A stretch of 64,000 nt of DNA from an uncultured Erysipelotrichaceae bacterium (GCA_902764145.1 CACWUS010000004.1:1-64000); one strand, 5' to 3'. Numbered from the stretch's first letter, positions 1 through 64,000 are shown. Translations and numbers: made by a program. The notes: generated by a model from the letters alone, not told the origin.

Positions 1-9
1 TTTAGCCAT
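1..9 (-). CDS. Start of a gene running off the left edge (MAK...)
   Basis: The first nine bases read on the minus strand as ATG GCT AAA, preceded 11 nt upstream by a full Shine-Dalgarno core, GGAGG (21-25). Only Met-Ala-Lys is inside the window, so no function can be assigned. The ribosome site lies inside a perfect hairpin described separately. Confidence 0.6.
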
Positions 10-14
10 TGAAA

Positions 15-46
15 AATACACCTCCTTTCGGAAGTGTATTATATCA
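15..46 (-). promoter_or_regulatory. RBS-masking hairpin overlapping an extended -10 promoter
   Basis: Read on the minus strand, 40-30 (AATACACTTCC) pairs with 25-15 (GGAGGTGTATT) over 11 base pairs with one G-U, closed by a GAAA tetraloop. The 3' arm contains the Shine-Dalgarno of the partial gene and is followed by five T, so it also looks like an intrinsic terminator. An extended -10 (TGA TATAAT; -10 at 38-43) overlaps the 5' arm, so a transcript from it would begin near base 31 and lack most of that arm. Read-through mRNA would therefore mask the ribosome site while locally started mRNA would expose it. The pairing is seen; the regulatory logic is inferred. Confidence 0.55.
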
Positions 47-52
47 TTATTC

Positions 53-99
53 TTGAACTGGTTTTTTATTTGATGTCTCCTCTAAGGGGTGCAGTTCAA
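53..99. repeat. Inverted repeat, possible relic of an IS3/IS150-type end
   Basis: TTGAACTG (53-60) and CAGTTCAA (92-99) are perfect inverted repeats enclosing 31 nt. Read on the minus strand it begins TTGAACTGCACCCC, which resembles the terminal repeats of IS150-group IS3 elements as I remember them. No transposase is present, so if it is IS-derived only a remnant is left. It could equally be a simple hairpin in the intergenic spacer. Confidence 0.3.
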
Positions 100-120
100 A
101 AATAGTTAGTTTTTATTTTG

Positions 121-145
121 TTAAAAGCTAGTTATGAACTAGCTT
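121..145 (-). terminator. Weak intrinsic terminator at the end of the surface-protein operon
   Basis: A 9-bp perfect stem (125-133 with 137-145, loop ATG) overlaps the stop codon of the gene ending at 132. On the minus strand it is followed only by TTTTAAC, so the T tract is short. It is placed to end the operon running from about 8.5 kb. Confidence 0.45.
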
Positions 146-806
146 GTGTGATATAAATTTTTACTTTTAAACTAATACAGGCATCATCAGGATTTGTTTG
201 CTTAAAGTCATATGCTTTTGTACCCCAAAGAGTATCAGCTTCATCATCTCCAGATTCATATGGCCACGCTATACTTACTGTATAAGTTGCCACACCATTT
301 TCTGGTGCAATTGTATCACTAGACATAGTGAAACTTATTGTAAATGGAAATTCACTTTCCAACATTTCTTGAAGTTCAGCACTTGTTAGGTCTCCTTCTT
401 GTATTTCATCTCCTACATCAGTTCTTCCCTCTTCTGTAACATAAGTTTCTCCCATAATACTTGCTTCTAGTATAGCATAACTTACATTAGCAGATACATC
501 ACTATAATTGTGTGCATTGATTGGTTTTTCATATGTTGTCATACCTGGATATACATTGTTTACAACCACATCAACTACCTCAGTTACTGGTGTATTTCCA
601 TCATCAAAATCGATTCTCCATGCTCTAACATGAACATCAACACTATTACTTACATTATTAACATATATAAACCACGCATAACTATTTCCAGCAAGTAATA
701 TTATCAAAATAAGTATATGACTTATTTTGATTCTTTTTAATATTAAAGAAATTAAACTTTTTTTCTTTTTATTAGTCTCCTCTATCACCATCACCCTCTT
801 CTTCAT
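132..806 (-). CDS. TasA/camelysin-like secreted protein (SipW-type leader)
   Basis: This 224-aa protein has a Lys-rich N-terminus, a hydrophobic segment around residues 30-44 and the motif NSYAWF, the leader typical of substrates of SipW-type signal peptidases. The mature part is beta-rich with conserved-looking YPGM and NxSxVxxxVSYAI segments, like TasA/camelysin-family fibre or surface proteins. The gene directly follows a SipW-type peptidase and overlaps its 3' end by 35 nt, which fits enzyme and substrate in one operon. The start is uncertain: ATG at 806 has only a weak purine-rich site, and Met6 is an alternative. Assignment to the family rests on leader and context, not on a full domain match. 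Confidence 0.7.
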   Translation of the reverse strand: MKKRVMVIEETNKKKKSLISLILKRIKISHILILIILLAGNSYAWFIYVNNVSNSVDVHVRAWRIDFDDGNTPVTEVVDVVVNNVYPGMTTYEKPINAHNYSDVSANVSYAILEASIMGETYVTEEGRTDVGDEIQEGDLTSAELQEMLESEFPFTISFTMSSDTIAPENGVATYTVSIAWPYESGDDEADTLWGTKAYDFKQTNPDDACISLKVKIYITQASS

Positions 807-1356
807 CTTCTTCGGTGTGAAACATTGAAGACATTACTTCTATAGAAATAATCATTGCTACTAAAACAAAGATTATATAATATGATAATTGATTATTCAT
901 CATTTTTGCAAGTGCACTTAATAGTACAAATTTATATATAACTTTACCATATACTTGATCATAACTAATTTCAGGGTCTTCTACATAGTTAGCAAGACCT
1001 TTAGTTGTAAAGAATACTTCTCCTTCTCTTTCATCTTTGTTAACTACTTTGTGTGTTATTATTAATCCTCTAAGAGCGCCTTCTTCACCAAGGTAAGTAA
1101 TATTATCTCCAACATTTATTTCATTTGATGGAACACTCTTTGATACTAAAACATCTCCAATATCATATTCATCTTTCATAGATTCAGATACTATCATAAA
1201 TATTCTAAATCCACCTATAGATAAGTTATTATTTGTCACTTTTTGAACAATAATAATTATTAATAATAATACAACAACTATATATATAATCCACTTAATT
1301 AATCTAAATAATATATTATTCTCTATTTTCTCTTTTATTTTCTTTATTTTCTTCAT
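772..1356 (-). CDS. sipW: ER-type (SipW-like) signal peptidase I
   Basis: This 194-aa membrane peptidase removes leaders from exported proteins. It has an N-terminal transmembrane helix (about residues 19-38), the nucleophile motif SESM (Ser59) and, instead of the bacterial Lys, a His in ITHKV (His102), as in archaeal, ER and SipW enzymes. The usual GDAN segment is altered to GLAN but acidic residues follow. A second transmembrane segment and an acidic tail (EEDEEEGDGD) end the protein. The open frame extends upstream as far as a TTG at 1482, but ATG 1356 has AGGTGA just before it and starts 4 nt after the previous stop, so it is preferred. The next gene downstream encodes its likely substrate. 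Confidence 0.85.
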   Translation of the reverse strand: MKKIKKIKEKIENNILFRLIKWIIYIVVVLLLIIIIVQKVTNNNLSIGGFRIFMIVSESMKDEYDIGDVLVSKSVPSNEINVGDNITYLGEEGALRGLIITHKVVNKDEREGEVFFTTKGLANYVEDPEISYDQVYGKVIYKFVLLSALAKMMNNQLSYYIIFVLVAMIISIEVMSSMFHTEEDEEEGDGDRGD

Positions 1357-1360
1357 AATG

Positions 1361-2488
1361 TCACCTAAAACTAAATTCAGTAATTCTTTCTGTAAATGCT
1401 TGAAGTCTTTCATTGAACTTACGTTCAAGTTCAGCAAGAGAAGCTTCTTTCTTATTCTTAATAATTGCAATCTTATCTCCAATTACTTCACTTATTTTTT
1501 CAAGAGGTAAGTCTGCGTTTAATTCAACTATTTTATCTATCATTTTATTAGTTAAATCTTCAACTAATTCCGCTTTAGAATCTTCATCTAATTCAGAATA
1601 ATCTTGATTAACTGTATTTATTGCTAAATAATCAAGTAGGAATGTATCATCTAACATTTGCTTGATATTTAAATCTTCATCTAATGTTCTTTTATCTTTA
1701 ACCATTTTATTGTCATCAGCAATATAAGATTGTAAAAAATCCCATAATTTCATAGCATATTGAAAGTTAGTATTCTTAAGTATTAAATTTGTTTTTTTAA
1801 TTGGAGGTATTACTTTAGCAACATGTTCTTTAGCAAGAGATACATATACAGGTGTATTAGTTAAATCGGAAATTCTAAGTTTTAACTTTTCCATTCTTTG
1901 AGTAACACTCATACCATTTCTAACACCATCTTCTTTAGAAAAATCAACATTAGCAGTAATAACCATATTGATGTTAACTTTCTGAGCTCCTAATTTTGTA
2001 ACAGCTTGATATTCACATTTTTTATCATCTTTTAAGAAAGATGAACCAATATATTGCTTTTCTTTAATTTCGACAAAAGTTCTCATGTTATTTATTAGTG
2101 TATAAATAAATCTATTTTCATATGTATTGTAACTTTCATCTTTATTTATATTTAACACTTTTGATGGTTTAACATCACCATTATCATCTATTTCTTGTAT
2201 AAAACTAGTATGTTTAGCTAAATGTTTAATACTATCAACAGTAATTCTTTTAGCTTGTTCAACTTTAACTATTTCTTCTTCATTAATGATAAATCTATTA
2301 GGATTTCTTAGAATATTATCCAAATACATTATAGTATCTTCCATAATATCTAACCATGCAAAATCAGCTTCTACTTTTTGATAATTAGTAGTAAGTGTAT
2401 ATTTAGATTTTAATGATGAATTAAATTTAGTTATTTGTTTTTTACGAGTATTATTATATAATTCAAAAATCTTTAATTGATCTTGCAT
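1361..2488 (-). CDS. DUF2357/McrC-like partner of an AAA+ ATPase, nuclease domain not seen
   Basis: This soluble 375-aa protein contains the segment YNTYENRFIYTLI (about residues 120-132), which resembles the E..NR signature of DUF2357 proteins that accompany McrB-type ATPases. Unlike classic McrC or PDDEXK_7 proteins, no PD-(D/E)xK motif is visible; the C-terminal third is charged and helical. It lies 18 nt downstream of the McrB-like ATPase and 4 nt before the signal peptidase, with a clear AAGGGAG ribosome site. In restriction systems such a partner would cut or bind DNA; here the neighbours are export proteins, so the role is unknown. Family assignment is tentative. Confidence 0.5.
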   Translation of the reverse strand: MQDQLKIFELYNNTRKKQITKFNSSLKSKYTLTTNYQKVEADFAWLDIMEDTIMYLDNILRNPNRFIINEEEIVKVEQAKRITVDSIKHLAKHTSFIQEIDDNGDVKPSKVLNINKDESYNTYENRFIYTLINNMRTFVEIKEKQYIGSSFLKDDKKCEYQAVTKLGAQKVNINMVITANVDFSKEDGVRNGMSVTQRMEKLKLRISDLTNTPVYVSLAKEHVAKVIPPIKKTNLILKNTNFQYAMKLWDFLQSYIADDNKMVKDKRTLDEDLNIKQMLDDTFLLDYLAINTVNQDYSELDEDSKAELVEDLTNKMIDKIVELNADLPLEKISEVIGDKIAIIKNKKEASLAELERKFNERLQAFTERITEFSFR

Positions 2489-2506
2489 ACTAGCTCCCTT
2501 TCTATA

Positions 2507-4045
2507 CTATGATATCTTCTTCAATCTAAGTACGTATTCAATACATTCTTTCATTTTATTTTCCCCAAATGTTCTATTTAGGAAATCTACAAATCCATCT
2601 ATTTCATCTCTAATAAATGAAATATTTAATTGTTCAAATTTACGAAGTATTTTCTTTGCAATAAAGTAATCTACTCCATCTACTTCATCTCCACCACATG
2701 CCATATAAACTGGAACAAATTTCTTCATGTGAGCAACAATTCTGTTACCAAAAGCAATTCTAAAATGTTGAATTACATAATCATCCATTTCTTCAATTTT
2801 AGCTAAAATATCTTCACTCATTTGAATATTAGTTATTGCATCTTGGAATAATCCATTTACATATGAATAATTAATATCTTGTGCTTGAACAGATGTTGGT
2901 TCAAATACTTGTCCTTTATCATTTATATCTATTGGCATAGCACGGTCGTAAACTTTATCTGTAACCATAAATGTTGAGTCATCGTTATTGATTGTACCAA
3001 TGTACCAACAGTTTGGAGGTATTTTTAATTTACCATTTTTTAAATGTTTTGGGTCACTTGGCCAACCAGATGAAACTACTTCAACAACCCATTCATCTTG
3101 GTTAGGCATTTCTAGAATAGATAACATCTCTGCAAAATAATATTCGACACGAGATATATTCATTTCATCTAGGATTATTGTATGAATATCATCAGTATAT
3201 CCTGCTTCATATAATTCTTTTAAAATATCTGTTTCATTAAATTTCTTAGTAAATTCGTTGAAGTATCCAAATAGCTCTGATCTATCACGCCAAGATGGTT
3301 GAACAGATGCTACACAAGAGTCATGCTTCAAAAATTTTCCCCAAGCATAAGCAAGTGATGTTTTACCAGTACCAGAGATACCTTGTAATATTACAAGCTT
3401 TGTACTTGCTAATGCTGATATAAATAATCTAATCATTTCTGTTTTATAATATAGTCTTAATTGACTAGCAGCAAAGTTTCTAAACATTTCAACTAAATCA
3501 GAAAGAGTAAAATTATTACCATAATCTAATTTCTTATAATCTGCATATTGTAAATCTACATCATGTAATTTAGCAAATCTAATTGCGGTATTAGTATCAA
3601 GTTCTTCTTCTGGACTACCATCTGCATTGGTAACACCCTCTACAACAGCAGATTCATCTGGTCTAAGACCAAGTTGAGACACTTTCATGGCAAGAATATC
3701 TTCTTTTTCCTTTAATAAAGTTGCAACTCTACCATTTAAATCAGAAATTTCTTCAAGCATAGATTCTTGTTCAACTATTGTTTTTCTAAATCTAATATAT
3801 TTTCTAACTATGAATAACACTAAGAATACTATTAATGCTATAAATGCTAACATAAGTAAAACAGATATACCAAATAGTACCCATTCACTACCATTAAAGT
3901 CACCCTTATATGATTTTGCTAATGCTATATAAGCTTTAAAATTAAATATTTGTTTAAATCCTTCAACAAATCCTTTAAAAATACTTATAAAGCCAGAAAA
4001 GAATTGACTTAAAACTTCATAAAAATACTTTAAGAACGTATTCAT
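2507..4045 (-). CDS. Membrane-anchored McrB-like AAA+ ATPase
   Basis: This 512-aa protein has amphipathic N-terminal helices, one strong transmembrane segment (about residues 55-80), a coiled-coil linker, and an AAA+ domain of the McrB/MoxR type. The domain shows Walker A GISGTGKT (222-229), Walker B IILDEMN (290-296), an NNDDST sensor segment (353-358) and an Arg in VYDRAM (368). McrB proteins normally act in DNA restriction and are soluble; a membrane tether and a neighbourhood of signal peptidases suggest a different task, perhaps remodelling surface proteins or an assembly. ATG 4045 follows GAGGTG and is preferred to GTG 4057, which overlaps that site. Confidence 0.75.
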   Translation of the reverse strand: MNTFLKYFYEVLSQFFSGFISIFKGFVEGFKQIFNFKAYIALAKSYKGDFNGSEWVLFGISVLLMLAFIALIVFLVLFIVRKYIRFRKTIVEQESMLEEISDLNGRVATLLKEKEDILAMKVSQLGLRPDESAVVEGVTNADGSPEEELDTNTAIRFAKLHDVDLQYADYKKLDYGNNFTLSDLVEMFRNFAASQLRLYYKTEMIRLFISALASTKLVILQGISGTGKTSLAYAWGKFLKHDSCVASVQPSWRDRSELFGYFNEFTKKFNETDILKELYEAGYTDDIHTIILDEMNISRVEYYFAEMLSILEMPNQDEWVVEVVSSGWPSDPKHLKNGKLKIPPNCWYIGTINNDDSTFMVTDKVYDRAMPIDINDKGQVFEPTSVQAQDINYSYVNGLFQDAITNIQMSEDILAKIEEMDDYVIQHFRIAFGNRIVAHMKKFVPVYMACGGDEVDGVDYFIAKKILRKFEQLNISFIRDEIDGFVDFLNRTFGENKMKECIEYVLRLKKIS

Positions 4046-4053
4046 AGTACACC

Positions 4054-5031
4054 TCACTCTACTAAAATATTAGTATTAACATCTTCCTTACTATTAATAA
4101 TAGTATCATAATATTTATATTTCTTATTTACAATTATATATGTGAATAAGAACAAATCATCAAAATTAATATCATATGTTTTATCTAATTCTAAACAAAC
4201 ACTATAATCTTGATTAATTAAATTTTTAATTTCATCCTTATGTTCTTTATAATCTTTATACATAAATTTAATACATATTTTACTTCTTAACATATCATCA
4301 TCTAGTGCCTTTAAAAATCTTACAATTTTTTTAGGTTTATCTAGTAATGATACTGGAAAATCTACAATATATGTTTTGCTAAAATCAAGCGATATAACTT
4401 CAGATAATATTTTAGAAGAACACATTAATATTGTAAGATAAGTTCTATTTTCAAATACAACATCAGAATTATAAGCTCTTTCAACAGCATAATCACTATA
4501 TAGTTTAGAAACATTACAATTTTGTCCTAAATCAATATGATAAATGTTATTTGTATATTTTCTTCCTTTTAAATAAAACTCTTCTGCAGCAAATAGTTTA
4601 AAGAATGATACTTTTTTATTAATATATTCTCTTATATTATTATTTAATTCTTTTTTAGTAGCATCAGAATATTCTAAAGTAATATTTTTATCAGAAAATA
4701 ATGTTTTTAATAATAAATTTAAATCAGAATAATGAGTACATCCATCAATAAATAATACATAACTAAATAATGCAAATGTATTTTTAATTTTATCTTCTTT
4801 TTCTTCATTTTCACTTAATAATTCCTTAGCAATATTATTAAGTTCTTTATTAAGTCTATTAGTAAAATTCTCTTCTTTAACAACATACTCATTATAATAT
4901 CTAACATCAATATACTTATCTATAAATGGTTTTACAATTCCTTTTTCATATTTGGTAGATAATAGTAATTTAAAATAATTTGTTAAAAAATTTTCTACAT
5001 ATTTAACATATTCACTAAATACACAATCCAT
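4054..5031 (-). CDS. Unrecognised 325-aa soluble protein
   Basis: I do not recognise this protein. It has no leader or transmembrane segment, is rich in Lys, Glu, Asn and Tyr, and looks mixed alpha/beta with a helical N-terminal half. Its TGA stop overlaps the ribosome site of the McrB-like gene that follows (TGAGGTG), so the two are probably coupled in translation. Start ATG 5031 is chosen because AGGAGG sits 6 nt upstream; the longer frame from 5052 would overlap the previous gene. Its conserved place beside the ATPase suggests a cofactor or adaptor, which is inference. Confidence 0.6.
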   Translation of the reverse strand: MDCVFSEYVKYVENFLTNYFKLLLSTKYEKGIVKPFIDKYIDVRYYNEYVVKEENFTNRLNKELNNIAKELLSENEEKEDKIKNTFALFSYVLFIDGCTHYSDLNLLLKTLFSDKNITLEYSDATKKELNNNIREYINKKVSFFKLFAAEEFYLKGRKYTNNIYHIDLGQNCNVSKLYSDYAVERAYNSDVVFENRTYLTILMCSSKILSEVISLDFSKTYIVDFPVSLLDKPKKIVRFLKALDDDMLRSKICIKFMYKDYKEHKDEIKNLINQDYSVCLELDKTYDINFDDLFLFTYIIVNKKYKYYDTIINSKEDVNTNILVE

Positions 5032-5041
5032 ATCTTTCCTC

Positions 5042-5971
5042 CTATGAAGCACTAAACGTAACTATAGATGTATTATTTGTTATTGGATAAGTATAATTAT
5101 TAGAAATATTTCTCTTATAAAATCTTATCTCTTCACTTGTTAAAACATCTACATTAAACGTAATAGAACTAATATATGCAACCCCATTATAAGTTGTAGT
5201 TTGATAAGTAGCGCGCTTCAAAATATCACTTGTTGTATCCATTATTACTTCTGATGGATTAAATGAAAGTGTTATTATTGCTGAAGCACATTTAGCTTTG
5301 TTTTCGCTACTTAATTGTAAATATTCTTCAGTTGTTAACGTATCATTAACTGCATATGATGTACTTACACCATTAACTGTTGCAGTAAAAGGACTTGTTA
5401 CTTTATATGTATCTAAAGCATTAGTTATAGAAAAAATAAAATATGGAGATCCAACACTATCAGTAATAGCATAATCAATACCTCTTCTACCAACAGTAAT
5501 TACAAATGTGGCACTTAAAGTTTTAACATATGGACTACTAGATATAGCTTGCACAGTTACACTAAATGACTCATTATCATTAAAAACCCTAAGTGGTACA
5601 ATTGTTAATGATAAACTATCTGTTTTTTCTGCTTTATATATTACCCCACTATTGGAATCCAAATTACATCTAATACTTGTAGGATCAGATGGTGTTGCTG
5701 TTACAGTGTATGTAATATCAGAAGCACTAGTTAACAAATTGTTTTTGTGATTGTTTAATTCAAATTGTATGTCAATGTTACTTGCACCACCCCAGTTATT
5801 AATACCATAAGTAGTACCTCCATCAACTAATTTGTCGCTATTAAAGAAGAAATTATTTGCTTCCATAATATAATTTCTAACATTTTTGATTACATATCTA
5901 CTAAATGTTACACCAAATGGCAATAATAGTAATATGGCAGCTATAATTATGATTAGCTTTCTTCTCTTCAT
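5042..5971 (-). CDS. Secreted or membrane-anchored beta-rich protein
   Basis: This 309-aa protein has an N-terminal leader (MKRRK plus hydrophobic residues 5-23) followed by TFSRYV, close to the SARY or TFARYV pattern seen after the leader of other surface proteins here. The rest is Ser, Thr, Asn and Val rich and predicted all-beta, including an ITYTVTATPSDPT segment typical of immunoglobulin-like exported domains. No anchor signal is visible at the C-terminus. It has its own promoter just upstream (5993-6021) and a good GGAG ribosome site. It is a likely SipW-type substrate, but its family is not recognised. Confidence 0.6.
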   Translation of the reverse strand: MKRRKLIIIIAAILLLLPFGVTFSRYVIKNVRNYIMEANNFFFNSDKLVDGGTTYGINNWGGASNIDIQFELNNHKNNLLTSASDITYTVTATPSDPTSIRCNLDSNSGVIYKAEKTDSLSLTIVPLRVFNDNESFSVTVQAISSSPYVKTLSATFVITVGRRGIDYAITDSVGSPYFIFSITNALDTYKVTSPFTATVNGVSTSYAVNDTLTTEEYLQLSSENKAKCASAIITLSFNPSEVIMDTTSDILKRATYQTTTYNGVAYISSITFNVDVLTSEEIRFYKRNISNNYTYPITNNTSIVTFSAS

Positions 5972-5992
5972 CGCTATTCTCCAATCATAAAA

Positions 5993-6021
5993 ATTATAGC
6001 ATAATAAAAAAGATTATGCAA
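5993..6021 (-). promoter_or_regulatory. Sigma-A-type promoter for the 5971-132 genes
   Basis: On the minus strand TTGCAT (6021-6016) and TATAAT (5998-5993) are spaced 17 bp, and TGC before the -10 makes it an extended -10. The -35 overlaps the end of the preceding gene, giving an internal start in the operon. Confidence 0.6.
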
Positions 6022-6616
6022 CTTGATGTGCATCAATTATTACAGAGAATAACTCAACTCCTCCTTGATACAAATCAGGATAATCTTTATAACTTTCTGG
6101 AAAAATTACTTTTAACATATACTCATCAATTTGATTCCTATTATGACTAAAACTATAAGTATCATCATTACTAAATACGTTATAGAAAACATCATATTCA
6201 TCTTGCCTTACACTAGTGTTTTCAATAATATTTGTGTAACCAGAAGCAAATGTTTCATTTCTTACTATTTCATATGTTAATGGTAAATTTGTTGTAGTTT
6301 CAAATTTTATTTGATATTCAAGATCTACATTTGCTCTATGATTATCATCATCATAATTTTTAACATAAAATGTGTAATATGTTGGAACAAGACTAGGAGT
6401 TAGTCCACTAAGTGAGATTGTATTTTCATAAGTTCCTTGTTCAACTACAAAAAATGCAACATTTGCTTCTGCACTAACATTACCAGAGGATTCATATCTA
6501 GCACTAGTATTATTAGCAATGTTTGTAATTATTACTAAAGCAACAAAGATGAATGTTATTTTCATAACACTCATTAATCTCTTTTTATCAAAAGTTTTAA
6601 ATAAACTTTTTTTCAT
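6014..6616 (-). CDS. TasA/camelysin-like exported protein
   Basis: This 200-aa protein has a basic N-terminus, a hydrophobic leader (about residues 15-36) and the cleavage-region motif NTSARYESSG, followed by SAEANVAFFVV, a start typical of TasA-like fibre subunits. The mature part is beta-rich and ends in FSVIIDAHQVA, matching the terminal strand of that family. It starts one base after the stop of a SipW-type peptidase with GGGGAG as ribosome site, so ATG 6616 is used rather than ATG 6628. It is the probable dedicated substrate of that peptidase. Confidence 0.7.
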   Translation of the reverse strand: MKKSLFKTFDKKRLMSVMKITFIFVALVIITNIANNTSARYESSGNVSAEANVAFFVVEQGTYENTISLSGLTPSLVPTYYTFYVKNYDDDNHRANVDLEYQIKFETTTNLPLTYEIVRNETFASGYTNIIENTSVRQDEYDVFYNVFSNDDTYSFSHNRNQIDEYMLKVIFPESYKDYPDLYQGGVELFSVIIDAHQVA

Positions 6617-6617
6617 C

Positions 6618-7355
6618 TTACTCCCCATTCATTTTATTATCAATTTGTTTTTGTAATTCAGACAAATCTAATCTTATTGTGTAATTTAAGAAGTCTTTTT
6701 CTTTCTTATCAAATTTTACTTCTTCCCCATTTTTAACTGCATCTGTTTTCTTATATAATTCAACTATTTCTAAATCAGTTAACTTTTGTTCTTCTGCTGT
6801 CTCATTAACTTGTTTTAAAGATACACCTTCTATTTTGTCAACTAATTTTGCATTTTGCTTATTTCTAATACCTTTATATGAAAATGCAAAATCAAATAGA
6901 ATTAATGTAATAAATATCATTATTATTATTTTAGGTGTAGTAAATACTTTTTGCCATACACCTAAATTAGAATATATTTTTACTACTTTTCCAACAATAT
7001 CATTTTGAGTAATGGCAACATCCTTAGCATTATTAGCATCACCCTTTGTTACAATAGAATCACCTATTATATTAATAATTCTATGAGTTACATATGCATT
7101 ATCGCTTTTAAAAGTAATAATATCATCTGTTTTATATTTATCTTGTTTCTTTACAAGTATAACATCGTTCTGTTTTATTACAGGTTCCATGCTACCAGTG
7201 GCTACACTAAAAATAGAATATCCAAATACTTCAAAATATTCTTCATCGCTGAACAAAGTTTTAACCCTAACAAATATTATAACAAGAAGTATTAAGAATA
7301 CTAATGTTGTCAAAATATCAACAAATACTTTTAAAAACTTTTTAAGCCCTTTCAC
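6618..7355 (-). CDS. sipW: ER-type (SipW-like) signal peptidase I with cytosolic tail
   Basis: This 245-aa enzyme has all expected features: an N-terminal membrane helix (12-30), the nucleophile motif ATGSMEP (Ser55), His91 in YVTHRI in place of the bacterial Lys, and KGDANNAKD (Asp106, Asp112). A second helix (about 143-158) is followed by an unusual charged tail of some 85 residues facing the cytosol if topology is standard. It starts at GTG 7355 after AAAGGATGG; no other Met is available nearby. It lies between two TasA-like genes and is likely to process both. Confidence 0.9.
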   Translation of the reverse strand: MKGLKKFLKVFVDILTTLVFLILLVIIFVRVKTLFSDEEYFEVFGYSIFSVATGSMEPVIKQNDVILVKKQDKYKTDDIITFKSDNAYVTHRIINIIGDSIVTKGDANNAKDVAITQNDIVGKVVKIYSNLGVWQKVFTTPKIIIMIFITLILFDFAFSYKGIRNKQNAKLVDKIEGVSLKQVNETAEEQKLTDLEIVELYKKTDAVKNGEEVKFDKKEKDFLNYTIRLDLSELQKQIDNKMNGE

Positions 7356-7374
7356 ACTAAACCATCCTTTTATT

Positions 7375-7995
7375 CTATTCCCCTACATATGGTACCAATG
7401 TTTCACCTAAATATTGTTCTGCATGAACACTAATTGGTACTATTAATTTACTTCCATATTGAGTTCCAAGTTCAGTATCATCTTCATCATAACTAGCTAT
7501 ATCATTCCATGTAACATGAACCCTTATTGTAACCAATGTATCAGATTCTATTGAACTTAAACTAATAACACCAGAATATGTATCTTCAGCTGTTAAAACT
7601 GTATCATTACTACCTAACTCTTCAACAGAAATTGAAATATTATCAGAATAACTCATTGAAGAAAAATTAAATGTAATGTCATACCTTACAGCGACATCGC
7701 ATTCAGTTGCATCAAATACCAAATCAAAATAGGCACTTCCTCCAGGAGCTATATATCCACTTTCTACAGTAGATGATGCATCATATACAAAACTATCTAT
7801 TACTATATCCTGTGTTTCTTCATTACTAATTACATTATTGTTAATTTTAATAATCCATTTACCTATATCGTTATCAACTTCACCACTAGCATTATTTTCA
7901 AATAAAGCCAATGTTTTTGAAAATATTGTATATGTTATTAATAGTGAAATTAAGACAATCAACCAAAGAATAATTCTAAATCTATTATTCTTCAT
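7375..7995 (-). CDS. TasA/camelysin-like exported protein
   Basis: This 206-aa protein has an N-terminal hydrophobic leader (about residues 5-30) with KTLALFENNASGEV just after it, the pattern of SipW-dependent surface proteins. The rest is beta-rich and includes IAPGGSAYFDLVF and VTIRVHVTWND, typical strands of TasA-like proteins. ATG 7995 is taken as start because the longer frame begins at a TTG with no ribosome site. It overlaps the inactive peptidase gene by 11 nt, with the active peptidase next in line. Confidence 0.65.
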   Translation of the reverse strand: MKNNRFRIILWLIVLISLLITYTIFSKTLALFENNASGEVDNDIGKWIIKINNNVISNEETQDIVIDSFVYDASSTVESGYIAPGGSAYFDLVFDATECDVAVRYDITFNFSSMSYSDNISISVEELGSNDTVLTAEDTYSGVISLSSIESDTLVTIRVHVTWNDIASYDEDDTELGTQYGSKLIVPISVHAEQYLGETLVPYVGE

Positions 7996-8518
7996 TTTTC
8001 TCTCTTCTAGCCTCTTCAATTATAGAATATATCTCATATACAATAGCAAATATTGTTGGGAATATTACTAAGAACATAAATCCCCATCTGCTTTCAAATA
8101 TAGATAAAACTAATCCCCAATGATGATATACAATACTTCCATTAGCATGACCTATCATTTTTGAATATGGAATAACTACATTTTCTCCAAAGTAATATGA
8201 ATCTTCTGCATATGCAGCTTCATTCTTATCAGTTATTTCGCCATAATTAATAAATACATAATCAGATGGATTAGATATATAAAAGAATACCTTATCTCCA
8301 ACATTATATTTATTTTCAGCTACTTTTTTAGTTATAACCAAATCATTTTCCTTAAAATCTGGTTCAAGCCTATCACTATCAACAATTATTATTGAATAGT
8401 TACCTATTTCACTAACACTATAGTCATTGTATGAAATTAAGCATATTGTAGCTATTATTGCTGCTAAAACCCATACAGAAATAAGTATATTTTTTAGAAA
8501 ATTAAATATTTTTTTCAT
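7985..8518 (-). CDS. Signal peptidase I paralogue lacking catalytic residues
   Basis: This 177-aa membrane protein keeps the layout of the SipW-like enzymes: N-terminal helix (12-30), a DSDRLEPDFKENDLVI segment that aligns with SGSMEP...GDxV, and a C-terminal transmembrane helix (about 145-168). The Ser before Met is replaced by Arg50, and the region that should carry the catalytic His reads YVFINYG. It therefore cannot use the Ser/His mechanism. It may be a chaperone-like or substrate-binding subunit for the active enzyme encoded just downstream. Start ATG 8518 follows GTGAGG; the GTG at 8530 is part of that site. Confidence 0.7.
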   Translation of the reverse strand: MKKIFNFLKNILISVWVLAAIIATICLISYNDYSVSEIGNYSIIIVDSDRLEPDFKENDLVITKKVAENKYNVGDKVFFYISNPSDYVFINYGEITDKNEAAYAEDSYYFGENVVIPYSKMIGHANGSIVYHHWGLVLSIFESRWGFMFLVIFPTIFAIVYEIYSIIEEARREKNEE

Positions 8519-8545
8519 GTAAAACCTCACTCTACTATTAATTCA

Positions 8546-8574
8546 ATTATAATATTTAAACAATTATTAGTCAA
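8546..8574 (-). promoter_or_regulatory. Sigma-A-type promoter for the signal peptidase operon
   Basis: On the minus strand TTGACT (8574-8569) and TATAAT (8551-8546) are exactly 17 bp apart. It sits between two genes and would drive the genes from 8518 down to 132. It is one of the best promoter matches in the window. Confidence 0.75.
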
Positions 8575-8582
8575 TTATTACA

Positions 8583-10088
8583 TTATTTCTTAAGTTCACT
8601 AGGAACTTCAAGAATGAACTTTATGTCTTTTAAATTGATCATTAATGTATATACATCAAAGTATATTAACAATTTATCAACATTATCTAATATCTGATTA
8701 ACTTGATTATTTCTAATCTTATCTTCATCAACTATTATACTATTCATTATATATTTTTCACTAATTATTTTAGGAACATCTTTTTCTTCACTTATTGAAA
8801 TACTTTTTAATATTTCTGGTTTACTACCATATATAAATTCTTTTAATTCCTTAGATTTAGCATCTATATTTTCTAAAGTCATTTCTTCATTATCAGCTTG
8901 TAATAATTTAACAAAATATAAGAAATTATAGCTTGTAAAGACTAACATATCATAATAATTAGTGTCATTAGTAACATATTTATTAATAGTTTCTTTAATC
9001 TTTAAATCATCAAGTTCATTATAATCATTTACAAGTTCACTAATAATCTTGTTTCTTTCAGTTTTAGCATCAGCTAATTTAACTTTATTAAGTTTAAAGA
9101 ATCCAGTCCTATTAATTTTTTTATTAAGAGCAAATAACCCCTTCTCTTTCTTTGCTATGTCTTTTAATTTATTTGAAAATAAATCTTTATACTCTTCTTT
9201 ATGAGCAAATAATTCTTTAAAATTATCAAATATATATTGATATTTAACATATCCTTGATACTCATTTAATGATAATTTTAATTTAAGCAAATTATCATAA
9301 TTTCTATTTGATGAAGGATCAAGTAATAAACTTGATATCAAATCTTGAATTCTACTTTCAATAATAAAATCATCTACATCCAATGTTTTATCCATGAATA
9401 AATCATATATATATTTAATACTATGATGTTTTATTAATTCATTATTAGAAATAAGTGCCCTATGTGCAGTAATAAACTTATCAAAATCAAATGATGAATA
9501 TTTTGCATTAAAGAATTCAATTAATTTACTTTCATATTTATAATATAAATGTTTAATATTTAATTCTATTTGAATAATCAAATCAGAATTTTTCCAATAT
9601 ATTTCATTAAAAACATCCTGAATATTTCCACTATTTTCAAATAATGCTTTCATATAAGTATTAACCGCTTCAGTATGATTAAAATCTGCTTCAGTAAGAT
9701 TAATTCCAGCTGCTTTAAATGTAGCAATTATTTCTGAAATAATACTATTTACTTCAGCTAAGTTATTATCTGTAGAATTATTTAATTTATAAAATAAATA
9801 ATCTAAATTCATTTTTTCGCTACAAAAAGCTCTAGAATCAGTTAGTTTTAAAGTATTATAATCAACATTAATATTATTTAACTGATATGTTAAATTTTTA
9901 AATTTACTTAAAGCTTCTTCATATCTAGTTTTAATAATTCCTTCAGCTTCTTCAAGCATAGGCTTATATTTTGCTATGCATTCATCTAAATAATCATTAT
10001 ATTTCTTTCTATTTTTTTGATTATTAGTAGGAAGGATTTCTAAATTTTCATTGACTTTTTCAATTTCAGAATTCAAATTCTCAATCAT
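8583..10088 (-). CDS. Unrecognised 501-aa helical, probably cytosolic protein
   Basis: I do not recognise this protein. It has no leader or membrane segment and is strongly helical, with long Lys/Glu/Asn-rich stretches compatible with coiled coils at residues 1-70 and 290-350. The end (about 440-500) is more hydrophobic and could fold as a small domain. Its start overlaps the end of a 33-aa gene by 8 nt and has GAGGA 8 nt upstream. Placed between the giant surface protein and the signal peptidases, it may be a cytosolic part of the same export or assembly system; this rests on position only. Confidence 0.6.
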   Translation of the reverse strand: MIENLNSEIEKVNENLEILPTNNQKNRKKYNDYLDECIAKYKPMLEEAEGIIKTRYEEALSKFKNLTYQLNNINVDYNTLKLTDSRAFCSEKMNLDYLFYKLNNSTDNNLAEVNSIISEIIATFKAAGINLTEADFNHTEAVNTYMKALFENSGNIQDVFNEIYWKNSDLIIQIELNIKHLYYKYESKLIEFFNAKYSSFDFDKFITAHRALISNNELIKHHSIKYIYDLFMDKTLDVDDFIIESRIQDLISSLLLDPSSNRNYDNLLKLKLSLNEYQGYVKYQYIFDNFKELFAHKEEYKDLFSNKLKDIAKKEKGLFALNKKINRTGFFKLNKVKLADAKTERNKIISELVNDYNELDDLKIKETINKYVTNDTNYYDMLVFTSYNFLYFVKLLQADNEEMTLENIDAKSKELKEFIYGSKPEILKSISISEEKDVPKIISEKYIMNSIIVDEDKIRNNQVNQILDNVDKLLIYFDVYTLMINLKDIKFILEVPSELKK

Positions 10089-10182
10089 TATTTTCTTCCT
10101 CTTTTCTACTTTCTAAAGATTTAACAAATTTTTTTAATATTTCATAAATTTCTAATAAATCTTTATTACTTAATCCTATCAT
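10081..10182 (-). CDS. Small 33-aa overlapping gene
   Basis: An open frame MIGLSNKDLLEIYEILKK... of 33 aa starts at ATG 10182, 15 nt after the giant gene, with GGAAGG and GGATGG upstream. It ends in TGA overlapping the start of the next gene by 8 nt, the signature of translational coupling. The sequence is an amphipathic helix followed by an acidic tail (EEENND). It could be a real microprotein partner of the 501-aa protein or a leader peptide that delivers ribosomes to it. Confidence 0.5.
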   Translation of the reverse strand: MIGLSNKDLLEIYEILKKFVKSLESRKEEENND

Positions 10183-10197
10183 ATTTATCCATCCTTC

Positions 10198-13100
10198 CTA
10201 TTTAATAATTATATATTTCTCTACGCTTCCAATTGAAGCATCTTCATCATATAAAATGAATTCCATTTTATATGTACCAGTAATTAATTCTTCATTTAAA
10301 GTAAATGTATAAGAATTATGTTCTCCTGGACTTGTAATAATTTTATATTCTTTCTCATTACTTGTTGGTTGGAAAGCATTATCAAAATAATCTTGTGCAT
10401 CCACTAAAATATAATTTGTATCATCTATATGTTCATAACTTCTTCTATACATTTTAAATCTTATATTTGGATTTGCAAGTCCAGAGTTATAATTTAAGTT
10501 ATAAACAATTGTGTTTGTTCCATTAGCATTATTACCTGTTAATGAATCAATAATCATTTCTTCAGCAGATGTATTAACATCAAGACCATAAATTTCATTA
10601 ACTATTTCAATTGCAAAATCTTTTGTATCACTAGAAGTTAAACCATAATATATACCATCTGGAGAACCAAATGATTCAAATCTTAATGTATAATTTCCTG
10701 ATGCTATTGTAGATGTACCAGTATTAATAATTACCCATTTTTCAGCACTATCAACTTTATCAGCTATTTTAATTCTAGTAGTTCCATCAATATTTGGGTC
10801 ATATCTTACCCCATCTATTGTATAATACAAACCTAACAAAGTTGTACCCGTAACTACTTCACCATCAGAATTAATTAATGATATTTTAATTCCTAATTTA
10901 GAATCAAAATAATGAGTATCATATATAACTGTTGAACCAACCATTTCTTGTGTATAATCAATTGTTAAATCTGCAATTACTGATTCACCATTATATATTT
11001 TGTTACTACTTATTGTACCATCCATATCTATTATAGCATCTTTATTAGCATAAATGTTATATGTAAGTACAGAATATTGATTTCCAAGTACTCCATATAT
11101 TGTTTCTTCATCTGAATCTCTTATACCAAATAACAACTGATTAGCAAGAGAATTAGCATTAATATTAGTATCTCCAAAATCAATTATGAAAATAAATTCT
11201 TCATTACAATAATTAGCAGTACTATTATAATAAGCAATATTTTTTGCAGCATCATTATAATAAACTCCACTATTTTCTGCTCCCATTGTTTCAAACATCG
11301 ATATATTATATGATGCTTCATTATCCGATTGCATTTGAGCAGTAGCTGCATCAACATCATTTTGATTAATTACGTGATAATAATATTCAGGATTATTTCC
11401 ACTATAATCAATCATTGTTATTTTAGTATTTAATGGGAAAACATAATTTGAGAACAATGCTCTATGATAACCATTTCTATAAATACTTTCTCCACTATTA
11501 AACAATGAATAATAAACACTGATTGATGATGAAGATGAAATATTAGTTGCTGTTGATGCAAATAATTCATATTTACGACCAGCAGTCATAGCACCTTCAT
11601 AATTAACTGTACTAATCAAAGCTTTACTTAAATTTACCGTTATAATTAATCTCTTTGTTTCTTTTGTTAAAGCATCTATTTGTCTAATTGATGTTAACTG
11701 TATTCTTACTCTACCTAAATCACCAGTTGAGCTTATATTTTTAGAATGGTGTAAATTGAATAGCAATGTTGGTGATGATGCATTATTACCACCAACATAA
11801 CTCTCAGTACCAACTACTGCATCCTCTGGATTAGCAACATGAGTTAAGAAAGTAGTATTACCATTAACCAACCATCCAATGTTACTTGTTTCCATTGTAA
11901 GTCCCATAATAGTATCTGCTTCTTGATCTGTATCAGCAATTTTCTTTATATTAGTTTTTGGAACTAATCGAACACTACTATCAAGTTCACTATAATCGAA
12001 ACCTAATATTTCAAATGTTGTATTAGGATGAGTAAAGTCAATTAGTGATAACTCAGCTGTACCTAAAGTAGAATACTTAGAAGCAGATAAATCTATTTCG
12101 TATTCAATTACACCTTCACCAATTGTCCACATATAAAGTGGTCCACTTGGAGGTGTTGGCTCAATATAATCTATCTTGTTTTTCCCTGTATCTTCTTGTA
12201 TATAATTAGTATAAAAACCATCAACTTTTATATCATGATTTGCTTCATGAAGACCAAGTACATATGAACTAACATTATCAAATACATCTCCCCAGTTAAG
12301 AGTTTCATCATATGCATAATCATTATATATACCTACATTTATATCACCATTAGAATTGTATTTATACATTCCAAAGAAAGACATACCATTAACTTCACCG
12401 TAATCAGTTACGTTTTGGTCTTTTGCTATGTTTAATTTTTTATCTATAAACATATAAACTCTATTATCAACATTTTTAGTTACTGTTTTATTTTCTTCAT
12501 CAATATTAACAGCAGCTTTTGCACCAGTAGAAGTTAAACTATTAAATTCTTCTAATAAGTTTGCACCAGTTTCTAAGAATAATGTTGAATTATTTGTTAA
12601 GTCTAATCTCTTAATTCTTGATAATGTAAATAACACATCAGAATATTCATTTTCTCTATCGGTTGCTCCTTCTAATACAATAGCAGAATTATCTAATTTT
12701 AAGTAATCTGTTCTTTGAATTGATACATTTCTTTGCGGATTACTAAATGTTCCATAATTTTTAATAACAACTTCACTAAGTCCAGTTGTAGTTGATGCAT
12801 TACCACTACCAAATATAGAACCAAGTATTTCAAATGTTGGATAATTATTTCCATTAATATTAACATCTATTCCCTTTGTTACACTAACAAATGTCCAGTC
12901 GTATTCATCAGATCCAGAAGCATTAGCTTCACCTCCACCGAATACAGTTCCCTTTATTGAAACATTTCCTCTTGTAATAATTCCACTTAATTGAACATCT
13001 GCTCCAATATTAACATCAGAACGTCCATATACTTTTGAAGTATTAGCACCACCATAAACATTTCCGTAAACAGTTGCACCAGTAATTTTTACACTAGCAA

Positions 13101-16100
13101 GTGAATTGTTAACAAGTTCAGAACCTGTTATAGCAGCATTTCCTCCACCAAATACAGAACATTGACTAAGTACTGAACATTGTGGTGTTCCAACTACTGA
13201 AGTACCACCTACTATTATACTTGTATTTCCTGTTACAGTAGCATGAGAACCGTTTCCTCCAGCATATGCACTACCCGAAATACTAGTATCATTTATTATA
13301 ACATCAGTACTTCCTCCAACTGTTCCTTCATTTCCTCCTCCATAGATAGAAGAAGAAATTGTTGAGTCATCTATTGTTATACTTGAATTTCCTGTTACAT
13401 TTGCAAGTTGACCATTACCAGCAGCAAATGTACTTCCTGCAATTGTTGTTCCACTAATATTTACTGTTGTGTTTCCTCCAACTGTTCCTTCATTTCCTCC
13501 ACCATAAACAGCAGAAGAAATTGTTGAATCAGTAATAGTTAAATTTGAATTTCCAGCTACATGCGCTGTTTGACCATTACCAGCACCAAATGTGCTTCCT
13601 GCAATTGTTGTTCCATCAATAGTAACTGTTGTGTTTCCACTTACTGTACCTTGGTTTCCTCCACCATAAACATTATCTGTTACGTTTGAATTAGCTACTG
13701 AAAGGATTACACTAGCAGTTACATTAGCAGCATTTCCTCCACCATATATTGTTCCAACAGTTGCATCTTGAACATCTACATTTGTATTTCCTACATGAGC
13801 TTGATTTCCACCACCATATATTGTTCCAACATTTCCACCTAAGACATTAACATCTGTAGAACTTGTAGTACCTCCGGCATTATTAGCTCCATATAGATTT
13901 GTAACAGTTCCTTTGTTCATTGTAATTGTTGAATTTGTTATATTTCCTAATTGGTTAGATCCTCCATATACATTAGTAATATTAATAGTTCCATTTGTAG
14001 AATCGCCTAATGTAATATTTGTATTAGAAGCTCCTGCTTTGTTTCCTCCACCATATAACGCTGGTAAAGTGCCACCCATGTTTGTAATTAATACATTTGT
14101 ATTTCCTGTTACAGCTCCTTCATTTCCTCCACCATATAGTGCTGTAGTAACACTTCCGCCACTTACAGATATATTTGTATTACCACTCATTGCTGCCTGG
14201 TTTCCTCCACCAAACATTGTAGTAACACTTCCGCCTGTTTGTGTTACATGTGAAGTTCCTGATATTGCTTTATTTCCTCCACCAAATAATGTTGTTACTG
14301 TTCCATTATTTAATGTTATGTTTGTTGTAGTTGTTGTTCCTCCATCATTATTACCGCCATATAGGCTTGTAACAGTTCCTTTATTCATAGTAATAGTTGA
14401 AGAATCAACATTTCCTAATTGGTTAGATCCACCATATACATTAGTAATATTAATTGTTCCATTTGTAGAATCGCCTAATGTTATATTTGTATCTGAAGCT
14501 CCTGCTTTATTTCCTCCACCATATACTGCTGGTAAAGTGCCACTCATATTTGTAATTAATACATTTGTGTCTCCCGTTACAGCTCCTTCATTTCCACCAC
14601 CATATAGTGCAGTCGTAATACTTCCACCACTTACAGATATATTTGTATCTCCACTCATGTCTGCTTTGTTTCCTCCACCAAACATTGTGGTTACGCTTCC
14701 GCCTGTTTGTGTTATATGTGAAGTTCCAGATACAGCATCATTTCCTCCACCAAATAGCGTTGTTACTGTTCCATTATTTAATGTTATATTTGTTGTAGTT
14801 GTTGTTCCACCATCGTTATTACCACCATAAAGATTTGTAACACTACCTTTATTCATTGTAATTGTTGAAGAATCAACATCTCCCAATTGGTTAGATCCAC
14901 CATATACGTTTGTTATATTTATATTATTTGGTGAAGAAGCATTGCTTAAAGTAATATTTGTACTAGTTGCTCCTGCTTTGTTTCCTCCGCCATATACAGC
15001 ACTTAATGTATTATTAATATTTTTAATATTAACATTTGTAGTTCCTGTATCAACAAGATTACCTCCACCATAGACAATACCATTTATTGTTCCACCATTT
15101 AAGTTAACATTAGATTCAGTACAAGTTCCACCTTCATTGTTTCCACCAAATACAGTTCCAACTGTACCACCATCTATATAAACATGACTTTCATCTACTA
15201 CACCTCTTTGATTAGAACCACCATATAAAGTAGATACACTTCCACCTTCTAAATATATACTTGTGTTTCCAACAGAAGTTTTGTTTCCTCCACCATATGC
15301 ATTTGTTATATTACCACCATTTATAGTAACTACTACATCTCCAAGTGGTTCACCAGCTTCATCACATCCACCAAATACATTTGGTATTGTTCCATTATTG
15401 ATTGTAACATTAACATCACCATTAACATTTGGAGTAAATGTAGTGCTTCCCTTAGCACCTCCAAATACTGAACCTAGTATTGTACCATTATTTACAGTTA
15501 CATCAACAGAATATGAATTTGCAGTAGAAGATACTTCTCCTTCATTGACAGTTCCATAAGCACTTCCACCATACACAGTTCCATTAATATTAGGACCACC
15601 ACTACTATTGCCTATTGTTACATTAACATTTTTTGTAACATAAGTACCAGGATCATCATCACTTTGATATCCACCTTCTCCACCGCCATATACATCCGTA
15701 TATACAGTTCCAGCAGTTATCGTAACATTAGTATTTCCATTAACCACGCCTTTGGCACATGAACCACCATATACTGAACCGCTAACACTTCCACCATCCA
15801 TTGTTATGTTAATATTAGCAGTATTACTATTATTTGCATTTGTTGTAATTGTTCCGGCACCGGCATTGTTTCCTCCACCATATACTGAACCTTTAATTTC
15901 ACCATCATGAATAATAATATTTAAATTATATGTCTTTCCTGTACCATTTTGTCCAGCAGCACCATAATTTCCACCACCATAAACATTTTTATTAATAGTA
16001 GCAGATCCATCTATAATTATATTTGAATTATTAACAGTTCCTATTGTTTTAGAAGATGTATTTCCATTTCCATTACCAAATACACTTCCCGCTTCAACTA

Positions 16101-19100
16101 AACTTTCTGGTTCAATAGCATTACTTCCAAGACTAGTATCTCCAATCGTAGCATTTCCACCAATATAAACATAAGAGTCTCCATCAAGTTTACCATTGGT
16201 ATTATCACTACCATCAGAACCAGTAACACCATTTGATCCACCAAACACTGAATAATTAACAATACCATCAGTTACTTGGATAATTCTATTACCATAAGTT
16301 TGACTTTGTCCTGCACCACCTACTAGTATATCTGCGCTTCCACCTTTCATGTAGATATATACAGTATTAATTGATTTGTTAGTTGATTTTGGAGATGGAC
16401 CACCATTGACATTGTAAATATGTCCACCTTCAATTGTTACAGAACTTGCAGTATATATATTTGCATAACCTCTACCAGAAACATACATACCAGTTGCAAA
16501 ATTATACTTGCTAGTTCCAAATGTACCACTTTTAATAATTGTTTGAAGAGCAACATCATAGTTGTGTGTACTATAGTTTGATCCAGACCACATAGCTGAT
16601 ATTGTAAATGATACTTTTAAATTATCATTGTCTTTCTCGACTCTATCATAATCACAACCATAAGTAGTTATTTCATTTACATATATTGTTTTAGATGAGT
16701 TTACTGAAAGAGTTGTACTACTAGCAGTATTTAACATACCAGATTCAATTATTAATCTATATTTTGTAATATTTGAAGAACTACCTTGTGTACTAGTACT
16801 ATTGTTTCCACCAGCTATATTTGAAAACGTAGTTCTTGATGTATTATATTGAGTAATACCACGTCCAACTTTAACATTATTATAGTTTCCATATAATTGA
16901 CTATATGTACTACCAGATGGAGAAGCACCAGTATTATTAATAGTTGCTCCATAAACTTTCATATCTTCAATTCTTATATCACTATATGCTTGAACAATTG
17001 AGTTTTGAATTGACCAATAATACCTATTATAGTTATTAGTCCCATTATCTATTGTAGTTAGTGTAAATGGTCTTGTAACAGTATCTCTCCAAACATTTGT
17101 AATATTAGCACTCATTCTTACTATTGTTGTATCCCTTGTTGTTAAATAATAATACTCTTCCATACCAGCAACTTCCATGTCACCATTAGCATCATAGAAT
17201 TGTATCAAATCATAATAAGTGTCATAACTAGAAGCACTTCCACTAGTATACATGTTTCCAGTTGTATCATAATAACCAGCAAGATTAGTTCCATTTGGAA
17301 GATTTACTCTTCTATAAAATCCTGCAGTACTATCACCAATAGATAATTCACCTTCTAGTTCTTGATGTGAAGATACAGTAGTTTGTGTCATTGTACCATT
17401 TGATAATTCATAATAAGTCGTACCAGAGACATAATTACCTGAAGCAGGAACATAACATGTACAACCACCATAAGTATTACAATATCCATTAAGTTCTACC
17501 CCATTAGCATTTACTGCTCCATCAGGATAATCATAATATCTATAAACAGTACGTCTAGTATATAATCCATTAATACTATCATAAACAGTTTCAACACTTG
17601 TAACAGCAGTAAAACCATATGCTCTTAAGTTATTATTTGATAAGTTTCTTAAACTTGTAGTAGTTAAATGAAGACCATCTGTCCAACTTGAATAAATGTT
17701 AGCAGTTATGTTATTTGGAACATCTCCGTTGTAAGTAACAGGTATTTTTATAAATCTTGTGTAAATATCTTTATTTAAATATATTTCTGCTCCTACATAA
17801 TCAGTAACCCAACCATTAAATGCTTTTCCATCAGGTCTATTTTGGAATGGATTATCTATTAACTCTATTTCAACATAATCATCACTTTTATTACTAGCAG
17901 TTCCATTATTGTTAACTTCATATATTTTATAATATATAAATTGATTTTCATCTTCACCAGATGTGTTTGATATAGCACCAACATTATTATTATCATAATC
18001 TCTACCATAATAATGTAATTGCGTATATACTAAATTTGAATCATTATAAATGTTTTTTCTTTCAGTTGTTGGTAAAGCACCATTATTAGAATGAGTATAA
18101 TTCAATCCTTCATAATAATTAGCATCACTTTCATAATCATTAACATAAACAATTGAGCCTTCTCTTCCACTATCATGAGCGCTTGGTGCTGATCTAACGG
18201 CCTTTTTAAGAGCAATTTTCTTACCAGGAAGTGTATCATCAACACCTTTGTTTTGTATTCTAAATGCATTTTTTTCAAACACCCAATTAAAATCAGACTT
18301 ACTATTTAATATTTGTAATATTGCTTTAACAGGAATATTATCATTAAATGTTAATTTACCATTATTAATAGAATATTCATAAGCAGAATCATCAGATACT
18401 TTGTGATTAAATACCAAATCTAAATGATTACTCATATAAATAATATTTTCTAATTTTGCATTATTATAATTTCTAATTAAAACTGAAGTATCATTAGCAC
18501 TACTAGTACCATTAATATTAATATTACTAAAAGTATTTCCATCTATATCATTTAAAATAAATAAAGATGAACTTATATTTTCTTCCTTTCCAGTAAATAA
18601 AACATTTATTTTATTTAAATTTAAATTCTTAATAACACTTTGTTCTACATTTTTAGCAAGAAATGAAACTTCTATTCTTTCTACCTTATTTTCAATAACT
18701 TCATCTTCTATATTTTCTTCTTCATTAGCTATATCATTAGTAGTTTCACCTTCTACATTCTCACTATTTGTATCATCAGTATTTTCACCAGCATTTTCAC
18801 CAGTAGTGTTATCACTACTATCACTATTTTCATCTGGATTTGTAGAATTTTCATTTGAATTTTTATCTTCATCAGTTGTTTTTTCGCCATCAATCACTTC
18901 ATCTGTTGCACTACTATTATCAGTATTATTATCATCTTTTTTAGTATCATCATTAGAAGTAGGATTTTCATTTGTAACTGAATTATCCTCTGTATTTTTA
19001 TTTTCTTCTTTACTAATTTCACTATCATTTGTTGTTTCTAATGTTTCTATATTTTCATTTTCGTCATCAGAAACAGTTGATTTTGCCAAATTCTTATTTA

Positions 19101-19620
19101 GAACATCAGATTCTTTAACAATGATATCAACATCATGAATATTAACATTTTGAATTTTAGCACTATATAATGAATCAAACAATGAAATAGAAGCAATCTT
19201 TCCTTCTTCATCTAAATAATACTTAGAAAGTTTAAAATTAAAGATTGAATAACCTTTACCATCAAAATTACCGCTAAATGTTTTAACATCTGCGAATGAA
19301 AAATCATAACCATTTAAATCTATATTATTATTTAATTCATAAAATTTATTAAAGTATTCACTAGAATCTTCAGAATTAATAACAGTGAAAAAATAAGCAA
19401 GTTCAGAACCATTCTTTATAATATATGGATCACTAGCACTACCAGTTCCTTTATTAAATCTTTTAGCAACAGTTCCATCCCATATAATTGAAGTAGTTTT
19501 TTCACTGAAAGTATTATATAAAACAAAAAAGTTAACAGCAAAAAATAAAAGTACTGCTAATACTAGAAATTTCTTAGTTTTAATGTATGATTTAAGTTTG
19601 TCAATTACATTCTGAAACAT
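10198..19620 (-). CDS. Giant 3140-aa surface protein with beta-solenoid repeats
   Basis: The protein has an uncleaved-looking membrane anchor (about residues 17-36), a GLUG-like beta region (45-165), an acidic Asn/Asp/Glu/Ser/Thr low-complexity spacer (about 175-310), and a further region with GYCNTYGGCTC cysteines. About residues 1000-2200 are repeats of some 20-25 residues centred on VYGGGN, each with alternating strands (NTNVTI...GGSV) as in beta-helix adhesins. The last 800 residues are non-repeat beta domains. There is no LPXTG or C-terminal membrane helix, so it is probably held by its N-terminus. It has its own promoter and a terminator upstream. A stalk-like adhesin or surface-layer role is likely; the neighbouring peptidases and ATPase may serve it. 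Confidence 0.8.
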   Translation of the reverse strand: MFQNVIDKLKSYIKTKKFLVLAVLLFFAVNFFVLYNTFSEKTTSIIWDGTVAKRFNKGTGSASDPYIIKNGSELAYFFTVINSEDSSEYFNKFYELNNNIDLNGYDFSFADVKTFSGNFDGKGYSIFNFKLSKYYLDEEGKIASISLFDSLYSAKIQNVNIHDVDIIVKESDVLNKNLAKSTVSDDENENIETLETTNDSEISKEENKNTEDNSVTNENPTSNDDTKKDDNNTDNSSATDEVIDGEKTTDEDKNSNENSTNPDENSDSSDNTTGENAGENTDDTNSENVEGETTNDIANEEENIEDEVIENKVERIEVSFLAKNVEQSVIKNLNLNKINVLFTGKEENISSSLFILNDIDGNTFSNININGTSSANDTSVLIRNYNNAKLENIIYMSNHLDLVFNHKVSDDSAYEYSINNGKLTFNDNIPVKAILQILNSKSDFNWVFEKNAFRIQNKGVDDTLPGKKIALKKAVRSAPSAHDSGREGSIVYVNDYESDANYYEGLNYTHSNNGALPTTERKNIYNDSNLVYTQLHYYGRDYDNNNVGAISNTSGEDENQFIYYKIYEVNNNGTASNKSDDYVEIELIDNPFQNRPDGKAFNGWVTDYVGAEIYLNKDIYTRFIKIPVTYNGDVPNNITANIYSSWTDGLHLTTTSLRNLSNNNLRAYGFTAVTSVETVYDSINGLYTRRTVYRYYDYPDGAVNANGVELNGYCNTYGGCTCYVPASGNYVSGTTYYELSNGTMTQTTVSSHQELEGELSIGDSTAGFYRRVNLPNGTNLAGYYDTTGNMYTSGSASSYDTYYDLIQFYDANGDMEVAGMEEYYYLTTRDTTIVRMSANITNVWRDTVTRPFTLTTIDNGTNNYNRYYWSIQNSIVQAYSDIRIEDMKVYGATINNTGASPSGSTYSQLYGNYNNVKVGRGITQYNTSRTTFSNIAGGNNSTSTQGSSSNITKYRLIIESGMLNTASSTTLSVNSSKTIYVNEITTYGCDYDRVEKDNDNLKVSFTISAMWSGSNYSTHNYDVALQTIIKSGTFGTSKYNFATGMYVSGRGYANIYTASSVTIEGGHIYNVNGGPSPKSTNKSINTVYIYMKGGSADILVGGAGQSQTYGNRIIQVTDGIVNYSVFGGSNGVTGSDGSDNTNGKLDGDSYVYIGGNATIGDTSLGSNAIEPESLVEAGSVFGNGNGNTSSKTIGTVNNSNIIIDGSATINKNVYGGGNYGAAGQNGTGKTYNLNIIIHDGEIKGSVYGGGNNAGAGTITTNANNSNTANINITMDGGSVSGSVYGGSCAKGVVNGNTNVTITAGTVYTDVYGGGEGGYQSDDDPGTYVTKNVNVTIGNSSGGPNINGTVYGGSAYGTVNEGEVSSTANSYSVDVTVNNGTILGSVFGGAKGSTTFTPNVNGDVNVTINNGTIPNVFGGCDEAGEPLGDVVVTINGGNITNAYGGGNKTSVGNTSIYLEGGSVSTLYGGSNQRGVVDESHVYIDGGTVGTVFGGNNEGGTCTESNVNLNGGTINGIVYGGGNLVDTGTTNVNIKNINNTLSAVYGGGNKAGATSTNITLSNASSPNNINITNVYGGSNQLGDVDSSTITMNKGSVTNLYGGNNDGGTTTTTNITLNNGTVTTLFGGGNDAVSGTSHITQTGGSVTTMFGGGNKADMSGDTNISVSGGSITTALYGGGNEGAVTGDTNVLITNMSGTLPAVYGGGNKAGASDTNITLGDSTNGTINITNVYGGSNQLGNVDSSTITMNKGTVTSLYGGNNDGGTTTTTNITLNNGTVTTLFGGGNKAISGTSHVTQTGGSVTTMFGGGNQAAMSGNTNISVSGGSVTTALYGGGNEGAVTGNTNVLITNMGGTLPALYGGGNKAGASNTNITLGDSTNGTINITNVYGGSNQLGNITNSTITMNKGTVTNLYGANNAGGTTSSTDVNVLGGNVGTIYGGGNQAHVGNTNVDVQDATVGTIYGGGNAANVTASVILSVANSNVTDNVYGGGNQGTVSGNTTVTIDGTTIAGSTFGAGNGQTAHVAGNSNLTITDSTISSAVYGGGNEGTVGGNTTVNISGTTIAGSTFAAGNGQLANVTGNSSITIDDSTISSSIYGGGNEGTVGGSTDVIINDTSISGSAYAGGNGSHATVTGNTSIIVGGTSVVGTPQCSVLSQCSVFGGGNAAITGSELVNNSLASVKITGATVYGNVYGGANTSKVYGRSDVNIGADVQLSGIITRGNVSIKGTVFGGGEANASGSDEYDWTFVSVTKGIDVNINGNNYPTFEILGSIFGSGNASTTTGLSEVVIKNYGTFSNPQRNVSIQRTDYLKLDNSAIVLEGATDRENEYSDVLFTLSRIKRLDLTNNSTLFLETGANLLEEFNSLTSTGAKAAVNIDEENKTVTKNVDNRVYMFIDKKLNIAKDQNVTDYGEVNGMSFFGMYKYNSNGDINVGIYNDYAYDETLNWGDVFDNVSSYVLGLHEANHDIKVDGFYTNYIQEDTGKNKIDYIEPTPPSGPLYMWTIGEGVIEYEIDLSASKYSTLGTAELSLIDFTHPNTTFEILGFDYSELDSSVRLVPKTNIKKIADTDQEADTIMGLTMETSNIGWLVNGNTTFLTHVANPEDAVVGTESYVGGNNASSPTLLFNLHHSKNISSTGDLGRVRIQLTSIRQIDALTKETKRLIITVNLSKALISTVNYEGAMTAGRKYELFASTATNISSSSSISVYYSLFNSGESIYRNGYHRALFSNYVFPLNTKITMIDYSGNNPEYYYHVINQNDVDAATAQMQSDNEASYNISMFETMGAENSGVYYNDAAKNIAYYNSTANYCNEEFIFIIDFGDTNINANSLANQLLFGIRDSDEETIYGVLGNQYSVLTYNIYANKDAIIDMDGTISSNKIYNGESVIADLTIDYTQEMVGSTVIYDTHYFDSKLGIKISLINSDGEVVTGTTLLGLYYTIDGVRYDPNIDGTTRIKIADKVDSAEKWVIINTGTSTIASGNYTLRFESFGSPDGIYYGLTSSDTKDFAIEIVNEIYGLDVNTSAEEMIIDSLTGNNANGTNTIVYNLNYNSGLANPNIRFKMYRRSYEHIDDTNYILVDAQDYFDNAFQPTSNEKEYKIITSPGEHNSYTFTLNEELITGTYKMEFILYDEDASIGSVEKYIIIK
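13953..14900 (-). repeat. 468-bp tandem super-repeats inside the giant gene
   Basis: The marker GGTTAGATCC-like segment recurs at 13953, 14421 and 14889, a spacing of exactly 468 bp (156 codons). Between markers the two full copies encode nearly the same order of seven solenoid rungs (QLG, DGG, GGGN, GGGNKA or QAA, GNEGAV, GNKAGA). The flanks hold diverged partial copies. Copy number could change by homologous recombination without breaking the frame. Confidence 0.8.
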
Positions 19621-19650
19621 CTATACTTCCTACTTTCCCATCATATGAAA

Positions 19651-19679
19651 ATTATATCATAAAACAGTGTCGTAAACAA
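19651..19679 (-). promoter_or_regulatory. Sigma-A-type promoter of the giant surface gene
   Basis: On the minus strand TTGTTT (19679-19674) and TATAAT (19656-19651) are 17 bp apart, about 30 nt before the start codon. A terminator for the upstream genes lies just behind it, so the giant gene has its own transcription unit. Confidence 0.65.
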
Positions 19680-19703
19680 CAATTTTACGTACAAAAATGG
19701 CAT

Positions 19704-19728
19704 AAAAAAACAGCAAGAAATTGCTGTT
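19704..19728 (-). terminator. Intrinsic terminator after the TasA-like pair
   Basis: AACAGCAA (19709-19716) pairs with TTGCTGTT (19721-19728) around a 4-nt loop; on the minus strand seven T follow. It ends the 21640-19740 transcript. Confidence 0.8.
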
Positions 19729-19739
19729 AATTAATAATT

Positions 19740-20861
19740 TTATTCATTATCAAGTTTAAATCCAAGTTTGAATGTTAAGAAAGCACCTGAAGCACTGTTT
19801 TCACAGTCAACATCTTGTCCTTCAACCCACATATAAACTCTGAATTTTGTTACACCTGGTGATAAAGTAAACATTTTGTGTAAATTAGTATCTAAATTTG
19901 CACTAGTTGTTTCACCAGTATATGATTTTTTGCTAGTAGTTCCTTCTGAATAAGCTTTATTAGTTCTAATTAAATTTGTTGGAACTTTAAAGTAATCACC
20001 AGATGGACTACCACCAGCGTTTGTATTTACTAAAACAATTGGAGAAGATATAGCAGCTTGTACACCATAATAAGGTAATGCTGGTGTATCAGCAGTTGCA
20101 GCTACAGTTGTTTGACTATAAGAGTTTTGTGCAGCAAGTACACCTGTTGCTGTATGCATATCAAAGTTTGGTTCAACAATTATTGAAGAAGTACCACCAG
20201 TCCAAGATCTTGCAGTAGCAGCTGGAGTTGATGCATTTCCATTTCCTTCTTGAACGAATGCATATCTTGCAGCATTTTGAAGTCCTTTGTCATCTTGATT
20301 TTCTGTAGATAATACACCTGAACCATTTGTTAAATAAACATCTGCATTAACAGTATCATCATTTCTTAAGAAAATATCAAAAGCTATGAAATTAGGAGCT
20401 TCTTCTCCTTCAGCTAGCGTAGGATAAGTTCTTGTAGTACCATTTAATGTATAAACATATGATTTTTCTGCAGGGGTAGCAACAGCTGTTAATGACATTG
20501 CATTTCCATTAGATGCAGCAGCTTCAACAGTTCCTTTAAAGAAATCCATATATCCACCAGTAACATTACCAGCAGTTGAAACTGGTACTAAATTATAAGG
20601 TAACATATTTTTATGTGTTGTCCATCCTCCTGGACTTGTAATATCTTCATTTGAGATAATTGTTTTCCAATCAGCAGCATCTGTAGATATTAACAAACCA
20701 CTACTAGCCGCAATGTAAACATCAATTGGATCAATTGAAACGCTTCTGTTAGCAGTGAACCATGCATATGTTGATGTTGTTAACAATACAATTGTTAAGA
20801 ACAATAACAAAATCAAGGATTTTAATCTTTTCTTTCTTTCTTTTCTTTCTTTTTTTGTCAT
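19740..20861 (-). CDS. SipW-dependent-type surface protein (TYAWF leader)
   Basis: This 373-aa protein starts with a strongly basic segment, a hydrophobic leader (about residues 14-28) and STYAWFTANRS, the classic signature of SipW-processed TasA/camelysin proteins. The mature part is Ala, Thr, Ser and Asn rich and beta-strand-like, ending with VYMWVEGQDVDCENSASG, a motif shared with the upstream gene. ATG 20861 is used; the GTG at 20870 lies in the ribosome site GGAGTGAGG. It starts 5 nt after the stop of its neighbour and ends before a terminator, so the pair forms one unit. Confidence 0.75.
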   Translation of the reverse strand: MTKKERKERKKRLKSLILLLFLTIVLLTTSTYAWFTANRSVSIDPIDVYIAASSGLLISTDAADWKTIISNEDITSPGGWTTHKNMLPYNLVPVSTAGNVTGGYMDFFKGTVEAAASNGNAMSLTAVATPAEKSYVYTLNGTTRTYPTLAEGEEAPNFIAFDIFLRNDDTVNADVYLTNGSGVLSTENQDDKGLQNAARYAFVQEGNGNASTPAATARSWTGGTSSIIVEPNFDMHTATGVLAAQNSYSQTTVAATADTPALPYYGVQAAISSPIVLVNTNAGGSPSGDYFKVPTNLIRTNKAYSEGTTSKKSYTGETTSANLDTNLHKMFTLSPGVTKFRVYMWVEGQDVDCENSASGAFLTFKLGFKLDNE

Positions 20862-20866
20862 AAACC

Positions 20867-21640
20867 TCACTCCAATTCTTTAATTGTATCTTCTGTATGC
20901 TCTTCAATAAGTTTCATATGCAATCTTACATGTCCACCAATAAGAGCGTTAGTGCACTCAGGATCCTCGCCTTCAATCCAAACAACAACAGTTATTTTAT
21001 CTAAATCTCCAGCTTGCATATCCTTTCTTTGCCCTAAAATAATAGTCCCATCTTTATCGTTTCTAAATTTTGTTGTATACTCATCTTTTTCTAATATCTT
21101 CTTTTTGACTTTGTTATTAACATAGTATACAGGTTCAGCTTCACCATCAATACTATTTCCTTTTGCATAGACAGTTGCTTCATCATTAATAATTATCATT
21201 ATTCTAAGCGCCTCATCTGCATTTTTAACAACATCATCCATATAGACATTATACCAATAGTTAAGTACTGCATCTCCTTGATTTTCCATATAAAACGAGT
21301 ACGCAATATAATTTTTACCATTATGTGACCCTTCACCTTCAGTTATGTTTTCAGGCAACCAAGTTATTGTTATGTTATCCATAAACTGTAACTCTTCTGC
21401 CTTAAGTCTTCTCTTAGGTGTTGGATCATTTAACGTTTCATACATTGCAAGTCCGCTATATAGCATATCATTTCGATCAAGCGTGACTATAAAACTACCA
21501 TCATTAAAAAGTACTTTTAACACAATATAAATAATTATAAGCAGTAATAAAAGTATCAACAGCGCAAGTTTAATAAATTTACCAAGCTTATGCCAATTTC
21601 TTACTTTATTAGCTTTAACTACTACATCTTTTTTTGCCAT
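20867..21640 (-). CDS. Membrane-anchored surface protein related to its downstream neighbour
   Basis: This 257-aa protein has a basic start, one hydrophobic helix (about residues 22-45) and a beta-rich outer domain. Near its C-terminus it carries VVVWIEGEDPECTNALIGG, which matches WVEGxDxxC of the next gene, so both share a terminal domain of TasA-like type. The leader lacks the AWF motif, and cleavage is uncertain. A strong ribosome site (GGAGGAG) and promoter lie upstream, making this the first gene of the two-gene unit. Confidence 0.65.
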   Translation of the reverse strand: MAKKDVVVKANKVRNWHKLGKFIKLALLILLLLLIIIYIVLKVLFNDGSFIVTLDRNDMLYSGLAMYETLNDPTPKRRLKAEELQFMDNITITWLPENITEGEGSHNGKNYIAYSFYMENQGDAVLNYWYNVYMDDVVKNADEALRIMIIINDEATVYAKGNSIDGEAEPVYYVNNKVKKKILEKDEYTTKFRNDKDGTIILGQRKDMQAGDLDKITVVVWIEGEDPECTNALIGGHVRLHMKLIEEHTEDTIKELE

Positions 21641-21706
21641 AATACTCCTCCAATGACTAGTAGTTATAAATACATACCAAAAGGATTTTCCTCATAGTAT
21701 ATATTA

Positions 21707-21735
21707 ATTATAATCAATCATTTAAAAAATTGCAA
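21707..21735 (-). promoter_or_regulatory. Sigma-A-type promoter of the TasA-like pair
   Basis: TTGCAA (21735-21730) and TATAAT (21712-21707) on the minus strand are 17 bp apart, about 65 nt upstream of the start codon. Confidence 0.65.
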
Positions 21736-21789
21736 TAAAAATCGACAAATATTTTATCATATTTTTTATAAATAAAATTGTATCAAATT

Positions 21790-21811
21790 AAAAAAGGCTA
21801 TTTCTTGCCTT
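21790..21811 (-). terminator. Intrinsic terminator overlapping a stop codon
   Basis: AAGGC (21794-21798) pairs with GCCTT (21807-21811), and the stem is followed by six T on the minus strand. The stop codon of the gene ending at 21798 lies in the hairpin. Confidence 0.65.
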
Positions 21812-23321
21812 CTAAAGAATTATAGTCATTATAATCTACATATTCTTCACCTGAACCAAATAATGATTGTAATTCAGTATATAATTCAGTTTTTTCAAGA
21901 ATTTTTTCTAAGTTTGTTTCAATTGAAGTTAATTCTTCTTCAGTTAAATCATTAGCAGATACAGCATTAGTAGTATCAAATGATTCCATTTTAGCATTAT
22001 TTTCTACTTTCATTGTAATTGTAATAGTAGCTACTTCTGGAATATTAATTACTATTGTAGATTCATTATCTTTAGTAGTTACTTTTCCAGTAACAACCTC
22101 TTCTGCATTAACAACAAGTTTAATATCAGCAACTTCATCATTACCAACTATAGATAATCTATTATCTTTATCCATAGCGAAAACCAATGATTCTTTTTTA
22201 CCATCTACTATATATCTTAAATATGTTCCTTCTTCATCTTCAATATTAAATCCAACAAATTCATTTAGGAATCCTTTAGTATAAACAGATATTTTTGCAG
22301 TTTCATCAAAACTATCATCATTTTTTGCTTCTTCTAATTCTTTTTTTATTTCACTAGCTTCACTACCAGTAAATTTAGCTAATATACTAATTGCTTTTTC
22401 ATCATTAAGTATTACGTTAACACTGTTTTCAGTTACTCTTTTATAGTTGTTTTTATCTATAGTATATAAATTATCTTTAGCTTTAATAGAAGTGCCATCA
22501 AGACTAAGTGTAATATCACTCTTAGTAGGCTTTTCATCTTTTAATGATTCTTTTAATGCTTTTTCAAATACATCAACTAAATAATATAAGTCATCAGTAT
22601 TAATTGAACTATTACTATCTTTTGATAAAATACCATCAATATAATATGTTTTATCAGTTAACTCTTTAGATTGAACATATATTTTATCATCTTTTAAGAA
22701 CATGTTAGCATTTAATATTGAATTACCTTTTTCAAGCATTCCAAAATTCATTAAAGAACTACCATTGTTAACATCAGTAGTCACAGAATAATCTAGTGAA
22801 TAATTTTTTAAGAAGTCCATCCCTTCTGCTTTACTATCAAATTTAATATTTGTACTTACTTTAACTACTGAATCAATTTTATTGTTTTTAAGTATTTTAA
22901 ATGCATTTGTTATTGCATTTTCATATGGCGTTGTTGCAAAGAATGTTTTATATCCAAAATATCCTCCAACTCCAAGTAATACGACAACTAAAATCGCAAT
23001 TATTATTCCTACTTTAGATTTTTTCTGTACGTCTTCAAAACCGCTTGATTGTTCTGTACTAACTGCAGTAGCAACTGGTTCTGGTGAAGGTCCCATTGTA
23101 GGAGTTGGACCATTCATAATATCAGAAGTACTTTCTGCTGTTTGTGGTGCAACTTCTACAGGAGAAGATACCACACTATCTACACTTGAACTTACATCAG
23201 TTTGTGGATATGGTTCTTCAGGTACACTTGTTTCAACAGTTACTTCTTGTAGTGGTGGATTTGCCCCACCTTGATTTTCATTGTTTTCAAAAGAATTATT
23301 TAAATTTTCATCATTATTCAT
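21798..23321 (-). CDS. Single-pass surface protein with disordered cytosolic N-terminus
   Basis: The 507-aa protein begins with about 125 residues rich in Pro, Val, Ser, Thr and Glu, then one transmembrane helix (KSKVGIIIAILVVVLLG) and an outer region of some 350 residues. That region looks like two copies of an alpha/beta domain of the kind found in lipid-binding or carrier lipoproteins, but I cannot name it. The layout (disordered tail, helix, outer domain) matches the gene at 24861. ATG 23321 with AAAGGG upstream is preferred to the longer frame from 23387. Function unknown; probably an envelope sensor or carrier. Confidence 0.65.
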   Translation of the reverse strand: MNNDENLNNSFENNENQGGANPPLQEVTVETSVPEEPYPQTDVSSSVDSVVSSPVEVAPQTAESTSDIMNGPTPTMGPSPEPVATAVSTEQSSGFEDVQKKSKVGIIIAILVVVLLGVGGYFGYKTFFATTPYENAITNAFKILKNNKIDSVVKVSTNIKFDSKAEGMDFLKNYSLDYSVTTDVNNGSSLMNFGMLEKGNSILNANMFLKDDKIYVQSKELTDKTYYIDGILSKDSNSSINTDDLYYLVDVFEKALKESLKDEKPTKSDITLSLDGTSIKAKDNLYTIDKNNYKRVTENSVNVILNDEKAISILAKFTGSEASEIKKELEEAKNDDSFDETAKISVYTKGFLNEFVGFNIEDEEGTYLRYIVDGKKESLVFAMDKDNRLSIVGNDEVADIKLVVNAEEVVTGKVTTKDNESTIVINIPEVATITITMKVENNAKMESFDTTNAVSANDLTEEELTSIETNLEKILEKTELYTELQSLFGSGEEYVDYNDYNSLEGKK

Positions 23322-23424
23322 AATCACACTACCCTTTACTAATAATACTACATTTATCATATCACATTTTTTTATAATATGAAACAAAAATTTTAATTAT
23401 GTATTTTAAACATCATACTTTTCT

Positions 23425-23452
23425 TTGATTATAGTGTTAAAAATGTTATACT
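23425..23452 (+). promoter_or_regulatory. Promoter of the purine permease gene
   Basis: TTGATT (23425-23430) and TATACT (23447-23452) are 16 bp apart with TGT before the -10 (extended). The start codon follows within 20 nt, leaving no room for a purine riboswitch. Confidence 0.55.
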
Positions 23453-23470
23453 TATAATTGGAGTGATAAT

Positions 23471-24823
23471 ATGATTGATAAAATTTTTAAATTAAAGCAA
23501 AATAAAACTACCATTACTACAGAATTAATAGCAGGTATTACAACATTTATGGCAATGTCATATATAATATTTGTTAATCCATCTGTATTGAGCCAAACAG
23601 GAATGGAATATGGTTCAGTTTATGTGGCTACAATACTTACAACAGTACTTGCAACACTAATAATTGGATTATATGCTAATGTTCCTTATGCATCAAGCGC
23701 AGGTATTGGGCTTGGTAGTTTATTTACATACACTATTTGCAAAAGTTTGGAATACACTTGGCAACAAGGATTAGCTATTGTATTTATATGTGGAATAATT
23801 AATTTAATAATTACACTTACAAGTTTAAGAAAAAAGATTATAAAATCAATTCCAGTTTTTTTACAAGAAGCAATTACAGTTGGTATTGGATTATTTATAA
23901 CATACGTTGGCCTTATAAATGCAGGAATAATTGAATTTGGAGCAGACAGTGTTAATAATGGATTAGCAGTAAATGTTGTACCAAGATTATCAAATATAAT
24001 GGAGCCAAGCGTATTGCTATCATTAATTGGTCTTGCATTTACTTCAATATTACTAATTAAAAAAGTAAAAGGAGCTTACTTAAAAGGAATAATATTTACA
24101 ACAATTATTGGTATTCCATTAGGAGTGACTACACTACCAGATTTTACTAACTATAAGATATTACCAAGTATTGCTCCAACATTTTTAAAATTAGATTTTA
24201 GTGGCCTATTTAGTCTAAAAGCAGGCACACTAATAGTATTAATGACTATATTTACTTTGTGCATATCAGATTTATTTGATACTATTGGTATATTTATTGG
24301 AACAGGTAAAAAAGCAGGTATATTTAAAATAGATAAAGATGGTAATATGCCAAAAAATTTAGAAAGAGCTATGATTGCTGATTCAAGTGGTACTATCATA
24401 GGATCACTTCTTGGTACAAGTAACGCAACCACTTATTTAGAAAGTAGTGCTGGTATAGAAGCAGGAGGTAGAACTGGATTAACTTCAGTAACAGTTGCAA
24501 TTTTATTTCTTCTTTCATTGTTCTTATACCCTATTATAAAATGTGTTCCTATGGCTGCAGTTGCTCCAATATTAATATTAATTGGTGTATCTATGTTAGA
24601 AAATATAGGCTCTATTGATTGGAAAGACTTAATGATTGCTATACCTTCATTCTTTATAATTGTTATGATGCCATTATCATATTCAATAACAACTGGTATA
24701 GAATTTGGATTTATATTTTATTCACTTATAAACCTATATAATGGAAAAGCAAAAGAAGTATCGCCAATAATATATATATTCTCAATAGTATTTATAATAA
24801 AATATATTATGATGGCAATATAA
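23471..24823 (+). CDS. pbuG: NCS2-family purine permease (AzgA/PbuG-like)
   Basis: This 450-aa integral membrane protein imports hypoxanthine, guanine or adenine by proton symport. It opens with TTELIAGITTFMAMSYIIFVNP (family start), followed by SSAGIGLGSLFTYT and about twelve membrane helices. The NCS2 signature regions GLFITYVGLINAGI and SSAGIEAGGRTGLTSV match the AzgA branch. Length is normal for the family. It is transcribed alone, opposite to both neighbours, and ends in a two-way terminator. The exact base preference cannot be read from sequence. Confidence 0.9.
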   Translation: MIDKIFKLKQNKTTITTELIAGITTFMAMSYIIFVNPSVLSQTGMEYGSVYVATILTTVLATLIIGLYANVPYASSAGIGLGSLFTYTICKSLEYTWQQGLAIVFICGIINLIITLTSLRKKIIKSIPVFLQEAITVGIGLFITYVGLINAGIIEFGADSVNNGLAVNVVPRLSNIMEPSVLLSLIGLAFTSILLIKKVKGAYLKGIIFTTIIGIPLGVTTLPDFTNYKILPSIAPTFLKLDFSGLFSLKAGTLIVLMTIFTLCISDLFDTIGIFIGTGKKAGIFKIDKDGNMPKNLERAMIADSSGTIIGSLLGTSNATTYLESSAGIEAGGRTGLTSVTVAILFLLSLFLYPIIKCVPMAAVAPILILIGVSMLENIGSIDWKDLMIAIPSFFIIVMMPLSYSITTGIEFGFIFYSLINLYNGKAKEVSPIIYIFSIVFIIKYIMMAI

Positions 24824-24855
24824 AAGATATTAGAAATTTCTAATATCTTTTTTTA
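24823..24855 (+). terminator. Bidirectional terminator between converging genes
   Basis: AAAGATATTAG (24823-24833) pairs with CTAATATCTTT (24840-24850). T runs follow on the plus strand and A runs precede it, so it can serve both the permease gene and the gene ending at 24861. Confidence 0.8.
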
Positions 24856-24860
24856 TTTAA

Positions 24861-26078
24861 TTAATCAACTGAAGAAGAAATAAATTTATTTATAATATCT
24901 AACTTAGTAAGTTTAGATTCTCTTTTAAATGTTTTATCATAACTTACTTCACCATTTGTTTTAATTACAAAATGTATTTCATCTCCATTAAATGTTAATT
25001 CATAATTATTTTCAAATATACTTCCAGTTGCTACTCCATCACTACCTATCTGTAATGCTGTTCCAATGTTATTCTCTTTTAATGCAGCTTCAAAATTTAA
25101 ATTTGATTCATTTTTCTGATAAACATATATTTCTTCATCTTGATTAGTATATTTACCATTATATTCATTATCAAAGAATTCAGCTTTGCCATAATAACTA
25201 GCATAATAATCATCAACAGTACATTCAGCAGTTTTATTATATGTACCAGCAACTAAAGCACTTTCATTAGACTCACTAACAACTAAATTACCAGATTCAA
25301 TTTTAGCAACAATTTTAGTATCAAATGAATCATAAGTAATAGTTCCATTGCTATATTCAAACTTTCCTTCTTCAGTTGAACTATCAGATTCTAAATGATA
25401 ATTAACTTCTGTATCTGATATAGCAAACAATTTAACTGAAACACCATTCAATTCATAAACACCATTAAATAATGAAGATGAATTAGTAACTGTTTGTTTT
25501 GTTTGAGTATCAGTTTTTGGTTTAGCATTTTCTGTATCATCATCTTTAATAAATACAAAATATAAAGCTAATCCAATTGCAATTAAAGCTACTGCAGCAC
25601 AAGCAATAATTATTCCTGTTTTTCCTTTCTTATTTTCTTGAACAACAGCATTTTCTCCAGGTGATGAGGTTGTATCAACAGGAGTAGCTCCTATAATTGG
25701 TTCTGGTGTTTGTGGAGCTTCCATTGGCACAACTACTGGTGCTTGATTTTCCATAGGTGTCTCCACTGGTGCTGGTCCTTCAACAACAGGAGTAACATTT
25801 TCAACAGGTGTTTCTGCAACAGTAGGTTCTACATTTTGAGAACTTTCTACTAAAGCAGGTTCTGAAACAACAGGTGCAACACTTTCTACAGGAGCTTCTA
25901 CTGGAGTAGGAGTTTCTACTACAGCTGGCTCTGGTGTTGGTTCTATATTTGTAACAGGTTCTACTGCTACATTAGTTTCTTCATTCATGTTAGTTGGAGT
26001 TGAATTAACAGGGGTTCCACATGTTTTACAAACTTGATCTGTTGGATCTAGTGGACTACCACAATTACTACATAACAT
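24861..26078 (-). CDS. Zinc-ribbon membrane protein with Pro/Val-rich stalk
   Basis: The 405-aa protein starts with a zinc ribbon (CSNCG...CKTCG, Cys3, Cys6, Cys17, Cys20), then about 120 residues of imperfect PVE/VAPVVE/APVE repeats, a transmembrane helix (GIIIACAAVALIAIGLALYFVF) and an outer beta-rich domain of some 210 residues. Zinc-ribbon proteins of this design are common in Bacilli envelopes, but their role is mostly unknown. ATG 26078 is used because AAGGGA is 9 nt before it, too close to the upstream ATG at 26087. It has its own promoter. Confidence 0.7.
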   Translation of the reverse strand: MLCSNCGSPLDPTDQVCKTCGTPVNSTPTNMNEETNVAVEPVTNIEPTPEPAVVETPTPVEAPVESVAPVVSEPALVESSQNVEPTVAETPVENVTPVVEGPAPVETPMENQAPVVVPMEAPQTPEPIIGATPVDTTSSPGENAVVQENKKGKTGIIIACAAVALIAIGLALYFVFIKDDDTENAKPKTDTQTKQTVTNSSSLFNGVYELNGVSVKLFAISDTEVNYHLESDSSTEEGKFEYSNGTITYDSFDTKIVAKIESGNLVVSESNESALVAGTYNKTAECTVDDYYASYYGKAEFFDNEYNGKYTNQDEEIYVYQKNESNLNFEAALKENNIGTALQIGSDGVATGSIFENNYELTFNGDEIHFVIKTNGEVSYDKTFKRESKLTKLDIINKFISSSVD

Positions 26079-26107
26079 TTTAATCATTCCCTTCTATTCT
26101 ATTTCTA

Positions 26108-26135
26108 ATTATAACATACAAATTAATAAAAACAA
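26108..26135 (-). promoter_or_regulatory. Promoter of the zinc-ribbon gene
   Basis: TTGTTT (26135-26130) and TATAAT (26113-26108) on the minus strand are 16 bp apart, about 30 nt before the start codon. Confidence 0.55.
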
Positions 26136-26211
26136 TAAAAATAATTTACATATACACTAATAATATTATTAAAGATTTATAAAAATATGAAAATTATTAA
26201 CACTATACTTT

Positions 26212-27084
26212 TTAATACTCCGGAACTCCATATGCATATATAAATGAACTACTTAATTTTAATTTTCTTCTTGCCACATTTTTATAGTTAACGTTCCCTT
26301 CAATTGCATATACATAACCATTTTCTACTTTTTCTACTATTCCAACATGATCAATTACTAAATTATTATTCCAATCATAAAATATTACATCACCAGCTAT
26401 AGGAGTATATTCTTTAGGAAACTTTAACCATCCCTTCTCTTTATAAAAATCTACTCCTTTTTTAACCCAAATAAATTTAGGAATTGCTTTATTTAATACT
26501 CCATTTTCATGAGCAAGCCAACTTACAAATACACAACACCACTCTACTCTATGATTAAATCCATACCACTCCCAATATGTTTCACCAGTATTTCCAACTT
26601 GAGCTTGAGCAGTTTTAACAATATTTTGTCTTATAACTTCTTGTCTATTAATTTTATAATTTAATTTTTCTACATCTAAATTTTCTAACTTATTATCAGT
26701 TTCAAATATAACTTTTACAATATTATAATCTTTAGTATCATTAAATATCTTTTTGATTTCATCATCAGTAAAATCAATTTCTAATACCTTATAATCTTTT
26801 TCATTATACATTTTTACCATATCATCATTATAATATTTATCAATTATTACTTCATAAATATTTTTAAGTTCACCTTTATATTCAATATAATCATTTAAAT
26901 CATTTAACAATGAATCAAGTTTATTAAAATTAACATAAATATAGTCATTATCATACCACATTATACTATTATCAATATCTTTATTATTATCTCTAGACAC
27001 AGTAAAAAGATTTCTCCCTAAATAAAGAGCAATTATAAATAATACTAATACTACAAAGCTTAAATATTTAACCCATTTATTCAT
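26212..27084 (-). CDS. CHAP-domain cell wall amidase/endopeptidase
   Basis: The 290-aa protein has a signal anchor (about residues 5-22), a charged helical spacer, and a C-terminal CHAP/NlpC-type domain. Catalytic candidates are Cys183 in EWCCVFVSW, His246 in IDHVGIVE and Asn264 in AIEGNVN. Such enzymes cleave peptidoglycan stem peptides or amide bonds outside the membrane. It follows a lipoprotein gene by one base and is probably co-transcribed with it. The specific bond cut is not visible. Confidence 0.8.
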   Translation of the reverse strand: MNKWVKYLSFVVLVLFIIALYLGRNLFTVSRDNNKDIDNSIMWYDNDYIYVNFNKLDSLLNDLNDYIEYKGELKNIYEVIIDKYYNDDMVKMYNEKDYKVLEIDFTDDEIKKIFNDTKDYNIVKVIFETDNKLENLDVEKLNYKINRQEVIRQNIVKTAQAQVGNTGETYWEWYGFNHRVEWCCVFVSWLAHENGVLNKAIPKFIWVKKGVDFYKEKGWLKFPKEYTPIAGDVIFYDWNNNLVIDHVGIVEKVENGYVYAIEGNVNYKNVARRKLKLSSSFIYAYGVPEY

Positions 27085-27085
27085 A

Positions 27086-27784
27086 TCAAATCACTTTCCT
27101 TCGTAGTATTATGATTGCTATTATTATATCAATATCAAATATTAAACTAGCTATTACTAAATAACCTTTATTATCATTTAATTTAAATGAAAACTTAATA
27201 TTCTTTTCTTCTCCATTTTTAATATTCCATATTAGAGTTTTTCCACTATTAACTACCTTATCTGCATTATTTGATACATTTCTTCTTGGTAAATTAACAC
27301 TAAAAGTATTAATAAAATTAACTTCATCATACTCATCTTTATCAACTAAACTATATATTAGATTAGCACTATATACATCATTATTCTTAGTAAATAAATC
27401 CTTACCTAATAATTCATCACTATTATTATCATTTATATATACTTTGCTTCCAATTGAAGAAGTTACATCATCAATACTTTCATAAACATATGTATATTTA
27501 TTACCTATATATTCATTATCAGAATACTTCTCTTTTTTAAATCCATCTAAATATCCATCTTTCATATTAGCACTAACATAATCAGAAATATCAATATTAT
27601 TATTTTCATCTAAAACATTATTGTTTTTAAGACTAGCAAGAAGTTGTCTATCTATACCAATTAAAACAGAATAATTAACTTTGCCATCTTTAGATATAGT
27701 TATACTATTATCATTCTTAACAGAACATGAACAAAGAAAAATTACAACTAAAAAAATTGTTAAAACTTTAAATAGTCTATCCAC
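27086..27784 (-). CDS. Lipoprotein with C-terminal membrane helix
   Basis: The 232-aa protein has a lipoprotein leader with lipobox FLCSC (Cys20 is the likely lipid site) and a hydrophobic C-terminal helix ending in RRK. This LppM/DUF3153-like layout, lipid at one end and membrane helix at the other, is known in Firmicutes and Actinobacteria with unclear function. It starts at GTG 27784 with AGAGGTG upstream. Upstream lies an extended -10, and the CHAP amidase gene follows directly. Confidence 0.65.
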   Translation of the reverse strand: MDRLFKVLTIFLVVIFLCSCSVKNDNSITISKDGKVNYSVLIGIDRQLLASLKNNNVLDENNNIDISDYVSANMKDGYLDGFKKEKYSDNEYIGNKYTYVYESIDDVTSSIGSKVYINDNNSDELLGKDLFTKNNDVYSANLIYSLVDKDEYDEVNFINTFSVNLPRRNVSNNADKVVNSGKTLIWNIKNGEEKNIKFSFKLNDNKGYLVIASLIFDIDIIIAIIILRRKVI

Positions 27785-27807
27785 TTCTACACCTCTATTA
27801 TATATAG

Positions 27808-27837
27808 ATTATATCATGAAAAAAACTAAAAAGTAAA
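27808..27837 (-). promoter_or_regulatory. Extended -10 promoter of the lipoprotein/amidase unit
   Basis: TGATATAAT (-10 at 27813-27808) on the minus strand, with a weak TTTACT -35 18 bp upstream. Confidence 0.5.
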
Positions 27838-27867
27838 ATAAAAGAAAAATCACATTAGTATTCTTCT

Positions 27868-28995
27868 TTATTCGTTGATTTTATTTGCTAATTCCTCATC
27901 TGTTACTTCAAATAAATTGCTATAACTTTGAATAGATTCTGCCTCTTGTTTTAAATTACTATAAAGTTTTTGAGTTATTTTATTATAAGAGTTTATATAT
28001 CCATTAATAAATTCACCAATACCTGTTATATCATTTTCAATTTTTATTGGGGCTGTATTTTCTACTCGGGTTATACAATCAGCCATGCTACTAGTAAATG
28101 ATTCTACTAGTTGAGTACTATTTGATACTATATCTTCTGTATTTATATTATTTAATAATGGTATTGTTAATTTAATAATATCATCATTGCTTAGCATAAT
28201 ATTGGCAAAACTAGCAAGACCACCTGTAAGATTATTTATATATTGTGGTAACTGATATTTATATGCTAACCATGGTACATTAGCATGACTAACTGCTCCT
28301 GGTAAAAAGATATTTTGCAATTTATCTAAACCAAAAGTATTCATAAAATCTTTGTATATAATTTTTTGACCTTGTTTCGTTTGCCCATTGCCATCTGAAT
28401 TTCCCTTACGAATTACCGATATCATAACATTGCGATTAATAAATAATTCTCCATTGACTCTCGATACAACAGCATCACAATCAAAAGTGTTAATTCCAAT
28501 TGCAACATCTGGCAGCTGATTTTTGCCACTACTTGGATCTAGTACTTGTTCAATTCCCAAATATCCATATTCATTTGCGGCGCTAAAAAAACCAAATGTA
28601 TATGTTTTAGCACTAGAATTTTTTGCTATTATTTCATCTGATAAGAAACTTCCAAAAATATCGCCCATTTCATTTTGTAAAACTGAGTTGTTTGAGGATA
28701 TATAATCTGCAGCAACAATGACATATGCTGTATTAGAATCATTCTGCCACTCTGGAATTACTTCTTCAATTCCATATAGAGGATTTTGACTCGTATCTCC
28801 AATAGCATTAATGACTGATCCTTGATAAATAACAGCTGTTCTTCCTTCATCTCCACAAACATGAACAAAGATGTTTTCTGCTTCCTCAAGATTTGCTCCA
28901 AATGTGGTGTATTTTATTTTATTACCATATGTATTTTCAAAATACAAATTATATCCTATGCTTCCATTTTCATCAATTACTGTTTTGTAAGCCAC
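27868..28995 (-). CDS. Possible alpha/beta-hydrolase-like protein paired with an LXG-like gene
   Basis: I do not firmly recognise this protein of about 375 aa. Its first half resembles a degenerate alpha/beta hydrolase: IFVHVCGDEG could be the oxyanion loop, YTFGFFSAANEYGYL the nucleophile elbow (GFFSAA rather than GxSxG), and GAVSHANVPW a His loop. The C-terminal third is helical. It has no leader. Start is either GTG 28995 (AAGGAA 9 nt upstream, preferred) or GTG 29004. It follows a coiled-coil gene by about 15 nt, an arrangement seen for toxin or effector pairs of type VII-like secretion, but no secretion genes are in the window. Confidence 0.45.
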   Translation of the reverse strand: MAYKTVIDENGSIGYNLYFENTYGNKIKYTTFGANLEEAENIFVHVCGDEGRTAVIYQGSVINAIGDTSQNPLYGIEEVIPEWQNDSNTAYVIVAADYISSNNSVLQNEMGDIFGSFLSDEIIAKNSSAKTYTFGFFSAANEYGYLGIEQVLDPSSGKNQLPDVAIGINTFDCDAVVSRVNGELFINRNVMISVIRKGNSDGNGQTKQGQKIIYKDFMNTFGLDKLQNIFLPGAVSHANVPWLAYKYQLPQYINNLTGGLASFANIMLSNDDIIKLTIPLLNNINTEDIVSNSTQLVESFTSSMADCITRVENTAPIKIENDITGIGEFINGYINSYNKITQKLYSNLKQEAESIQSYSNLFEVTDEELANKINE

Positions 28996-29010
28996 ATATG
29001 TCACTTCCTT

Positions 29011-29616
29011 TTATATTGCTATTTTACTGCTTGGTGTTATATTATCTATTTTACTATCTAATATTGAAATTTTAATATAAGCTGCTTCAATCTTTTTCTT
29101 AGCAGTTTCATATTTTTCATAAAGCATTTGCATCGCTAATTTATATTGTACTAAATCCGCCTTTTCACTATTTAATTTATCAATTTCTGCTTTAACTTTT
29201 AGATTATATACTTGTTTATATTCCTGATTATTATTATTTTTTGCTTTAACAAACTCATCTGTATATAATTTAGTTTCCAACTGAGTAATTTCATTTTCTA
29301 TTTCTGTTATACGAGTAGTTATTTTTTCTAACTCAGCGTTAAAGTCCACTATCTTTGTAGGTAGAGGGATATTACCATTATAATTATCAATACAATCATT
29401 TATTGATATTAAGGCTTCTTTTATGGCATTATTAAATTCTTCAGTACATGTATTATACTGTGTTAGAATATGACTATAATTATTTAATTTACTTCTAACA
29501 GAATTCCATGCATTTCCTTTTAAAATACTATTGGATATAAATTCATCAATTAAACCATTTATAGATTGAGTATTAGCATTGTTATCTTCTATAGTATTTG
29601 TGGCTATTCTTTCCAT
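29011..29616 (-). CDS. LXG/WXG-like helical protein
   Basis: The 201-aa protein is almost entirely helical. Near the start it has LKGNAWNSVRSKLNNYSHI, close to the LxGxAxxSxxxYF pattern of LXG-type N-terminal domains exported by type VII secretion. Heptad patterns run through residues 90-180. It has no leader. Together with the next gene it may form a secreted helical carrier and effector; this is inference from fold pattern and pairing. Confidence 0.5.
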   Translation of the reverse strand: MERIATNTIEDNNANTQSINGLIDEFISNSILKGNAWNSVRSKLNNYSHILTQYNTCTEEFNNAIKEALISINDCIDNYNGNIPLPTKIVDFNAELEKITTRITEIENEITQLETKLYTDEFVKAKNNNNQEYKQVYNLKVKAEIDKLNSEKADLVQYKLAMQMLYEKYETAKKKIEAAYIKISILDSKIDNITPSSKIAI

Positions 29617-29638
29617 TTAGATACCTCTCTTTATCAAT

Positions 29639-29690
29639 ATTTTAACATACAATAATAATATTTGTCATTCTATTAATAGTGCATTAATGC
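29639..29690 (-). promoter_or_regulatory. Promoter and palindrome upstream of the LXG-like gene
   Basis: ATGACA (29668-29663) and TAAAAT (29644-29639) on the minus strand are 18 bp apart. A perfect 10-bp palindrome GCATTAATGC (29681-29690) lies upstream and could be an operator. Confidence 0.4.
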
Positions 29691-29732
29691 AAATAATATC
29701 ATAATGTTCTTCAATAATATGTACTAAAATAT

Positions 29733-29770
29733 AAAAGCCCAATTCAATATACATTTGAATTAGGCTTTTT
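29733..29770 (-). terminator. Strong intrinsic terminator
   Basis: A 13-bp stem with one G-U (29735-29747 with 29755-29767) is followed by T-rich sequence on the minus strand. It ends the 32322-29798 gene group and could act in both directions. Confidence 0.8.
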
Positions 29771-29797
29771 AATACATCTTTTTCTTTATTACCTCAA

Positions 29798-30838
29798 TTA
29801 ATATGTAATTTTAGTTCCTCCCCACTCTACAACTGTAAAGCCAGTTCTTTCTACTCTATTTAACTTTTGTTCATTTATATTAATAATGTTTTCAAGTGGC
29901 ATATAAGTCATATAAACTCTAATTATAGTATCAGGTTTAGGTGTTATTTCTAATGGCATATAATTATTTATAAATTCTTCACTTTCAAACCTAATATAAT
30001 TATATTTATTACTCTCTAATTTAGGTAAATAATAAATAATAAATTCATTACTTTCTCTTTCATTTAAACCCAATATACTAAGTTTATTTTCTAAAAACTC
30101 AATAGTATTTTCTCCTTTAACAACAAATCCTTCATTACTAAATTTAGGTTTATAATTTTTACCTTCCCAATATAAACCATATAGTTCTCTATTAGTATTA
30201 TTATCAATTAATTTACCATTTGGATATGCTTTAACATTCCATCCATTTATATATTTTGGATAACTAGTAGTAATATTATTACTATTTGATAATACTACAT
30301 TAACATCCATTTCATACTTAGGATATAAATAAATTAAAGGTTTATATACAACATTATTATCACATTCTTCAGATGATACTAAAATATCATTTCTAACTAA
30401 ATTTAATTTTTCAATACTTTTATCTATCTTAAGCAAATAATAATTATATTCCGGTGCACACAAACCACATCTTGTTTTATATTTAACTGTTACATTTATT
30501 GTTCCATCATTAATACTATAATCAGTTGGTAAAACATCATACTCTCTACAACCCATTACATTAATAGATAAAAGAAAATAATTATTATTTTCAAAATCTT
30601 TTTCAGTTAACATATTACTTTTTGTAACATCATAGTAATCACTATAGTTACTAAAAACTTGACTATCTAATTTTATATCTTCTTGATTTCTTTCATATAT
30701 TATAAAGTCTTTATGCAATTTATATTCAGTTATAATAGGTTCTTCTGGATTATCCTTTTTAACTGTTAAAGCTATTATTAATCCAACCATAACTACAAAT
30801 ACTAACAAACAAATTAAATATAAATACTTATTTTTCAT
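29798..30838 (-). CDS. Conserved membrane-anchored protein of the KPxIYLYP family
   Basis: The 346-aa protein has a signal anchor (about residues 5-25) and an outer domain containing KPLIYLYPKYEMDVNVVL, GWNVKAYPNGKLID and YGLYWEGKNY. These segments mark a widespread but, to my knowledge, uncharacterised bacterial family. The MGCREYDVLP...KTRCGLCAP cysteines in the first half may form disulfides. It follows an acidic 134-aa gene by 8 nt in a unit that starts with a glucosaminidase, which fits an envelope role. Confidence 0.6.
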   Translation of the reverse strand: MKNKYLYLICLLVFVVMVGLIIALTVKKDNPEEPIITEYKLHKDFIIYERNQEDIKLDSQVFSNYSDYYDVTKSNMLTEKDFENNNYFLLSINVMGCREYDVLPTDYSINDGTINVTVKYKTRCGLCAPEYNYYLLKIDKSIEKLNLVRNDILVSSEECDNNVVYKPLIYLYPKYEMDVNVVLSNSNNITTSYPKYINGWNVKAYPNGKLIDNNTNRELYGLYWEGKNYKPKFSNEGFVVKGENTIEFLENKLSILGLNERESNEFIIYYLPKLESNKYNYIRFESEEFINNYMPLEITPKPDTIIRVYMTYMPLENIININEQKLNRVERTGFTVVEWGGTKITY

Positions 30839-30846
30839 AAAAACAC

Positions 30847-31251
30847 CTACTTTATTTTATCATCATATATTTTTGATAAACTATCATAATAACTAGATTC
30901 AATTTCATCTTTTTTTAAATATTCATTTATATCATTTAAATCATTATCAAGTGTTTCTTTATCTTCAATATCATATTCATCAAACAATCCATTACTATAG
31001 TCTTCTAATATTTCCTTATATGTATCAAAAAAATATTCATCATATAAATCATTTTTAACCATAAATAAACACATAGATACAATATTATAGAATTCTTCTA
31101 ATGGATCATCAAAATGCTCTTTTTTTAGATCAACATCTATTATATGATCATTTACTTCCTCTATGTTATCCACATCTATTTTATCAAAATGGTTATAATA
31201 GTGAAATATATCATTTTTTCTTCTAGAGTAAGTAATGTTTAATTTTTTCAT
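30847..31251 (-). CDS. Small acidic protein, unknown
   Basis: This 134-aa protein is rich in Asp, Glu and Tyr, predicted mostly helical, and has no leader. I do not recognise it. It sits between a glucosaminidase and the KPxIYLYP-family gene with 8-9 nt gaps, so it is part of their transcription unit. Confidence 0.55.
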   Translation of the reverse strand: MKKLNITYSRRKNDIFHYYNHFDKIDVDNIEEVNDHIIDVDLKKEHFDDPLEEFYNIVSMCLFMVKNDLYDEYFFDTYKEILEDYSNGLFDEYDIEDKETLDNDLNDINEYLKKDEIESSYYDSLSKIYDDKIK

Positions 31252-31260
31252 AGTTTCCTC

Positions 31261-32322
31261 CTAATAATCATATTGAGTCAAATTATATGTATTAATTATA
31301 GATTGTATTTTAGGAGCATAAGTTTGAGAACCACCTGCATAAGCACCTAAGTAACTAGCAGCACCTAAAGCATCATGATTAGCACATTTAGCTAAAAAAT
31401 TACCATAAACATTTGTATAATTTTGAAAATATGCATAATGATAATAAGTTGCTTCATAGAAGTTATCAAATTGTCTTAAAACACCAACTTTAGGTTTATT
31501 ACCAGGATAACCAATTAATCCATAAACATTATGAGTAGTATTTATAAAACTATTTCCATAACCAGATTCTAAACATGCCTGAGCAATTGTAATACTAGGA
31601 AGAACTCCTCCATATTCAGCATAAATAAGTCTAGCAGCAGAAGCAATAAACTCAATAAACTCTTGATTAGACATATTTTTAACTTGCTGTTCACCCATAT
31701 CAATTATTTCAGCTTTTGTATACTTTCCATCTGGATTTATTGAACCACCAGATGTAGGAGAAAGACCACTTCCACTACTTCCCCCACTACTACCATTACC
31801 ACCATTATCTCCTGCTTTTTTTCTTTCTTCTTCTTTTTTCTTTCTTTCTTCTTGTGCCTTTATAATCTCATCATTAATACTAACTAATTCTTTTTCTAAA
31901 CTACTCTTAACACCTTCATCATCAAGCTTACTAACTGCAGTTCTAGCAACAGTAAATAAACCAGTATTTAAAGTATTCTTTGCATCTAAAACATATTGCT
32001 TTGCTTGAGCAACATACGCTTCATTTACACCATCTTTAGTAGCACTTTTAAAACAACTCACATATTCATTATTAGAGCCAACTAAATTAGCAAGAATACT
32101 TACAAACGTAGGTATCAAAAAAATAAGTATTGCTGCTATTACTTTTCTTATTAAACTTTTTAATGTGTCATTAACTTCACCTTGCATAGTTGCTCTAACA
32201 AAACCAATCATTCCAGATATAATCAATATTAAAGGAACAACTATTTTAATAATAGTAATTACTATTTTAACTAATCTAATTATTGAAAGAACCCTAGGGT
32301 CTGAACAAATACTTAAAATCAT
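31261..32322 (-). CDS. GH73 glucosaminidase on a two-helix membrane module
   Basis: The 353-aa protein has two N-terminal transmembrane helices (about residues 12-45 and 57-80) with cysteines just outside them (Cys6 and Cys90), a helical stretch, a charged KKKEEERKK segment, a Gly/Ser-rich linker (about 170-197), and a C-terminal GH73 domain. The glycosidase domain shows IAQACLESGYGNS with catalytic Glu252, then NVYGLIG and YAYFQNYTN. It hydrolyses peptidoglycan between GlcNAc and MurNAc. The N-terminal module recurs on an esterase at 33718. An extended -10 (32344-32339) lies just upstream. Confidence 0.85.
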   Translation of the reverse strand: MILSICSDPRVLSIIRLVKIVITIIKIVVPLILIISGMIGFVRATMQGEVNDTLKSLIRKVIAAILIFLIPTFVSILANLVGSNNEYVSCFKSATKDGVNEAYVAQAKQYVLDAKNTLNTGLFTVARTAVSKLDDEGVKSSLEKELVSINDEIIKAQEERKKKEEERKKAGDNGGNGSSGGSSGSGLSPTSGGSINPDGKYTKAEIIDMGEQQVKNMSNQEFIEFIASAARLIYAEYGGVLPSITIAQACLESGYGNSFINTTHNVYGLIGYPGNKPKVGVLRQFDNFYEATYYHYAYFQNYTNVYGNFLAKCANHDALGAASYLGAYAGGSQTYAPKIQSIINTYNLTQYDY

Positions 32323-32338
32323 ACTTCATCACAAATTA

Positions 32339-32347
32339 ATTATAACA
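32339..32347 (-). promoter_or_regulatory. Extended -10 promoter of the glucosaminidase unit
   Basis: TGTTATAAT on the minus strand, 16 nt before the start codon; no good -35 is visible. Confidence 0.4.
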
Positions 32348-32376
32348 TATTAGTACAAAAAAAGAAAAAAAGACTT

Positions 32377-32727
32377 TTAATTTCTTTTTCTTCTTTTATT
32401 CTTTATACTTTTCTTAACCTTTTTTATTATTGGTAATATTTTTTCATAATACTCACTAGTAGGTGGCATATTACTTTGATTTAATTCCAATAACAAACTA
32501 TTAATGTAGTTATATTCTTTATTATAATGTATTTCTAAATAGTGAATAAAATGATGTGAATAACTTGTTAGCAAAGCATAATTACTTATATCATCAATTC
32601 CATCATCCTCTTTTTTTACTATATGATGACGTGTTAAATCAGATAGAGACTTTATTTCATCACCCATCCAATCTAATGAATATGTATTATAAATTTTAAC
32701 CATATTTAAAATATCTTCATTTATCAT
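32377..32727 (-). CDS. HNH-like or DUF5662-like small protein
   Basis: The 116-aa protein contains LTRHHIVKKEDDGIDDISNYALL and SYSHHFIHYLE, the paired HH and H...H pattern of short HNH-like proteins that align as LTxHHIxKRxxGG...NgAlL...H..LH. Residues spaced for metal binding are present, but the domain is shorter than full endonucleases. The C-terminus is basic (KNKRRKRN), compatible with nucleic acid contact. It is a single gene opposite the MscS gene. Nuclease activity is not certain. Confidence 0.5.
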   Translation of the reverse strand: MINEDILNMVKIYNTYSLDWMGDEIKSLSDLTRHHIVKKEDDGIDDISNYALLTSYSHHFIHYLEIHYNKEYNYINSLLLELNQSNMPPTSEYYEKILPIIKKVKKSIKNKRRKRN

Positions 32728-32777
32728 ACTAATTATATTGTAGCATATTATTTATTTTAATACATATAACAATTTAA

Positions 32778-32806
32778 TTGTATTTTTAATAAATATGTGC
32801 TAATAT
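32778..32806 (+). promoter_or_regulatory. Promoter of the mscS-like gene
   Basis: TTGTAT (32778-32783) and TAATAT (32801-32806) are 17 bp apart, 24 nt before the start codon, with GAGGTG between. Confidence 0.6.
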
Positions 32807-32830
32807 GGTAGTTCGCGAGGTGAAAAATAT

Positions 32831-33688
32831 ATGAAAATATTAAATTATTTATTAAAATTTGGATATAGTAAATACTTTATTGTATTAGGTAGATCAATAT
32901 TAATTTATGCTATTTTTAGAGTAATAAATTACGTTATAGTATTATTAACTTCTAAATGGGTTAAAAGAAGTAAAACAAGATTTATGTTTCATCAAAGCAT
33001 AAATATTATATTAAATATTATTTGTATAATATTAATTCTAATATTATGGTTTCCATATTTAAAAAATATAATGACTATTATCTCATTTATATCAGCAGGA
33101 ATAACAATAGCAATAAGAGATATAATACTAAATTTATTTGCTGGACTTTATATAAAAGTTAAAAAACCATTTAAACTAGAAGATAGAATTAGTATAGATG
33201 GTGTTATTGGAGATGTAGTATTAATAAATAACCTATCTTTTAAAATATTAGAAGTAGGAGATAGAATTAATGGAGAACAAAGTAGCGGATTAATAATCAA
33301 TATACCAAACTCATATGTATTTTCAAAAACATTAAAAAATTATAATACAGCGTTTAAATATATATGGGATGAAATAACAATAAAATTAAATATAGATGCT
33401 AATTTAGAAAAAAATAAAAAAGAAATAATGAATATTATTAATTCAAATGAAACTGTTTCAGAAATACCAAAAAAGATGAAAAAAGAAATTAAACAAGCAA
33501 CAGTCGATTATAGAATATATTATAATCATTTAGATCCAATTATATATACAAAAGTTGTTGATAACTATATAGAATTAAATTTAAGATTTTTAACACATCC
33601 TAAAAAAACAAGAATAATAGAAGATTATTTTTGGACTAATTTATTAAAAAAATATAAAGAAAAGAAGATAGATTTATTTGTAAGTTAG
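32831..33688 (+). CDS. mscS: MscS-family mechanosensitive channel
   Basis: The 285-aa protein has three membrane helices in the first 115 residues. The third, pore-lining helix is followed by AIRDIILNLFAGLYIKVKKPFKLEDRISIDGVIGDVV, the conserved MscS hinge and beta domain. Its C-terminal alpha/beta domain is of usual size. Such channels open under membrane tension and release solutes during hypo-osmotic shock. It is a single gene with its own promoter and terminator. Confidence 0.85.
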   Translation: MKILNYLLKFGYSKYFIVLGRSILIYAIFRVINYVIVLLTSKWVKRSKTRFMFHQSINIILNIICIILILILWFPYLKNIMTIISFISAGITIAIRDIILNLFAGLYIKVKKPFKLEDRISIDGVIGDVVLINNLSFKILEVGDRINGEQSSGLIINIPNSYVFSKTLKNYNTAFKYIWDEITIKLNIDANLEKNKKEIMNIINSNETVSEIPKKMKKEIKQATVDYRIYYNHLDPIIYTKVVDNYIELNLRFLTHPKKTRIIEDYFWTNLLKKYKEKKIDLFVS

Positions 33689-33706
33689 ACTATCTTCTTT
33701 TTTTAA
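33661..33706 (+). terminator. Bidirectional terminator after mscS-like gene
   Basis: AAAGAAGATAG (33661-33671) pairs with CTATCTTCTTT (33690-33700), followed by T7. The stop codon lies in the loop. On the minus strand the same stem can end the esterase transcript. Confidence 0.7.
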
Positions 33707-33717
33707 TATTATATAAA

Positions 33718-35061
33718 TTATTTTCTTGTTTGATTAAGCATCCATTCTACTACATCATATTCTAATAGTACACCTTCATGAGGAGCAGGATATAAACAAT
33801 TATGACTATGATATTTAGAAAAAGAATGTTTAGAATTACCATTTATACCATTTACTGTTTGTGCAAAACCTGGCATATTTCGTGCTCCATCTCCGCTACC
33901 TACTAAACTCCACATAGGAGTTGTGCTAAATATGTAAGGGCTTACATATTCAGTAGAACATCCAATTGGAACAGCAGCTGAAAAATAATTTTGATATGCA
34001 TTTACTATTGACCATACTCCATAGCATCCATTAGAAAATCCCATAACTGATATTTTTTTAGTATCAGCTTTAAAACCTTCTGCTAATTTATTTAATAATT
34101 CAACATAAGAATCTCTATATTCTTGAGAACGCTCATTAGATGGTACTTGTGCATGAACAATAATAGCTTGCCAATTTTTATTTCCTTCTATTACTTCTCT
34201 TATTGGTCCTCCCCATATGCTAGCAGTTGTTCCATCAAAATAATCATTTCCCCTACATCCTAAATCATGCATGAAGAATATTATTGGAAGTCCTGCTTTC
34301 ATTTCATTAGGTAGTGATAACCAAAATGTAAATTTTTGACCATTACTAGCTTCATAATAATTAACTGTTATATTCTTTTTATATTCTTTAGGAGGATGAT
34401 TTGTAATACTAGAAAGTACTTTTTTTGCATTACCAACACTCTCTTCCTCTATTCTTTTTTTCATTTTTTCAAGTAATGCAAGCAATGATTTTTTAAATTC
34501 ACCATCCTCTAATTTATTTACTTTTTCAAGTAATCTATTATAGTCCTCTTCAGTACCACTTCCAAGAAGTCTATTTACTTCTTCAGATAAATCTATTTTC
34601 TTTTTAACTTCAACTAATTCCTTCAACAAACTTTCTCTTTTACTATCATCTTTTATTTTTTTAACTTTAGATAATGCAACCTGATAATCAGATTTTCTTA
34701 ATTTCTCTTTAGCAGTTTTTACAAGCGCTAAAGCTTCATCATATAAAGCATTATCAATTCCCTCTGAAGTAGCACCTTTAATACAAGACTCATAATTAAT
34801 ATTAGCACTACTAATATCATCTATTATTCTAACAAATGTTGGTATTAAAAATATTAATATAGCAGCAATAGTTTTAGTTACTAAACTTTTTAATGATTTA
34901 CTAACCAATTCATTATTTCCTTCTTGCATATTTTTTAATAGCATAATCATAGAACTTATTATTAATATGAGTGGTACAGATATAGTTATTATTCTAATTA
35001 ATATCTTAACAATTCTAAAGATTGATAAAATAGTAGAATTATTACATATACTAAGAATCAT
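33718..35061 (-). CDS. Alpha/beta-hydrolase esterase on the two-helix membrane module
   Basis: The 447-aa protein starts with the same module as the glucosaminidase at 31261: MILSIC, two transmembrane helices, and an ESCIKGATSEGIDNA segment (Cys6, Cys93). A long helical region (about 105-215) leads to a C-terminal esterase of the PHB-depolymerase/feruloyl-esterase type. Catalytic candidates are Ser343 in MGFSNGCYG, HDLG as oxyanion loop (265-268), an Asp in SGDGARN and a His near the C-terminus (APHEG). The enzyme should face the outside. It is a single gene, divergent from a small lipoprotein gene. Confidence 0.75.
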   Translation of the reverse strand: MILSICNNSTILSIFRIVKILIRIITISVPLILIISSMIMLLKNMQEGNNELVSKSLKSLVTKTIAAILIFLIPTFVRIIDDISSANINYESCIKGATSEGIDNALYDEALALVKTAKEKLRKSDYQVALSKVKKIKDDSKRESLLKELVEVKKKIDLSEEVNRLLGSGTEEDYNRLLEKVNKLEDGEFKKSLLALLEKMKKRIEEESVGNAKKVLSSITNHPPKEYKKNITVNYYEASNGQKFTFWLSLPNEMKAGLPIIFFMHDLGCRGNDYFDGTTASIWGGPIREVIEGNKNWQAIIVHAQVPSNERSQEYRDSYVELLNKLAEGFKADTKKISVMGFSNGCYGVWSIVNAYQNYFSAAVPIGCSTEYVSPYIFSTTPMWSLVGSGDGARNMPGFAQTVNGINGNSKHSFSKYHSHNCLYPAPHEGVLLEYDVVEWMLNQTRK

Positions 35062-35154
35062 TTTACTTCACCATTTAAATTATATAAAAAATATAATTAT
35101 TATTCTAGTTGTAATTAAAAAATAGTTTTTTAAATCTATAAAATTAAAACAATG

Positions 35155-35163
35155 TGTTATAAT
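35155..35163 (+). promoter_or_regulatory. Extended -10 promoter of a lipoprotein gene
   Basis: TGTTATAAT, 22 nt upstream of the start codon; the -35 region is weak. Confidence 0.45.
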
Positions 35164-35185
35164 GTTGTAAATAGGAGTAACAAAT

Positions 35186-35611
35186 ATGAATTTATTTAAA
35201 AACATAAATTGTAAGAAGATTTTTTACAAAACAATGTTAACTGTATTATTTATTTTATTAATAAGTGGTTGTAAAGATAATCATTGGTATGATTTCATTA
35301 TAAAAGATATACATACAAATGATTATATAATATGTGAATATCCTAAAGAATCCAATGGTGAACAAATATTTTTAATATATGATAATGATAATACAAATTT
35401 CTTTTATAGTAAAAATGCAATTTATTTATATAATATCCAAAATATAAATTTAGATACATATAAAAATACAAAAGATACTGAAGTAATTAAAAAAGGTGAT
35501 GGAGCAATTATAATATATAATATAAAAAGTAACTATAAAGAATATAGTTTTAGTGAACTTAAAAATATTCAAGAAAAAAATGGCGCCGCATGTACTGAAG
35601 TAAATAATTAA
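35186..35611 (+). CDS. Small lipoprotein, unknown
   Basis: The 141-aa protein has a lipoprotein leader with lipobox LISGC (Cys29). The mature part of about 110 residues is polar and beta-rich, with no domain I recognise. AGGAG lies 8 nt before the ATG. It is transcribed alone with its own terminator. Confidence 0.6.
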   Translation: MNLFKNINCKKIFYKTMLTVLFILLISGCKDNHWYDFIIKDIHTNDYIICEYPKESNGEQIFLIYDNDNTNFFYSKNAIYLYNIQNINLDTYKNTKDTEVIKKGDGAIIIYNIKSNYKEYSFSELKNIQEKNGAACTEVNN

Positions 35612-35645
35612 AAATGTGATTGATATTATAGCCAATCACATTTTT
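35611..35645 (+). terminator. Bidirectional terminator
   Basis: AAAATGTGATTG (35611-35622) pairs with CAATCACATTTT (35633-35644), followed by T. It also faces the gene ending at 35664 on the other strand. Confidence 0.8.
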
Positions 35646-35663
35646 ATAAGAAACATAATCAAA

Positions 35664-35882
35664 TTATTTTATTCTTATTTTAGATGCTACTAAAGAAGAA
35701 AACAATATTTGTTGAAACTCATTTGATTCTTTTTGATTTAATTTACATGTAGAATCCAATGCTTTAAAAGTATCTTCTAATGCTTTTAATATATTTTTAT
35801 TATTTTGCATTCTTTGATATTTAATTTGATTGTTTACTTCTTTAATAAAAATTGAATAATCATATAAATAATTTTCTTTCAT
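35664..35882 (-). CDS. Small helical protein, unknown
   Basis: The 72-aa protein is helical and Lys/Asn/Gln rich, without leader or membrane segment. It has a very strong ribosome site (AAAGGAGGT 6 nt before ATG), which supports it as a real gene. It marks the left side of the accessory region. I do not recognise it. Confidence 0.5.
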   Translation of the reverse strand: MKENYLYDYSIFIKEVNNQIKYQRMQNNKNILKALEDTFKALDSTCKLNQKESNEFQQILFSSLVASKIRIK

Positions 35883-36001
35883 AATAACCTCCTTTCAATT
35901 AATATCATAGCAAGCAAAACAGATACAAATAGATACATTATTAAGGATTATTATGAAATTTATAATTTAATTAAGAAAAAGTTATATCATCTTTTTTGTT
36001 A

Positions 36002-36865
36002 TTATTTTTTTTGAAATTCTACGTTGTTTTCTTCTAAAAATTTAATAATTTCGGTAGATGCAATTCCAATACCTAAATTCATAAATGGTGTGTATGTTAC
36101 TTTTTTCTTTTCAATACCTCTCATTACAGAAGTGTTTACATCAAAATTCAAATCTAAATGTATTGTCATTGATTGGATACCATATATAATTCCTCCAGGG
36201 CTAAATATTGGACCACCGCTTTGGCCTCTTAAACCAGGTGTACTAGTTTCAAACATAGATATAAATCCATGATCATCCATTATTCCCCTAGTTACTATTC
36301 CATCCATGGGGAAAAGAGGAAAATTATAATTGCCATTTTCCTTCATAATAATATCATTTAATTCATTTGAATACTCAAACATATCAAATTCTGGAAAAGC
36401 ATAACCTAATTTGCATACACTTTGCCCTTGTTCAGGAAAAATTTCACTAAAAACTGGATATGACAATCTTGTAGTTTTAATACCTTTAAATCTCAACAAT
36501 GCTAAATCTAAATATTCATGCGGTATAATTTCCAGGGAGAAATCATCTTTAATATCTAATAAAAAATGTATATGTAATAATGTAGCAACGCCTTTTTTCA
36601 ATCCATACTTTTTTTCTATTTTTTTTCTATGATCTTTATTTTTTGCTGATTTTAGATCTTGAATGATTTGTGGATATATACTACTCAAATTACCACTCTT
36701 TTCAAATTCCTCCGCTATATGTTTACAAGTTAAAATATCACCATTTTCATTTAATATCATCATGGTTCCTCCACCTTGCTCTAAATCATTTGAACCATAA
36801 TATTTTATTATTTCAATAAATGGCAATAAGTATTGTGAATTATCCTTAATACTTTTTTTATACAT
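36002..36865 (-). CDS. Trypsin-like serine protease without leader
   Basis: The 287-aa protein has the triad of the chymotrypsin fold: His49 in ILTCKHIAEEF, Asp120 in LDLALLRF and Ser216 in LRGQSGGPIFSPGG. It has no signal peptide or membrane helix, so it should act in the cytosol, unlike housekeeping HtrA proteases, and it lacks a PDZ domain. Cytosolic trypsin-like proteins of this kind occur in bacterial defence systems. It is the first gene of the defence island. AAGGTGA precedes the ATG. The target is unknown. Confidence 0.7.
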   Translation of the reverse strand: MYKKSIKDNSQYLLPFIEIIKYYGSNDLEQGGGTMMILNENGDILTCKHIAEEFEKSGNLSSIYPQIIQDLKSAKNKDHRKKIEKKYGLKKGVATLLHIHFLLDIKDDFSLEIIPHEYLDLALLRFKGIKTTRLSYPVFSEIFPEQGQSVCKLGYAFPEFDMFEYSNELNDIIMKENGNYNFPLFPMDGIVTRGIMDDHGFISMFETSTPGLRGQSGGPIFSPGGIIYGIQSMTIHLDLNFDVNTSVMRGIEKKKVTYTPFMNLGIGIASTEIIKFLEENNVEFQKK

Positions 36866-37277
36866 TATTATCTTTCACCTTATCTTCCATGTATTATTAT
36901 AATTTTATTGCTATATTAAGTTATGTATTAATTATATCATAAAAAATGATTTAAATTATCCAGTTTTGCTTTATATTTCAATCACTTTCAAATATAGTCA
37001 TAACGTTTTTTAACAATTCAAGTGGGTTTGCTCTTTTCAGGGGGCGACCGAGATTTCAGTGAAAATTTATCATTTTGTCAAATCTTTTGCAAAGCATTTT
37101 TAGTATATAAAATATAAGGTTTTATCTTATATTATTCATATAATCAGACCACAAGTGAGACCTAAATTTATCATTACAATTTTATTGTAATTTGTTATAT
37201 TTAACATTTAGATACGATGGAAATTAGTCCTAAATACTTGACTAATACCAATAAATAAGTGATTAATACAATACCTT
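36866..37277. other. 412-bp intergenic region with a GC-rich patch and hairpins
   Basis: No gene is visible. A GC-rich patch in an otherwise AT-rich spacer (37023-37060) includes GCTCTTTTCAGGGGG (37030-37044), close to GCTCCTTCAGGGGG at 53573-53586 at the other end of the island. Two small hairpins follow: AATATAAG/CTTATATT (37111-37133) and ATTACAA/TTGTAAT (37173-37191). It could hold an attachment site or an untranslated RNA; neither is proven. Confidence 0.35.
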
Positions 37278-37295
37278 TTGAAAGGAGGTATTTGT

Positions 37296-37562
37296 GTGAT
37301 TGCTAAAGAAATATTAGAAATAATATCAAAGCCCTGGTGCTCTAATCAAGATATTATGAAGATTGCAAATGTTTCTGCATCAACAGCTAGTAAGATTAAA
37401 CAGTCAATTGAAAAAGAATTTAGAAAGAAAGAACCTAATAAGTTCATGCCTGCTTATTGTATACCTACTAAGGAAGTCATCAAGTATTTTGATCTAGATA
37501 TAGAGTTTCTCAAATCAATAGCATACTTTGATAAGGAGATTAACGATGGATTACCTAAATAG
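37296..37562 (+). CDS. Helix-turn-helix protein, excisionase-like
   Basis: The 88-aa protein carries SNQDIMKIANVSASTASKIK, a clear helix-turn-helix like those of phage and ICE excisionases or small regulators. A GTG start at 37296 is chosen because AAAGGAGG lies 7 nt upstream; the frame from TTG 37278 overlaps that site. It overlaps the start of an SSB-like gene by 17 nt. The pair looks like the remains of a mobile element's early genes. Confidence 0.6.
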   Translation: MIAKEILEIISKPWCSNQDIMKIANVSASTASKIKQSIEKEFRKKEPNKFMPAYCIPTKEVIKYFDLDIEFLKSIAYFDKEINDGLPK

Positions 37563-37821
37563 ATGACTTTTACTTGGAAGATATAGATCAACAACAATTA
37601 TTGATGATAATGTTTCTTGTTTAGTTATTGTTGTAAATGATGAAGATGGAGATTTAACTATTCCAATTATTACTAGCACAGATGTTGCAAAAAAAATAAT
37701 AAACAATTGTGAAGATGATTCTTTAATTGGTATCAAGGGCAAAATAGATGCTGATGAAAATGGATTAATAATCAGAGCAGAAAAAATATCATTTTTAAGC
37801 CATAAAGAAAGAGTCGATTAA
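37546..37821 (+). pseudogene. SSB/OB-fold-like gene broken by an in-frame UGA
   Basis: ATG 37546 has an ideal ribosome site (AAGGAG, 7 nt). The frame reads MDYLNR, then TGA at 37564-37566, then LLLGRYRSTTIIDDNVSC and continues in the same frame for 84 codons to TAA. The product looks like a short single-strand-binding or OB-fold protein (LGRY start, LIVVNDEDGD, IGIKGKI). Since UGA is a stop in this genome, it is probably a pseudogene. Read-through, restart downstream, or origin in a UGA=Trp donor are alternatives. Confidence 0.6.
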
Positions 37822-37836
37822 TTTCGACTCCTTTTA
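37811..37836 (+). terminator. Intrinsic terminator after the SSB-like gene
   Basis: GAGTCGA (37811-37817) pairs with TCGACTC (37824-37830), followed by CTTTTAAA. The stop codon lies in the loop. Confidence 0.65.
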
Positions 37837-37838
37837 AA

Positions 37839-38198
37839 TTATATCCTAATAGTATTATGATTAAATACTATTTCCACTAAAATACAAGATGCTATATAAA
37901 CAACCAAATAAACAATTACGAAGATAACAAAATTTGATATTAAAAATCCAAGTAAAGTTATAATTGCAGTTATATAGCAATAGCTTATTAAGTATCCAAT
38001 ACTTCCTGATGCAGGATCATCTACACCTCTTTGATATCCACACCCTGTTAATATAAAAGCAAAAATATGAATAATTGTGCCACCTATAATTATATTAAAT
38101 AGATCAGCATAAACTTCATTGCCAATAATGTTTACATATGGATTCGGTAATAGGAATTGTCTAACAAATGCACTTATTAAATGAATAAGTCTATACAT
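37839..38198 (-). CDS. Small membrane protein, partner of the 907-aa protein
   Basis: The 119-aa protein has about three hydrophobic segments and ends in a short polar tail. It has no recognised domain. Its ATG is 2 nt after the stop of the 907-aa gene, so the two are likely one unit. In a defence island a small membrane partner often acts as effector or regulator; that is inference. Confidence 0.55.
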   Translation of the reverse strand: MYRLIHLISAFVRQFLLPNPYVNIIGNEVYADLFNIIIGGTIIHIFAFILTGCGYQRGVDDPASGSIGYLISYCYITAIITLLGFLISNFVIFVIVYLVVYIASCILVEIVFNHNTIRI

Positions 38199-38200
38199 AA

Positions 38201-40924
38201 TTATTCATCATCCTCACATTCAAATTTATTGATTATTGCCTCACTTGATACAATGGTTTCAGTAGAAACAAATAATTTAAATAAACATTTTCCTCTCAAA
38301 TACATATCCTGCATCTTTTCATCGCCAATTTCTTTAATCCAATCTGAACTATTTATAATGTCTTTTCTGACGGAATCATCTTTAGAGCAATCAATAATTT
38401 TATAGTATATATTATTTTTTTTCAAAAGACCTTTTTCATCGATCTTTCTGTAACATATTGAAGGCACGTTATGTTTGTTCATAATGTATATATGTTTTGC
38501 TTTAGGCTCTAATATAACATCAATTTGTTTTCCATTAATTTCTATTTTTCCTTTATTATAATCATATATATTCATTGTTCTTAAATTAAATGGACTTGTT
38601 AATATAATATTATTATCCTCTTCCATATTTTTGATATATTCCTCAAAAGGTGTAGAACAAACCACTGATTTTTCATCAATTTTATCGATATATTCCTTTG
38701 AAATTCCAATATTCATAGAATGCGCATAGCTATCCGCCAACGTTTCGACACCATAAACATCTTCGAAGAATATATCTCTATCAATTACTTGATTAAATCC
38801 TAACATTTTTTTGCTAACTTCTTTGGAATTTATTATTTTTTTATTCTTCTTCAAATAATTATATAAATTACTACCATCAGTAATCTTTTTTATCAAAAGA
38901 TTATAAAATTGTTTAAACTTATCCGGTTGAATGTCATGTTCTCTAATATATTCTTCCTCATCAAGCTTTGACTTTTCTAACAAATTATTAATTTTTTTCA
39001 AAGCAATAGATTCATTATAATTAATTTTCAAGAAAGATTCTATGCTATTATTTTTTTCTTTTTCAGATATGATACTAATTAAACGTTCATAATAATATTT
39101 TTCATTTCTAGATATTAAAGTAGAATGCCTTATATCATCACTTGCAAAATTAATATTAAATAAATATAAGAAAGATTTTAAAACGAAAATATAATCAATA
39201 CATATTCCTGACCATGAGTTTCTATATTTTTTATTTACATATCTAAAATCTAATCTTTCATATACCTCTTCAACATTTGAATAATAATTAAAATATTTTT
39301 TAAAATAGTAAATAGCGTCCTCTACATCATATACATCAACAAAATTATTCTTTATATAGCTAATAATTCTTTTTATTGAAGGTATATCTTCTTCAGTAAA
39401 TTTGCTTTTACTATGTAATATAATTAAAGAGTAAATAAAGCCAAAAGTAAATTGTAATTTAACAATATCATATTCGTTTAATTCTTCTGATGAATCAAAT
39501 CTATAATTAACATGCTCAAAATATACATTTTCGAATATATCGCATATTGCATCAAACTCTTTTAATTCAAGTAAATCAAAAACAATATTTAAAACATTAG
39601 ACATCATTACATCAAAATAGCTTTTGTCATTATTTTTCTTTAAAGAATAATACTCATATCTAAAAGCTTCATTAGTATAACTATAAATAGTATCTCTAAT
39701 ATCATCTGTTTTTGATAGTTGTCTTTTATAACAATAATACATAAAACTTGATAGCATTTTATAATACTCATAATCTTCATTTGCATAAGCTATTGATAGA
39801 AGAACATTCAATATTCTTACCATTTTTTTATTTTGTTCTAAATCTTCACATAGAGGAAGCAATTCTCTAATATACTCGTATGCTAAACATAACACTTTAC
39901 TCATATTTTTTTGGTATAAATAATTATAAAAATCCATTAGCATTGTAAGATCTTTAAAACTATTATTTTTCTTATCGAGAGTAAAAGAATATAAATCATT
40001 CAATATAAGATTTAAATCATTATCTTGAAACGGAATACTATCCTGTAAAATAACCGATTCACGAACATCATTAGCTATACTTAAAAAATCATTTCTTAAA
40101 TATGCAATTGAAACTCCATGATTCAATTTATCCCCAGGATTAACCAATAAGATAACTACAGGATCGTTATCTAATGTTTGCTCTTTTCTTTTCAAAAGAG
40201 ATTCATCAATTTTATCACTTATTGATTGTAAGACGTTAGTACTATAGCATTTAAAAATACCAGACTTTGTTGATTTAATTAAAGTAAAGTTACTTTCTTT
40301 ATAGTCTTCCTTATTTGAAGAAAAATATTTTTCATTTGTGTCCATGAACTTTTTAAATCTATTATTATTCATCTTCTTTGAAGTATTTGAAATATTCTTT
40401 CTATTTATAGAATCGAGACATTTTTTTACATATAGATTATATTCTTTATAATAATAATCACTGTCTGAATTAAGCTTAATTGTCTTTGTGAACAAACGAA
40501 TTGTATTAATAATTGACTTGATTATAAAATAATTAAGAATTATCTCAAATATAAAATATGTAATATTTATTAAAAGATTGTCATCTAAAATATTTTCATC
40601 ATACACTAATATTTGTTTTAAAAAATAAAACATTAGAATAACCAATGAAACGATTGTTGTTTTCTTTATATTTGTGGCATTTAAGATAAACCTCTTTTGA
40701 AATTCAGAAACTTTGTCTGAATCTTTTACCAATTCAACTATGAAAATAACAATAGCAACTAATATACTAAGTACTCCGATATATGCATCAAGTCTTAGTG
40801 AAGTGTCAAGTTTTAAAAAAATATTTTTATTCATGAATAACATAAAACTATAAATGTGTTTAATCGCCAATGGTATTATCCACTCAAAAAAATTTATGAT
40901 TTGATTTAATATATTAATTTTCAT
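38201..40924 (-). CDS. Large membrane protein of the defence island, unknown family
   Basis: The 907-aa protein has about four N-terminal membrane helices (within residues 10-155) and a cytosolic part of some 750 residues, mostly helical with TPR-like or repeat-like spacing in the middle. Near the end a beta-rich segment contains GKIEINGKQIDVILEPKAKH. No ATPase, nuclease or protease motif is visible. It lies directly behind hsdR, but a promoter-like TATAAT and a terminator hairpin stand between them, giving it a separate leader (40941-40999). It is a candidate new defence protein with the 119-aa gene. Confidence 0.6.
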   Translation of the reverse strand: MKINILNQIINFFEWIIPLAIKHIYSFMLFMNKNIFLKLDTSLRLDAYIGVLSILVAIVIFIVELVKDSDKVSEFQKRFILNATNIKKTTIVSLVILMFYFLKQILVYDENILDDNLLINITYFIFEIILNYFIIKSIINTIRLFTKTIKLNSDSDYYYKEYNLYVKKCLDSINRKNISNTSKKMNNNRFKKFMDTNEKYFSSNKEDYKESNFTLIKSTKSGIFKCYSTNVLQSISDKIDESLLKRKEQTLDNDPVVILLVNPGDKLNHGVSIAYLRNDFLSIANDVRESVILQDSIPFQDNDLNLILNDLYSFTLDKKNNSFKDLTMLMDFYNYLYQKNMSKVLCLAYEYIRELLPLCEDLEQNKKMVRILNVLLSIAYANEDYEYYKMLSSFMYYCYKRQLSKTDDIRDTIYSYTNEAFRYEYYSLKKNNDKSYFDVMMSNVLNIVFDLLELKEFDAICDIFENVYFEHVNYRFDSSEELNEYDIVKLQFTFGFIYSLIILHSKSKFTEEDIPSIKRIISYIKNNFVDVYDVEDAIYYFKKYFNYYSNVEEVYERLDFRYVNKKYRNSWSGICIDYIFVLKSFLYLFNINFASDDIRHSTLISRNEKYYYERLISIISEKEKNNSIESFLKINYNESIALKKINNLLEKSKLDEEEYIREHDIQPDKFKQFYNLLIKKITDGSNLYNYLKKNKKIINSKEVSKKMLGFNQVIDRDIFFEDVYGVETLADSYAHSMNIGISKEYIDKIDEKSVVCSTPFEEYIKNMEEDNNIILTSPFNLRTMNIYDYNKGKIEINGKQIDVILEPKAKHIYIMNKHNVPSICYRKIDEKGLLKKNNIYYKIIDCSKDDSVRKDIINSSDWIKEIGDEKMQDMYLRGKCLFKLFVSTETIVSSEAIINKFECEDDE

Positions 40925-40940
40925 TATATTCCTCCCAACT

Positions 40941-41000
40941 AAAAAAGAGCATATTCCATCTTAAAAATGAAACACACTCTATTTTTTATATATATTATAC
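40941..41000 (-). promoter_or_regulatory. Leader element A: -10, terminator hairpin, RBS (copy before the 907-aa gene)
   Basis: On the minus strand TATAAT (40999-40994) is followed 14 nt later by a stem GAGTGTGTT (40979-40971) pairing with AATATGCTC (40955-40947; three G-U), loop TCATTTTTAAGATGG, six T, then AGTTGGGAGG and the start codon. The loop differs at one of 15 positions from the leader at 51296-51367, which has the same order of parts. It may be only the hsdR terminator, but the shared loop suggests a regulatory attenuator. Confidence 0.5.
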
Positions 41001-41007
41001 CACCAAA

Positions 41008-44000
41008 TTAGAATTTGTTGTTAGATATACTGAAGAATTTATCAAAGAATTCTAATAATTTATCTATAACCTTATTTTTCTTTTCTTGTCTATCATTATT
41101 AGGAGTAAACATACTCATTGGTGGAAGTATTGTTGATACTTCTGTACCATTAGTTTCTACTCTTCCCTGTTCAAATGATCTTTGAATAAAGTTATATGTT
41201 TCTTCTTTATTAAGGTTTTCTTCAGCAATTATCTTATCTAGCTCTTCTTTCTTTTTGCTATTCATAAATGATTCAAAATCAGCATATACATTTGAGTCTT
41301 GATCTAATGATTCTATGAATGCCATGATTAAATCTTTCTTATTTCTTAAATCTGGGCTAGCCATAATTGTCTTTTGAATAGTTACAAGAATTTCTTTATC
41401 TTCCATGTTACTGTCATGATACTTTTTAACTAAACCTAAGATGTAATCAATATTAACTTCTATAGATTTAATCAATTCCATTTCGAATACTACATCATCA
41501 GTAACATCAGTTTTTTCTTGCTTAGCTCTATTTCTAAAATCTGTGTAAAGTTCAATATAGACACTTAAATAATCTTGTTTATCTCTTTCATTAATTAATT
41601 CTTGATCCTTAAACTCATCAAATGATGATAATATATTTGTTACTTTTAATATTTCACTATATAACTTAATAAATTCTTTTTGCTCTGTCTCACTTTGCAT
41701 CAACTCCCCTGGTGCAAATTTAGAAGTCAATTTTTCAACTAATGTTTTATATCCCTCAAATGATTTACCATTCTCTTCTTCATATCCATAATAATAATCT
41801 TTATATGGCTTTAATAATACAACACCATGAGCTGTTTCATCACCGAATTTAGCTAATGCTTCATTAAGTCTATTCTCTAAGTTTCTAAATGAAACGATAT
41901 TACCATAAGTTTTAACACTATTTAAGATTCTGTTAGTTCTTGAGAACGCTTGAATTAATCCATGCCATTTTAAGTTCTTATCTACCCATAATGTATTTAA
42001 AGTTTTAGCATCAAATCCTGTTAAGAACATATTAGCAACTATTAGGATATCTATTTCTCTATTCTTCATTCTTAAAGAAACATCTTTATAATAGTTTTGA
42101 AATCTTTCTGATGAAGTATCATAGCTTGTTCCAAACATATTATTATAGTCTTTAATAGCATTTTCTAAGAATGTTCTATCATCTGTGCTTAATGCCTCAG
42201 TTGATTCAGAGTTTTCATCTATAACTCCATCTTCTCCATTTACTCCATATGAGTATATTAATGCGACTTTTAGACTACTATTTTTAAGAGCTAATTCTTT
42301 CTTGAACTCAGCATAGTATTCTTTAGCCATTTTTATGCTTGATACAGCGAATATTGAGTTGAAACCGTTAATACTCTTCTTAGATTTTATTTCTTCAATA
42401 TCACGCCTTTTAGCCACTGCTACGACATTATCTAGAGTTGAATAAACATAGCTCTCTGATGTTTTAGTCTTTGTACTAAAATGTTCTATTATGTAATCAG
42501 TAATCATACTAATTCTGATCTGATTATCAAATAGTTTTTCTTCATCTATGTTATATATTTTTTCATCTTTAACATCATCACGAAGATCTACTCTTCCAAC
42601 ATATTCATATCTAAATGGTAATACATTCTTATCTGCTATAGCATTTACTATTGTATAAGTATGTAATCTTTCTCCAAAGATTTGTTCTGTTGTTTCAGAT
42701 ATACCTTTTATTGTTCTAGCATTTTCTGGGAATATTGGAGTTCCTGTAAATCCGAATAAATAGTATTTATTGAATTTCTTAATAATTGCTTTATGCATAT
42801 CTCCAAATTGAGATCTATGGCATTCATCAAAGATAAATACTACATGCTTATTAAATACATCACTTTGTTCATTCTTTTTGATGAATTGAGAGAGCTTTTG
42901 AATTGTAGTAATTATTATCTTAGCATTAGGATCATTTAATTGTTCTTCTAATACTTTTGTTGATGTATTAGAGTTAGCAGCTCCCTCTTTAAATCTATCG
43001 TATTCTTTCATTGTTTGATAGTCTAAGTCTTTTCTATCAACTACAAATAATACTTTATCTATAAAATCTAATTTACTAGCCAATTGAGAAGTCTTAAATG
43101 AAGTTAATGTTTTACCTGATCCAGTTGTATGCCAAATGTATCCGCCTGACTTTAATGTTCCATAGAACTTGTTATTATATGCAATTGTAATTCTATTTAA
43201 AATCTTTTCAGTTGCTACTATTTGATATGGACGCATTACTAATAAATCTTCTTCACTTGTAAATACACAATACTTAGTTAATACATTTAATAATGTATGT
43301 TTAGTAAAGAATGTTTTAGCAAAATCGATTAGATCTGTAATTCCATTATTCTTTTGATCTGCCCAATATGAAGTAAATTCAAATGAGTTAGATTTCTTTT
43401 TCTTTTGATTGTTAATATGGAACTCTCTTGTAGTATTAGAATAATACTTAGTTAATGTTCCATTTGAAATAACAAATATTTGAACAAAATTATATAATCC
43501 TGATCCCGCCCAGAACGAATCTCTTTGATATCTTTCTATTTGGTTGAAAGCTTCTCTTAAATCAATTCCTCTTTTCTTTAATTCAACGTGAACTAAAGGA
43601 AGACCATTTACTAAGATTGTTACATCATATCTGTTATCAAAATTACCATCATTATTAACATATTGATTTAATACTTGAAGACTATTATTATGAATATTAT
43701 TTTTATCTATTAAATAAATATTTTTCTTTTCTCCTGAATCAAGAGTTATTTCTTGTTTATAATCTTCCTGAATTAATCTTGTTTTTTCAATTATGTAATC
43801 ATTTTTATTAGCAATTACTTTTGTGAAGAATTCATCCCACTCCCCATCAGTAAAATGGTAATTATTAAGTTTTTCTAATTGTCTTCTTAAGTTAAGAATC
43901 AATTCATCTTCAGAGTTAATGTTTAATCTTTCATAACCCTGTTCAACTAAAGTTTTGATTAATTCTTTTTCAAGAGCATCTTCACTTTGAAAAGATGTTG

Positions 44001-44082
44001 CTACTCTATTTAAACCTGTATATTCAGCTAATACAGTAGAGTTATCGTTTTCACTTATTAAACCTATACTACTCACTAACAC
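41008..44082 (-). CDS. hsdR: Type I restriction enzyme, R subunit
   Basis: The 1024-aa motor and nuclease subunit has an N-terminal PD-(D/E)xK nuclease (Asp153 in RYDVTI, Glu167 and Lys169 in HVELKKR), a superfamily 2 translocase with Walker A TTGSGKT (319-325), DECH (419-422), GFTGTP, and a helical C-terminus. It cleaves unmodified DNA after translocation. Length is normal. The GTG start at 44082 overlaps hsdS by 14 nt with GAGGAG upstream; GTG 44076 is an alternative. Order M-S-R on the minus strand forms one operon. Confidence 0.95.
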   Translation of the reverse strand: MLVSSIGLISENDNSTVLAEYTGLNRVATSFQSEDALEKELIKTLVEQGYERLNINSEDELILNLRRQLEKLNNYHFTDGEWDEFFTKVIANKNDYIIEKTRLIQEDYKQEITLDSGEKKNIYLIDKNNIHNNSLQVLNQYVNNDGNFDNRYDVTILVNGLPLVHVELKKRGIDLREAFNQIERYQRDSFWAGSGLYNFVQIFVISNGTLTKYYSNTTREFHINNQKKKKSNSFEFTSYWADQKNNGITDLIDFAKTFFTKHTLLNVLTKYCVFTSEEDLLVMRPYQIVATEKILNRITIAYNNKFYGTLKSGGYIWHTTGSGKTLTSFKTSQLASKLDFIDKVLFVVDRKDLDYQTMKEYDRFKEGAANSNTSTKVLEEQLNDPNAKIIITTIQKLSQFIKKNEQSDVFNKHVVFIFDECHRSQFGDMHKAIIKKFNKYYLFGFTGTPIFPENARTIKGISETTEQIFGERLHTYTIVNAIADKNVLPFRYEYVGRVDLRDDVKDEKIYNIDEEKLFDNQIRISMITDYIIEHFSTKTKTSESYVYSTLDNVVAVAKRRDIEEIKSKKSINGFNSIFAVSSIKMAKEYYAEFKKELALKNSSLKVALIYSYGVNGEDGVIDENSESTEALSTDDRTFLENAIKDYNNMFGTSYDTSSERFQNYYKDVSLRMKNREIDILIVANMFLTGFDAKTLNTLWVDKNLKWHGLIQAFSRTNRILNSVKTYGNIVSFRNLENRLNEALAKFGDETAHGVVLLKPYKDYYYGYEEENGKSFEGYKTLVEKLTSKFAPGELMQSETEQKEFIKLYSEILKVTNILSSFDEFKDQELINERDKQDYLSVYIELYTDFRNRAKQEKTDVTDDVVFEMELIKSIEVNIDYILGLVKKYHDSNMEDKEILVTIQKTIMASPDLRNKKDLIMAFIESLDQDSNVYADFESFMNSKKKEELDKIIAEENLNKEETYNFIQRSFEQGRVETNGTEVSTILPPMSMFTPNNDRQEKKNKVIDKLLEFFDKFFSISNNKF

Positions 44083-45319
44083 TCAACTCCTCAAAACTTA
44101 ATAATTTATTTCTATAATATTCATATTGTTTTCTTCTTAATTCAATTTCTGCAGGAAGACCTACTGTTATATCATTTGCCAATTCTTCAAACTTATCTAA
44201 TATTTTAACAATTCTGTTTTGTTCTTCTTTTGGCGGTAAGACAACTTGTATTGAACTTGCCATTTTAAAATTAATTGCAGGCATTGTTGAACCACCACCA
44301 GTATTATTTAATGATTTATAAATCTTATCTTGCGATAGATAGTGCCATAAATACTTAATGTCAATTTCATTAGTTGTTAAATTTATTTTGAACATATTAT
44401 TTGCAATTGCTCCATATTTGTTAATAAACACTTTGCCAGCAGCACTAGCACCATATCTAATCATTACCATTTCTTCATTTTCTTTTTTTATATATTTTTT
44501 GTCTGGCTTAATGATGTATCTAGGTGGCTCATCATCTTTTACAAAATCAACAATTCTTAAAAATGGGACCATTCCATCATCACAATAATCTTTTTGATCT
44601 TTTGGATCTACTTGTATACCCTGAGAAAATGTCGCATAATCTCCCAATGAAACAACAGAATATTTTCCATTATTTAAAAGTTTTTCACGCCAAAACTCAT
44701 ATTGACTCTTTCTCGCTTCTAGCTCCGCTTCTAGCTCCGCTTCTAGCTCCGCTTCTAGCTCGCCAAATTTATCAAAAATTATTGCTATTTCTTCTTGTAT
44801 TTCTAACGGAGGACAAGGAATCTTAATTTTTAGAAATTTTTCTTTTGATAAATTATATCTTGTGACACCAAATGAGCATGTTATTATTTTATTTCTAAAA
44901 TTTTTATCTCTAAATAAATGTTTTAGAAAATCTGGATTATATTTATCATAGAATACGTCATTTAACCTAAATCCAAAACAAAAGCTATTTAAATATATTT
45001 TTTCATTTGGTTCTTTAGTAACAACTGATACCATTCCACTATCCTCTAAATTTTCGGATGATCCAGCTACCAAGATATCTTTATATTTGATTTCATTTTG
45101 CTTTTCATTTTCCTTTACTTGAACATAATCTTCGACGTTTAGATTTGTTGATGGATTATTATAAATGTTAGTATATGTTATGTATTTGCAATTTCCATTT
45201 TCAAAATCCTTTTTTGACTTACCTGATAATCCGTTAAATTGATTACCAATTTCAGATAGTTTATAATATCTAACCCCATTAGGACATAGTTCTTTTATCA
45301 AATTATTTATTTTACTCAT
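44069..45319 (-). CDS. hsdS: Type I restriction enzyme, specificity subunit with ELEA repeats
   Basis: The 416-aa protein has two target-recognition domains (about residues 10-165 and 210-370), each followed by a conserved helix (PLEIQEEIAIIFDKFGELEA and PKEEQNRIVKILDKFEELAN). Between the halves are four ELEA units (187-202) encoded by 12-bp tandem repeats. In EcoR124-type HsdS the number of TAEL repeats sets the spacing between the two half-sites, so the same is likely here. ATG 45319 follows GAGG; it overlaps hsdM by 8 nt. Confidence 0.95.
   Translation of the reverse strand: MSKINNLIKELCPNGVRYYKLSEIGNQFNGLSGKSKKDFENGNCKYITYTNIYNNPSTNLNVEDYVQVKENEKQNEIKYKDILVAGSSENLEDSGMVSVVTKEPNEKIYLNSFCFGFRLNDVFYDKYNPDFLKHLFRDKNFRNKIITCSFGVTRYNLSKEKFLKIKIPCPPLEIQEEIAIIFDKFGELEAELEAELEAELEARKSQYEFWREKLLNNGKYSVVSLGDYATFSQGIQVDPKDQKDYCDDGMVPFLRIVDFVKDDEPPRYIIKPDKKYIKKENEEMVMIRYGASAAGKVFINKYGAIANNMFKINLTTNEIDIKYLWHYLSQDKIYKSLNNTGGGSTMPAINFKMASSIQVVLPPKEEQNRIVKILDKFEELANDITVGLPAEIELRRKQYEYYRNKLLSFEELSVSE
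44714..44761 (-). repeat. Four perfect 12-bp repeats in hsdS
   Basis: CGCTTCTAGCTC occurs four times without a break on the plus strand and encodes ELEA on the minus strand. The unit is GC-richer than the surroundings. In-frame slippage would add or remove four residues in the helix between the recognition domains. Confidence 0.95.
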
Positions 45320-46877
45320 GATAATCAACCTCAAGTTCTTTGATTATCTCTTCAAGCTCTTTTCTAATTTGTTGTTGTCTTGGTACAACTTCAGAAAGCA
45401 TTTTGTTTACTTCTGCTATATCAATCTTGTTATCTTCAGTATTTGTTTTTAAATATGAATTAACTGATATATTATAATCATTTTCTTTAACCTCATCATA
45501 TGTAGCTAAATATGATCTGTTTTCTATAGACTTTCTATCTTTCAAGAAATCTACTATGTTGTTAATGTTTCTATCTGATAATTTATTTTTATTTGTGTTT
45601 CTTGTAAATTCTTCAGATGCATCTACAAATAAAATATTATTGTCAGCCTTGTTTTTCTTAAGCACTAATATACATGTAGCTATTGATGTTCCAAAGAATA
45701 AATCTGGTGGTAATTGGATAACTGTATCTACAAAGTTATTATCAATCATATATTGTCTGATTTTTTGTTCTGCTCCACCTCTATAAAGAACACCTGGGAA
45801 CTCGACTATAGCTGCAGTACCTTTAGGAGATAACCATGATAACATGTGCATAGTAAATGCTAAATCGGCTTTTGATTCAGGTGCTAATATTCCTGCTGGA
45901 GCAAATCTTTCATCATTTATTAATATTGGATTAGATTTACCTGCCCATTTGATTGAATATGGAGGATTAGAAACTATTGCATCAAATGGTTCATCATTCC
46001 AATGAGCTGGATGAATTAATGTATCTCCTCTTTCGATACTAAAATTATTGTAATTAATGTTATGTAAGAACATATTAATTCTAGCTAAGTTGTAAGTTGT
46101 AAGATTTATTTCTTGACCAAAAAATCCCTCTCTTACATTTTCTTTTCCAAGTATCTTAGCAAATTTTAAAAGTAATCCACCTGATCCACATGCTGGATCG
46201 TATACTTTATTAACAGAGGTTTTATCCATAATAACTATTCTTGCAAGTAATTCTCCAACTTCTTGAGGAGTAAAGAATTCTCCTCCCGATTTACCTGCAG
46301 ATGAAGCATACATTGTCATCAAGAACTCATATGCATCTCCGAATAAATCTATGTTGTTATCTTCATAATCTCCAAAGTTTAAATCCCCAATTGCATTTAA
46401 TAATTTAACAAGTTTTTCATTTCTTTCATCAACTGTATTACCTAATTTATTATCAATAGTAAAATCATCAAATAATCCTTTAACATCGTCTTCTGATGCA
46501 GATCCTCTTGCTGATGATTCTATATTATTAAATACATTTGAAATAACAACATTAAGATTTTCATTCTTATCTGCACCTTTTCTTATGTTGCAAAACAATT
46601 CACTTGGAAGAATAAAGAATCCTTTTTCATCAAGTATTTGTGATTTTCCAAGTAATGCTTCTTCATCAGAAATATTTCGATATTGAAAATCTGTAATACC
46701 TGCTTTTCTTTGATTCTCATTAACATAGTTTTCAATATTCTCTGATATAAATCTATAAAATAACAATCCTAAAACGTATTGTTTAAAATCCCATCCATCT
46801 ACAGAACCTCTTAACTCATTTGCTATTTTCCAAATCGTTTTATGAAGTTCTTCTCTTTCTTTATCTCTATTATTCAT
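45312..46877 (-). CDS. hsdM: Type I restriction enzyme, M subunit
   Basis: The 521-aa N6-adenine methyltransferase shows the SAM motif DPACGSGG (227-234) and the catalytic NPPY (304-307), preceded by the helical HsdM N-terminal domain. It modifies the sequence chosen by HsdS and is needed for restriction too. It is the first gene of the operon, with AGGAGG at good spacing and an extended -10 at 46913-46908. Confidence 0.95.
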   Translation of the reverse strand: MNNRDKEREELHKTIWKIANELRGSVDGWDFKQYVLGLLFYRFISENIENYVNENQRKAGITDFQYRNISDEEALLGKSQILDEKGFFILPSELFCNIRKGADKNENLNVVISNVFNNIESSARGSASEDDVKGLFDDFTIDNKLGNTVDERNEKLVKLLNAIGDLNFGDYEDNNIDLFGDAYEFLMTMYASSAGKSGGEFFTPQEVGELLARIVIMDKTSVNKVYDPACGSGGLLLKFAKILGKENVREGFFGQEINLTTYNLARINMFLHNINYNNFSIERGDTLIHPAHWNDEPFDAIVSNPPYSIKWAGKSNPILINDERFAPAGILAPESKADLAFTMHMLSWLSPKGTAAIVEFPGVLYRGGAEQKIRQYMIDNNFVDTVIQLPPDLFFGTSIATCILVLKKNKADNNILFVDASEEFTRNTNKNKLSDRNINNIVDFLKDRKSIENRSYLATYDEVKENDYNISVNSYLKTNTEDNKIDIAEVNKMLSEVVPRQQQIRKELEEIIKELEVDYHE

Positions 46878-46907
46878 TTTTACCTCCTAATAACCCTACC
46901 ACTTAAA

Positions 46908-46916
46908 ATTATATCA
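46908..46916 (-). promoter_or_regulatory. Extended -10 promoter of the hsd operon
   Basis: TGATATAAT on the minus strand, 31 nt before the hsdM start; the -35 region is weak. The ribosome site AGGAGGTAAAAATG is identical to that of the PrrC/RloC-like gene at 51281. Confidence 0.5.
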
Positions 46917-46952
46917 TAATTTTTTTATTTTAGTATTTTATATCCTAATTAA

Positions 46953-46987
46953 TAAAAAAAGAATATTAGTAAAAAACTAATATTCTT
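46953..46987 (-). terminator. Intrinsic terminator upstream of the hsd operon
   Basis: AAGAATATTAG (46959-46969) pairs with CTAATATTCTT (46977-46987), followed by T on the minus strand. It overlaps the stop of the DUF2075 remnant. Confidence 0.8.
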
Positions 46988-47183
46988 AATTTAAAACCAT
47001 ATTAGGTATTTTATTATCATCCAAAACACCTCTCATATATTGCATAGAATTCTTTCATGAATTTAATTGAGATTCAGTTGTTCTACCAAAAAACTTTCTA
47101 TATCTTTCATATATTTTATTAACAATCATATTTAAATTAACATCATTAATAAATTCTGATTTAATTCCTTCATATACTAACAT
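46986..47183 (-). pseudogene. DUF2075-like remnant with an in-frame UGA
   Basis: A minus-strand frame MLVYEGIKSEFINDV...GRTTESQLNS, TGA (47057-47055), KNSMQYMRGVLDDNKIPNMVLN, TAA matches the N-terminus of DUF2075-type ATPases (…RSWENSMQYMYKVL as I recall it). The UGA stands where the family has Trp. The full protein would be several hundred residues; here it stops after 65 codons next to a terminator. It is a truncated relic with AGGTGA still in front. Confidence 0.65.
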
Positions 47184-47223
47184 ACTTCATTCACCTATAT
47201 ACTGATTGTAACATAAAATAAAA

Positions 47224-48252
47224 TTACCTAATATATTTCTGTTCTTTTGTTAAATAATCTTTTTGAAAATTTTCCCACATTAAATGATACTCATTATAAT
47301 TCTTTTTGCTTACACTTCTTTTTTTATAATTTATTAATTCATTATCAACATTTTTTGAAATTACTTTCATATAAGAATTTTCCACTATTATTTTTTTCAT
47401 AAAATTACTTTGTTCCTTATTTGCATAATATCTCGGTTGAACCTTCTCACCAACTCTAGTGTAAATTATTTTTTTACTGGAAATTGGAAATAGTATAAAA
47501 ACATTTTTTTGATTCCAACTACAATTTAATCTATAATTATTACCATTTAAATACTCTAGAAAAATAATTGGATTATCACTAGTTGGCAAATCAATTTCAT
47601 CATCCACCGTTATTATACCCCATTTGTTACTGTGAAAAATAGATGAAACGAAATCTAATAGTTTCATTGCCATAGATAAGTAAAATTGTTTCCCTGTATA
47701 TGTTTCTATTTTTAATAGATTATTTTTTTCTATAGTTACATTTAAAGGAAATAAACTAGCATAACTTAAATCATCTTTGTTCTCATTATTATTATTTTGA
47801 AATTTATTTTTTGTCATTGAAGATAGTTTTTTCCCAAATTCTTCACATTCTTCTTCAAATATCTTTGAAAATTCATTTTTATCTATATTTAAAATTTTCA
47901 ATAAAGTACTTGGCATTCTTATTAAATTACATACTAAGAAGTCTATTATAGCATTCCAATCTTCTATTGATAATTTTTCTCCTTTTTTTGCTCTATTCAA
48001 TGGTTCATTAGCAGGTGTTTCATACTTTTCACTAAACATCTTTTCAATATCATCTATTTCAATCCCATTACTAAATCTTACGAACATACTATCATAGGTA
48101 CACACATTTTTAATTGCTTCCTTATTCCATATAGGAATATTTTTATTTGATACTAAAAGATTATAAACCCAAACCTTTCCAGATTCACATTCCCATTCTT
48201 TCAAATACATTTTAGATATATAATGATTGTTTCTCGATATTTCACTTCTCAT
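47224..48252 (-). CDS. DUF4238-family protein
   Basis: The 342-aa soluble protein begins with NNHYISKMYLKEW and continues with IKNVCTYDSMFV and IEKMFSEKYE, the conserved N-terminal pattern of DUF4238 (NHYVPxxYLxxF...). This family has no settled function but is frequent in accessory and defence regions. ATG 48252 is preferred over TTG 48264, with GGGTGA upstream. It is divergent from a membrane-protein gene with back-to-back extended -10 sites. Confidence 0.65.
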   Translation of the reverse strand: MRSEISRNNHYISKMYLKEWECESGKVWVYNLLVSNKNIPIWNKEAIKNVCTYDSMFVRFSNGIEIDDIEKMFSEKYETPANEPLNRAKKGEKLSIEDWNAIIDFLVCNLIRMPSTLLKILNIDKNEFSKIFEEECEEFGKKLSSMTKNKFQNNNNENKDDLSYASLFPLNVTIEKNNLLKIETYTGKQFYLSMAMKLLDFVSSIFHSNKWGIITVDDEIDLPTSDNPIIFLEYLNGNNYRLNCSWNQKNVFILFPISSKKIIYTRVGEKVQPRYYANKEQSNFMKKIIVENSYMKVISKNVDNELINYKKRSVSKKNYNEYHLMWENFQKDYLTKEQKYIR

Positions 48253-48282
48253 ATAATCACCCAATAAAACAATAGTATCTTT

Positions 48283-48309
48283 ATTATATCATGGATAATA
48301 TGTTATAAT
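48283..48309. promoter_or_regulatory. Divergent extended -10 pair
   Basis: TGATATAAT on the minus strand (-10 at 48288-48283) and TGTTATAAT on the plus strand (-10 at 48304-48309) serve the DUF4238 gene and the membrane-protein gene. The two start regions are only about 15 bp apart, so the genes may be regulated together. Confidence 0.5.
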
Positions 48310-48334
48310 AATTAGCAATATTTGAGGTGATATT

Positions 48335-48970
48335 ATGTTTGAAGATATAGAAAAAATATTTAAAAGAGAAGATTTATTAACTAAAATATCAAGGCTATTT
48401 CCAATTTTATATATTTTCACTGCTTCATTACTTACTATATTTAGAAGTCTCAAAATGAACATATTTATTTTTTTAATTGTCATATTTGCAATAGATTTTT
48501 TCTTTTATGCATTTATAATGTATTTATTTCTCTTTATATCAAGCAATATAAGTATTAAAAAAATATTTAATATAAAATTTTCAATTAATAGAATCAAAAA
48601 CTATATAAATAATAGTAAAAAGAAACTTAAAAATAAAATATCAAAAAGAGTTAATATCAAAACTAAAGAACAATATATTCCAATAATAAATCATTATAGA
48701 GATTATTCATTAAAAAAGATTATTTTTAAGTTTAATTTTAATGACTTATTATCAATAATCAGTGTTATTTTAACTTTAACTTTTGGAATATATAAATTTG
48801 AACCTGATACTTCAACAATGTATATAAAAATTATTTCAACGATAATATTATTACCTTCACTTACAATATTATTAATTAATATGATAATTGATGATTATAG
48901 TATTTTTATTGGAAAAAAGGACATATATAAAAGATTAGAAGAAATGTTCACAGAATTATATTTAGAATAA
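48335..48970 (+). CDS. Membrane protein, unknown
   Basis: The 211-aa protein has two hydrophobic helices near the start (about 20-75) and two near the end (about 135-185), separated by a basic Lys/Asn-rich cytosolic loop. No domain is recognised. GAGGTGATATT precedes the ATG. It is the only plus-strand gene of the right half of the island and ends at a two-way terminator. Confidence 0.55.
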   Translation: MFEDIEKIFKREDLLTKISRLFPILYIFTASLLTIFRSLKMNIFIFLIVIFAIDFFFYAFIMYLFLFISSNISIKKIFNIKFSINRIKNYINNSKKKLKNKISKRVNIKTKEQYIPIINHYRDYSLKKIIFKFNFNDLLSIISVILTLTFGIYKFEPDTSTMYIKIISTIILLPSLTILLINMIIDDYSIFIGKKDIYKRLEEMFTELYLE

Positions 48971-49053
48971 TTTAAGAAAACATATTGTATTAAATTATTG
49001 ATTCTTTTAAATAATTAATACCAAACAATAACAAATAGTAATGAAACAGGGAT

Positions 49054-49095
49054 AATAAAAATGACATAGCTCACTAGAAGCTTGTCATTTTTATT
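49054..49095 (+). terminator. Bidirectional terminator
   Basis: A 13-bp perfect stem (49054-49066 with 49083-49095) with a 16-nt loop lies between converging genes; T-rich arms serve both directions. Confidence 0.75.
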
Positions 49096-51281
49096 TAATA
49101 ATTACCATTAAACATGTTTATTTCTCTATATATTTTTTGTAATGAAGATGTAGTAATATCTACAAGCGGTTCATACATAAATGAATTTAAATGGATAAAT
49201 TCAGGAACAGAGATAATCGCTTTTGTAACTATCTTTTTATCATCATCTCTAATCTTTGATTTTACTTTATCATATTCTTCACCTAGTGTTAAATTTTCAT
49301 TGATTAATGATGGTTCAATTTTATTAAATATTTTTTCTAACAGTAATCTTATCCCTATTGAAAAAATAATTTTTTCATCTAATTCTATACTATTGCTCAA
49401 GTTTTTGGATAACAATGTTTTTATATTTGAATTCAAAATGCTAGATATTTTTGTTGTTGAATCAAACATAAGATTGATATCAAATGTTTCTTTGAATATT
49501 GGTGCCAAATCTCCAACAGTTATTTTTTCTGTATTTTTTCTATAATGCAAAACATCACATAATAAATCATATTTTGGGTCATTACTACTATATTTTAGTT
49601 CAATCATATTTCTTGCAACAGGAATTAATGCTAAAAATTTTTGCTCTGAACAATTACTTTTTAGTTGATCCTTCCAACTCGAAAACAATTCCATCCCTCC
49701 ACCAATAATACTTTCTTTGAATTTATCAAAATTTTCACTATTATTATTTTGTTTAATATAATACTTTTCATAATTGCTAACTCTATGTTTACAAGTACTA
49801 AAAAAGTCAAAATTATGGGTTAATATCCAACACATTATATTAACATTTTTTGATAACTCACTTATATACTCTATCATTGCATATTTATTTTTATAATCAA
49901 AAGAATCCACTATATCATCTAAAATAATAAAAGTGTCTGTATTTTTTTCTATACTCATAAATAAATCAAATAAGAAATATAGAACCGTTAAAGCTCTTTT
50001 TTCTCCTGTGCTTAACGTATCTTTTAATAATATTTCTTCCACTTCTTTTTCTTCATTTTGACCTTTATGTATAAAAGTAAATATTGGATTTGTTCTACCT
50101 ACCATGGAATTAAATTTATTACTAATTGTAATTTTAAAAGGAACGTCAAATCTTTCATTAAAAATTTCACATATCTCTTCCCATTTAGTTTTTTGGTTAT
50201 TCGACTCATCAATTAATCTTTTTATACTTTCCTCTGATTTGTTGATTTGCTCATTTACAATAATTATTTCGTCTTTATAATTTTCTAATTTTCCTGCAAT
50301 AACCTTAATCATAAATAAAGAAATATCACTCATTTGTGTTAAAATTTCAGGGTCCGAAATATAAGTACGTATAGCTTTTGTATTTTTATTTTTATTTATT
50401 TTAGATAACAAATCTTCAGCAGTTTTTTGTGTGACTTCATCATGATATATTTTCTTCTTTTCATCATCATATAGTTTTTGAAACTTATCAACACTATCAA
50501 TTAATTCATCTACATTTTTGATTTTTAATGCATGACCTGCTTCAAAAAAACCATTAGTACTTAATTCTTTTAGTAATTTAGAAGCTTCAATGCTACCAAA
50601 AGCTCCTGCAAATAAATTTGTATGTATTTTAGAATCAATTGTTTCATTCAATATTTTTACTTCATTTATAAAATTTAAAGAAGTAATAATTGGTAATGTA
50701 TTATCATTAAAAACATCAAAGAATGAATAACTTAATGAAATCTTATTATTCCAATTCAAATCAGATAAATACTTAATAATGTCTTTCCAATTATTTAACT
50801 TGAAATAATCAGAAAAAAACTTAAGTACAATATTTTTATTATCTTCTGCTTTTTTCTTGTTGCCTAGCTGATTGGATATTTTTAATGAAATACTATCTAT
50901 TTGTTCTATGACTGAATTAAATATATTTCCATATTTTGTTTTTAAATCTGATGAAATTGTTAATAAGCTTAAACTATCTGACTGCATGTTCATAGTATTT
51001 TTTATGTATTCATCATAATTATAAACAACAATATTATTTATATTTTCTAAATTAGAATTTTTGTATGTTTTACCATCAAAATCAATCTCATATTCTCCAT
51101 CTCTGTTATAAATTCTATCTCTAGGCAATTGAGATTTTGAAATTGCTTTAAATCCAAGGGCAAGTGAAGTTTTAGTTCCTCCATTAGGAGCATATATTAG
51201 TGCATTTGAATTAACATTTGCAACACCTCTTAAATCCTTTATTCCATATATGTTTTTAAATTTTTTGATTGATATATTCAT
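49095..51281 (-). CDS. PrrC/RloC-like ATPase with candidate anticodon-nuclease triad
   Basis: The 728-aa protein is an ABC/SMC-type ATPase with Walker A YAPNGGTKTS (30-39), a coiled-coil middle (about 260-370), signature LSTGEKRAL (423-431), Walker B FIILDDIVDSFD (451-462) and LTHNFDFF. This is the pattern of the AAA_13 group that includes PrrC and RloC. The C-terminal part has Arg557-x3-Glu561 (ARNMIELK) and His579 (VLHYRK), fitting the Arg-Glu-His triad of their tRNA anticodon nuclease. PrrC is guarded by a type I restriction enzyme, and an hsd operon lies 2.2 kb away. It is led by a hairpin leader at 51296. Confidence 0.65.
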   Translation of the reverse strand: MNISIKKFKNIYGIKDLRGVANVNSNALIYAPNGGTKTSLALGFKAISKSQLPRDRIYNRDGEYEIDFDGKTYKNSNLENINNIVVYNYDEYIKNTMNMQSDSLSLLTISSDLKTKYGNIFNSVIEQIDSISLKISNQLGNKKKAEDNKNIVLKFFSDYFKLNNWKDIIKYLSDLNWNNKISLSYSFFDVFNDNTLPIITSLNFINEVKILNETIDSKIHTNLFAGAFGSIEASKLLKELSTNGFFEAGHALKIKNVDELIDSVDKFQKLYDDEKKKIYHDEVTQKTAEDLLSKINKNKNTKAIRTYISDPEILTQMSDISLFMIKVIAGKLENYKDEIIIVNEQINKSEESIKRLIDESNNQKTKWEEICEIFNERFDVPFKITISNKFNSMVGRTNPIFTFIHKGQNEEKEVEEILLKDTLSTGEKRALTVLYFLFDLFMSIEKNTDTFIILDDIVDSFDYKNKYAMIEYISELSKNVNIMCWILTHNFDFFSTCKHRVSNYEKYYIKQNNNSENFDKFKESIIGGGMELFSSWKDQLKSNCSEQKFLALIPVARNMIELKYSSNDPKYDLLCDVLHYRKNTEKITVGDLAPIFKETFDINLMFDSTTKISSILNSNIKTLLSKNLSNSIELDEKIIFSIGIRLLLEKIFNKIEPSLINENLTLGEEYDKVKSKIRDDDKKIVTKAIISVPEFIHLNSFMYEPLVDITTSSLQKIYREINMFNGNY

Positions 51282-51295
51282 TTTTACCTCCTACT

Positions 51296-51367
51296 AAAAA
51301 ACGCCAATACAAAAACCATCTAAAAAATGACCTGTACTAGCGCACTTTTCTTGAGTAAGTTATAACA
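51296..51367 (-). promoter_or_regulatory. Leader element A: -10, terminator hairpin, RBS (copy before the PrrC/RloC-like gene)
   Basis: On the minus strand TGTTATAAC (51367-51359) is followed by CGCTAGTACA (51342-51333) pairing with TGTATTGGCG (51311-51302; two G-U), a 21-nt loop containing TCATTTTTTAGATGG, six T (51301-51296), then AGTAGGAGG and the start codon 14 nt after the T run. The loop core and the T6-AGTWGG junction match the leader at 40941. It may also end the AbiTii/HEPN transcript. Confidence 0.5.
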
Positions 51368-51410
51368 TAAAATAACAAATAATTCATTATTATTAGAATT
51401 AACTTTTTTA

Positions 51411-52409
51411 TTATTCTTTAATGCTTTCATATCCTTTAATTATATCACCAATCAAAATATATAAATGAAGTATTGTATCTTTTATTTCATTTAAAGAAAC
51501 ATCATTATGAAGTCCCTTGCATACTCTATCATTTATACTTTCTATCCATGATGCTGTTTGTAATACATTATCCTTTTTCATTTGATTTATTGAAACTTTG
51601 TCAAGAATAGCATACAATCTATTCAAATAGTGATCTCCCGTTATATCAAATTCCTTTCCACTTTCTAGAATTATTGTTTTATTTGAAAAATCAGGATATA
51701 ATTTTTTAAATAGATTGTCTGTAAACTCTCTTAATAATTTTCTGCATGACGTTGATGCTTGAGAATAGCTTTCTTCATCTTTCTCTTTTAATCTAGAATA
51801 TATAGATGATAATTTTCTTATTCCACCAGGAAGATTATCTACAAGATATTTATCAACTATATTTCTATAATCTTCAAAAATATTTTCAATTTTTTCACTA
51901 AATTTTAATTGAATGTTAATATTCATAGCGTACCTATAGTACTCTCCTCTTAAAATAGATAATTTTCTTTGGCTTTCCTTTATAAAGTGAATAGTTTCTG
52001 TATTATTCTTTGTCACTCTATTTAATAAATTGTTCATTGCAGCATGTGAATATTCTCCCGCAACAGAAACTCCCGCCGTTGTATAAGAACCCAATGATTT
52101 TTGTGCAGCTTCACAAGATAATTCAAGTTCACTAACTAATTCTGTAAATAATACTCTTTCACCTTTATCATTTTTTCTTTCTCTACCATGTTTTGCTCCC
52201 AATTCGAATATATCACTAGGAATTCCATCTTTTGTTGATTTATATCCTTCCATCTCACAAACAAGCCAATCTACAGATTCATAATCATCCATAATCCTTG
52301 CTAACCTTAAACATTTTAATGCAATAATGGATGATTTTACATTTGCATCTTCTAATTGACTTAGTATTTCATCCGATAGATTTAAAGCTTCTTCTATTTT
52401 TGATTTCAT
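51411..52409 (-). CDS. AbiTii-type abortive infection protein
   Basis: The 332-aa protein starts with an AbiTii-like domain: helices with ALKCLRLARIMDDYESVDWLVCEMEGY (about residues 20-50), as in the AbiTii consensus of Leu/Ala-rich helices followed by W....E..GY. The C-terminal half is helical with no recognised motif. It is the second gene of a two-gene unit behind the HEPN-like gene (39 nt gap). ATG 52409 is used; GTG 52418 lies too near AAAGGAT. A role in phage-triggered growth arrest is inferred from family. Confidence 0.65.
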   Translation of the reverse strand: MKSKIEEALNLSDEILSQLEDANVKSSIIALKCLRLARIMDDYESVDWLVCEMEGYKSTKDGIPSDIFELGAKHGRERKNDKGERVLFTELVSELELSCEAAQKSLGSYTTAGVSVAGEYSHAAMNNLLNRVTKNNTETIHFIKESQRKLSILRGEYYRYAMNINIQLKFSEKIENIFEDYRNIVDKYLVDNLPGGIRKLSSIYSRLKEKDEESYSQASTSCRKLLREFTDNLFKKLYPDFSNKTIILESGKEFDITGDHYLNRLYAILDKVSINQMKKDNVLQTASWIESINDRVCKGLHNDVSLNEIKDTILHLYILIGDIIKGYESIKE

Positions 52410-52448
52410 AAAAAACACATCCTTTCATATTATAACAAATACATTTAA

Positions 52449-53201
52449 TTAATCTAAACATGTATTTACTTCATTTAAAAGTTCCAAAGCAAACTCATAT
52501 ACTTTTCGATAAAAATCTTTCTCAGATAAAACAATCATTAACTCAAGAATTATAAAAAATCTTTTTTGTTTATTAACAATTTTTTCTATATCGTCAAATT
52601 TAATATTCATCATCTTATTAGTTATTATTTTTGATTTATATTTTTTATCTAATGGAAATCTAAAACACATGGAAAAATCGTCATTTGAGGCATATTCTTT
52701 TATTTGTTTTAATTGTTCTACGCAATATTCATAGTAATCCGATTTAAGCCCAATTTTAGTTAAGAAATCTTTTTCTTCTGTAAAAATATTCAAAATATCA
52801 TGATTAGTTGGTATTTCTTCGTTTTTTCTTAATAAAACTGCTTTAATAACCAATTCAGTATAATGACTAACCATAAATAAATATGAGTAAAATAAATTAT
52901 TATTTTTACTATCCATCATTTTATTTCTAATAATAATTATTGCTTCAAAATAAGAATTTTTATAATCCTTAAAATAAGATGCTTTTTTATATATTTCTGC
53001 TGGATTATCAATTAATTTGAATTTTTCGTATATATTTTTAACTATTGCGCTTGTTTTAGAACCTTTAATTGAAGAAGCCTTTTCTATAACTTTATCTTCA
53101 TTATAAATTTTAATCATTTCTTTTCTATAAAAGTCTTTTTCATCAATAACTTTTTCTATTTCTTTTTCAATAGATTTTATATCCTCTATTTTATTTTCCA
53201 T
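52449..53201 (-). CDS. HEPN-like protein
   Basis: The 250-aa helical protein contains YLFMVSHYTELVIKAVLLRKNEEIPTNHDI (about residues 105-135), a pattern of HEPN proteins in which a TELxIKAxL helix is followed by Arg and His; the Arg-His spacing (9) is longer than the classic Rx4-6H. The FRFPLD segment after it also recurs in this group. It may be an RNase toxin or its inactive relative. It is first in a unit with AbiTii and has a good promoter upstream. Confidence 0.55.
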   Translation of the reverse strand: MENKIEDIKSIEKEIEKVIDEKDFYRKEMIKIYNEDKVIEKASSIKGSKTSAIVKNIYEKFKLIDNPAEIYKKASYFKDYKNSYFEAIIIIRNKMMDSKNNNLFYSYLFMVSHYTELVIKAVLLRKNEEIPTNHDILNIFTEEKDFLTKIGLKSDYYEYCVEQLKQIKEYASNDDFSMCFRFPLDKKYKSKIITNKMMNIKFDDIEKIVNKQKRFFIILELMIVLSEKDFYRKVYEFALELLNEVNTCLD

Positions 53202-53284
53202 ACTTTTTCTCCTTTATTTGTTCAAACAATACAAATTAATGAATATTAGTAATTAACCAAAGTTTCATAACATCGCTTGTTCTC

Positions 53285-53313
53285 ATTCTATCAGAAATCT
53301 ATTTAAACTTCAA
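53285..53313 (-). promoter_or_regulatory. Promoter of the HEPN/AbiTii unit
   Basis: TTGAAG (53313-53308) and TAGAAT (53290-53285) on the minus strand are 17 bp apart, leaving a leader of about 75 nt. The leader carries TTGTTTGAACAA, a small palindrome near the ribosome site. Confidence 0.55.
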
Positions 53314-53330
53314 ATATGAAAATAATAAAA

Positions 53331-53602
53331 AAGTATTCAACCAAAACCCCCTGAAGCAACTTAATCGTCCTCTTCAGTCTGAAGAGCACAAGTATGCACT
53401 ATTTTTATCAAATTAGTTTAATTAATGCACAAAAGTATTAATAATGATTAAAAAATGTTATTTTAGATTACCTCAACTACTATAAAAAGGACACTAGATT
53501 AAACTCAATTGAACTTTTTTGAACATAATTGTGTAGTAAATAAACTCAAATAAACAAAAATGGAGCCTTTCGGCTCCTTCAGGGGGTTTTGGTTGAATAC
53601 TT
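53331..53602. mobile_element. 272-bp element with 26-bp perfect terminal inverted repeats
   Basis: The sequence AAGTATTCAACC...CTGAAG (53331-53356) is repeated exactly in inverse orientation at 53577-53602. The 220 bp between hold no gene, but a CTCTTCAG/TGAAGAG palindrome (53372-53387) and a terminator hairpin. The arrangement suits a MITE-like element or a recombination site cassette. No clear target-site duplication is seen. It lies exactly at the right edge of the defence island. Confidence 0.55.
53556..53577 (-). terminator. Terminator hairpin inside the inverted-repeat element
   Basis: GGAGCC (53562-53567) pairs with GGCTCC (53572-53577), loop GAAA on the minus strand, followed by ATTTTTG. 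It could stop transcription entering the island from the right. Confidence 0.6.
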
Positions 53603-53626
53603 CCATATTGTTTCGTAGAAGTATTC
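53595..53626. repeat. GAATACTTC inverted arms, recombinase-site-like
   Basis: GAATACTTC (53595-53603) and GAAGTATTC (53618-53626) are inverted 9-mers 14 bp apart. The left arm is the outer end of the element's right repeat, so AAGTATTC occurs three times within 300 bp. Such arms around a short core resemble tyrosine-recombinase crossover sites; no recombinase is in the window. Confidence 0.35.
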
Positions 53627-53698
53627 GATGACATATTTCTATGTCAATTTAATTATATAATGATTATTAATTTATTGTCAATTGATAAATTAATATTT

Positions 53699-54262
53699 TT
53701 ACAAATTTTGTATTTCATCATAGAGTTGATACCAATTATCTACTCTTTTTACTTGTGTTTCTTTATTTCTATTTATATCTGAATTGAATAATATTACTTT
53801 AATACCTTCTTTACTTAATTGTTCACATGTATCTATAGCATCATCTATCATTAAATCTATATTTTCATTTTTACATGTTTCTATTTTATATGTTTGATGT
53901 GTTATTAATTTATCATAATTAATATTATTATTTTCTAAATATTCTTCACAAAACTTTTGAGCATCTTCATAAAATTTATCACTTCTTGCAGTTATAATAA
54001 ATATTTTATTCCCTTCACTTCTAAGTTTATCTATTATTTCTTTAGCACCATCTTTTATTTTTATTTTATTACCCATTTCAACTGCATGATCATTAAAGAA
54101 TTTCTTTGTTATTTCATCATCTAAAAAGCCTCTAATAATGTTCTCGAAGTTTTTAATTAATCTATTATCATTACAATAAATACTATCATATTTATAACAA
54201 TATTCTTTTATAACTTCACTTGAATTAGTAATTGTATCATCTATATCAATACCTATATTCAT
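53699..54262 (-). CDS. HAD-family nucleotidase (NT5C-like)
   Basis: The 187-aa protein has HAD motif I DIDDTITNS (Asp6, Asp8), motif II ITARS, and motif IV IDLMIDDAIDTC. It fits the 5'(3')-deoxyribonucleotidase branch, which removes phosphate from nucleotides; the substrate is not certain. It is cytosolic and follows a kinase-fold gene by 37 nt. Confidence 0.75.
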   Translation of the reverse strand: MNIGIDIDDTITNSSEVIKEYCYKYDSIYCNDNRLIKNFENIIRGFLDDEITKKFFNDHAVEMGNKIKIKDGAKEIIDKLRSEGNKIFIITARSDKFYEDAQKFCEEYLENNNINYDKLITHQTYKIETCKNENIDLMIDDAIDTCEQLSKEGIKVILFNSDINRNKETQVKRVDNWYQLYDEIQNL

Positions 54263-54299
54263 TATTCACCTCGCTATAAAATTATAACATATTATTATT

Positions 54300-55010
54300 T
54301 TATTTTTTAATTAATTTTAGTCCACTTGTAAACTCTTCATAAGTACTTACTTTTTCTCTTAATTCTCTTTCTATTTGATTTAATACTTCATATAAAACAT
54401 ATGATGGTTTACATTTACCATATAATATAGCTTGATTATAATATTTATTAATATCTTCATCTTTAAAATTATCACCACTTAATAATAAAAATAATATTGT
54501 ATTAGCTAATTCTTTTATATTATGTTTATATACATCAAATGGTTCATTATAATAATCAAATTCATAAAGATCAGTATCTATTACTTTAACACCACCATTT
54601 TCACTAAATAACATATTTTCATGGTGTAAATCATGTACTAATAAATTATAATCTTTAGCAAACATTTTCATTTCATTTTCTATTCCATCTATACTTTTTA
54701 TGCATCCTTCTATATCCATAGTAAGCATTGGTTTTGTTATAAAAAAACCATTTACTAATTTCATTAGGTATCCTACTAAGTTCTCGTCTTTTTTACTTTT
54801 TAAATATATAAAGGTAGAAGGAAACACAAAATATTCACTCTTTATTCTAGATAATCTTCTTAATGTTTCTAATTCTGGAATATTTGTAAATTCCTTAAAT
54901 ACTGTCTTATTATCAGATTGATAACAAGTTCCATTTACTCCACTACCTAGTAATTTTTCTCTGTATTTTTCTGGAACTTTTTTATATACAATATATTTTT
55001 CTTCTAACAT
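54300..55010 (-). CDS. Protein-kinase-fold protein with altered motifs
   Basis: The 236-aa protein has a kinase-like layout: a Gly-rich LGSGVNGTCY loop, VFKEF for the Lys, LVHDLHHENMLF in place of HRDxKxxN and VIDTDLYEF in place of DFG. The HD, N and D residues that bind metal are kept, so phosphotransfer is possible. It is shorter than Hanks-type kinases and has no membrane segment. It may act on a small molecule. ATG 55010 follows AGGTGA; GTG 55019 lies inside that site. Confidence 0.65.
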   Translation of the reverse strand: MLEEKYIVYKKVPEKYREKLLGSGVNGTCYQSDNKTVFKEFTNIPELETLRRLSRIKSEYFVFPSTFIYLKSKKDENLVGYLMKLVNGFFITKPMLTMDIEGCIKSIDGIENEMKMFAKDYNLLVHDLHHENMLFSENGGVKVIDTDLYEFDYYNEPFDVYKHNIKELANTILFLLLSGDNFKDEDINKYYNQAILYGKCKPSYVLYEVLNQIERELREKVSTYEEFTSGLKLIKK

Positions 55011-55076
55011 AATAATCACCTAGCAAATGATTATTCTAGCATATTATTATTTTTATGTAAATTAAAATATATGTAA

Positions 55077-55105
55077 TTTACTTTGGGTTATTTATATGTT
55101 AAAAT
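55077..55105 (+). promoter_or_regulatory. Promoter of the 374-aa-frame gene
   Basis: TTTACT (55077-55082) and TAAAAT (55100-55105) are 17 bp apart, 25 nt upstream of the chosen start. It lies inside the longer open frame, which supports the downstream start. Confidence 0.5.
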
Positions 55106-55130
55106 AATTTTGATAATAGGAGTGTATAAG

Positions 55131-56207
55131 ATGGCAAAGAATAAAAAGAATAAAGAAACTCTTAATGAAGAAAATAATAAAATTGAATTTTGTGATTTTA
55201 AACAATTTATGAAAACTTTAAAAGAAGTATCTTCAGAATCTTCTTCATTAAAAGAATTATGTGATGCTTTAGAAAGAGGAAATGATGATTTTACTTCTAG
55301 AATTGAAAATGCTAAATCATTTTTAAAAGAATGTAGACGTAATGTAGTTGCTGCATTTAGTAAATTAAATCATCATGATACTAGTCTCTTATATGATAAA
55401 TTAAAAGAATTAAATAATCGTGAACTATCATATAATATTAACTTTATTGCTAATGAGCATCAAAAAATGTTAAAAAAGAAATTATCAAATAGTAATATTA
55501 CAACTACAACAAATAAAGATGAAAATCACAAATCAAAAAAAGAAAAACAAGAAAACATTCCTACTGTTAAAATGAGTTCTGACTTTGTAAAAGGTTTAAG
55601 TGTAATAGATTATATTGATTATAATTTTGAAACTAATATTATTGAACGTTTTACTCAAGAAATGAAGAATATTGATACTGATAATTTATCTGAATATATT
55701 GAAAAAACTAATAGATTAATAGATAGGGTATTATTTGAAACTTATTTTAAGGATAAAGAATCTGTTGTTAGAGGAGTTAAAAATCATTTTGGATTAGAAT
55801 TTTCTATTATCAAAAGAGATGATGAAATATTAAATGAAATAATATCTGATGAGTTAAGATTTTATCAACAAAAAAGAATCGTTGATAAATTAGATAATAT
55901 GGATACAACATATTTAGGAACTTCTAAAAGAATTTCTAAAGATATAAATCCAAATAGTGATAATATAACAGTTACTTTTGAAGAATTATATACTTCAAGT
56001 ATTCCTCACTATGCATTCTTACAAAAAGAATTTGATAATAAGTTTATTATAAGAAGTGCTAGTCAAGAAGTTATTAAAGATGATTATGTAGCTAAACACT
56101 TAGCAGGTGCTTCATTCTTAGCTTTTCCTGCAAATGTATTAATTGCTAAAGATGAAAATGATGATTTTGTAGCTTATTCAAATCAAATTAATAGATTTAA
56201 ATTTTAG
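55131..56207 (+). CDS. Unrecognised cytosolic protein
   Basis: The 358-aa protein has no leader or membrane segment. The first half is charged and helical with a Lys/Asn/Glu-rich linker (about 115-140); the second half includes FETYFKDKESVVRGVKNHFG and a C-terminal beta part (VAKHLAGASFLAFPANVLIAKDEN). I do not recognise it. ATG 55131 with AGGAGTG upstream is the clear start; the frame from 55083 overlaps the promoter. It is a single gene. Confidence 0.55.
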   Translation: MAKNKKNKETLNEENNKIEFCDFKQFMKTLKEVSSESSSLKELCDALERGNDDFTSRIENAKSFLKECRRNVVAAFSKLNHHDTSLLYDKLKELNNRELSYNINFIANEHQKMLKKKLSNSNITTTTNKDENHKSKKEKQENIPTVKMSSDFVKGLSVIDYIDYNFETNIIERFTQEMKNIDTDNLSEYIEKTNRLIDRVLFETYFKDKESVVRGVKNHFGLEFSIIKRDDEILNEIISDELRFYQQKRIVDKLDNMDTTYLGTSKRISKDINPNSDNITVTFEELYTSSIPHYAFLQKEFDNKFIIRSASQEVIKDDYVAKHLAGASFLAFPANVLIAKDENDDFVAYSNQINRFKF

Positions 56208-56212
56208 TAATT

Positions 56213-56245
56213 AAAAAGGATATTTTTATTAAATATCCTTTTTAT
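56213..56245 (+). terminator. Bidirectional terminator
   Basis: AAAAAGGATATTT (56213-56225) pairs with AAATATCCTTTTT (56231-56243), T-rich on both strands, between converging genes. Confidence 0.8.
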
Positions 56246-57597
56246 TTTGCTTTTAATGCTTTATATATTTTCTTCCATAAATTACTTGAAGAATAATTAA
56301 GTATACCTACTTTATATACTTTAAGACCATATTTATAAAGTAATACGCATACTACAGCTAGTAAAAGTATTGATACTATTAGACCAACTATGGTTATTTC
56401 TCCTAATGTATACATTACAGGAGCTAATATTCCAGAAATAAATGGAACATATGCCATTACATTAATAAATGTTGAACCTCTAAATAATGATGCATATATA
56501 GCAAGGAAATAACCCAACATTAGAAATACCATTACTGGTGTTTGTATTTGATTATAATCTTCCATACTTGTTGTAATACTTGCTAGTATTCCTGTTAATA
56601 ATGAATAAGCAAGGAAACTAAGTAGTATTAATACTATAAATAGTGGAATTCCCATAACTAGTTTTGATGCTATATCACTTTGTAAGAATAAATTAATATA
56701 TTCATTTATTTTGCCAACGCTTTCTGGATTTGATGCTACCACATTATTTACAGAACTCATTAGTCCACCTGAAGTAAATACTCTGATAATTGATCCTATT
56801 AGTGCATAAAGTAATAATAATGCTCCTTGTACTATTGCAAAAACATTTGATGAAATTAATTTAGACATAAAGTGTACTTCTGGACTTACGCTAGAAATAA
56901 TGATTTCCATACTTCTTGAAGTCTTCTCTTCATTAATTTCAGCGCCTATCATTTGTACTATTAATACTATAAGTAAGAAGAATGGAATGATGAATACTAT
57001 TGTAACTATACTTCCTATTAGTTCCATGAATTCTTCATCTTCTTTAACATCTTCACTAAGTATTACTCTATTAACTTCAACACCTTTATATACTTCATCT
57101 AATGTACTTTGATCAATACTAGCTAGTTTTAATGCTGCATTTGCCTTAGTAGTATTTACAGCATTAAGTAAGTTTTGATATAAAACACCATCAATATATT
57201 CATAAGAAATAAATTCTACATCGAAGACTTTTTCAAAACTAACATCTTCTATTTCTTTAAAATATACAATAATATCTTTTGTTTCTTCTTTAGTAATATT
57301 TTCTTTTAATTCATCTAAAGTTTTATCAGTTTCAACCACTTCAGCGTTATAATTTTCAAGTACATCTAAATAACTATTTGACATTATATTTTTAAAATCA
57401 CTATATACACCAACTTCATCAACTACATATATTTTTACAAGTTCATTGAAGTCTCCACCAAAGAATTTGACAATTGAGTCTAAGTTTATTACGCCAATTA
57501 TTATTATACAAAGAATTAAATTAATTATTTTAAATGCTTTAGTATTAATTTTTTTCTTGATACTTTCTCTTGTTAAAAAACTAAATTTATTCTTCAT
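56242..57597 (-). CDS. natB: ABC-2 type exporter permease (NatB-like)
   Basis: The 451-aa membrane protein has one N-terminal helix, a large outer domain of about 150 residues and five or six C-terminal helices including EINEEKTSRSMEIIISSVSP, the ABC-2/NatB signature. With the ATPase encoded just upstream it forms an exporter; NatAB exports sodium, but other substrates are known. It overlaps natA by 11 nt; ATG 57597 follows AGGTGA. Confidence 0.8.
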   Translation of the reverse strand: MKNKFSFLTRESIKKKINTKAFKIINLILCIIIIGVINLDSIVKFFGGDFNELVKIYVVDEVGVYSDFKNIMSNSYLDVLENYNAEVVETDKTLDELKENITKEETKDIIVYFKEIEDVSFEKVFDVEFISYEYIDGVLYQNLLNAVNTTKANAALKLASIDQSTLDEVYKGVEVNRVILSEDVKEDEEFMELIGSIVTIVFIIPFFLLIVLIVQMIGAEINEEKTSRSMEIIISSVSPEVHFMSKLISSNVFAIVQGALLLLYALIGSIIRVFTSGGLMSSVNNVVASNPESVGKINEYINLFLQSDIASKLVMGIPLFIVLILLSFLAYSLLTGILASITTSMEDYNQIQTPVMVFLMLGYFLAIYASLFRGSTFINVMAYVPFISGILAPVMYTLGEITIVGLIVSILLLAVVCVLLYKYGLKVYKVGILNYSSSNLWKKIYKALKAK

Positions 57598-58486
57598 ATG
57601 ATTCACCTACTTTATCTATAAATATTTCATTAAGTGTTGGTTCTTCAACAACAAACTTAGTTACAGAGTCACATTTAGATAGTTTTTTAAATATACTACT
57701 AACATATTTAATATCTTCTATTTTAATGGTATATTCATCTTTATTCTTTTCTAAACTTACTACTCCTTTAGTTTTCTTAATTTCTTCTTCATCTAAATCA
57801 GCTATTACTTTAATATTTTTACGTCTATAATCCGATTTTATCTTAGCTAGTTTTCCTTCAAGAACTACAGAACCTTTTACTAAAATAATCAATGAATCAC
57901 AAAAATATTCTATATGTTCCATCATATGTGATGAAAATATAATAATTGTTTTTTCTTTTTTTAGTCTTAATATTACTTTCTTAAATAATTCTACATTTAT
58001 TGGATCAAGACCGCTAAATGGTTCATCTAGTATTAATAATGTTGGTTTATGAATGACGCTTAATATAAATTGTATTTTTTGTTGATTACCTTTAGATAAT
58101 TCTTTAATTTTTTTATTTTTATACTCTTCAATATTAAATTCTTTTAAATATTCATCTAATCTTTTTTCTACTTCTCTTTCACTTAGACCTTTAAGCACAC
58201 CGTAATATATTGCTTGTTCTAATACAGTTTTTGTCGGTAACAAACTTCTTTCTTCTGTTAAAAACCCTATTTGATCAGTGACACTATAATCTATTTTTTT
58301 ACCATCTAATGTAATATTACCTTCTGTTATATCAAGAAGTCCCATAATCATTCTAAATGTTGTTGTTTTCCCAGCACCATTTACTCCTAGAAGTCCAAAT
58401 ATTTCCCCTTCTTTAATTTCAAATGATACATCATTTACTGCTCTAAAATTTTCATAATATTTTGTTACATGTTCAACTTTTAACAT
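57587..58486 (-). CDS. natA: ABC exporter ATPase (NatA-like)
   Basis: The 299-aa ATPase shows Walker A LGVNGAGKTT (33-42), signature LSKGNQQKIQ, Walker B LLILDEPFSGLDP and the switch His in IIFSSHMMEH. A C-terminal domain typical of NatA/DrrA ATPases follows. It overlaps pduL by 7 nt and its partner permease by 11 nt, giving a three-gene string pduL-natA-natB. Confidence 0.9.
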   Translation of the reverse strand: MLKVEHVTKYYENFRAVNDVSFEIKEGEIFGLLGVNGAGKTTTFRMIMGLLDITEGNITLDGKKIDYSVTDQIGFLTEERSLLPTKTVLEQAIYYGVLKGLSEREVEKRLDEYLKEFNIEEYKNKKIKELSKGNQQKIQFILSVIHKPTLLILDEPFSGLDPINVELFKKVILRLKKEKTIIIFSSHMMEHIEYFCDSLIILVKGSVVLEGKLAKIKSDYRRKNIKVIADLDEEEIKKTKGVVSLEKNKDEYTIKIEDIKYVSSIFKKLSKCDSVTKFVVEEPTLNEIFIDKVGESYEE

Positions 58487-59037
58487 ATTTTCACACTCAT
58501 TCCCGTTTCTATTCCAAGCTTTTCTGCTTCATCTTTATTCATATGAAGTTCTAATTTACAAGTTTCATCTGACTTTATATGAACATCTCCTAATACTACT
58601 CCATTTTCATATTCAACTGTAACAGTATCTCCTTTATTTACATTAAATGTAATCAAATCTTCTGCACTCATATGTATATGTCTATCTGCTACAATAGTAC
58701 TTTCTACTGCATGATATCTTCCATTAGGTCCTATTATATCTACTGTTTCGCTACCAGATAGGTCTCCACTAGTTCTAATCGGAGCATTAATGCCAAAAAA
58801 TTCATTGTCTTTTTCTAATAGTTCAACTTGTGTATATTTTCTACAAGGTCCAATTATTCTAATATGTTCTAGAGTCTTACCATTTTTTTCTATTGTAACA
58901 GTTTCTTCACATGCAAATTGTCCTATTTGAACTAAATCACGTTTATTAGTAAGTTCATAGTTTTTACCAAATAATACTTCTAATGCTTGTTTAGTTAAAT
59001 GAACATGATGGTTAGAAACACCTACTTTAATATCCAT
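58480..59037 (-). CDS. pduL: Phosphate propanoyltransferase PduL-like
   Basis: The 185-aa protein carries the PduL repeats with metal-binding His: VSNHHVHLTKQ and ADRHIHMSAEDL, plus GPCRKYTQVEL and GPNGRYHAVEST. PduL moves acyl groups between CoA and phosphate, as in acetate or propionate formation. There is no shell-targeting N-terminal extension, so it is probably the housekeeping acetyl-phosphate enzyme rather than a microcompartment part. Confidence 0.9.
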   Translation of the reverse strand: MDIKVGVSNHHVHLTKQALEVLFGKNYELTNKRDLVQIGQFACEETVTIEKNGKTLEHIRIIGPCRKYTQVELLEKDNEFFGINAPIRTSGDLSGSETVDIIGPNGRYHAVESTIVADRHIHMSAEDLITFNVNKGDTVTVEYENGVVLGDVHIKSDETCKLELHMNKDEAEKLGIETGMSVKIC

Positions 59038-59153
59038 AAATCCTCCTATTATCTAGTAATATTATAATATATTTGTATTAAAAATAAAACACACTTATAG
59101 TTGATTATCACATTTTTTCACTTAATTCATTTAATAATATAGAGGTGAATAAT

Positions 59154-59489
59154 ATGAATGGAAGTTACTATAAATCTCCAGTTTTTATTAATGATTTAGA
59201 AAGAGATACATATAAACCACAGAATGATAATTATTATAGTCCTAACTATAATTCAGAACAAAGTTATATTGAAAATATATTAAGAAATAATATAGGTAAA
59301 AAAGTAAGAGTTCATGCATCTTTTAGTGATTCTAATGAATGGAGAGATAGAGTATTTAGTGGAATAATAGAGCATGCTGGTAGAGATAACTTAGTTATAA
59401 ATGATATTGATAATGGTAAATATTATTTAATATTGATGATTTATTTAGATTTTGTTGAGTTTAATGAAGAAATTACATATGCTAAATAA
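59154..59489 (+). CDS. gerQ: GerQ-like spore coat family protein
   Basis: The 111-aa protein has a variable Tyr/Asn-rich start and a C-terminal domain SYIENILRNNIGKKVRV...WRDRVFSGIIEHAGRDNLVI...GKYYLILMIYLDFVEFNEEI that matches GerQ along its length. In Bacillus GerQ is a coat protein crosslinked by transglutaminase and needed for germination. ATG 59154 with GAGGTG upstream is chosen over GTG 59145. Its presence hints at sporulation or a retained coat protein with another role. Confidence 0.8.
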   Translation: MNGSYYKSPVFINDLERDTYKPQNDNYYSPNYNSEQSYIENILRNNIGKKVRVHASFSDSNEWRDRVFSGIIEHAGRDNLVINDIDNGKYYLILMIYLDFVEFNEEITYAK

Positions 59490-59513
59490 CTTTAAAAATT
59501 TTAATTTTTTTGA

Positions 59514-59519
59514 TATAAT
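59514..59519 (+). promoter_or_regulatory. Extended -10 of the LemA-like gene
   Basis: TGATATAAT, 17 nt before the start codon, without a clear -35. Confidence 0.4.
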
Positions 59520-59535
59520 TAGTTAAGGTGATAAC

Positions 59536-60093
59536 ATGACTAAAACAAACATAGTATTACTGGTTATTGAAATAATTTTAGTTTTTGTGTTTTTATGTTT
59601 AATATTGTATAGATATTCTAAGGAAAAATTAGATAATAATTTAAGAAAGTTAAATGATTCTGAAGAAGATTGTATAAATTGTTTAAAAAGTAAGTATGAT
59701 ATGTTACTTGAAATGATAAAGATTATTGAAACTAAATATAAAGTTGAAAGTAAAGCATTTGATGAAGCTAAAAAAGTTACAATAGATTCAGTAAATTCAT
59801 TTAAAAATGAAAAATTATTAAATAAATGTTATAAAGAAATAATTCAAGTAAAAGAAGACAATAAAAAGATAAAAGAAACTAAAAATTTCAAAGAATTAAT
59901 AACTAATTATAATCAAAATGAATTAAAAATAATATCAACTAGAACATATCATAATAAATATACATTAATATATAATAATTTAATAAAGAAATTTCCATAT
60001 AATATAATATCTAAATTTAAAAAATATAAGATTAAAACTCTTATAGATGGAAAAGAAATAAATAATAACTTTAATAATGATTTAGAAGTGTAA
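59536..60093 (+). CDS. LemA-like membrane protein
   Basis: The 185-aa protein has an N-terminal membrane helix (about residues 6-26), long helices and a late segment RTYHNKYTLIYNNLIKKFPYNIIS that matches the LemA pattern (YN..v..yN..i..fP). LemA proteins are membrane helical bundles of unclear function. AAGGTGA precedes ATG. Confidence 0.65.
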   Translation: MTKTNIVLLVIEIILVFVFLCLILYRYSKEKLDNNLRKLNDSEEDCINCLKSKYDMLLEMIKIIETKYKVESKAFDEAKKVTIDSVNSFKNEKLLNKCYKEIIQVKEDNKKIKETKNFKELITNYNQNELKIISTRTYHNKYTLIYNNLIKKFPYNIISKFKKYKIKTLIDGKEINNNFNNDLEV

Positions 60094-60123
60094 AACACTT
60101 CTTTTTAAATCGAAAGGATAACT

Positions 60124-61002
60124 ATGCCAAACTATAAAACTCATTCAATTCATTCAGATAAAGTTTTTCCATATATAAATAAAAGAATATATATTGATAA
60201 AGAAAAACTAAAAATTTTTTCATTTGGGCCAGATCCTCTAGTTTTTAGTGATGTTAAAACATTTAATCTTCAACATAATAAAAACTCTAAATTGTTTTTT
60301 GAGTGTCTTATTAAAACAATTAGACTATGCAAATATCAATATAATGATGAAATTATCGCTTTTTTATATGGTCAATTAGAACATTTCATATTAGATTCAA
60401 CATTTCATCCTTATATTTTTTATACTACTTCTGGAATGCAAAGAAAATATTTAACAGATCAACATTTAAACTTTGAATTATGGCTAGATGATTATTTTAT
60501 CCAAAAATATAATATTCAAGATAAAAATTATTATAAAAAATTTAGTGCTAGTATGGAATTAAAATCTCTAGTAGATTATGTATATAAAAGTGTATATAAT
60601 TGCTATTATGCTAGAAGAAAATATGAATTTGGAACAGATATTTTATTACTATTCGAAAATACAAGGATTAATGATAAAGTAATACCAGAAATATCTAAAA
60701 AATTAGGTATTGGTGATATTTCTTATAATGAAATCGAGAGAATTTATCCTTTTTTAAATAAAGATAGAGATGTATGGTATAATCCTTTTTCACTTGAAGA
60801 TTATCATGAATCTATAAATGAAATATGGAATAAATCAGTAGAATTATATTTAGAAGTTATTGAAGATGTTAATGCATATCTTTATGATAATAAGGAATTA
60901 AAAAGCAGTATCTTAGATAAAGATTTATCATATGATACTGGCTTACCTTCAGATATACCAAAAAAATTACTTGTATCAAAAAGAATTAGTAAGGAAGTTT
61001 AA
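60124..61002 (+). CDS. Zinc-dependent phospholipase C-like protein
   Basis: The 292-aa protein has spaced His and Asp of the bacterial zinc-dependent phospholipase C family: YKTHSIHSDKV at the start, SFGPDPLVFSD, AFLYGQLEHFILDSTFHPYIFY and LNFELWLDDYF. There is no leader, so it is probably cytosolic, as is common for this group of family members whose substrate is unknown. It overlaps ung at the 3' ends. Confidence 0.7.
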   Translation: MPNYKTHSIHSDKVFPYINKRIYIDKEKLKIFSFGPDPLVFSDVKTFNLQHNKNSKLFFECLIKTIRLCKYQYNDEIIAFLYGQLEHFILDSTFHPYIFYTTSGMQRKYLTDQHLNFELWLDDYFIQKYNIQDKNYYKKFSASMELKSLVDYVYKSVYNCYYARRKYEFGTDILLLFENTRINDKVIPEISKKLGIGDISYNEIERIYPFLNKDRDVWYNPFSLEDYHESINEIWNKSVELYLEVIEDVNAYLYDNKELKSSILDKDLSYDTGLPSDIPKKLLVSKRISKEV

Positions 61003-61651
61003 AATTAACTTCTTTTATATTATTCTTTTTTAAAAATTCATTTGCTTTTGAAAATGGTTTACTTCCAAAAAAACCATTCCTAGCAGAAAATGGACTTGGA
61101 TGAGGACTTTCAATTATTAAATGTTTAGGATTTGTTATATATTTTTTCTTTTCTCTTGCAAAATTACCCCATAATATAAAAACTACTGGTTCTTCTTTTA
61201 AATTCAATAATTTTATTATATGATCTGTAAGCAGTTGCCATCCTAAGTCTTTATGAGAAGCTGGTTCATCTTTTCTAACACTAAGTACACTATTTAATAA
61301 AAGCACTCCTTCTTTTGCCCATGGTGTTAAATCACCATACTTACTTGGTTCTATTTTTAAATTATCATATAGTTCTTTATAAATATTTTGTAAACTTGGA
61401 GGTATTTTTACCCCTTTTTGTACACTAAATGAAAGCCCATGAGCTTCTCCTTCTCCGTGGTAAGGATCTTGTCCTAAAATTACTATTTTAGTATTTTTAT
61501 ATGAAGTATTTTTTAATGCATTAAAAATATTATCATAACTAGGATAACATATATGAGTATCATATTCTTTCTTAACATTAGACATGAATTTTTTAAATCC
61601 CTCACTATTCCACACACTCTTTAAAACAATATCCCAATCATTACCTATCAT
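60986..61651 (-). CDS. ung: Uracil-DNA glycosylase
   Basis: The 221-aa enzyme removes uracil from DNA in base excision repair. It shows GQDPYHGEGEAHGLSF (catalytic Asp62), LLLNSVLSV, and ESPHPSPFSAR with His184. Length and motifs are standard. It follows the transporter gene by 3 nt, in the same frame, separated only by TGA. Confidence 0.98.
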   Translation of the reverse strand: MIGNDWDIVLKSVWNSEGFKKFMSNVKKEYDTHICYPSYDNIFNALKNTSYKNTKIVILGQDPYHGEGEAHGLSFSVQKGVKIPPSLQNIYKELYDNLKIEPSKYGDLTPWAKEGVLLLNSVLSVRKDEPASHKDLGWQLLTDHIIKLLNLKEEPVVFILWGNFAREKKKYITNPKHLIIESPHPSPFSARNGFFGSKPFSKANEFLKKNNIKEVNFKLPY

Positions 61652-61654
61652 ATG

Positions 61655-62827
61655 TCACTTCCTCATTAATTTTATTATACAATAAGAATTAATGATAATC
61701 ATAACAAATATTAAATAATCTGTATATTTCCATAAATAAGAATTGTTAATAAATATTGAAGAAACAACTACTATTAAAAAAATAACACTACAAATGTTAG
61801 TAATTTGTTTATTATTAAAAATATAGTTTATATTACTTTTTAATATATAATATCCACTAAGTATTGTAGTAAGAGCAAACAATACTAGAATTATAAAAAG
61901 AATATAAACACTAGTACTACCACCTATATAATAAAACATTCTTGTAATAAGCAAATTATAATCATTTACTATATTATTGTTATATTTATATATTAATATT
62001 ATAGATGTAATTAATAAAGTATTCATTAACGTTATAAAGTATATACTAAATAATTGATATCTTATAGATACATCAATATTATTTTTATCACTTCCAGATG
62101 CAATACTAGTAGTACCAATTAATATTTCATTCATAAATATACTTCTAAGTGTTCCAATTACAAAACCACTCATAATAGATTTAAATGTTAGTAAATTGTT
62201 AAATTCTATTTTAAAGCTTGATATAAGATCATTAAAATGATTTATTATCCCAAATAAACATACAAAAATGAATAGTACTATTTTAAATGGTACTAATATA
62301 TTCATTATTCTTTTAACTTCATCTACTGAGAGATTAATTGTTGCTAACAAAATCACAAAAACTAAAATTATTATATACGCATTGTTAATATTATGTATAT
62401 TTTTTAACACATTTGATATTGTATTAACTTGAATCATTTGAAATAAAAATGAGTATAGAATTATAATAACAACTAATGATATAACAGATAAATATTTATT
62501 ATTTAACCCATATCTAATTATAAAATATGGACCACTTATATTATCTTTTTTATATTTATTTCCATAATATGCTTCATAATATGTTAATGATGTGGTAATA
62601 AAAGAAAATATAATAATCCATATAACAGATGAAAAACCACCAATTATTATAGAAGAAGTAGTTCCAATAATACTACCTACTCCAATTTTAGTACCAAGAG
62701 ATAAGAATAATGCACTTTTATCTTTTTTTATTAACTCTTTTATATTTAATCTATAATTTTTAAATTTTAATTTGAAACTCAAATATATAGAATAAATAAT
62801 CATAAATAGTATTAATAATATCCACAT
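61655..62827 (-). CDS. AGCS-like sodium:amino acid symporter
   Basis: The 390-aa membrane protein has about ten helices and AGCS-like motifs SLGTKIGVGSIIGTTSSII near the start and GTLRSIFMNEILIGTTSIA in place of GxxRGxFSNEAGxGS. It should carry alanine, glycine or related amino acids with sodium. It is shorter and more diverged than AlsT. No ribosome site is visible before ATG 62827, which follows a terminator by about 15 nt. Confidence 0.65.
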   Translation of the reverse strand: MWILLILFMIIYSIYLSFKLKFKNYRLNIKELIKKDKSALFLSLGTKIGVGSIIGTTSSIIIGGFSSVIWIIIFSFITTSLTYYEAYYGNKYKKDNISGPYFIIRYGLNNKYLSVISLVVIIILYSFLFQMIQVNTISNVLKNIHNINNAYIIILVFVILLATINLSVDEVKRIMNILVPFKIVLFIFVCLFGIINHFNDLISSFKIEFNNLLTFKSIMSGFVIGTLRSIFMNEILIGTTSIASGSDKNNIDVSIRYQLFSIYFITLMNTLLITSIILIYKYNNNIVNDYNLLITRMFYYIGGSTSVYILFIILVLFALTTILSGYYILKSNINYIFNNKQITNICSVIFLIVVVSSIFINNSYLWKYTDYLIFVMIIINSYCIIKLMRK

Positions 62828-62841
62828 ACTAAATAATATAA

Positions 62842-62868
62842 AAAGCTATCATTATTTATGATAGCTTT
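62842..62868 (-). terminator. Intrinsic terminator at the rlmH stop
   Basis: AAAGCTATCAT (62842-62852) pairs with ATGATAGCTTT (62858-62868); TTTTTATATT follows on the minus strand. The rlmH stop codon is in the hairpin. Confidence 0.75.
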
Positions 62869-63289
62869 CATTATTTAATATTTTAAATGACCTATATATT
62901 TGTTCTAATAGTATTCCTCTAAATAGTCCATGTGGAAATGTCATATCAGAAATACTAATTCTTTTATTAACAAATCTTTTAACTTCATCATTAACTCCAT
63001 TAGAGCCACCGATTATAAATGATATATTTCCATATCCATTTAAAAATACATCATTAATTAAAGAGGATAACTCAATAGAATTCAACTTTTCTCCTTTTAT
63101 ATCCATATAAATATTATAATCTTTTGAATTTAATACTTTTAATATCTCATTAGATTCAGTATTTATATCATTATCTTTAAGTTCAATAATATCTATTTTA
63201 TGATATTTAGAAATTCTTAATTTATAATCATTAATTAAATCACTTAAATATTTTTCTTTTATTTTACCAACACATATTATTTTAATCAT
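62852..63289 (-). CDS. rlmH: 23S rRNA (pseudouridine1915-N3)-methyltransferase
   Basis: The 145-aa SPOUT methyltransferase has IKIICVGKIKEKYL at the start, FIIGGSNGVNDEVK (SAM knot) and DMTFPHGLFRGILLEQIYRSFKI at the end, as in RlmH/YbeA. It methylates pseudouridine 1915 of helix 69. Its ATG overlaps the stop of the M23 gene by one base (TAATG). Confidence 0.95.
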   Translation of the reverse strand: MIKIICVGKIKEKYLSDLINDYKLRISKYHKIDIIELKDNDINTESNEILKVLNSKDYNIYMDIKGEKLNSIELSSLINDVFLNGYGNISFIIGGSNGVNDEVKRFVNKRISISDMTFPHGLFRGILLEQIYRSFKILNNESYHK

Positions 63290-64000
63290 TATTTGTATAA
63301 TGTAAGTGGATTAATAGTACTTCCATCTTTTTTAACAGTTAAATGTAGATGCTTACCTGTACAAGAACCAGTACATCCCATAATACCTATTAATTGTCCT
63401 TTATCCACTCTATCTCCTACTTTAACAATTGTTTTTGATAAATGCATATATGTAGATGTATAACCATTTTCATGATTAATAACAATGTTAATACCTGCAC
63501 CACCACTACTCCATCCAGCATGAGTAACTTTACCACTTTGAATAGCAAATATATTATTAGATGCTGTTCCAGTAATATCAGTTCCATTATGTAAGTGAGC
63601 TGTTTTTCTAATTGGGTGAATACGATAACCATAATGAGATGAAATCTTAAATGGTTTTACTGTTGGCCAAGCCCAATATGTTGTATTTCCATAATAAATA
63701 ACATTCTTAGCTCCATATACCATTATTCTATCAACAGCTTCTCTTATTACTTCATTTTCAACTTGTGCTGTATTAACTATAGAGTTATTTATTTGTTTTG
63801 TTGCAAATGTAACTTTAGATAATCCATTAGATCCTTGTTGTTTAACATAAGATTGATCAGAATTAATAGTTTTATCATATATTACTTTAGTTTCATATTT
63901 TACTGTTTGATATTCTGTTTCGAATGATTCAATTACTATATCAGATAATGGATCAACATGAGCAACTGTTACCTCTTGCCCAACTGCAAGTAATGCATTT
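63289..64000 (-). CDS. G5-M23 cell wall endopeptidase (N-terminus outside window)
   Basis: The frame is open from the window edge to the stop at 63289; the ATG at 63723 is internal. The upstream part (63724-64000) encodes a G5-like domain: ESFETEYQTVKYETKVIYD, then VKQQGSNGLSKVTF. The C-terminal M23 domain shows SSHYGYRIHPI, HNGTDI (His and Asp metal ligands), YMHLS and GKHLHLTV. It cleaves peptide bridges of peptidoglycan, outside the membrane. Leader and any LysM or coiled coil would lie beyond 64000. Confidence 0.85.
   Translation of the reverse strand, partial: NALLAVGQEVTVAHVDPLSDIVIESFETEYQTVKYETKVIYDKTINSDQSYVKQQGSNGLSKVTFATKQINNSIVNTAQVENEVIREAVDRIMVYGAKNVIYYGNTTYWAWPTVKPFKISSHYGYRIHPIRKTAHLHNGTDITGTASNNIFAIQSGKVTHAGWSSGGAGINIVINHENGYTSTYMHLSKTIVKVGDRVDKGQLIGIMGCTGSCTGKHLHLTVKKDGSTINPLTLYK

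Follow-up and report, generated by a model that had tools for sequence, protein, structure and literature searches.

SipW-type peptidases process TasA-like fibre proteins, and we know of no dedicated motor for fibres of this kind. In McrBC, a Type IV restriction system, an AAA+ NTPase is paired with a DUF2357 activator, and McrB is stimulated by McrC. In the B. subtilis SipW-TasA-TapA and B. cereus TasA/CalY/CapP systems, an ER-like SipW peptidase accompanies beta-sandwich subunits that carry SipW-type leaders, and no sortase is present. The tapA-sipW-tasA operon of B. subtilis contains no AAA+ ATPase, DUF2357 or EAL protein gene (PMC13082335, PMC9674648). In a census of restriction systems, Bell et al. 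2024 (eLife; PMC11090510) gave the name 'CoCoPALM' to membrane-tethered NxD McrB GTPases encoded with McrC and signal peptidase genes. The family is described there in a single paragraph that gives no function; a coiled coil fused to its McrC homologue is reported as usual rather than universal, and the NxD branch is presented without a characterised member. Our search of 5.4 million open-access papers returned no other work on CoCoPALM besides this paper and its preprint.

The stretch of DNA that we analyzed (the window, 64,000 nucleotides) is the start of contig C4 of an uncultured Erysipelotrichaceae bacterium with a 1.45-Mb genome of 27% GC. Its named close relatives are likewise uncultured Bacilli of the gut, many of them rumen-derived. 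A preliminary description had reported a set of peptidase, ATPase and exported-protein genes lying together on one strand, and we recovered all of these genes in that place, on the minus strand. Like the two Bacillus systems, the locus has an ER-like SipW peptidase and predicted beta-sandwich subunits with SipW-type leaders and lacks a sortase. Unlike the B. subtilis operon, it has no detectable TapA (the TIGR04087 model reached only E 0.16). With CoCoPALM, as its paragraph describes it, the locus shares an NxD McrB-like NTPase with a predicted membrane helix and a coiled-coil-like segment, a McrC/DUF2357 protein and signal peptidase genes, and both the NxD motif and the signal peptidase association recur in the window's family; its McrC-like protein, however, lacks the coiled-coil extension seen in other families. 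The earlier statement that no described system holds this set was therefore only partly borne out. The triad of NxD McrB, McrC and signal peptidase is already CoCoPALM (PMC11090510), but the cargo, the dead SipW and the EAL-fold partner, along with the distribution, go beyond that paragraph, and the paper's supplement may list some of them. The new points include the conservation of a SipW paralogue in catalytically dead form, and that the substrates, as we infer them, are SipW-leader, TasA-related proteins together with giant exported proteins. Probably, this chromosomal locus makes surface fibres and a giant surface protein without a sortase and with the help of a McrBC NTPase that has lost its nuclease and been repurposed.

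Little space separates the genes, and several of them overlap by 4-35 nt. A promoter-like sequence, TTGACT-17-TATAAT (8574-8546; 11/12 match to consensus), lies directly upstream of sipX, the gene of the dead peptidase, and a hairpin with a T-run (19728-19709) follows the gene for the 376-aa exported protein. Because of these two elements and the overlaps from sipX to the 224-aa gene, the arrangement suggests three transcription units, predicted from consensus matches only: the 257- and 376-aa genes; the giant gene, a 33-aa ORF and a 501-aa gene; and sipX through to the 224-aa gene. The 33-aa ORF (10081-10182), known from its sequence only, overlaps the 501-aa gene (8583-10088), which encodes a soluble, helical protein. 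The contig ends at window position 1, on the side of the 224-aa gene; in relatives, one extra TasA-like gene lies just past this point, convergent on the opposite strand.

To examine the company that the ATPase keeps, we fetched 80 family loci from other genomes with the ATPase as the sole query and flanks of 10 kb. The DUF2357 gene adjoined the ATPase in 80/80, and the gene for the 332-aa protein, which the preliminary description had called the 325-aa gene, was present in 79. A SipW-family peptidase gene was found in 78-79 of the 80 loci and TasA-like leader-bearing proteins (the 224-aa protein and its paralogues) in 76. The 309-aa protein occurred in 75 (mean column identity, 43%), the 204-aa protein and the 376/257 protein family each in 57 and, despite the 10-kb flanks, a homologue of the giant protein in 52. 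The co-occurrence that the preliminary description proposed to look for was thus conserved for the ATPase, DUF2357, 332-aa and SipW genes. The 501-aa gene was seen in 26 of the 80 loci, usually adjoining the giant gene. Gene order was strongly conserved as SipX-T-SipW-204-309-332-ATPase-DUF2357-SipW-T, where T is a TasA-like gene. Among 60 relatives' genomes, 15 contained the 332-aa gene and all 15 had the ATPase (p = 1.5e-11). The pairwise distances of six of the protein families correlated with r of 0.67-0.87, to which shared ancestry contributes.

The association extended well beyond the family. A relative of the ATPase, at a threshold of 1e-30, was present in 135 of 395 genomes (about a third) from more distant families of the same class, Bacilli. 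We compared 41 of these distant loci with 20 control stretches of 20 kb placed arbitrarily in the same genomes. A SipW-family gene was found in 33/41 loci versus 1/20 controls (p = 1e-8), a giant or large exported protein in 32/41 versus 4/20 (p = 2e-5), and at least two SipW-type leaders in 17/41 versus 0/20 (p = 5e-4); these p-values, and that for EAL domains below, are somewhat generous, since several of the loci share a genome and a few come from the window's own family. Chance adjacency of a McrBC remnant to a SipW/TasA locus with which it has nothing to do, which might be argued from a SipW/TasA-like pair that lies elsewhere in the same genome (G000:C12) without an ATPase and from ATPase loci that lack SipW, is refuted by the linkage in 78-79/80 and 33/41 loci across many families and by the conserved gene order, and we regard it as extremely improbable. 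The grouping of the ATPase pair with SipW/TasA-like genes is not accidental.

Some relatives do carry the ATPase and DUF2357 genes without SipW (L140, L153, L154, L156, L163 and L167-L169), so the partner of the ATPase cannot always be SipW. Most of these loci are flanked by large exported or membrane-anchored proteins. Possession of a membrane helix did not predict linkage to SipW, as nearly all of these ATPases are tethered. The whole locus is missing from several relatives and is therefore an accessory function. No relative was found in a search of viral contigs.

The ATPase (2507-4057) consists of an N-terminal membrane helix, a coiled-coil-like segment and an AAA+ domain with the NxD motif. 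E. coli McrB was its only match in a profile search of the PDB (E 3e-4). The Walker A sequence GISGTGKT, DEMN and the NxD sequence NNDD (N357-N358-D359 in the window) were invariant in 26 homologues. Of 48 ATPases from farther afield, 38 also matched NxD, and the pattern that we used missed the remaining 10. In all 80 family ATPases a membrane helix is predicted ahead of the coiled-coil-like segment, which in the window spans residues 95-130; the match of the window's ATPase to FtsL/FtsB reached only E 0.06. A Pfam search for a modified-DNA-binding domain at the N-terminus found none, and the membrane segment stands in its place.

The ATPase's neighbor is a DUF2357/McrC-N-like protein of 375 aa (1361-2488; Pfam PF09823, 4e-11) without a nuclease domain. 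Its length is 362-410 aa across the window's family, with no extension, whereas in other families most McrC-like partners measure 506-932 aa, with long coiled coils in those inspected. A sequence search of the PDB gave no McrC match for the partner, and no PD-(D/E)xK pattern was seen in the DUF2357 family alignment. Across about 110 homologues, neither the operon genes nor the McrC-like partner contained a nuclease or HEPN domain. Because no nuclease is present, the pair would be expected to cut no nucleic acid. It thus resembles McrBC in its AAA+ NTPase and DUF2357 activator but differs in lacking the PD-(D/E)xK nuclease and the N-terminal DNA-binding domain, in its membrane tether and in its gene company. 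CoCoNuT, a Type IV-like system predicted to target RNA, shares with the window the NxD motif and a coiled coil on the NTPase, which in the window is a coiled-coil-like segment; in contrast, neither the window's operon nor the sampled neighborhood yielded a HEPN domain or any other nuclease, and its cargo is exported proteins.

We then scanned the neighboring genes (129 from the family loci and 81 from the distant loci) with Pfam and PADLOC. Restriction, methylase and HEPN families did not recur among the 25 commonest Pfam families, a tally in which single cases may hide, and defence or restriction genes were not enriched in the sample. A restriction island was ruled out on this basis, and the pair travels, as first proposed, with SipW/TasA-type surface genes and not with restriction genes. 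A restriction role would require a nuclease supplied from elsewhere, and none recurs among the sampled neighbors. The same results weigh against an envelope-coupled, Type IV-like defence in which the pair would act on phage and the fibre genes would be barrier or sensor. The ATPase is homologous to McrB, a related ATPase is a defence candidate in PADLOC (PDC-M26A, 5e-35), presence among relatives is patchy, and the paper that describes the family is a census of restriction systems (PMC11090510); but given the nuclease-free operon and partner and the lack of enrichment for defence genes, we judge such a role improbable.

The peptidases themselves fell into predicted active and dead forms. The downstream copy (772-1356; 194 aa) and the upstream copy (6618-7355; 245 aa) match signal peptidase I models, scoring 72 and 78 bits with TIGR02228, above its cut-off, and the upstream copy also matches the SipW model NF046067 (2.8e-20). 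Both contain the Ser/His pair, in agreement with the preliminary description of two active-site-complete ER-type signal peptidases. The inactive paralogue that it reported was confirmed at 7985-8530 (SipX, 181 aa), where Arg replaces the Ser and Tyr the His and the TIGR02228 score is a weak 25 bits. Ser and His are kept in 78/78 orthologues of the downstream copy. Where a locus holds two upstream copies, the ATPase-proximal copy retains the pair in 35 of 36 cases and the distal copy generally lacks it; where there is a single upstream copy, that copy is degenerate too. The pair is gone in the great majority of first-position (SipX) orthologues. That the family has retained a pseudoenzyme speaks for a binding function of SipX.

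Six proteins of the window bear a leader or membrane anchor, as had been noted. They are the 224-aa protein (132-806; leader ending NSYAWF), which is the last gene before the contig edge; the 309-aa core protein (5042-5971); the 204-aa protein (6014-6628; leader ending NTSARY); the 214-aa protein (7375-8019); the 376-aa protein (19740-20870; leader ending STYAWF); and the 257-aa protein (20867-21640), anchored by one N-terminal membrane helix. The leaders of the exported proteins end in YAWF, AKY or ARY and resemble those of SipW substrates. AlphaFold2 (AF2) models the 224-aa protein as a single N-terminal helix followed by a beta-sandwich; in a fold search the model reached the TasA fibre weakly, at rank 6 (E 0.05). 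Profile-profile comparison with the set of PF12389 (TasA/camelysin) hits matched the 224-aa protein over its leader and first strands only (prob 96.7) and the 214-aa protein over its N-terminal half only (prob 95.4). The window's own TasA-like proteins did not reach PF12389 in a Pfam scan, and a sequence search of the PDB did not identify them as TasA. In one genome (G104), the ATPase gene has three SipW genes for company, along with at least six proteins that bear YAWF or YAWL leaders; PF12389 matches two of the leader-bearing proteins, one of them above its cut-off, and another genome (G025) has an above-cut-off PF12389 match within its ATPase locus. The window's TasA-like proteins may belong to TasA proper and likely work like TasA. 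The giant exported protein (10198-19620; 3140 aa) has an N-terminal membrane segment and a series of about 34 repeats that contain GG and measure roughly 25 aa each, with tandem repeats in the DNA as well. Its fold is probably a beta-solenoid, and we found no LPXTG-like motif in it.

The remaining core component is the 332-aa protein (4054-5052; 325 aa if started from the ATG at 5031), predicted to have a helical N-terminal half and a degenerate EAL-like barrel. Its AF2 model (pLDDT 90.6) was searched with Foldseek, and the 33 best hits were all EAL or GGDEF-EAL proteins (best E 8e-4; TM about 0.5, normalised to target). Comparison of the 332-aa family profile with EAL by hhalign was in register but not significant (prob below 1%), and the catalytic EAL, ExT and DDFG motifs were not seen in the family alignment. 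Homology to EAL would therefore be a matter of fold, because the sequence profiles do not join the two. In its modelled fold the protein resembles the degenerate EAL regulators of the FimX/LapD type, which control a surface appendage or adhesin; the sequence relation, however, is not significant, and a search of the host genome found no canonical EAL protein.

Evidence for an EAL connection also came from other families. In a blind Pfam scan of the 81 neighbors of distant ATPases, EAL was the commonest family (11/81) and GGDEF the second (6), and EAL domains occurred in 18/41 distant loci versus 0/20 controls (p = 2e-4). Degenerate EAL proteins lie 6-16 nt from the ATPase in two loci (L163, L167), and two others (L139, L173) encode soluble degenerate ones. 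The presence of genuine EAL proteins in the same operons of other Bacilli families suggests an EAL or c-di-GMP input to the system. The host genome encodes one sensor-TM-GGDEF protein, for which we dropped an identification as GdpP on the basis of its architecture; this protein occurs in genomes of the family whether or not they encode the ATPase. Control by c-di-GMP in the host is possible.

We propose the following working model for a fibre-assembly role. Preproteins with SipW-type leaders would be exported by Sec and cut by the two active SipW peptidases. By analogy with TasA, donor-strand exchange would link the freed beta-sandwich subunits into polymers outside the cell, with the giant repeat protein displayed alongside. 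The dead paralogue may bind leaders or precursors without cutting, and so hold or order subunits at the membrane. An N-terminal helix would hold the McrB-like AAA+ ring at the membrane, and DUF2357 would stimulate the ring as McrC does McrB; by NTP hydrolysis in the cytoplasm, the ring would then remodel the complex of precursor and peptidase or release it. The EAL-fold 332-aa protein would serve as an on/off input to the ring, and may descend from the EAL proteins encoded in these operons in other Bacilli families.

A membrane AAA+ pair of this kind could instead be a segregase that clears misfolded or uncut preproteins jammed at SipW, with no part in normal assembly. Such quality control fits a tethered ring predicted to face the cytoplasm and an ATPase that nearly always adjoins a peptidase and exported proteins. 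The operon, however, encodes no protease partner, and a dedicated EAL-fold protein and a dead SipW point instead to regulation of a pathway; we therefore think quality control unlikely, though less so than a defence role.

Together these data suggest that a defence machine has been rebuilt for cell-surface assembly. More tentatively, since we would put it at clearly less than an even chance, there may be a widespread Bacilli machine in which a McrBC NTPase without a nuclease drives the building of TasA-type fibres and giant surface proteins. A receptor of EAL fold, originally one for c-di-GMP, would gate this NTPase and a dead signal peptidase would work with it, so that fibre biogenesis would be c-di-GMP-gated, NTP-driven and sortase-independent. 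If the assembly reading is true, a named branch of McrBC without an assigned function would become a testable surface-assembly machine, a restriction NTPase would prove reusable for protein export, and TasA-like fibres would acquire both a source of energy and a control input of EAL type. It would also caution that McrB/McrC pairs should not all be counted as anti-phage defence.

Within the giant gene (10198-19620, minus strand), which encodes a 3140-aa exported repeat protein, positions 13863-15150 consist of tandem repeats of 468 bp that are 81-86% alike. These repeats could be a site where recombination changes the length of the gene, or where the assembly collapses. The source genome (G000) carries, in addition, a separate, short operon of SipW signal peptidase and TasA-like genes that has no ATPase (contig C12; positions 1384-3235 of locus L210).

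Elsewhere in the window, a Type I restriction-modification gene set and a large ATPase-like protein (41008-46877 and 49095-51281) are separated from the surface-assembly genes by at least about 20 kb and lie outside the conserved locus. Two proteins (31261-32322 and 33718-35061) were seen by eye to have a hydrophobic N-terminal region in common, fused to differing secreted enzyme-like domains, one glucosaminidase-like and the other esterase-like.

A single sensor-TM-GGDEF protein is encoded outside the window on the same contig (C4, 69110-71143; L212) and was found in nearly all family genomes; no canonical EAL gene was found among the 12 genomes tested. This protein is a possible source of c-di-GMP without a recognised phosphodiesterase. 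In many of the distant SipW/ATPase operons (L146, L149, L150, L151, L161, L164-L166 and L171), the first genes encode an EAL or GGDEF-EAL protein and a membrane EAL protein whose DDFG motif is altered; the two resemble a phosphodiesterase-receptor pair. At L163 and L167, where SipW is absent, a degenerate membrane EAL protein lies 6-16 nt from the ATPase, with a giant membrane-anchored protein alongside.

We also observed, in other Bacilli, a second type of membrane-tethered NxD-ATPase arrangement lacking SipW (L140, L153, L154, L156, L168 and L169), in which a tandem ATPase-DUF2357-ATPase is followed by at least one giant exported protein. These SipW-less loci suggest that the export of giant proteins may be the common denominator that unites the NxD-ATPase branch.
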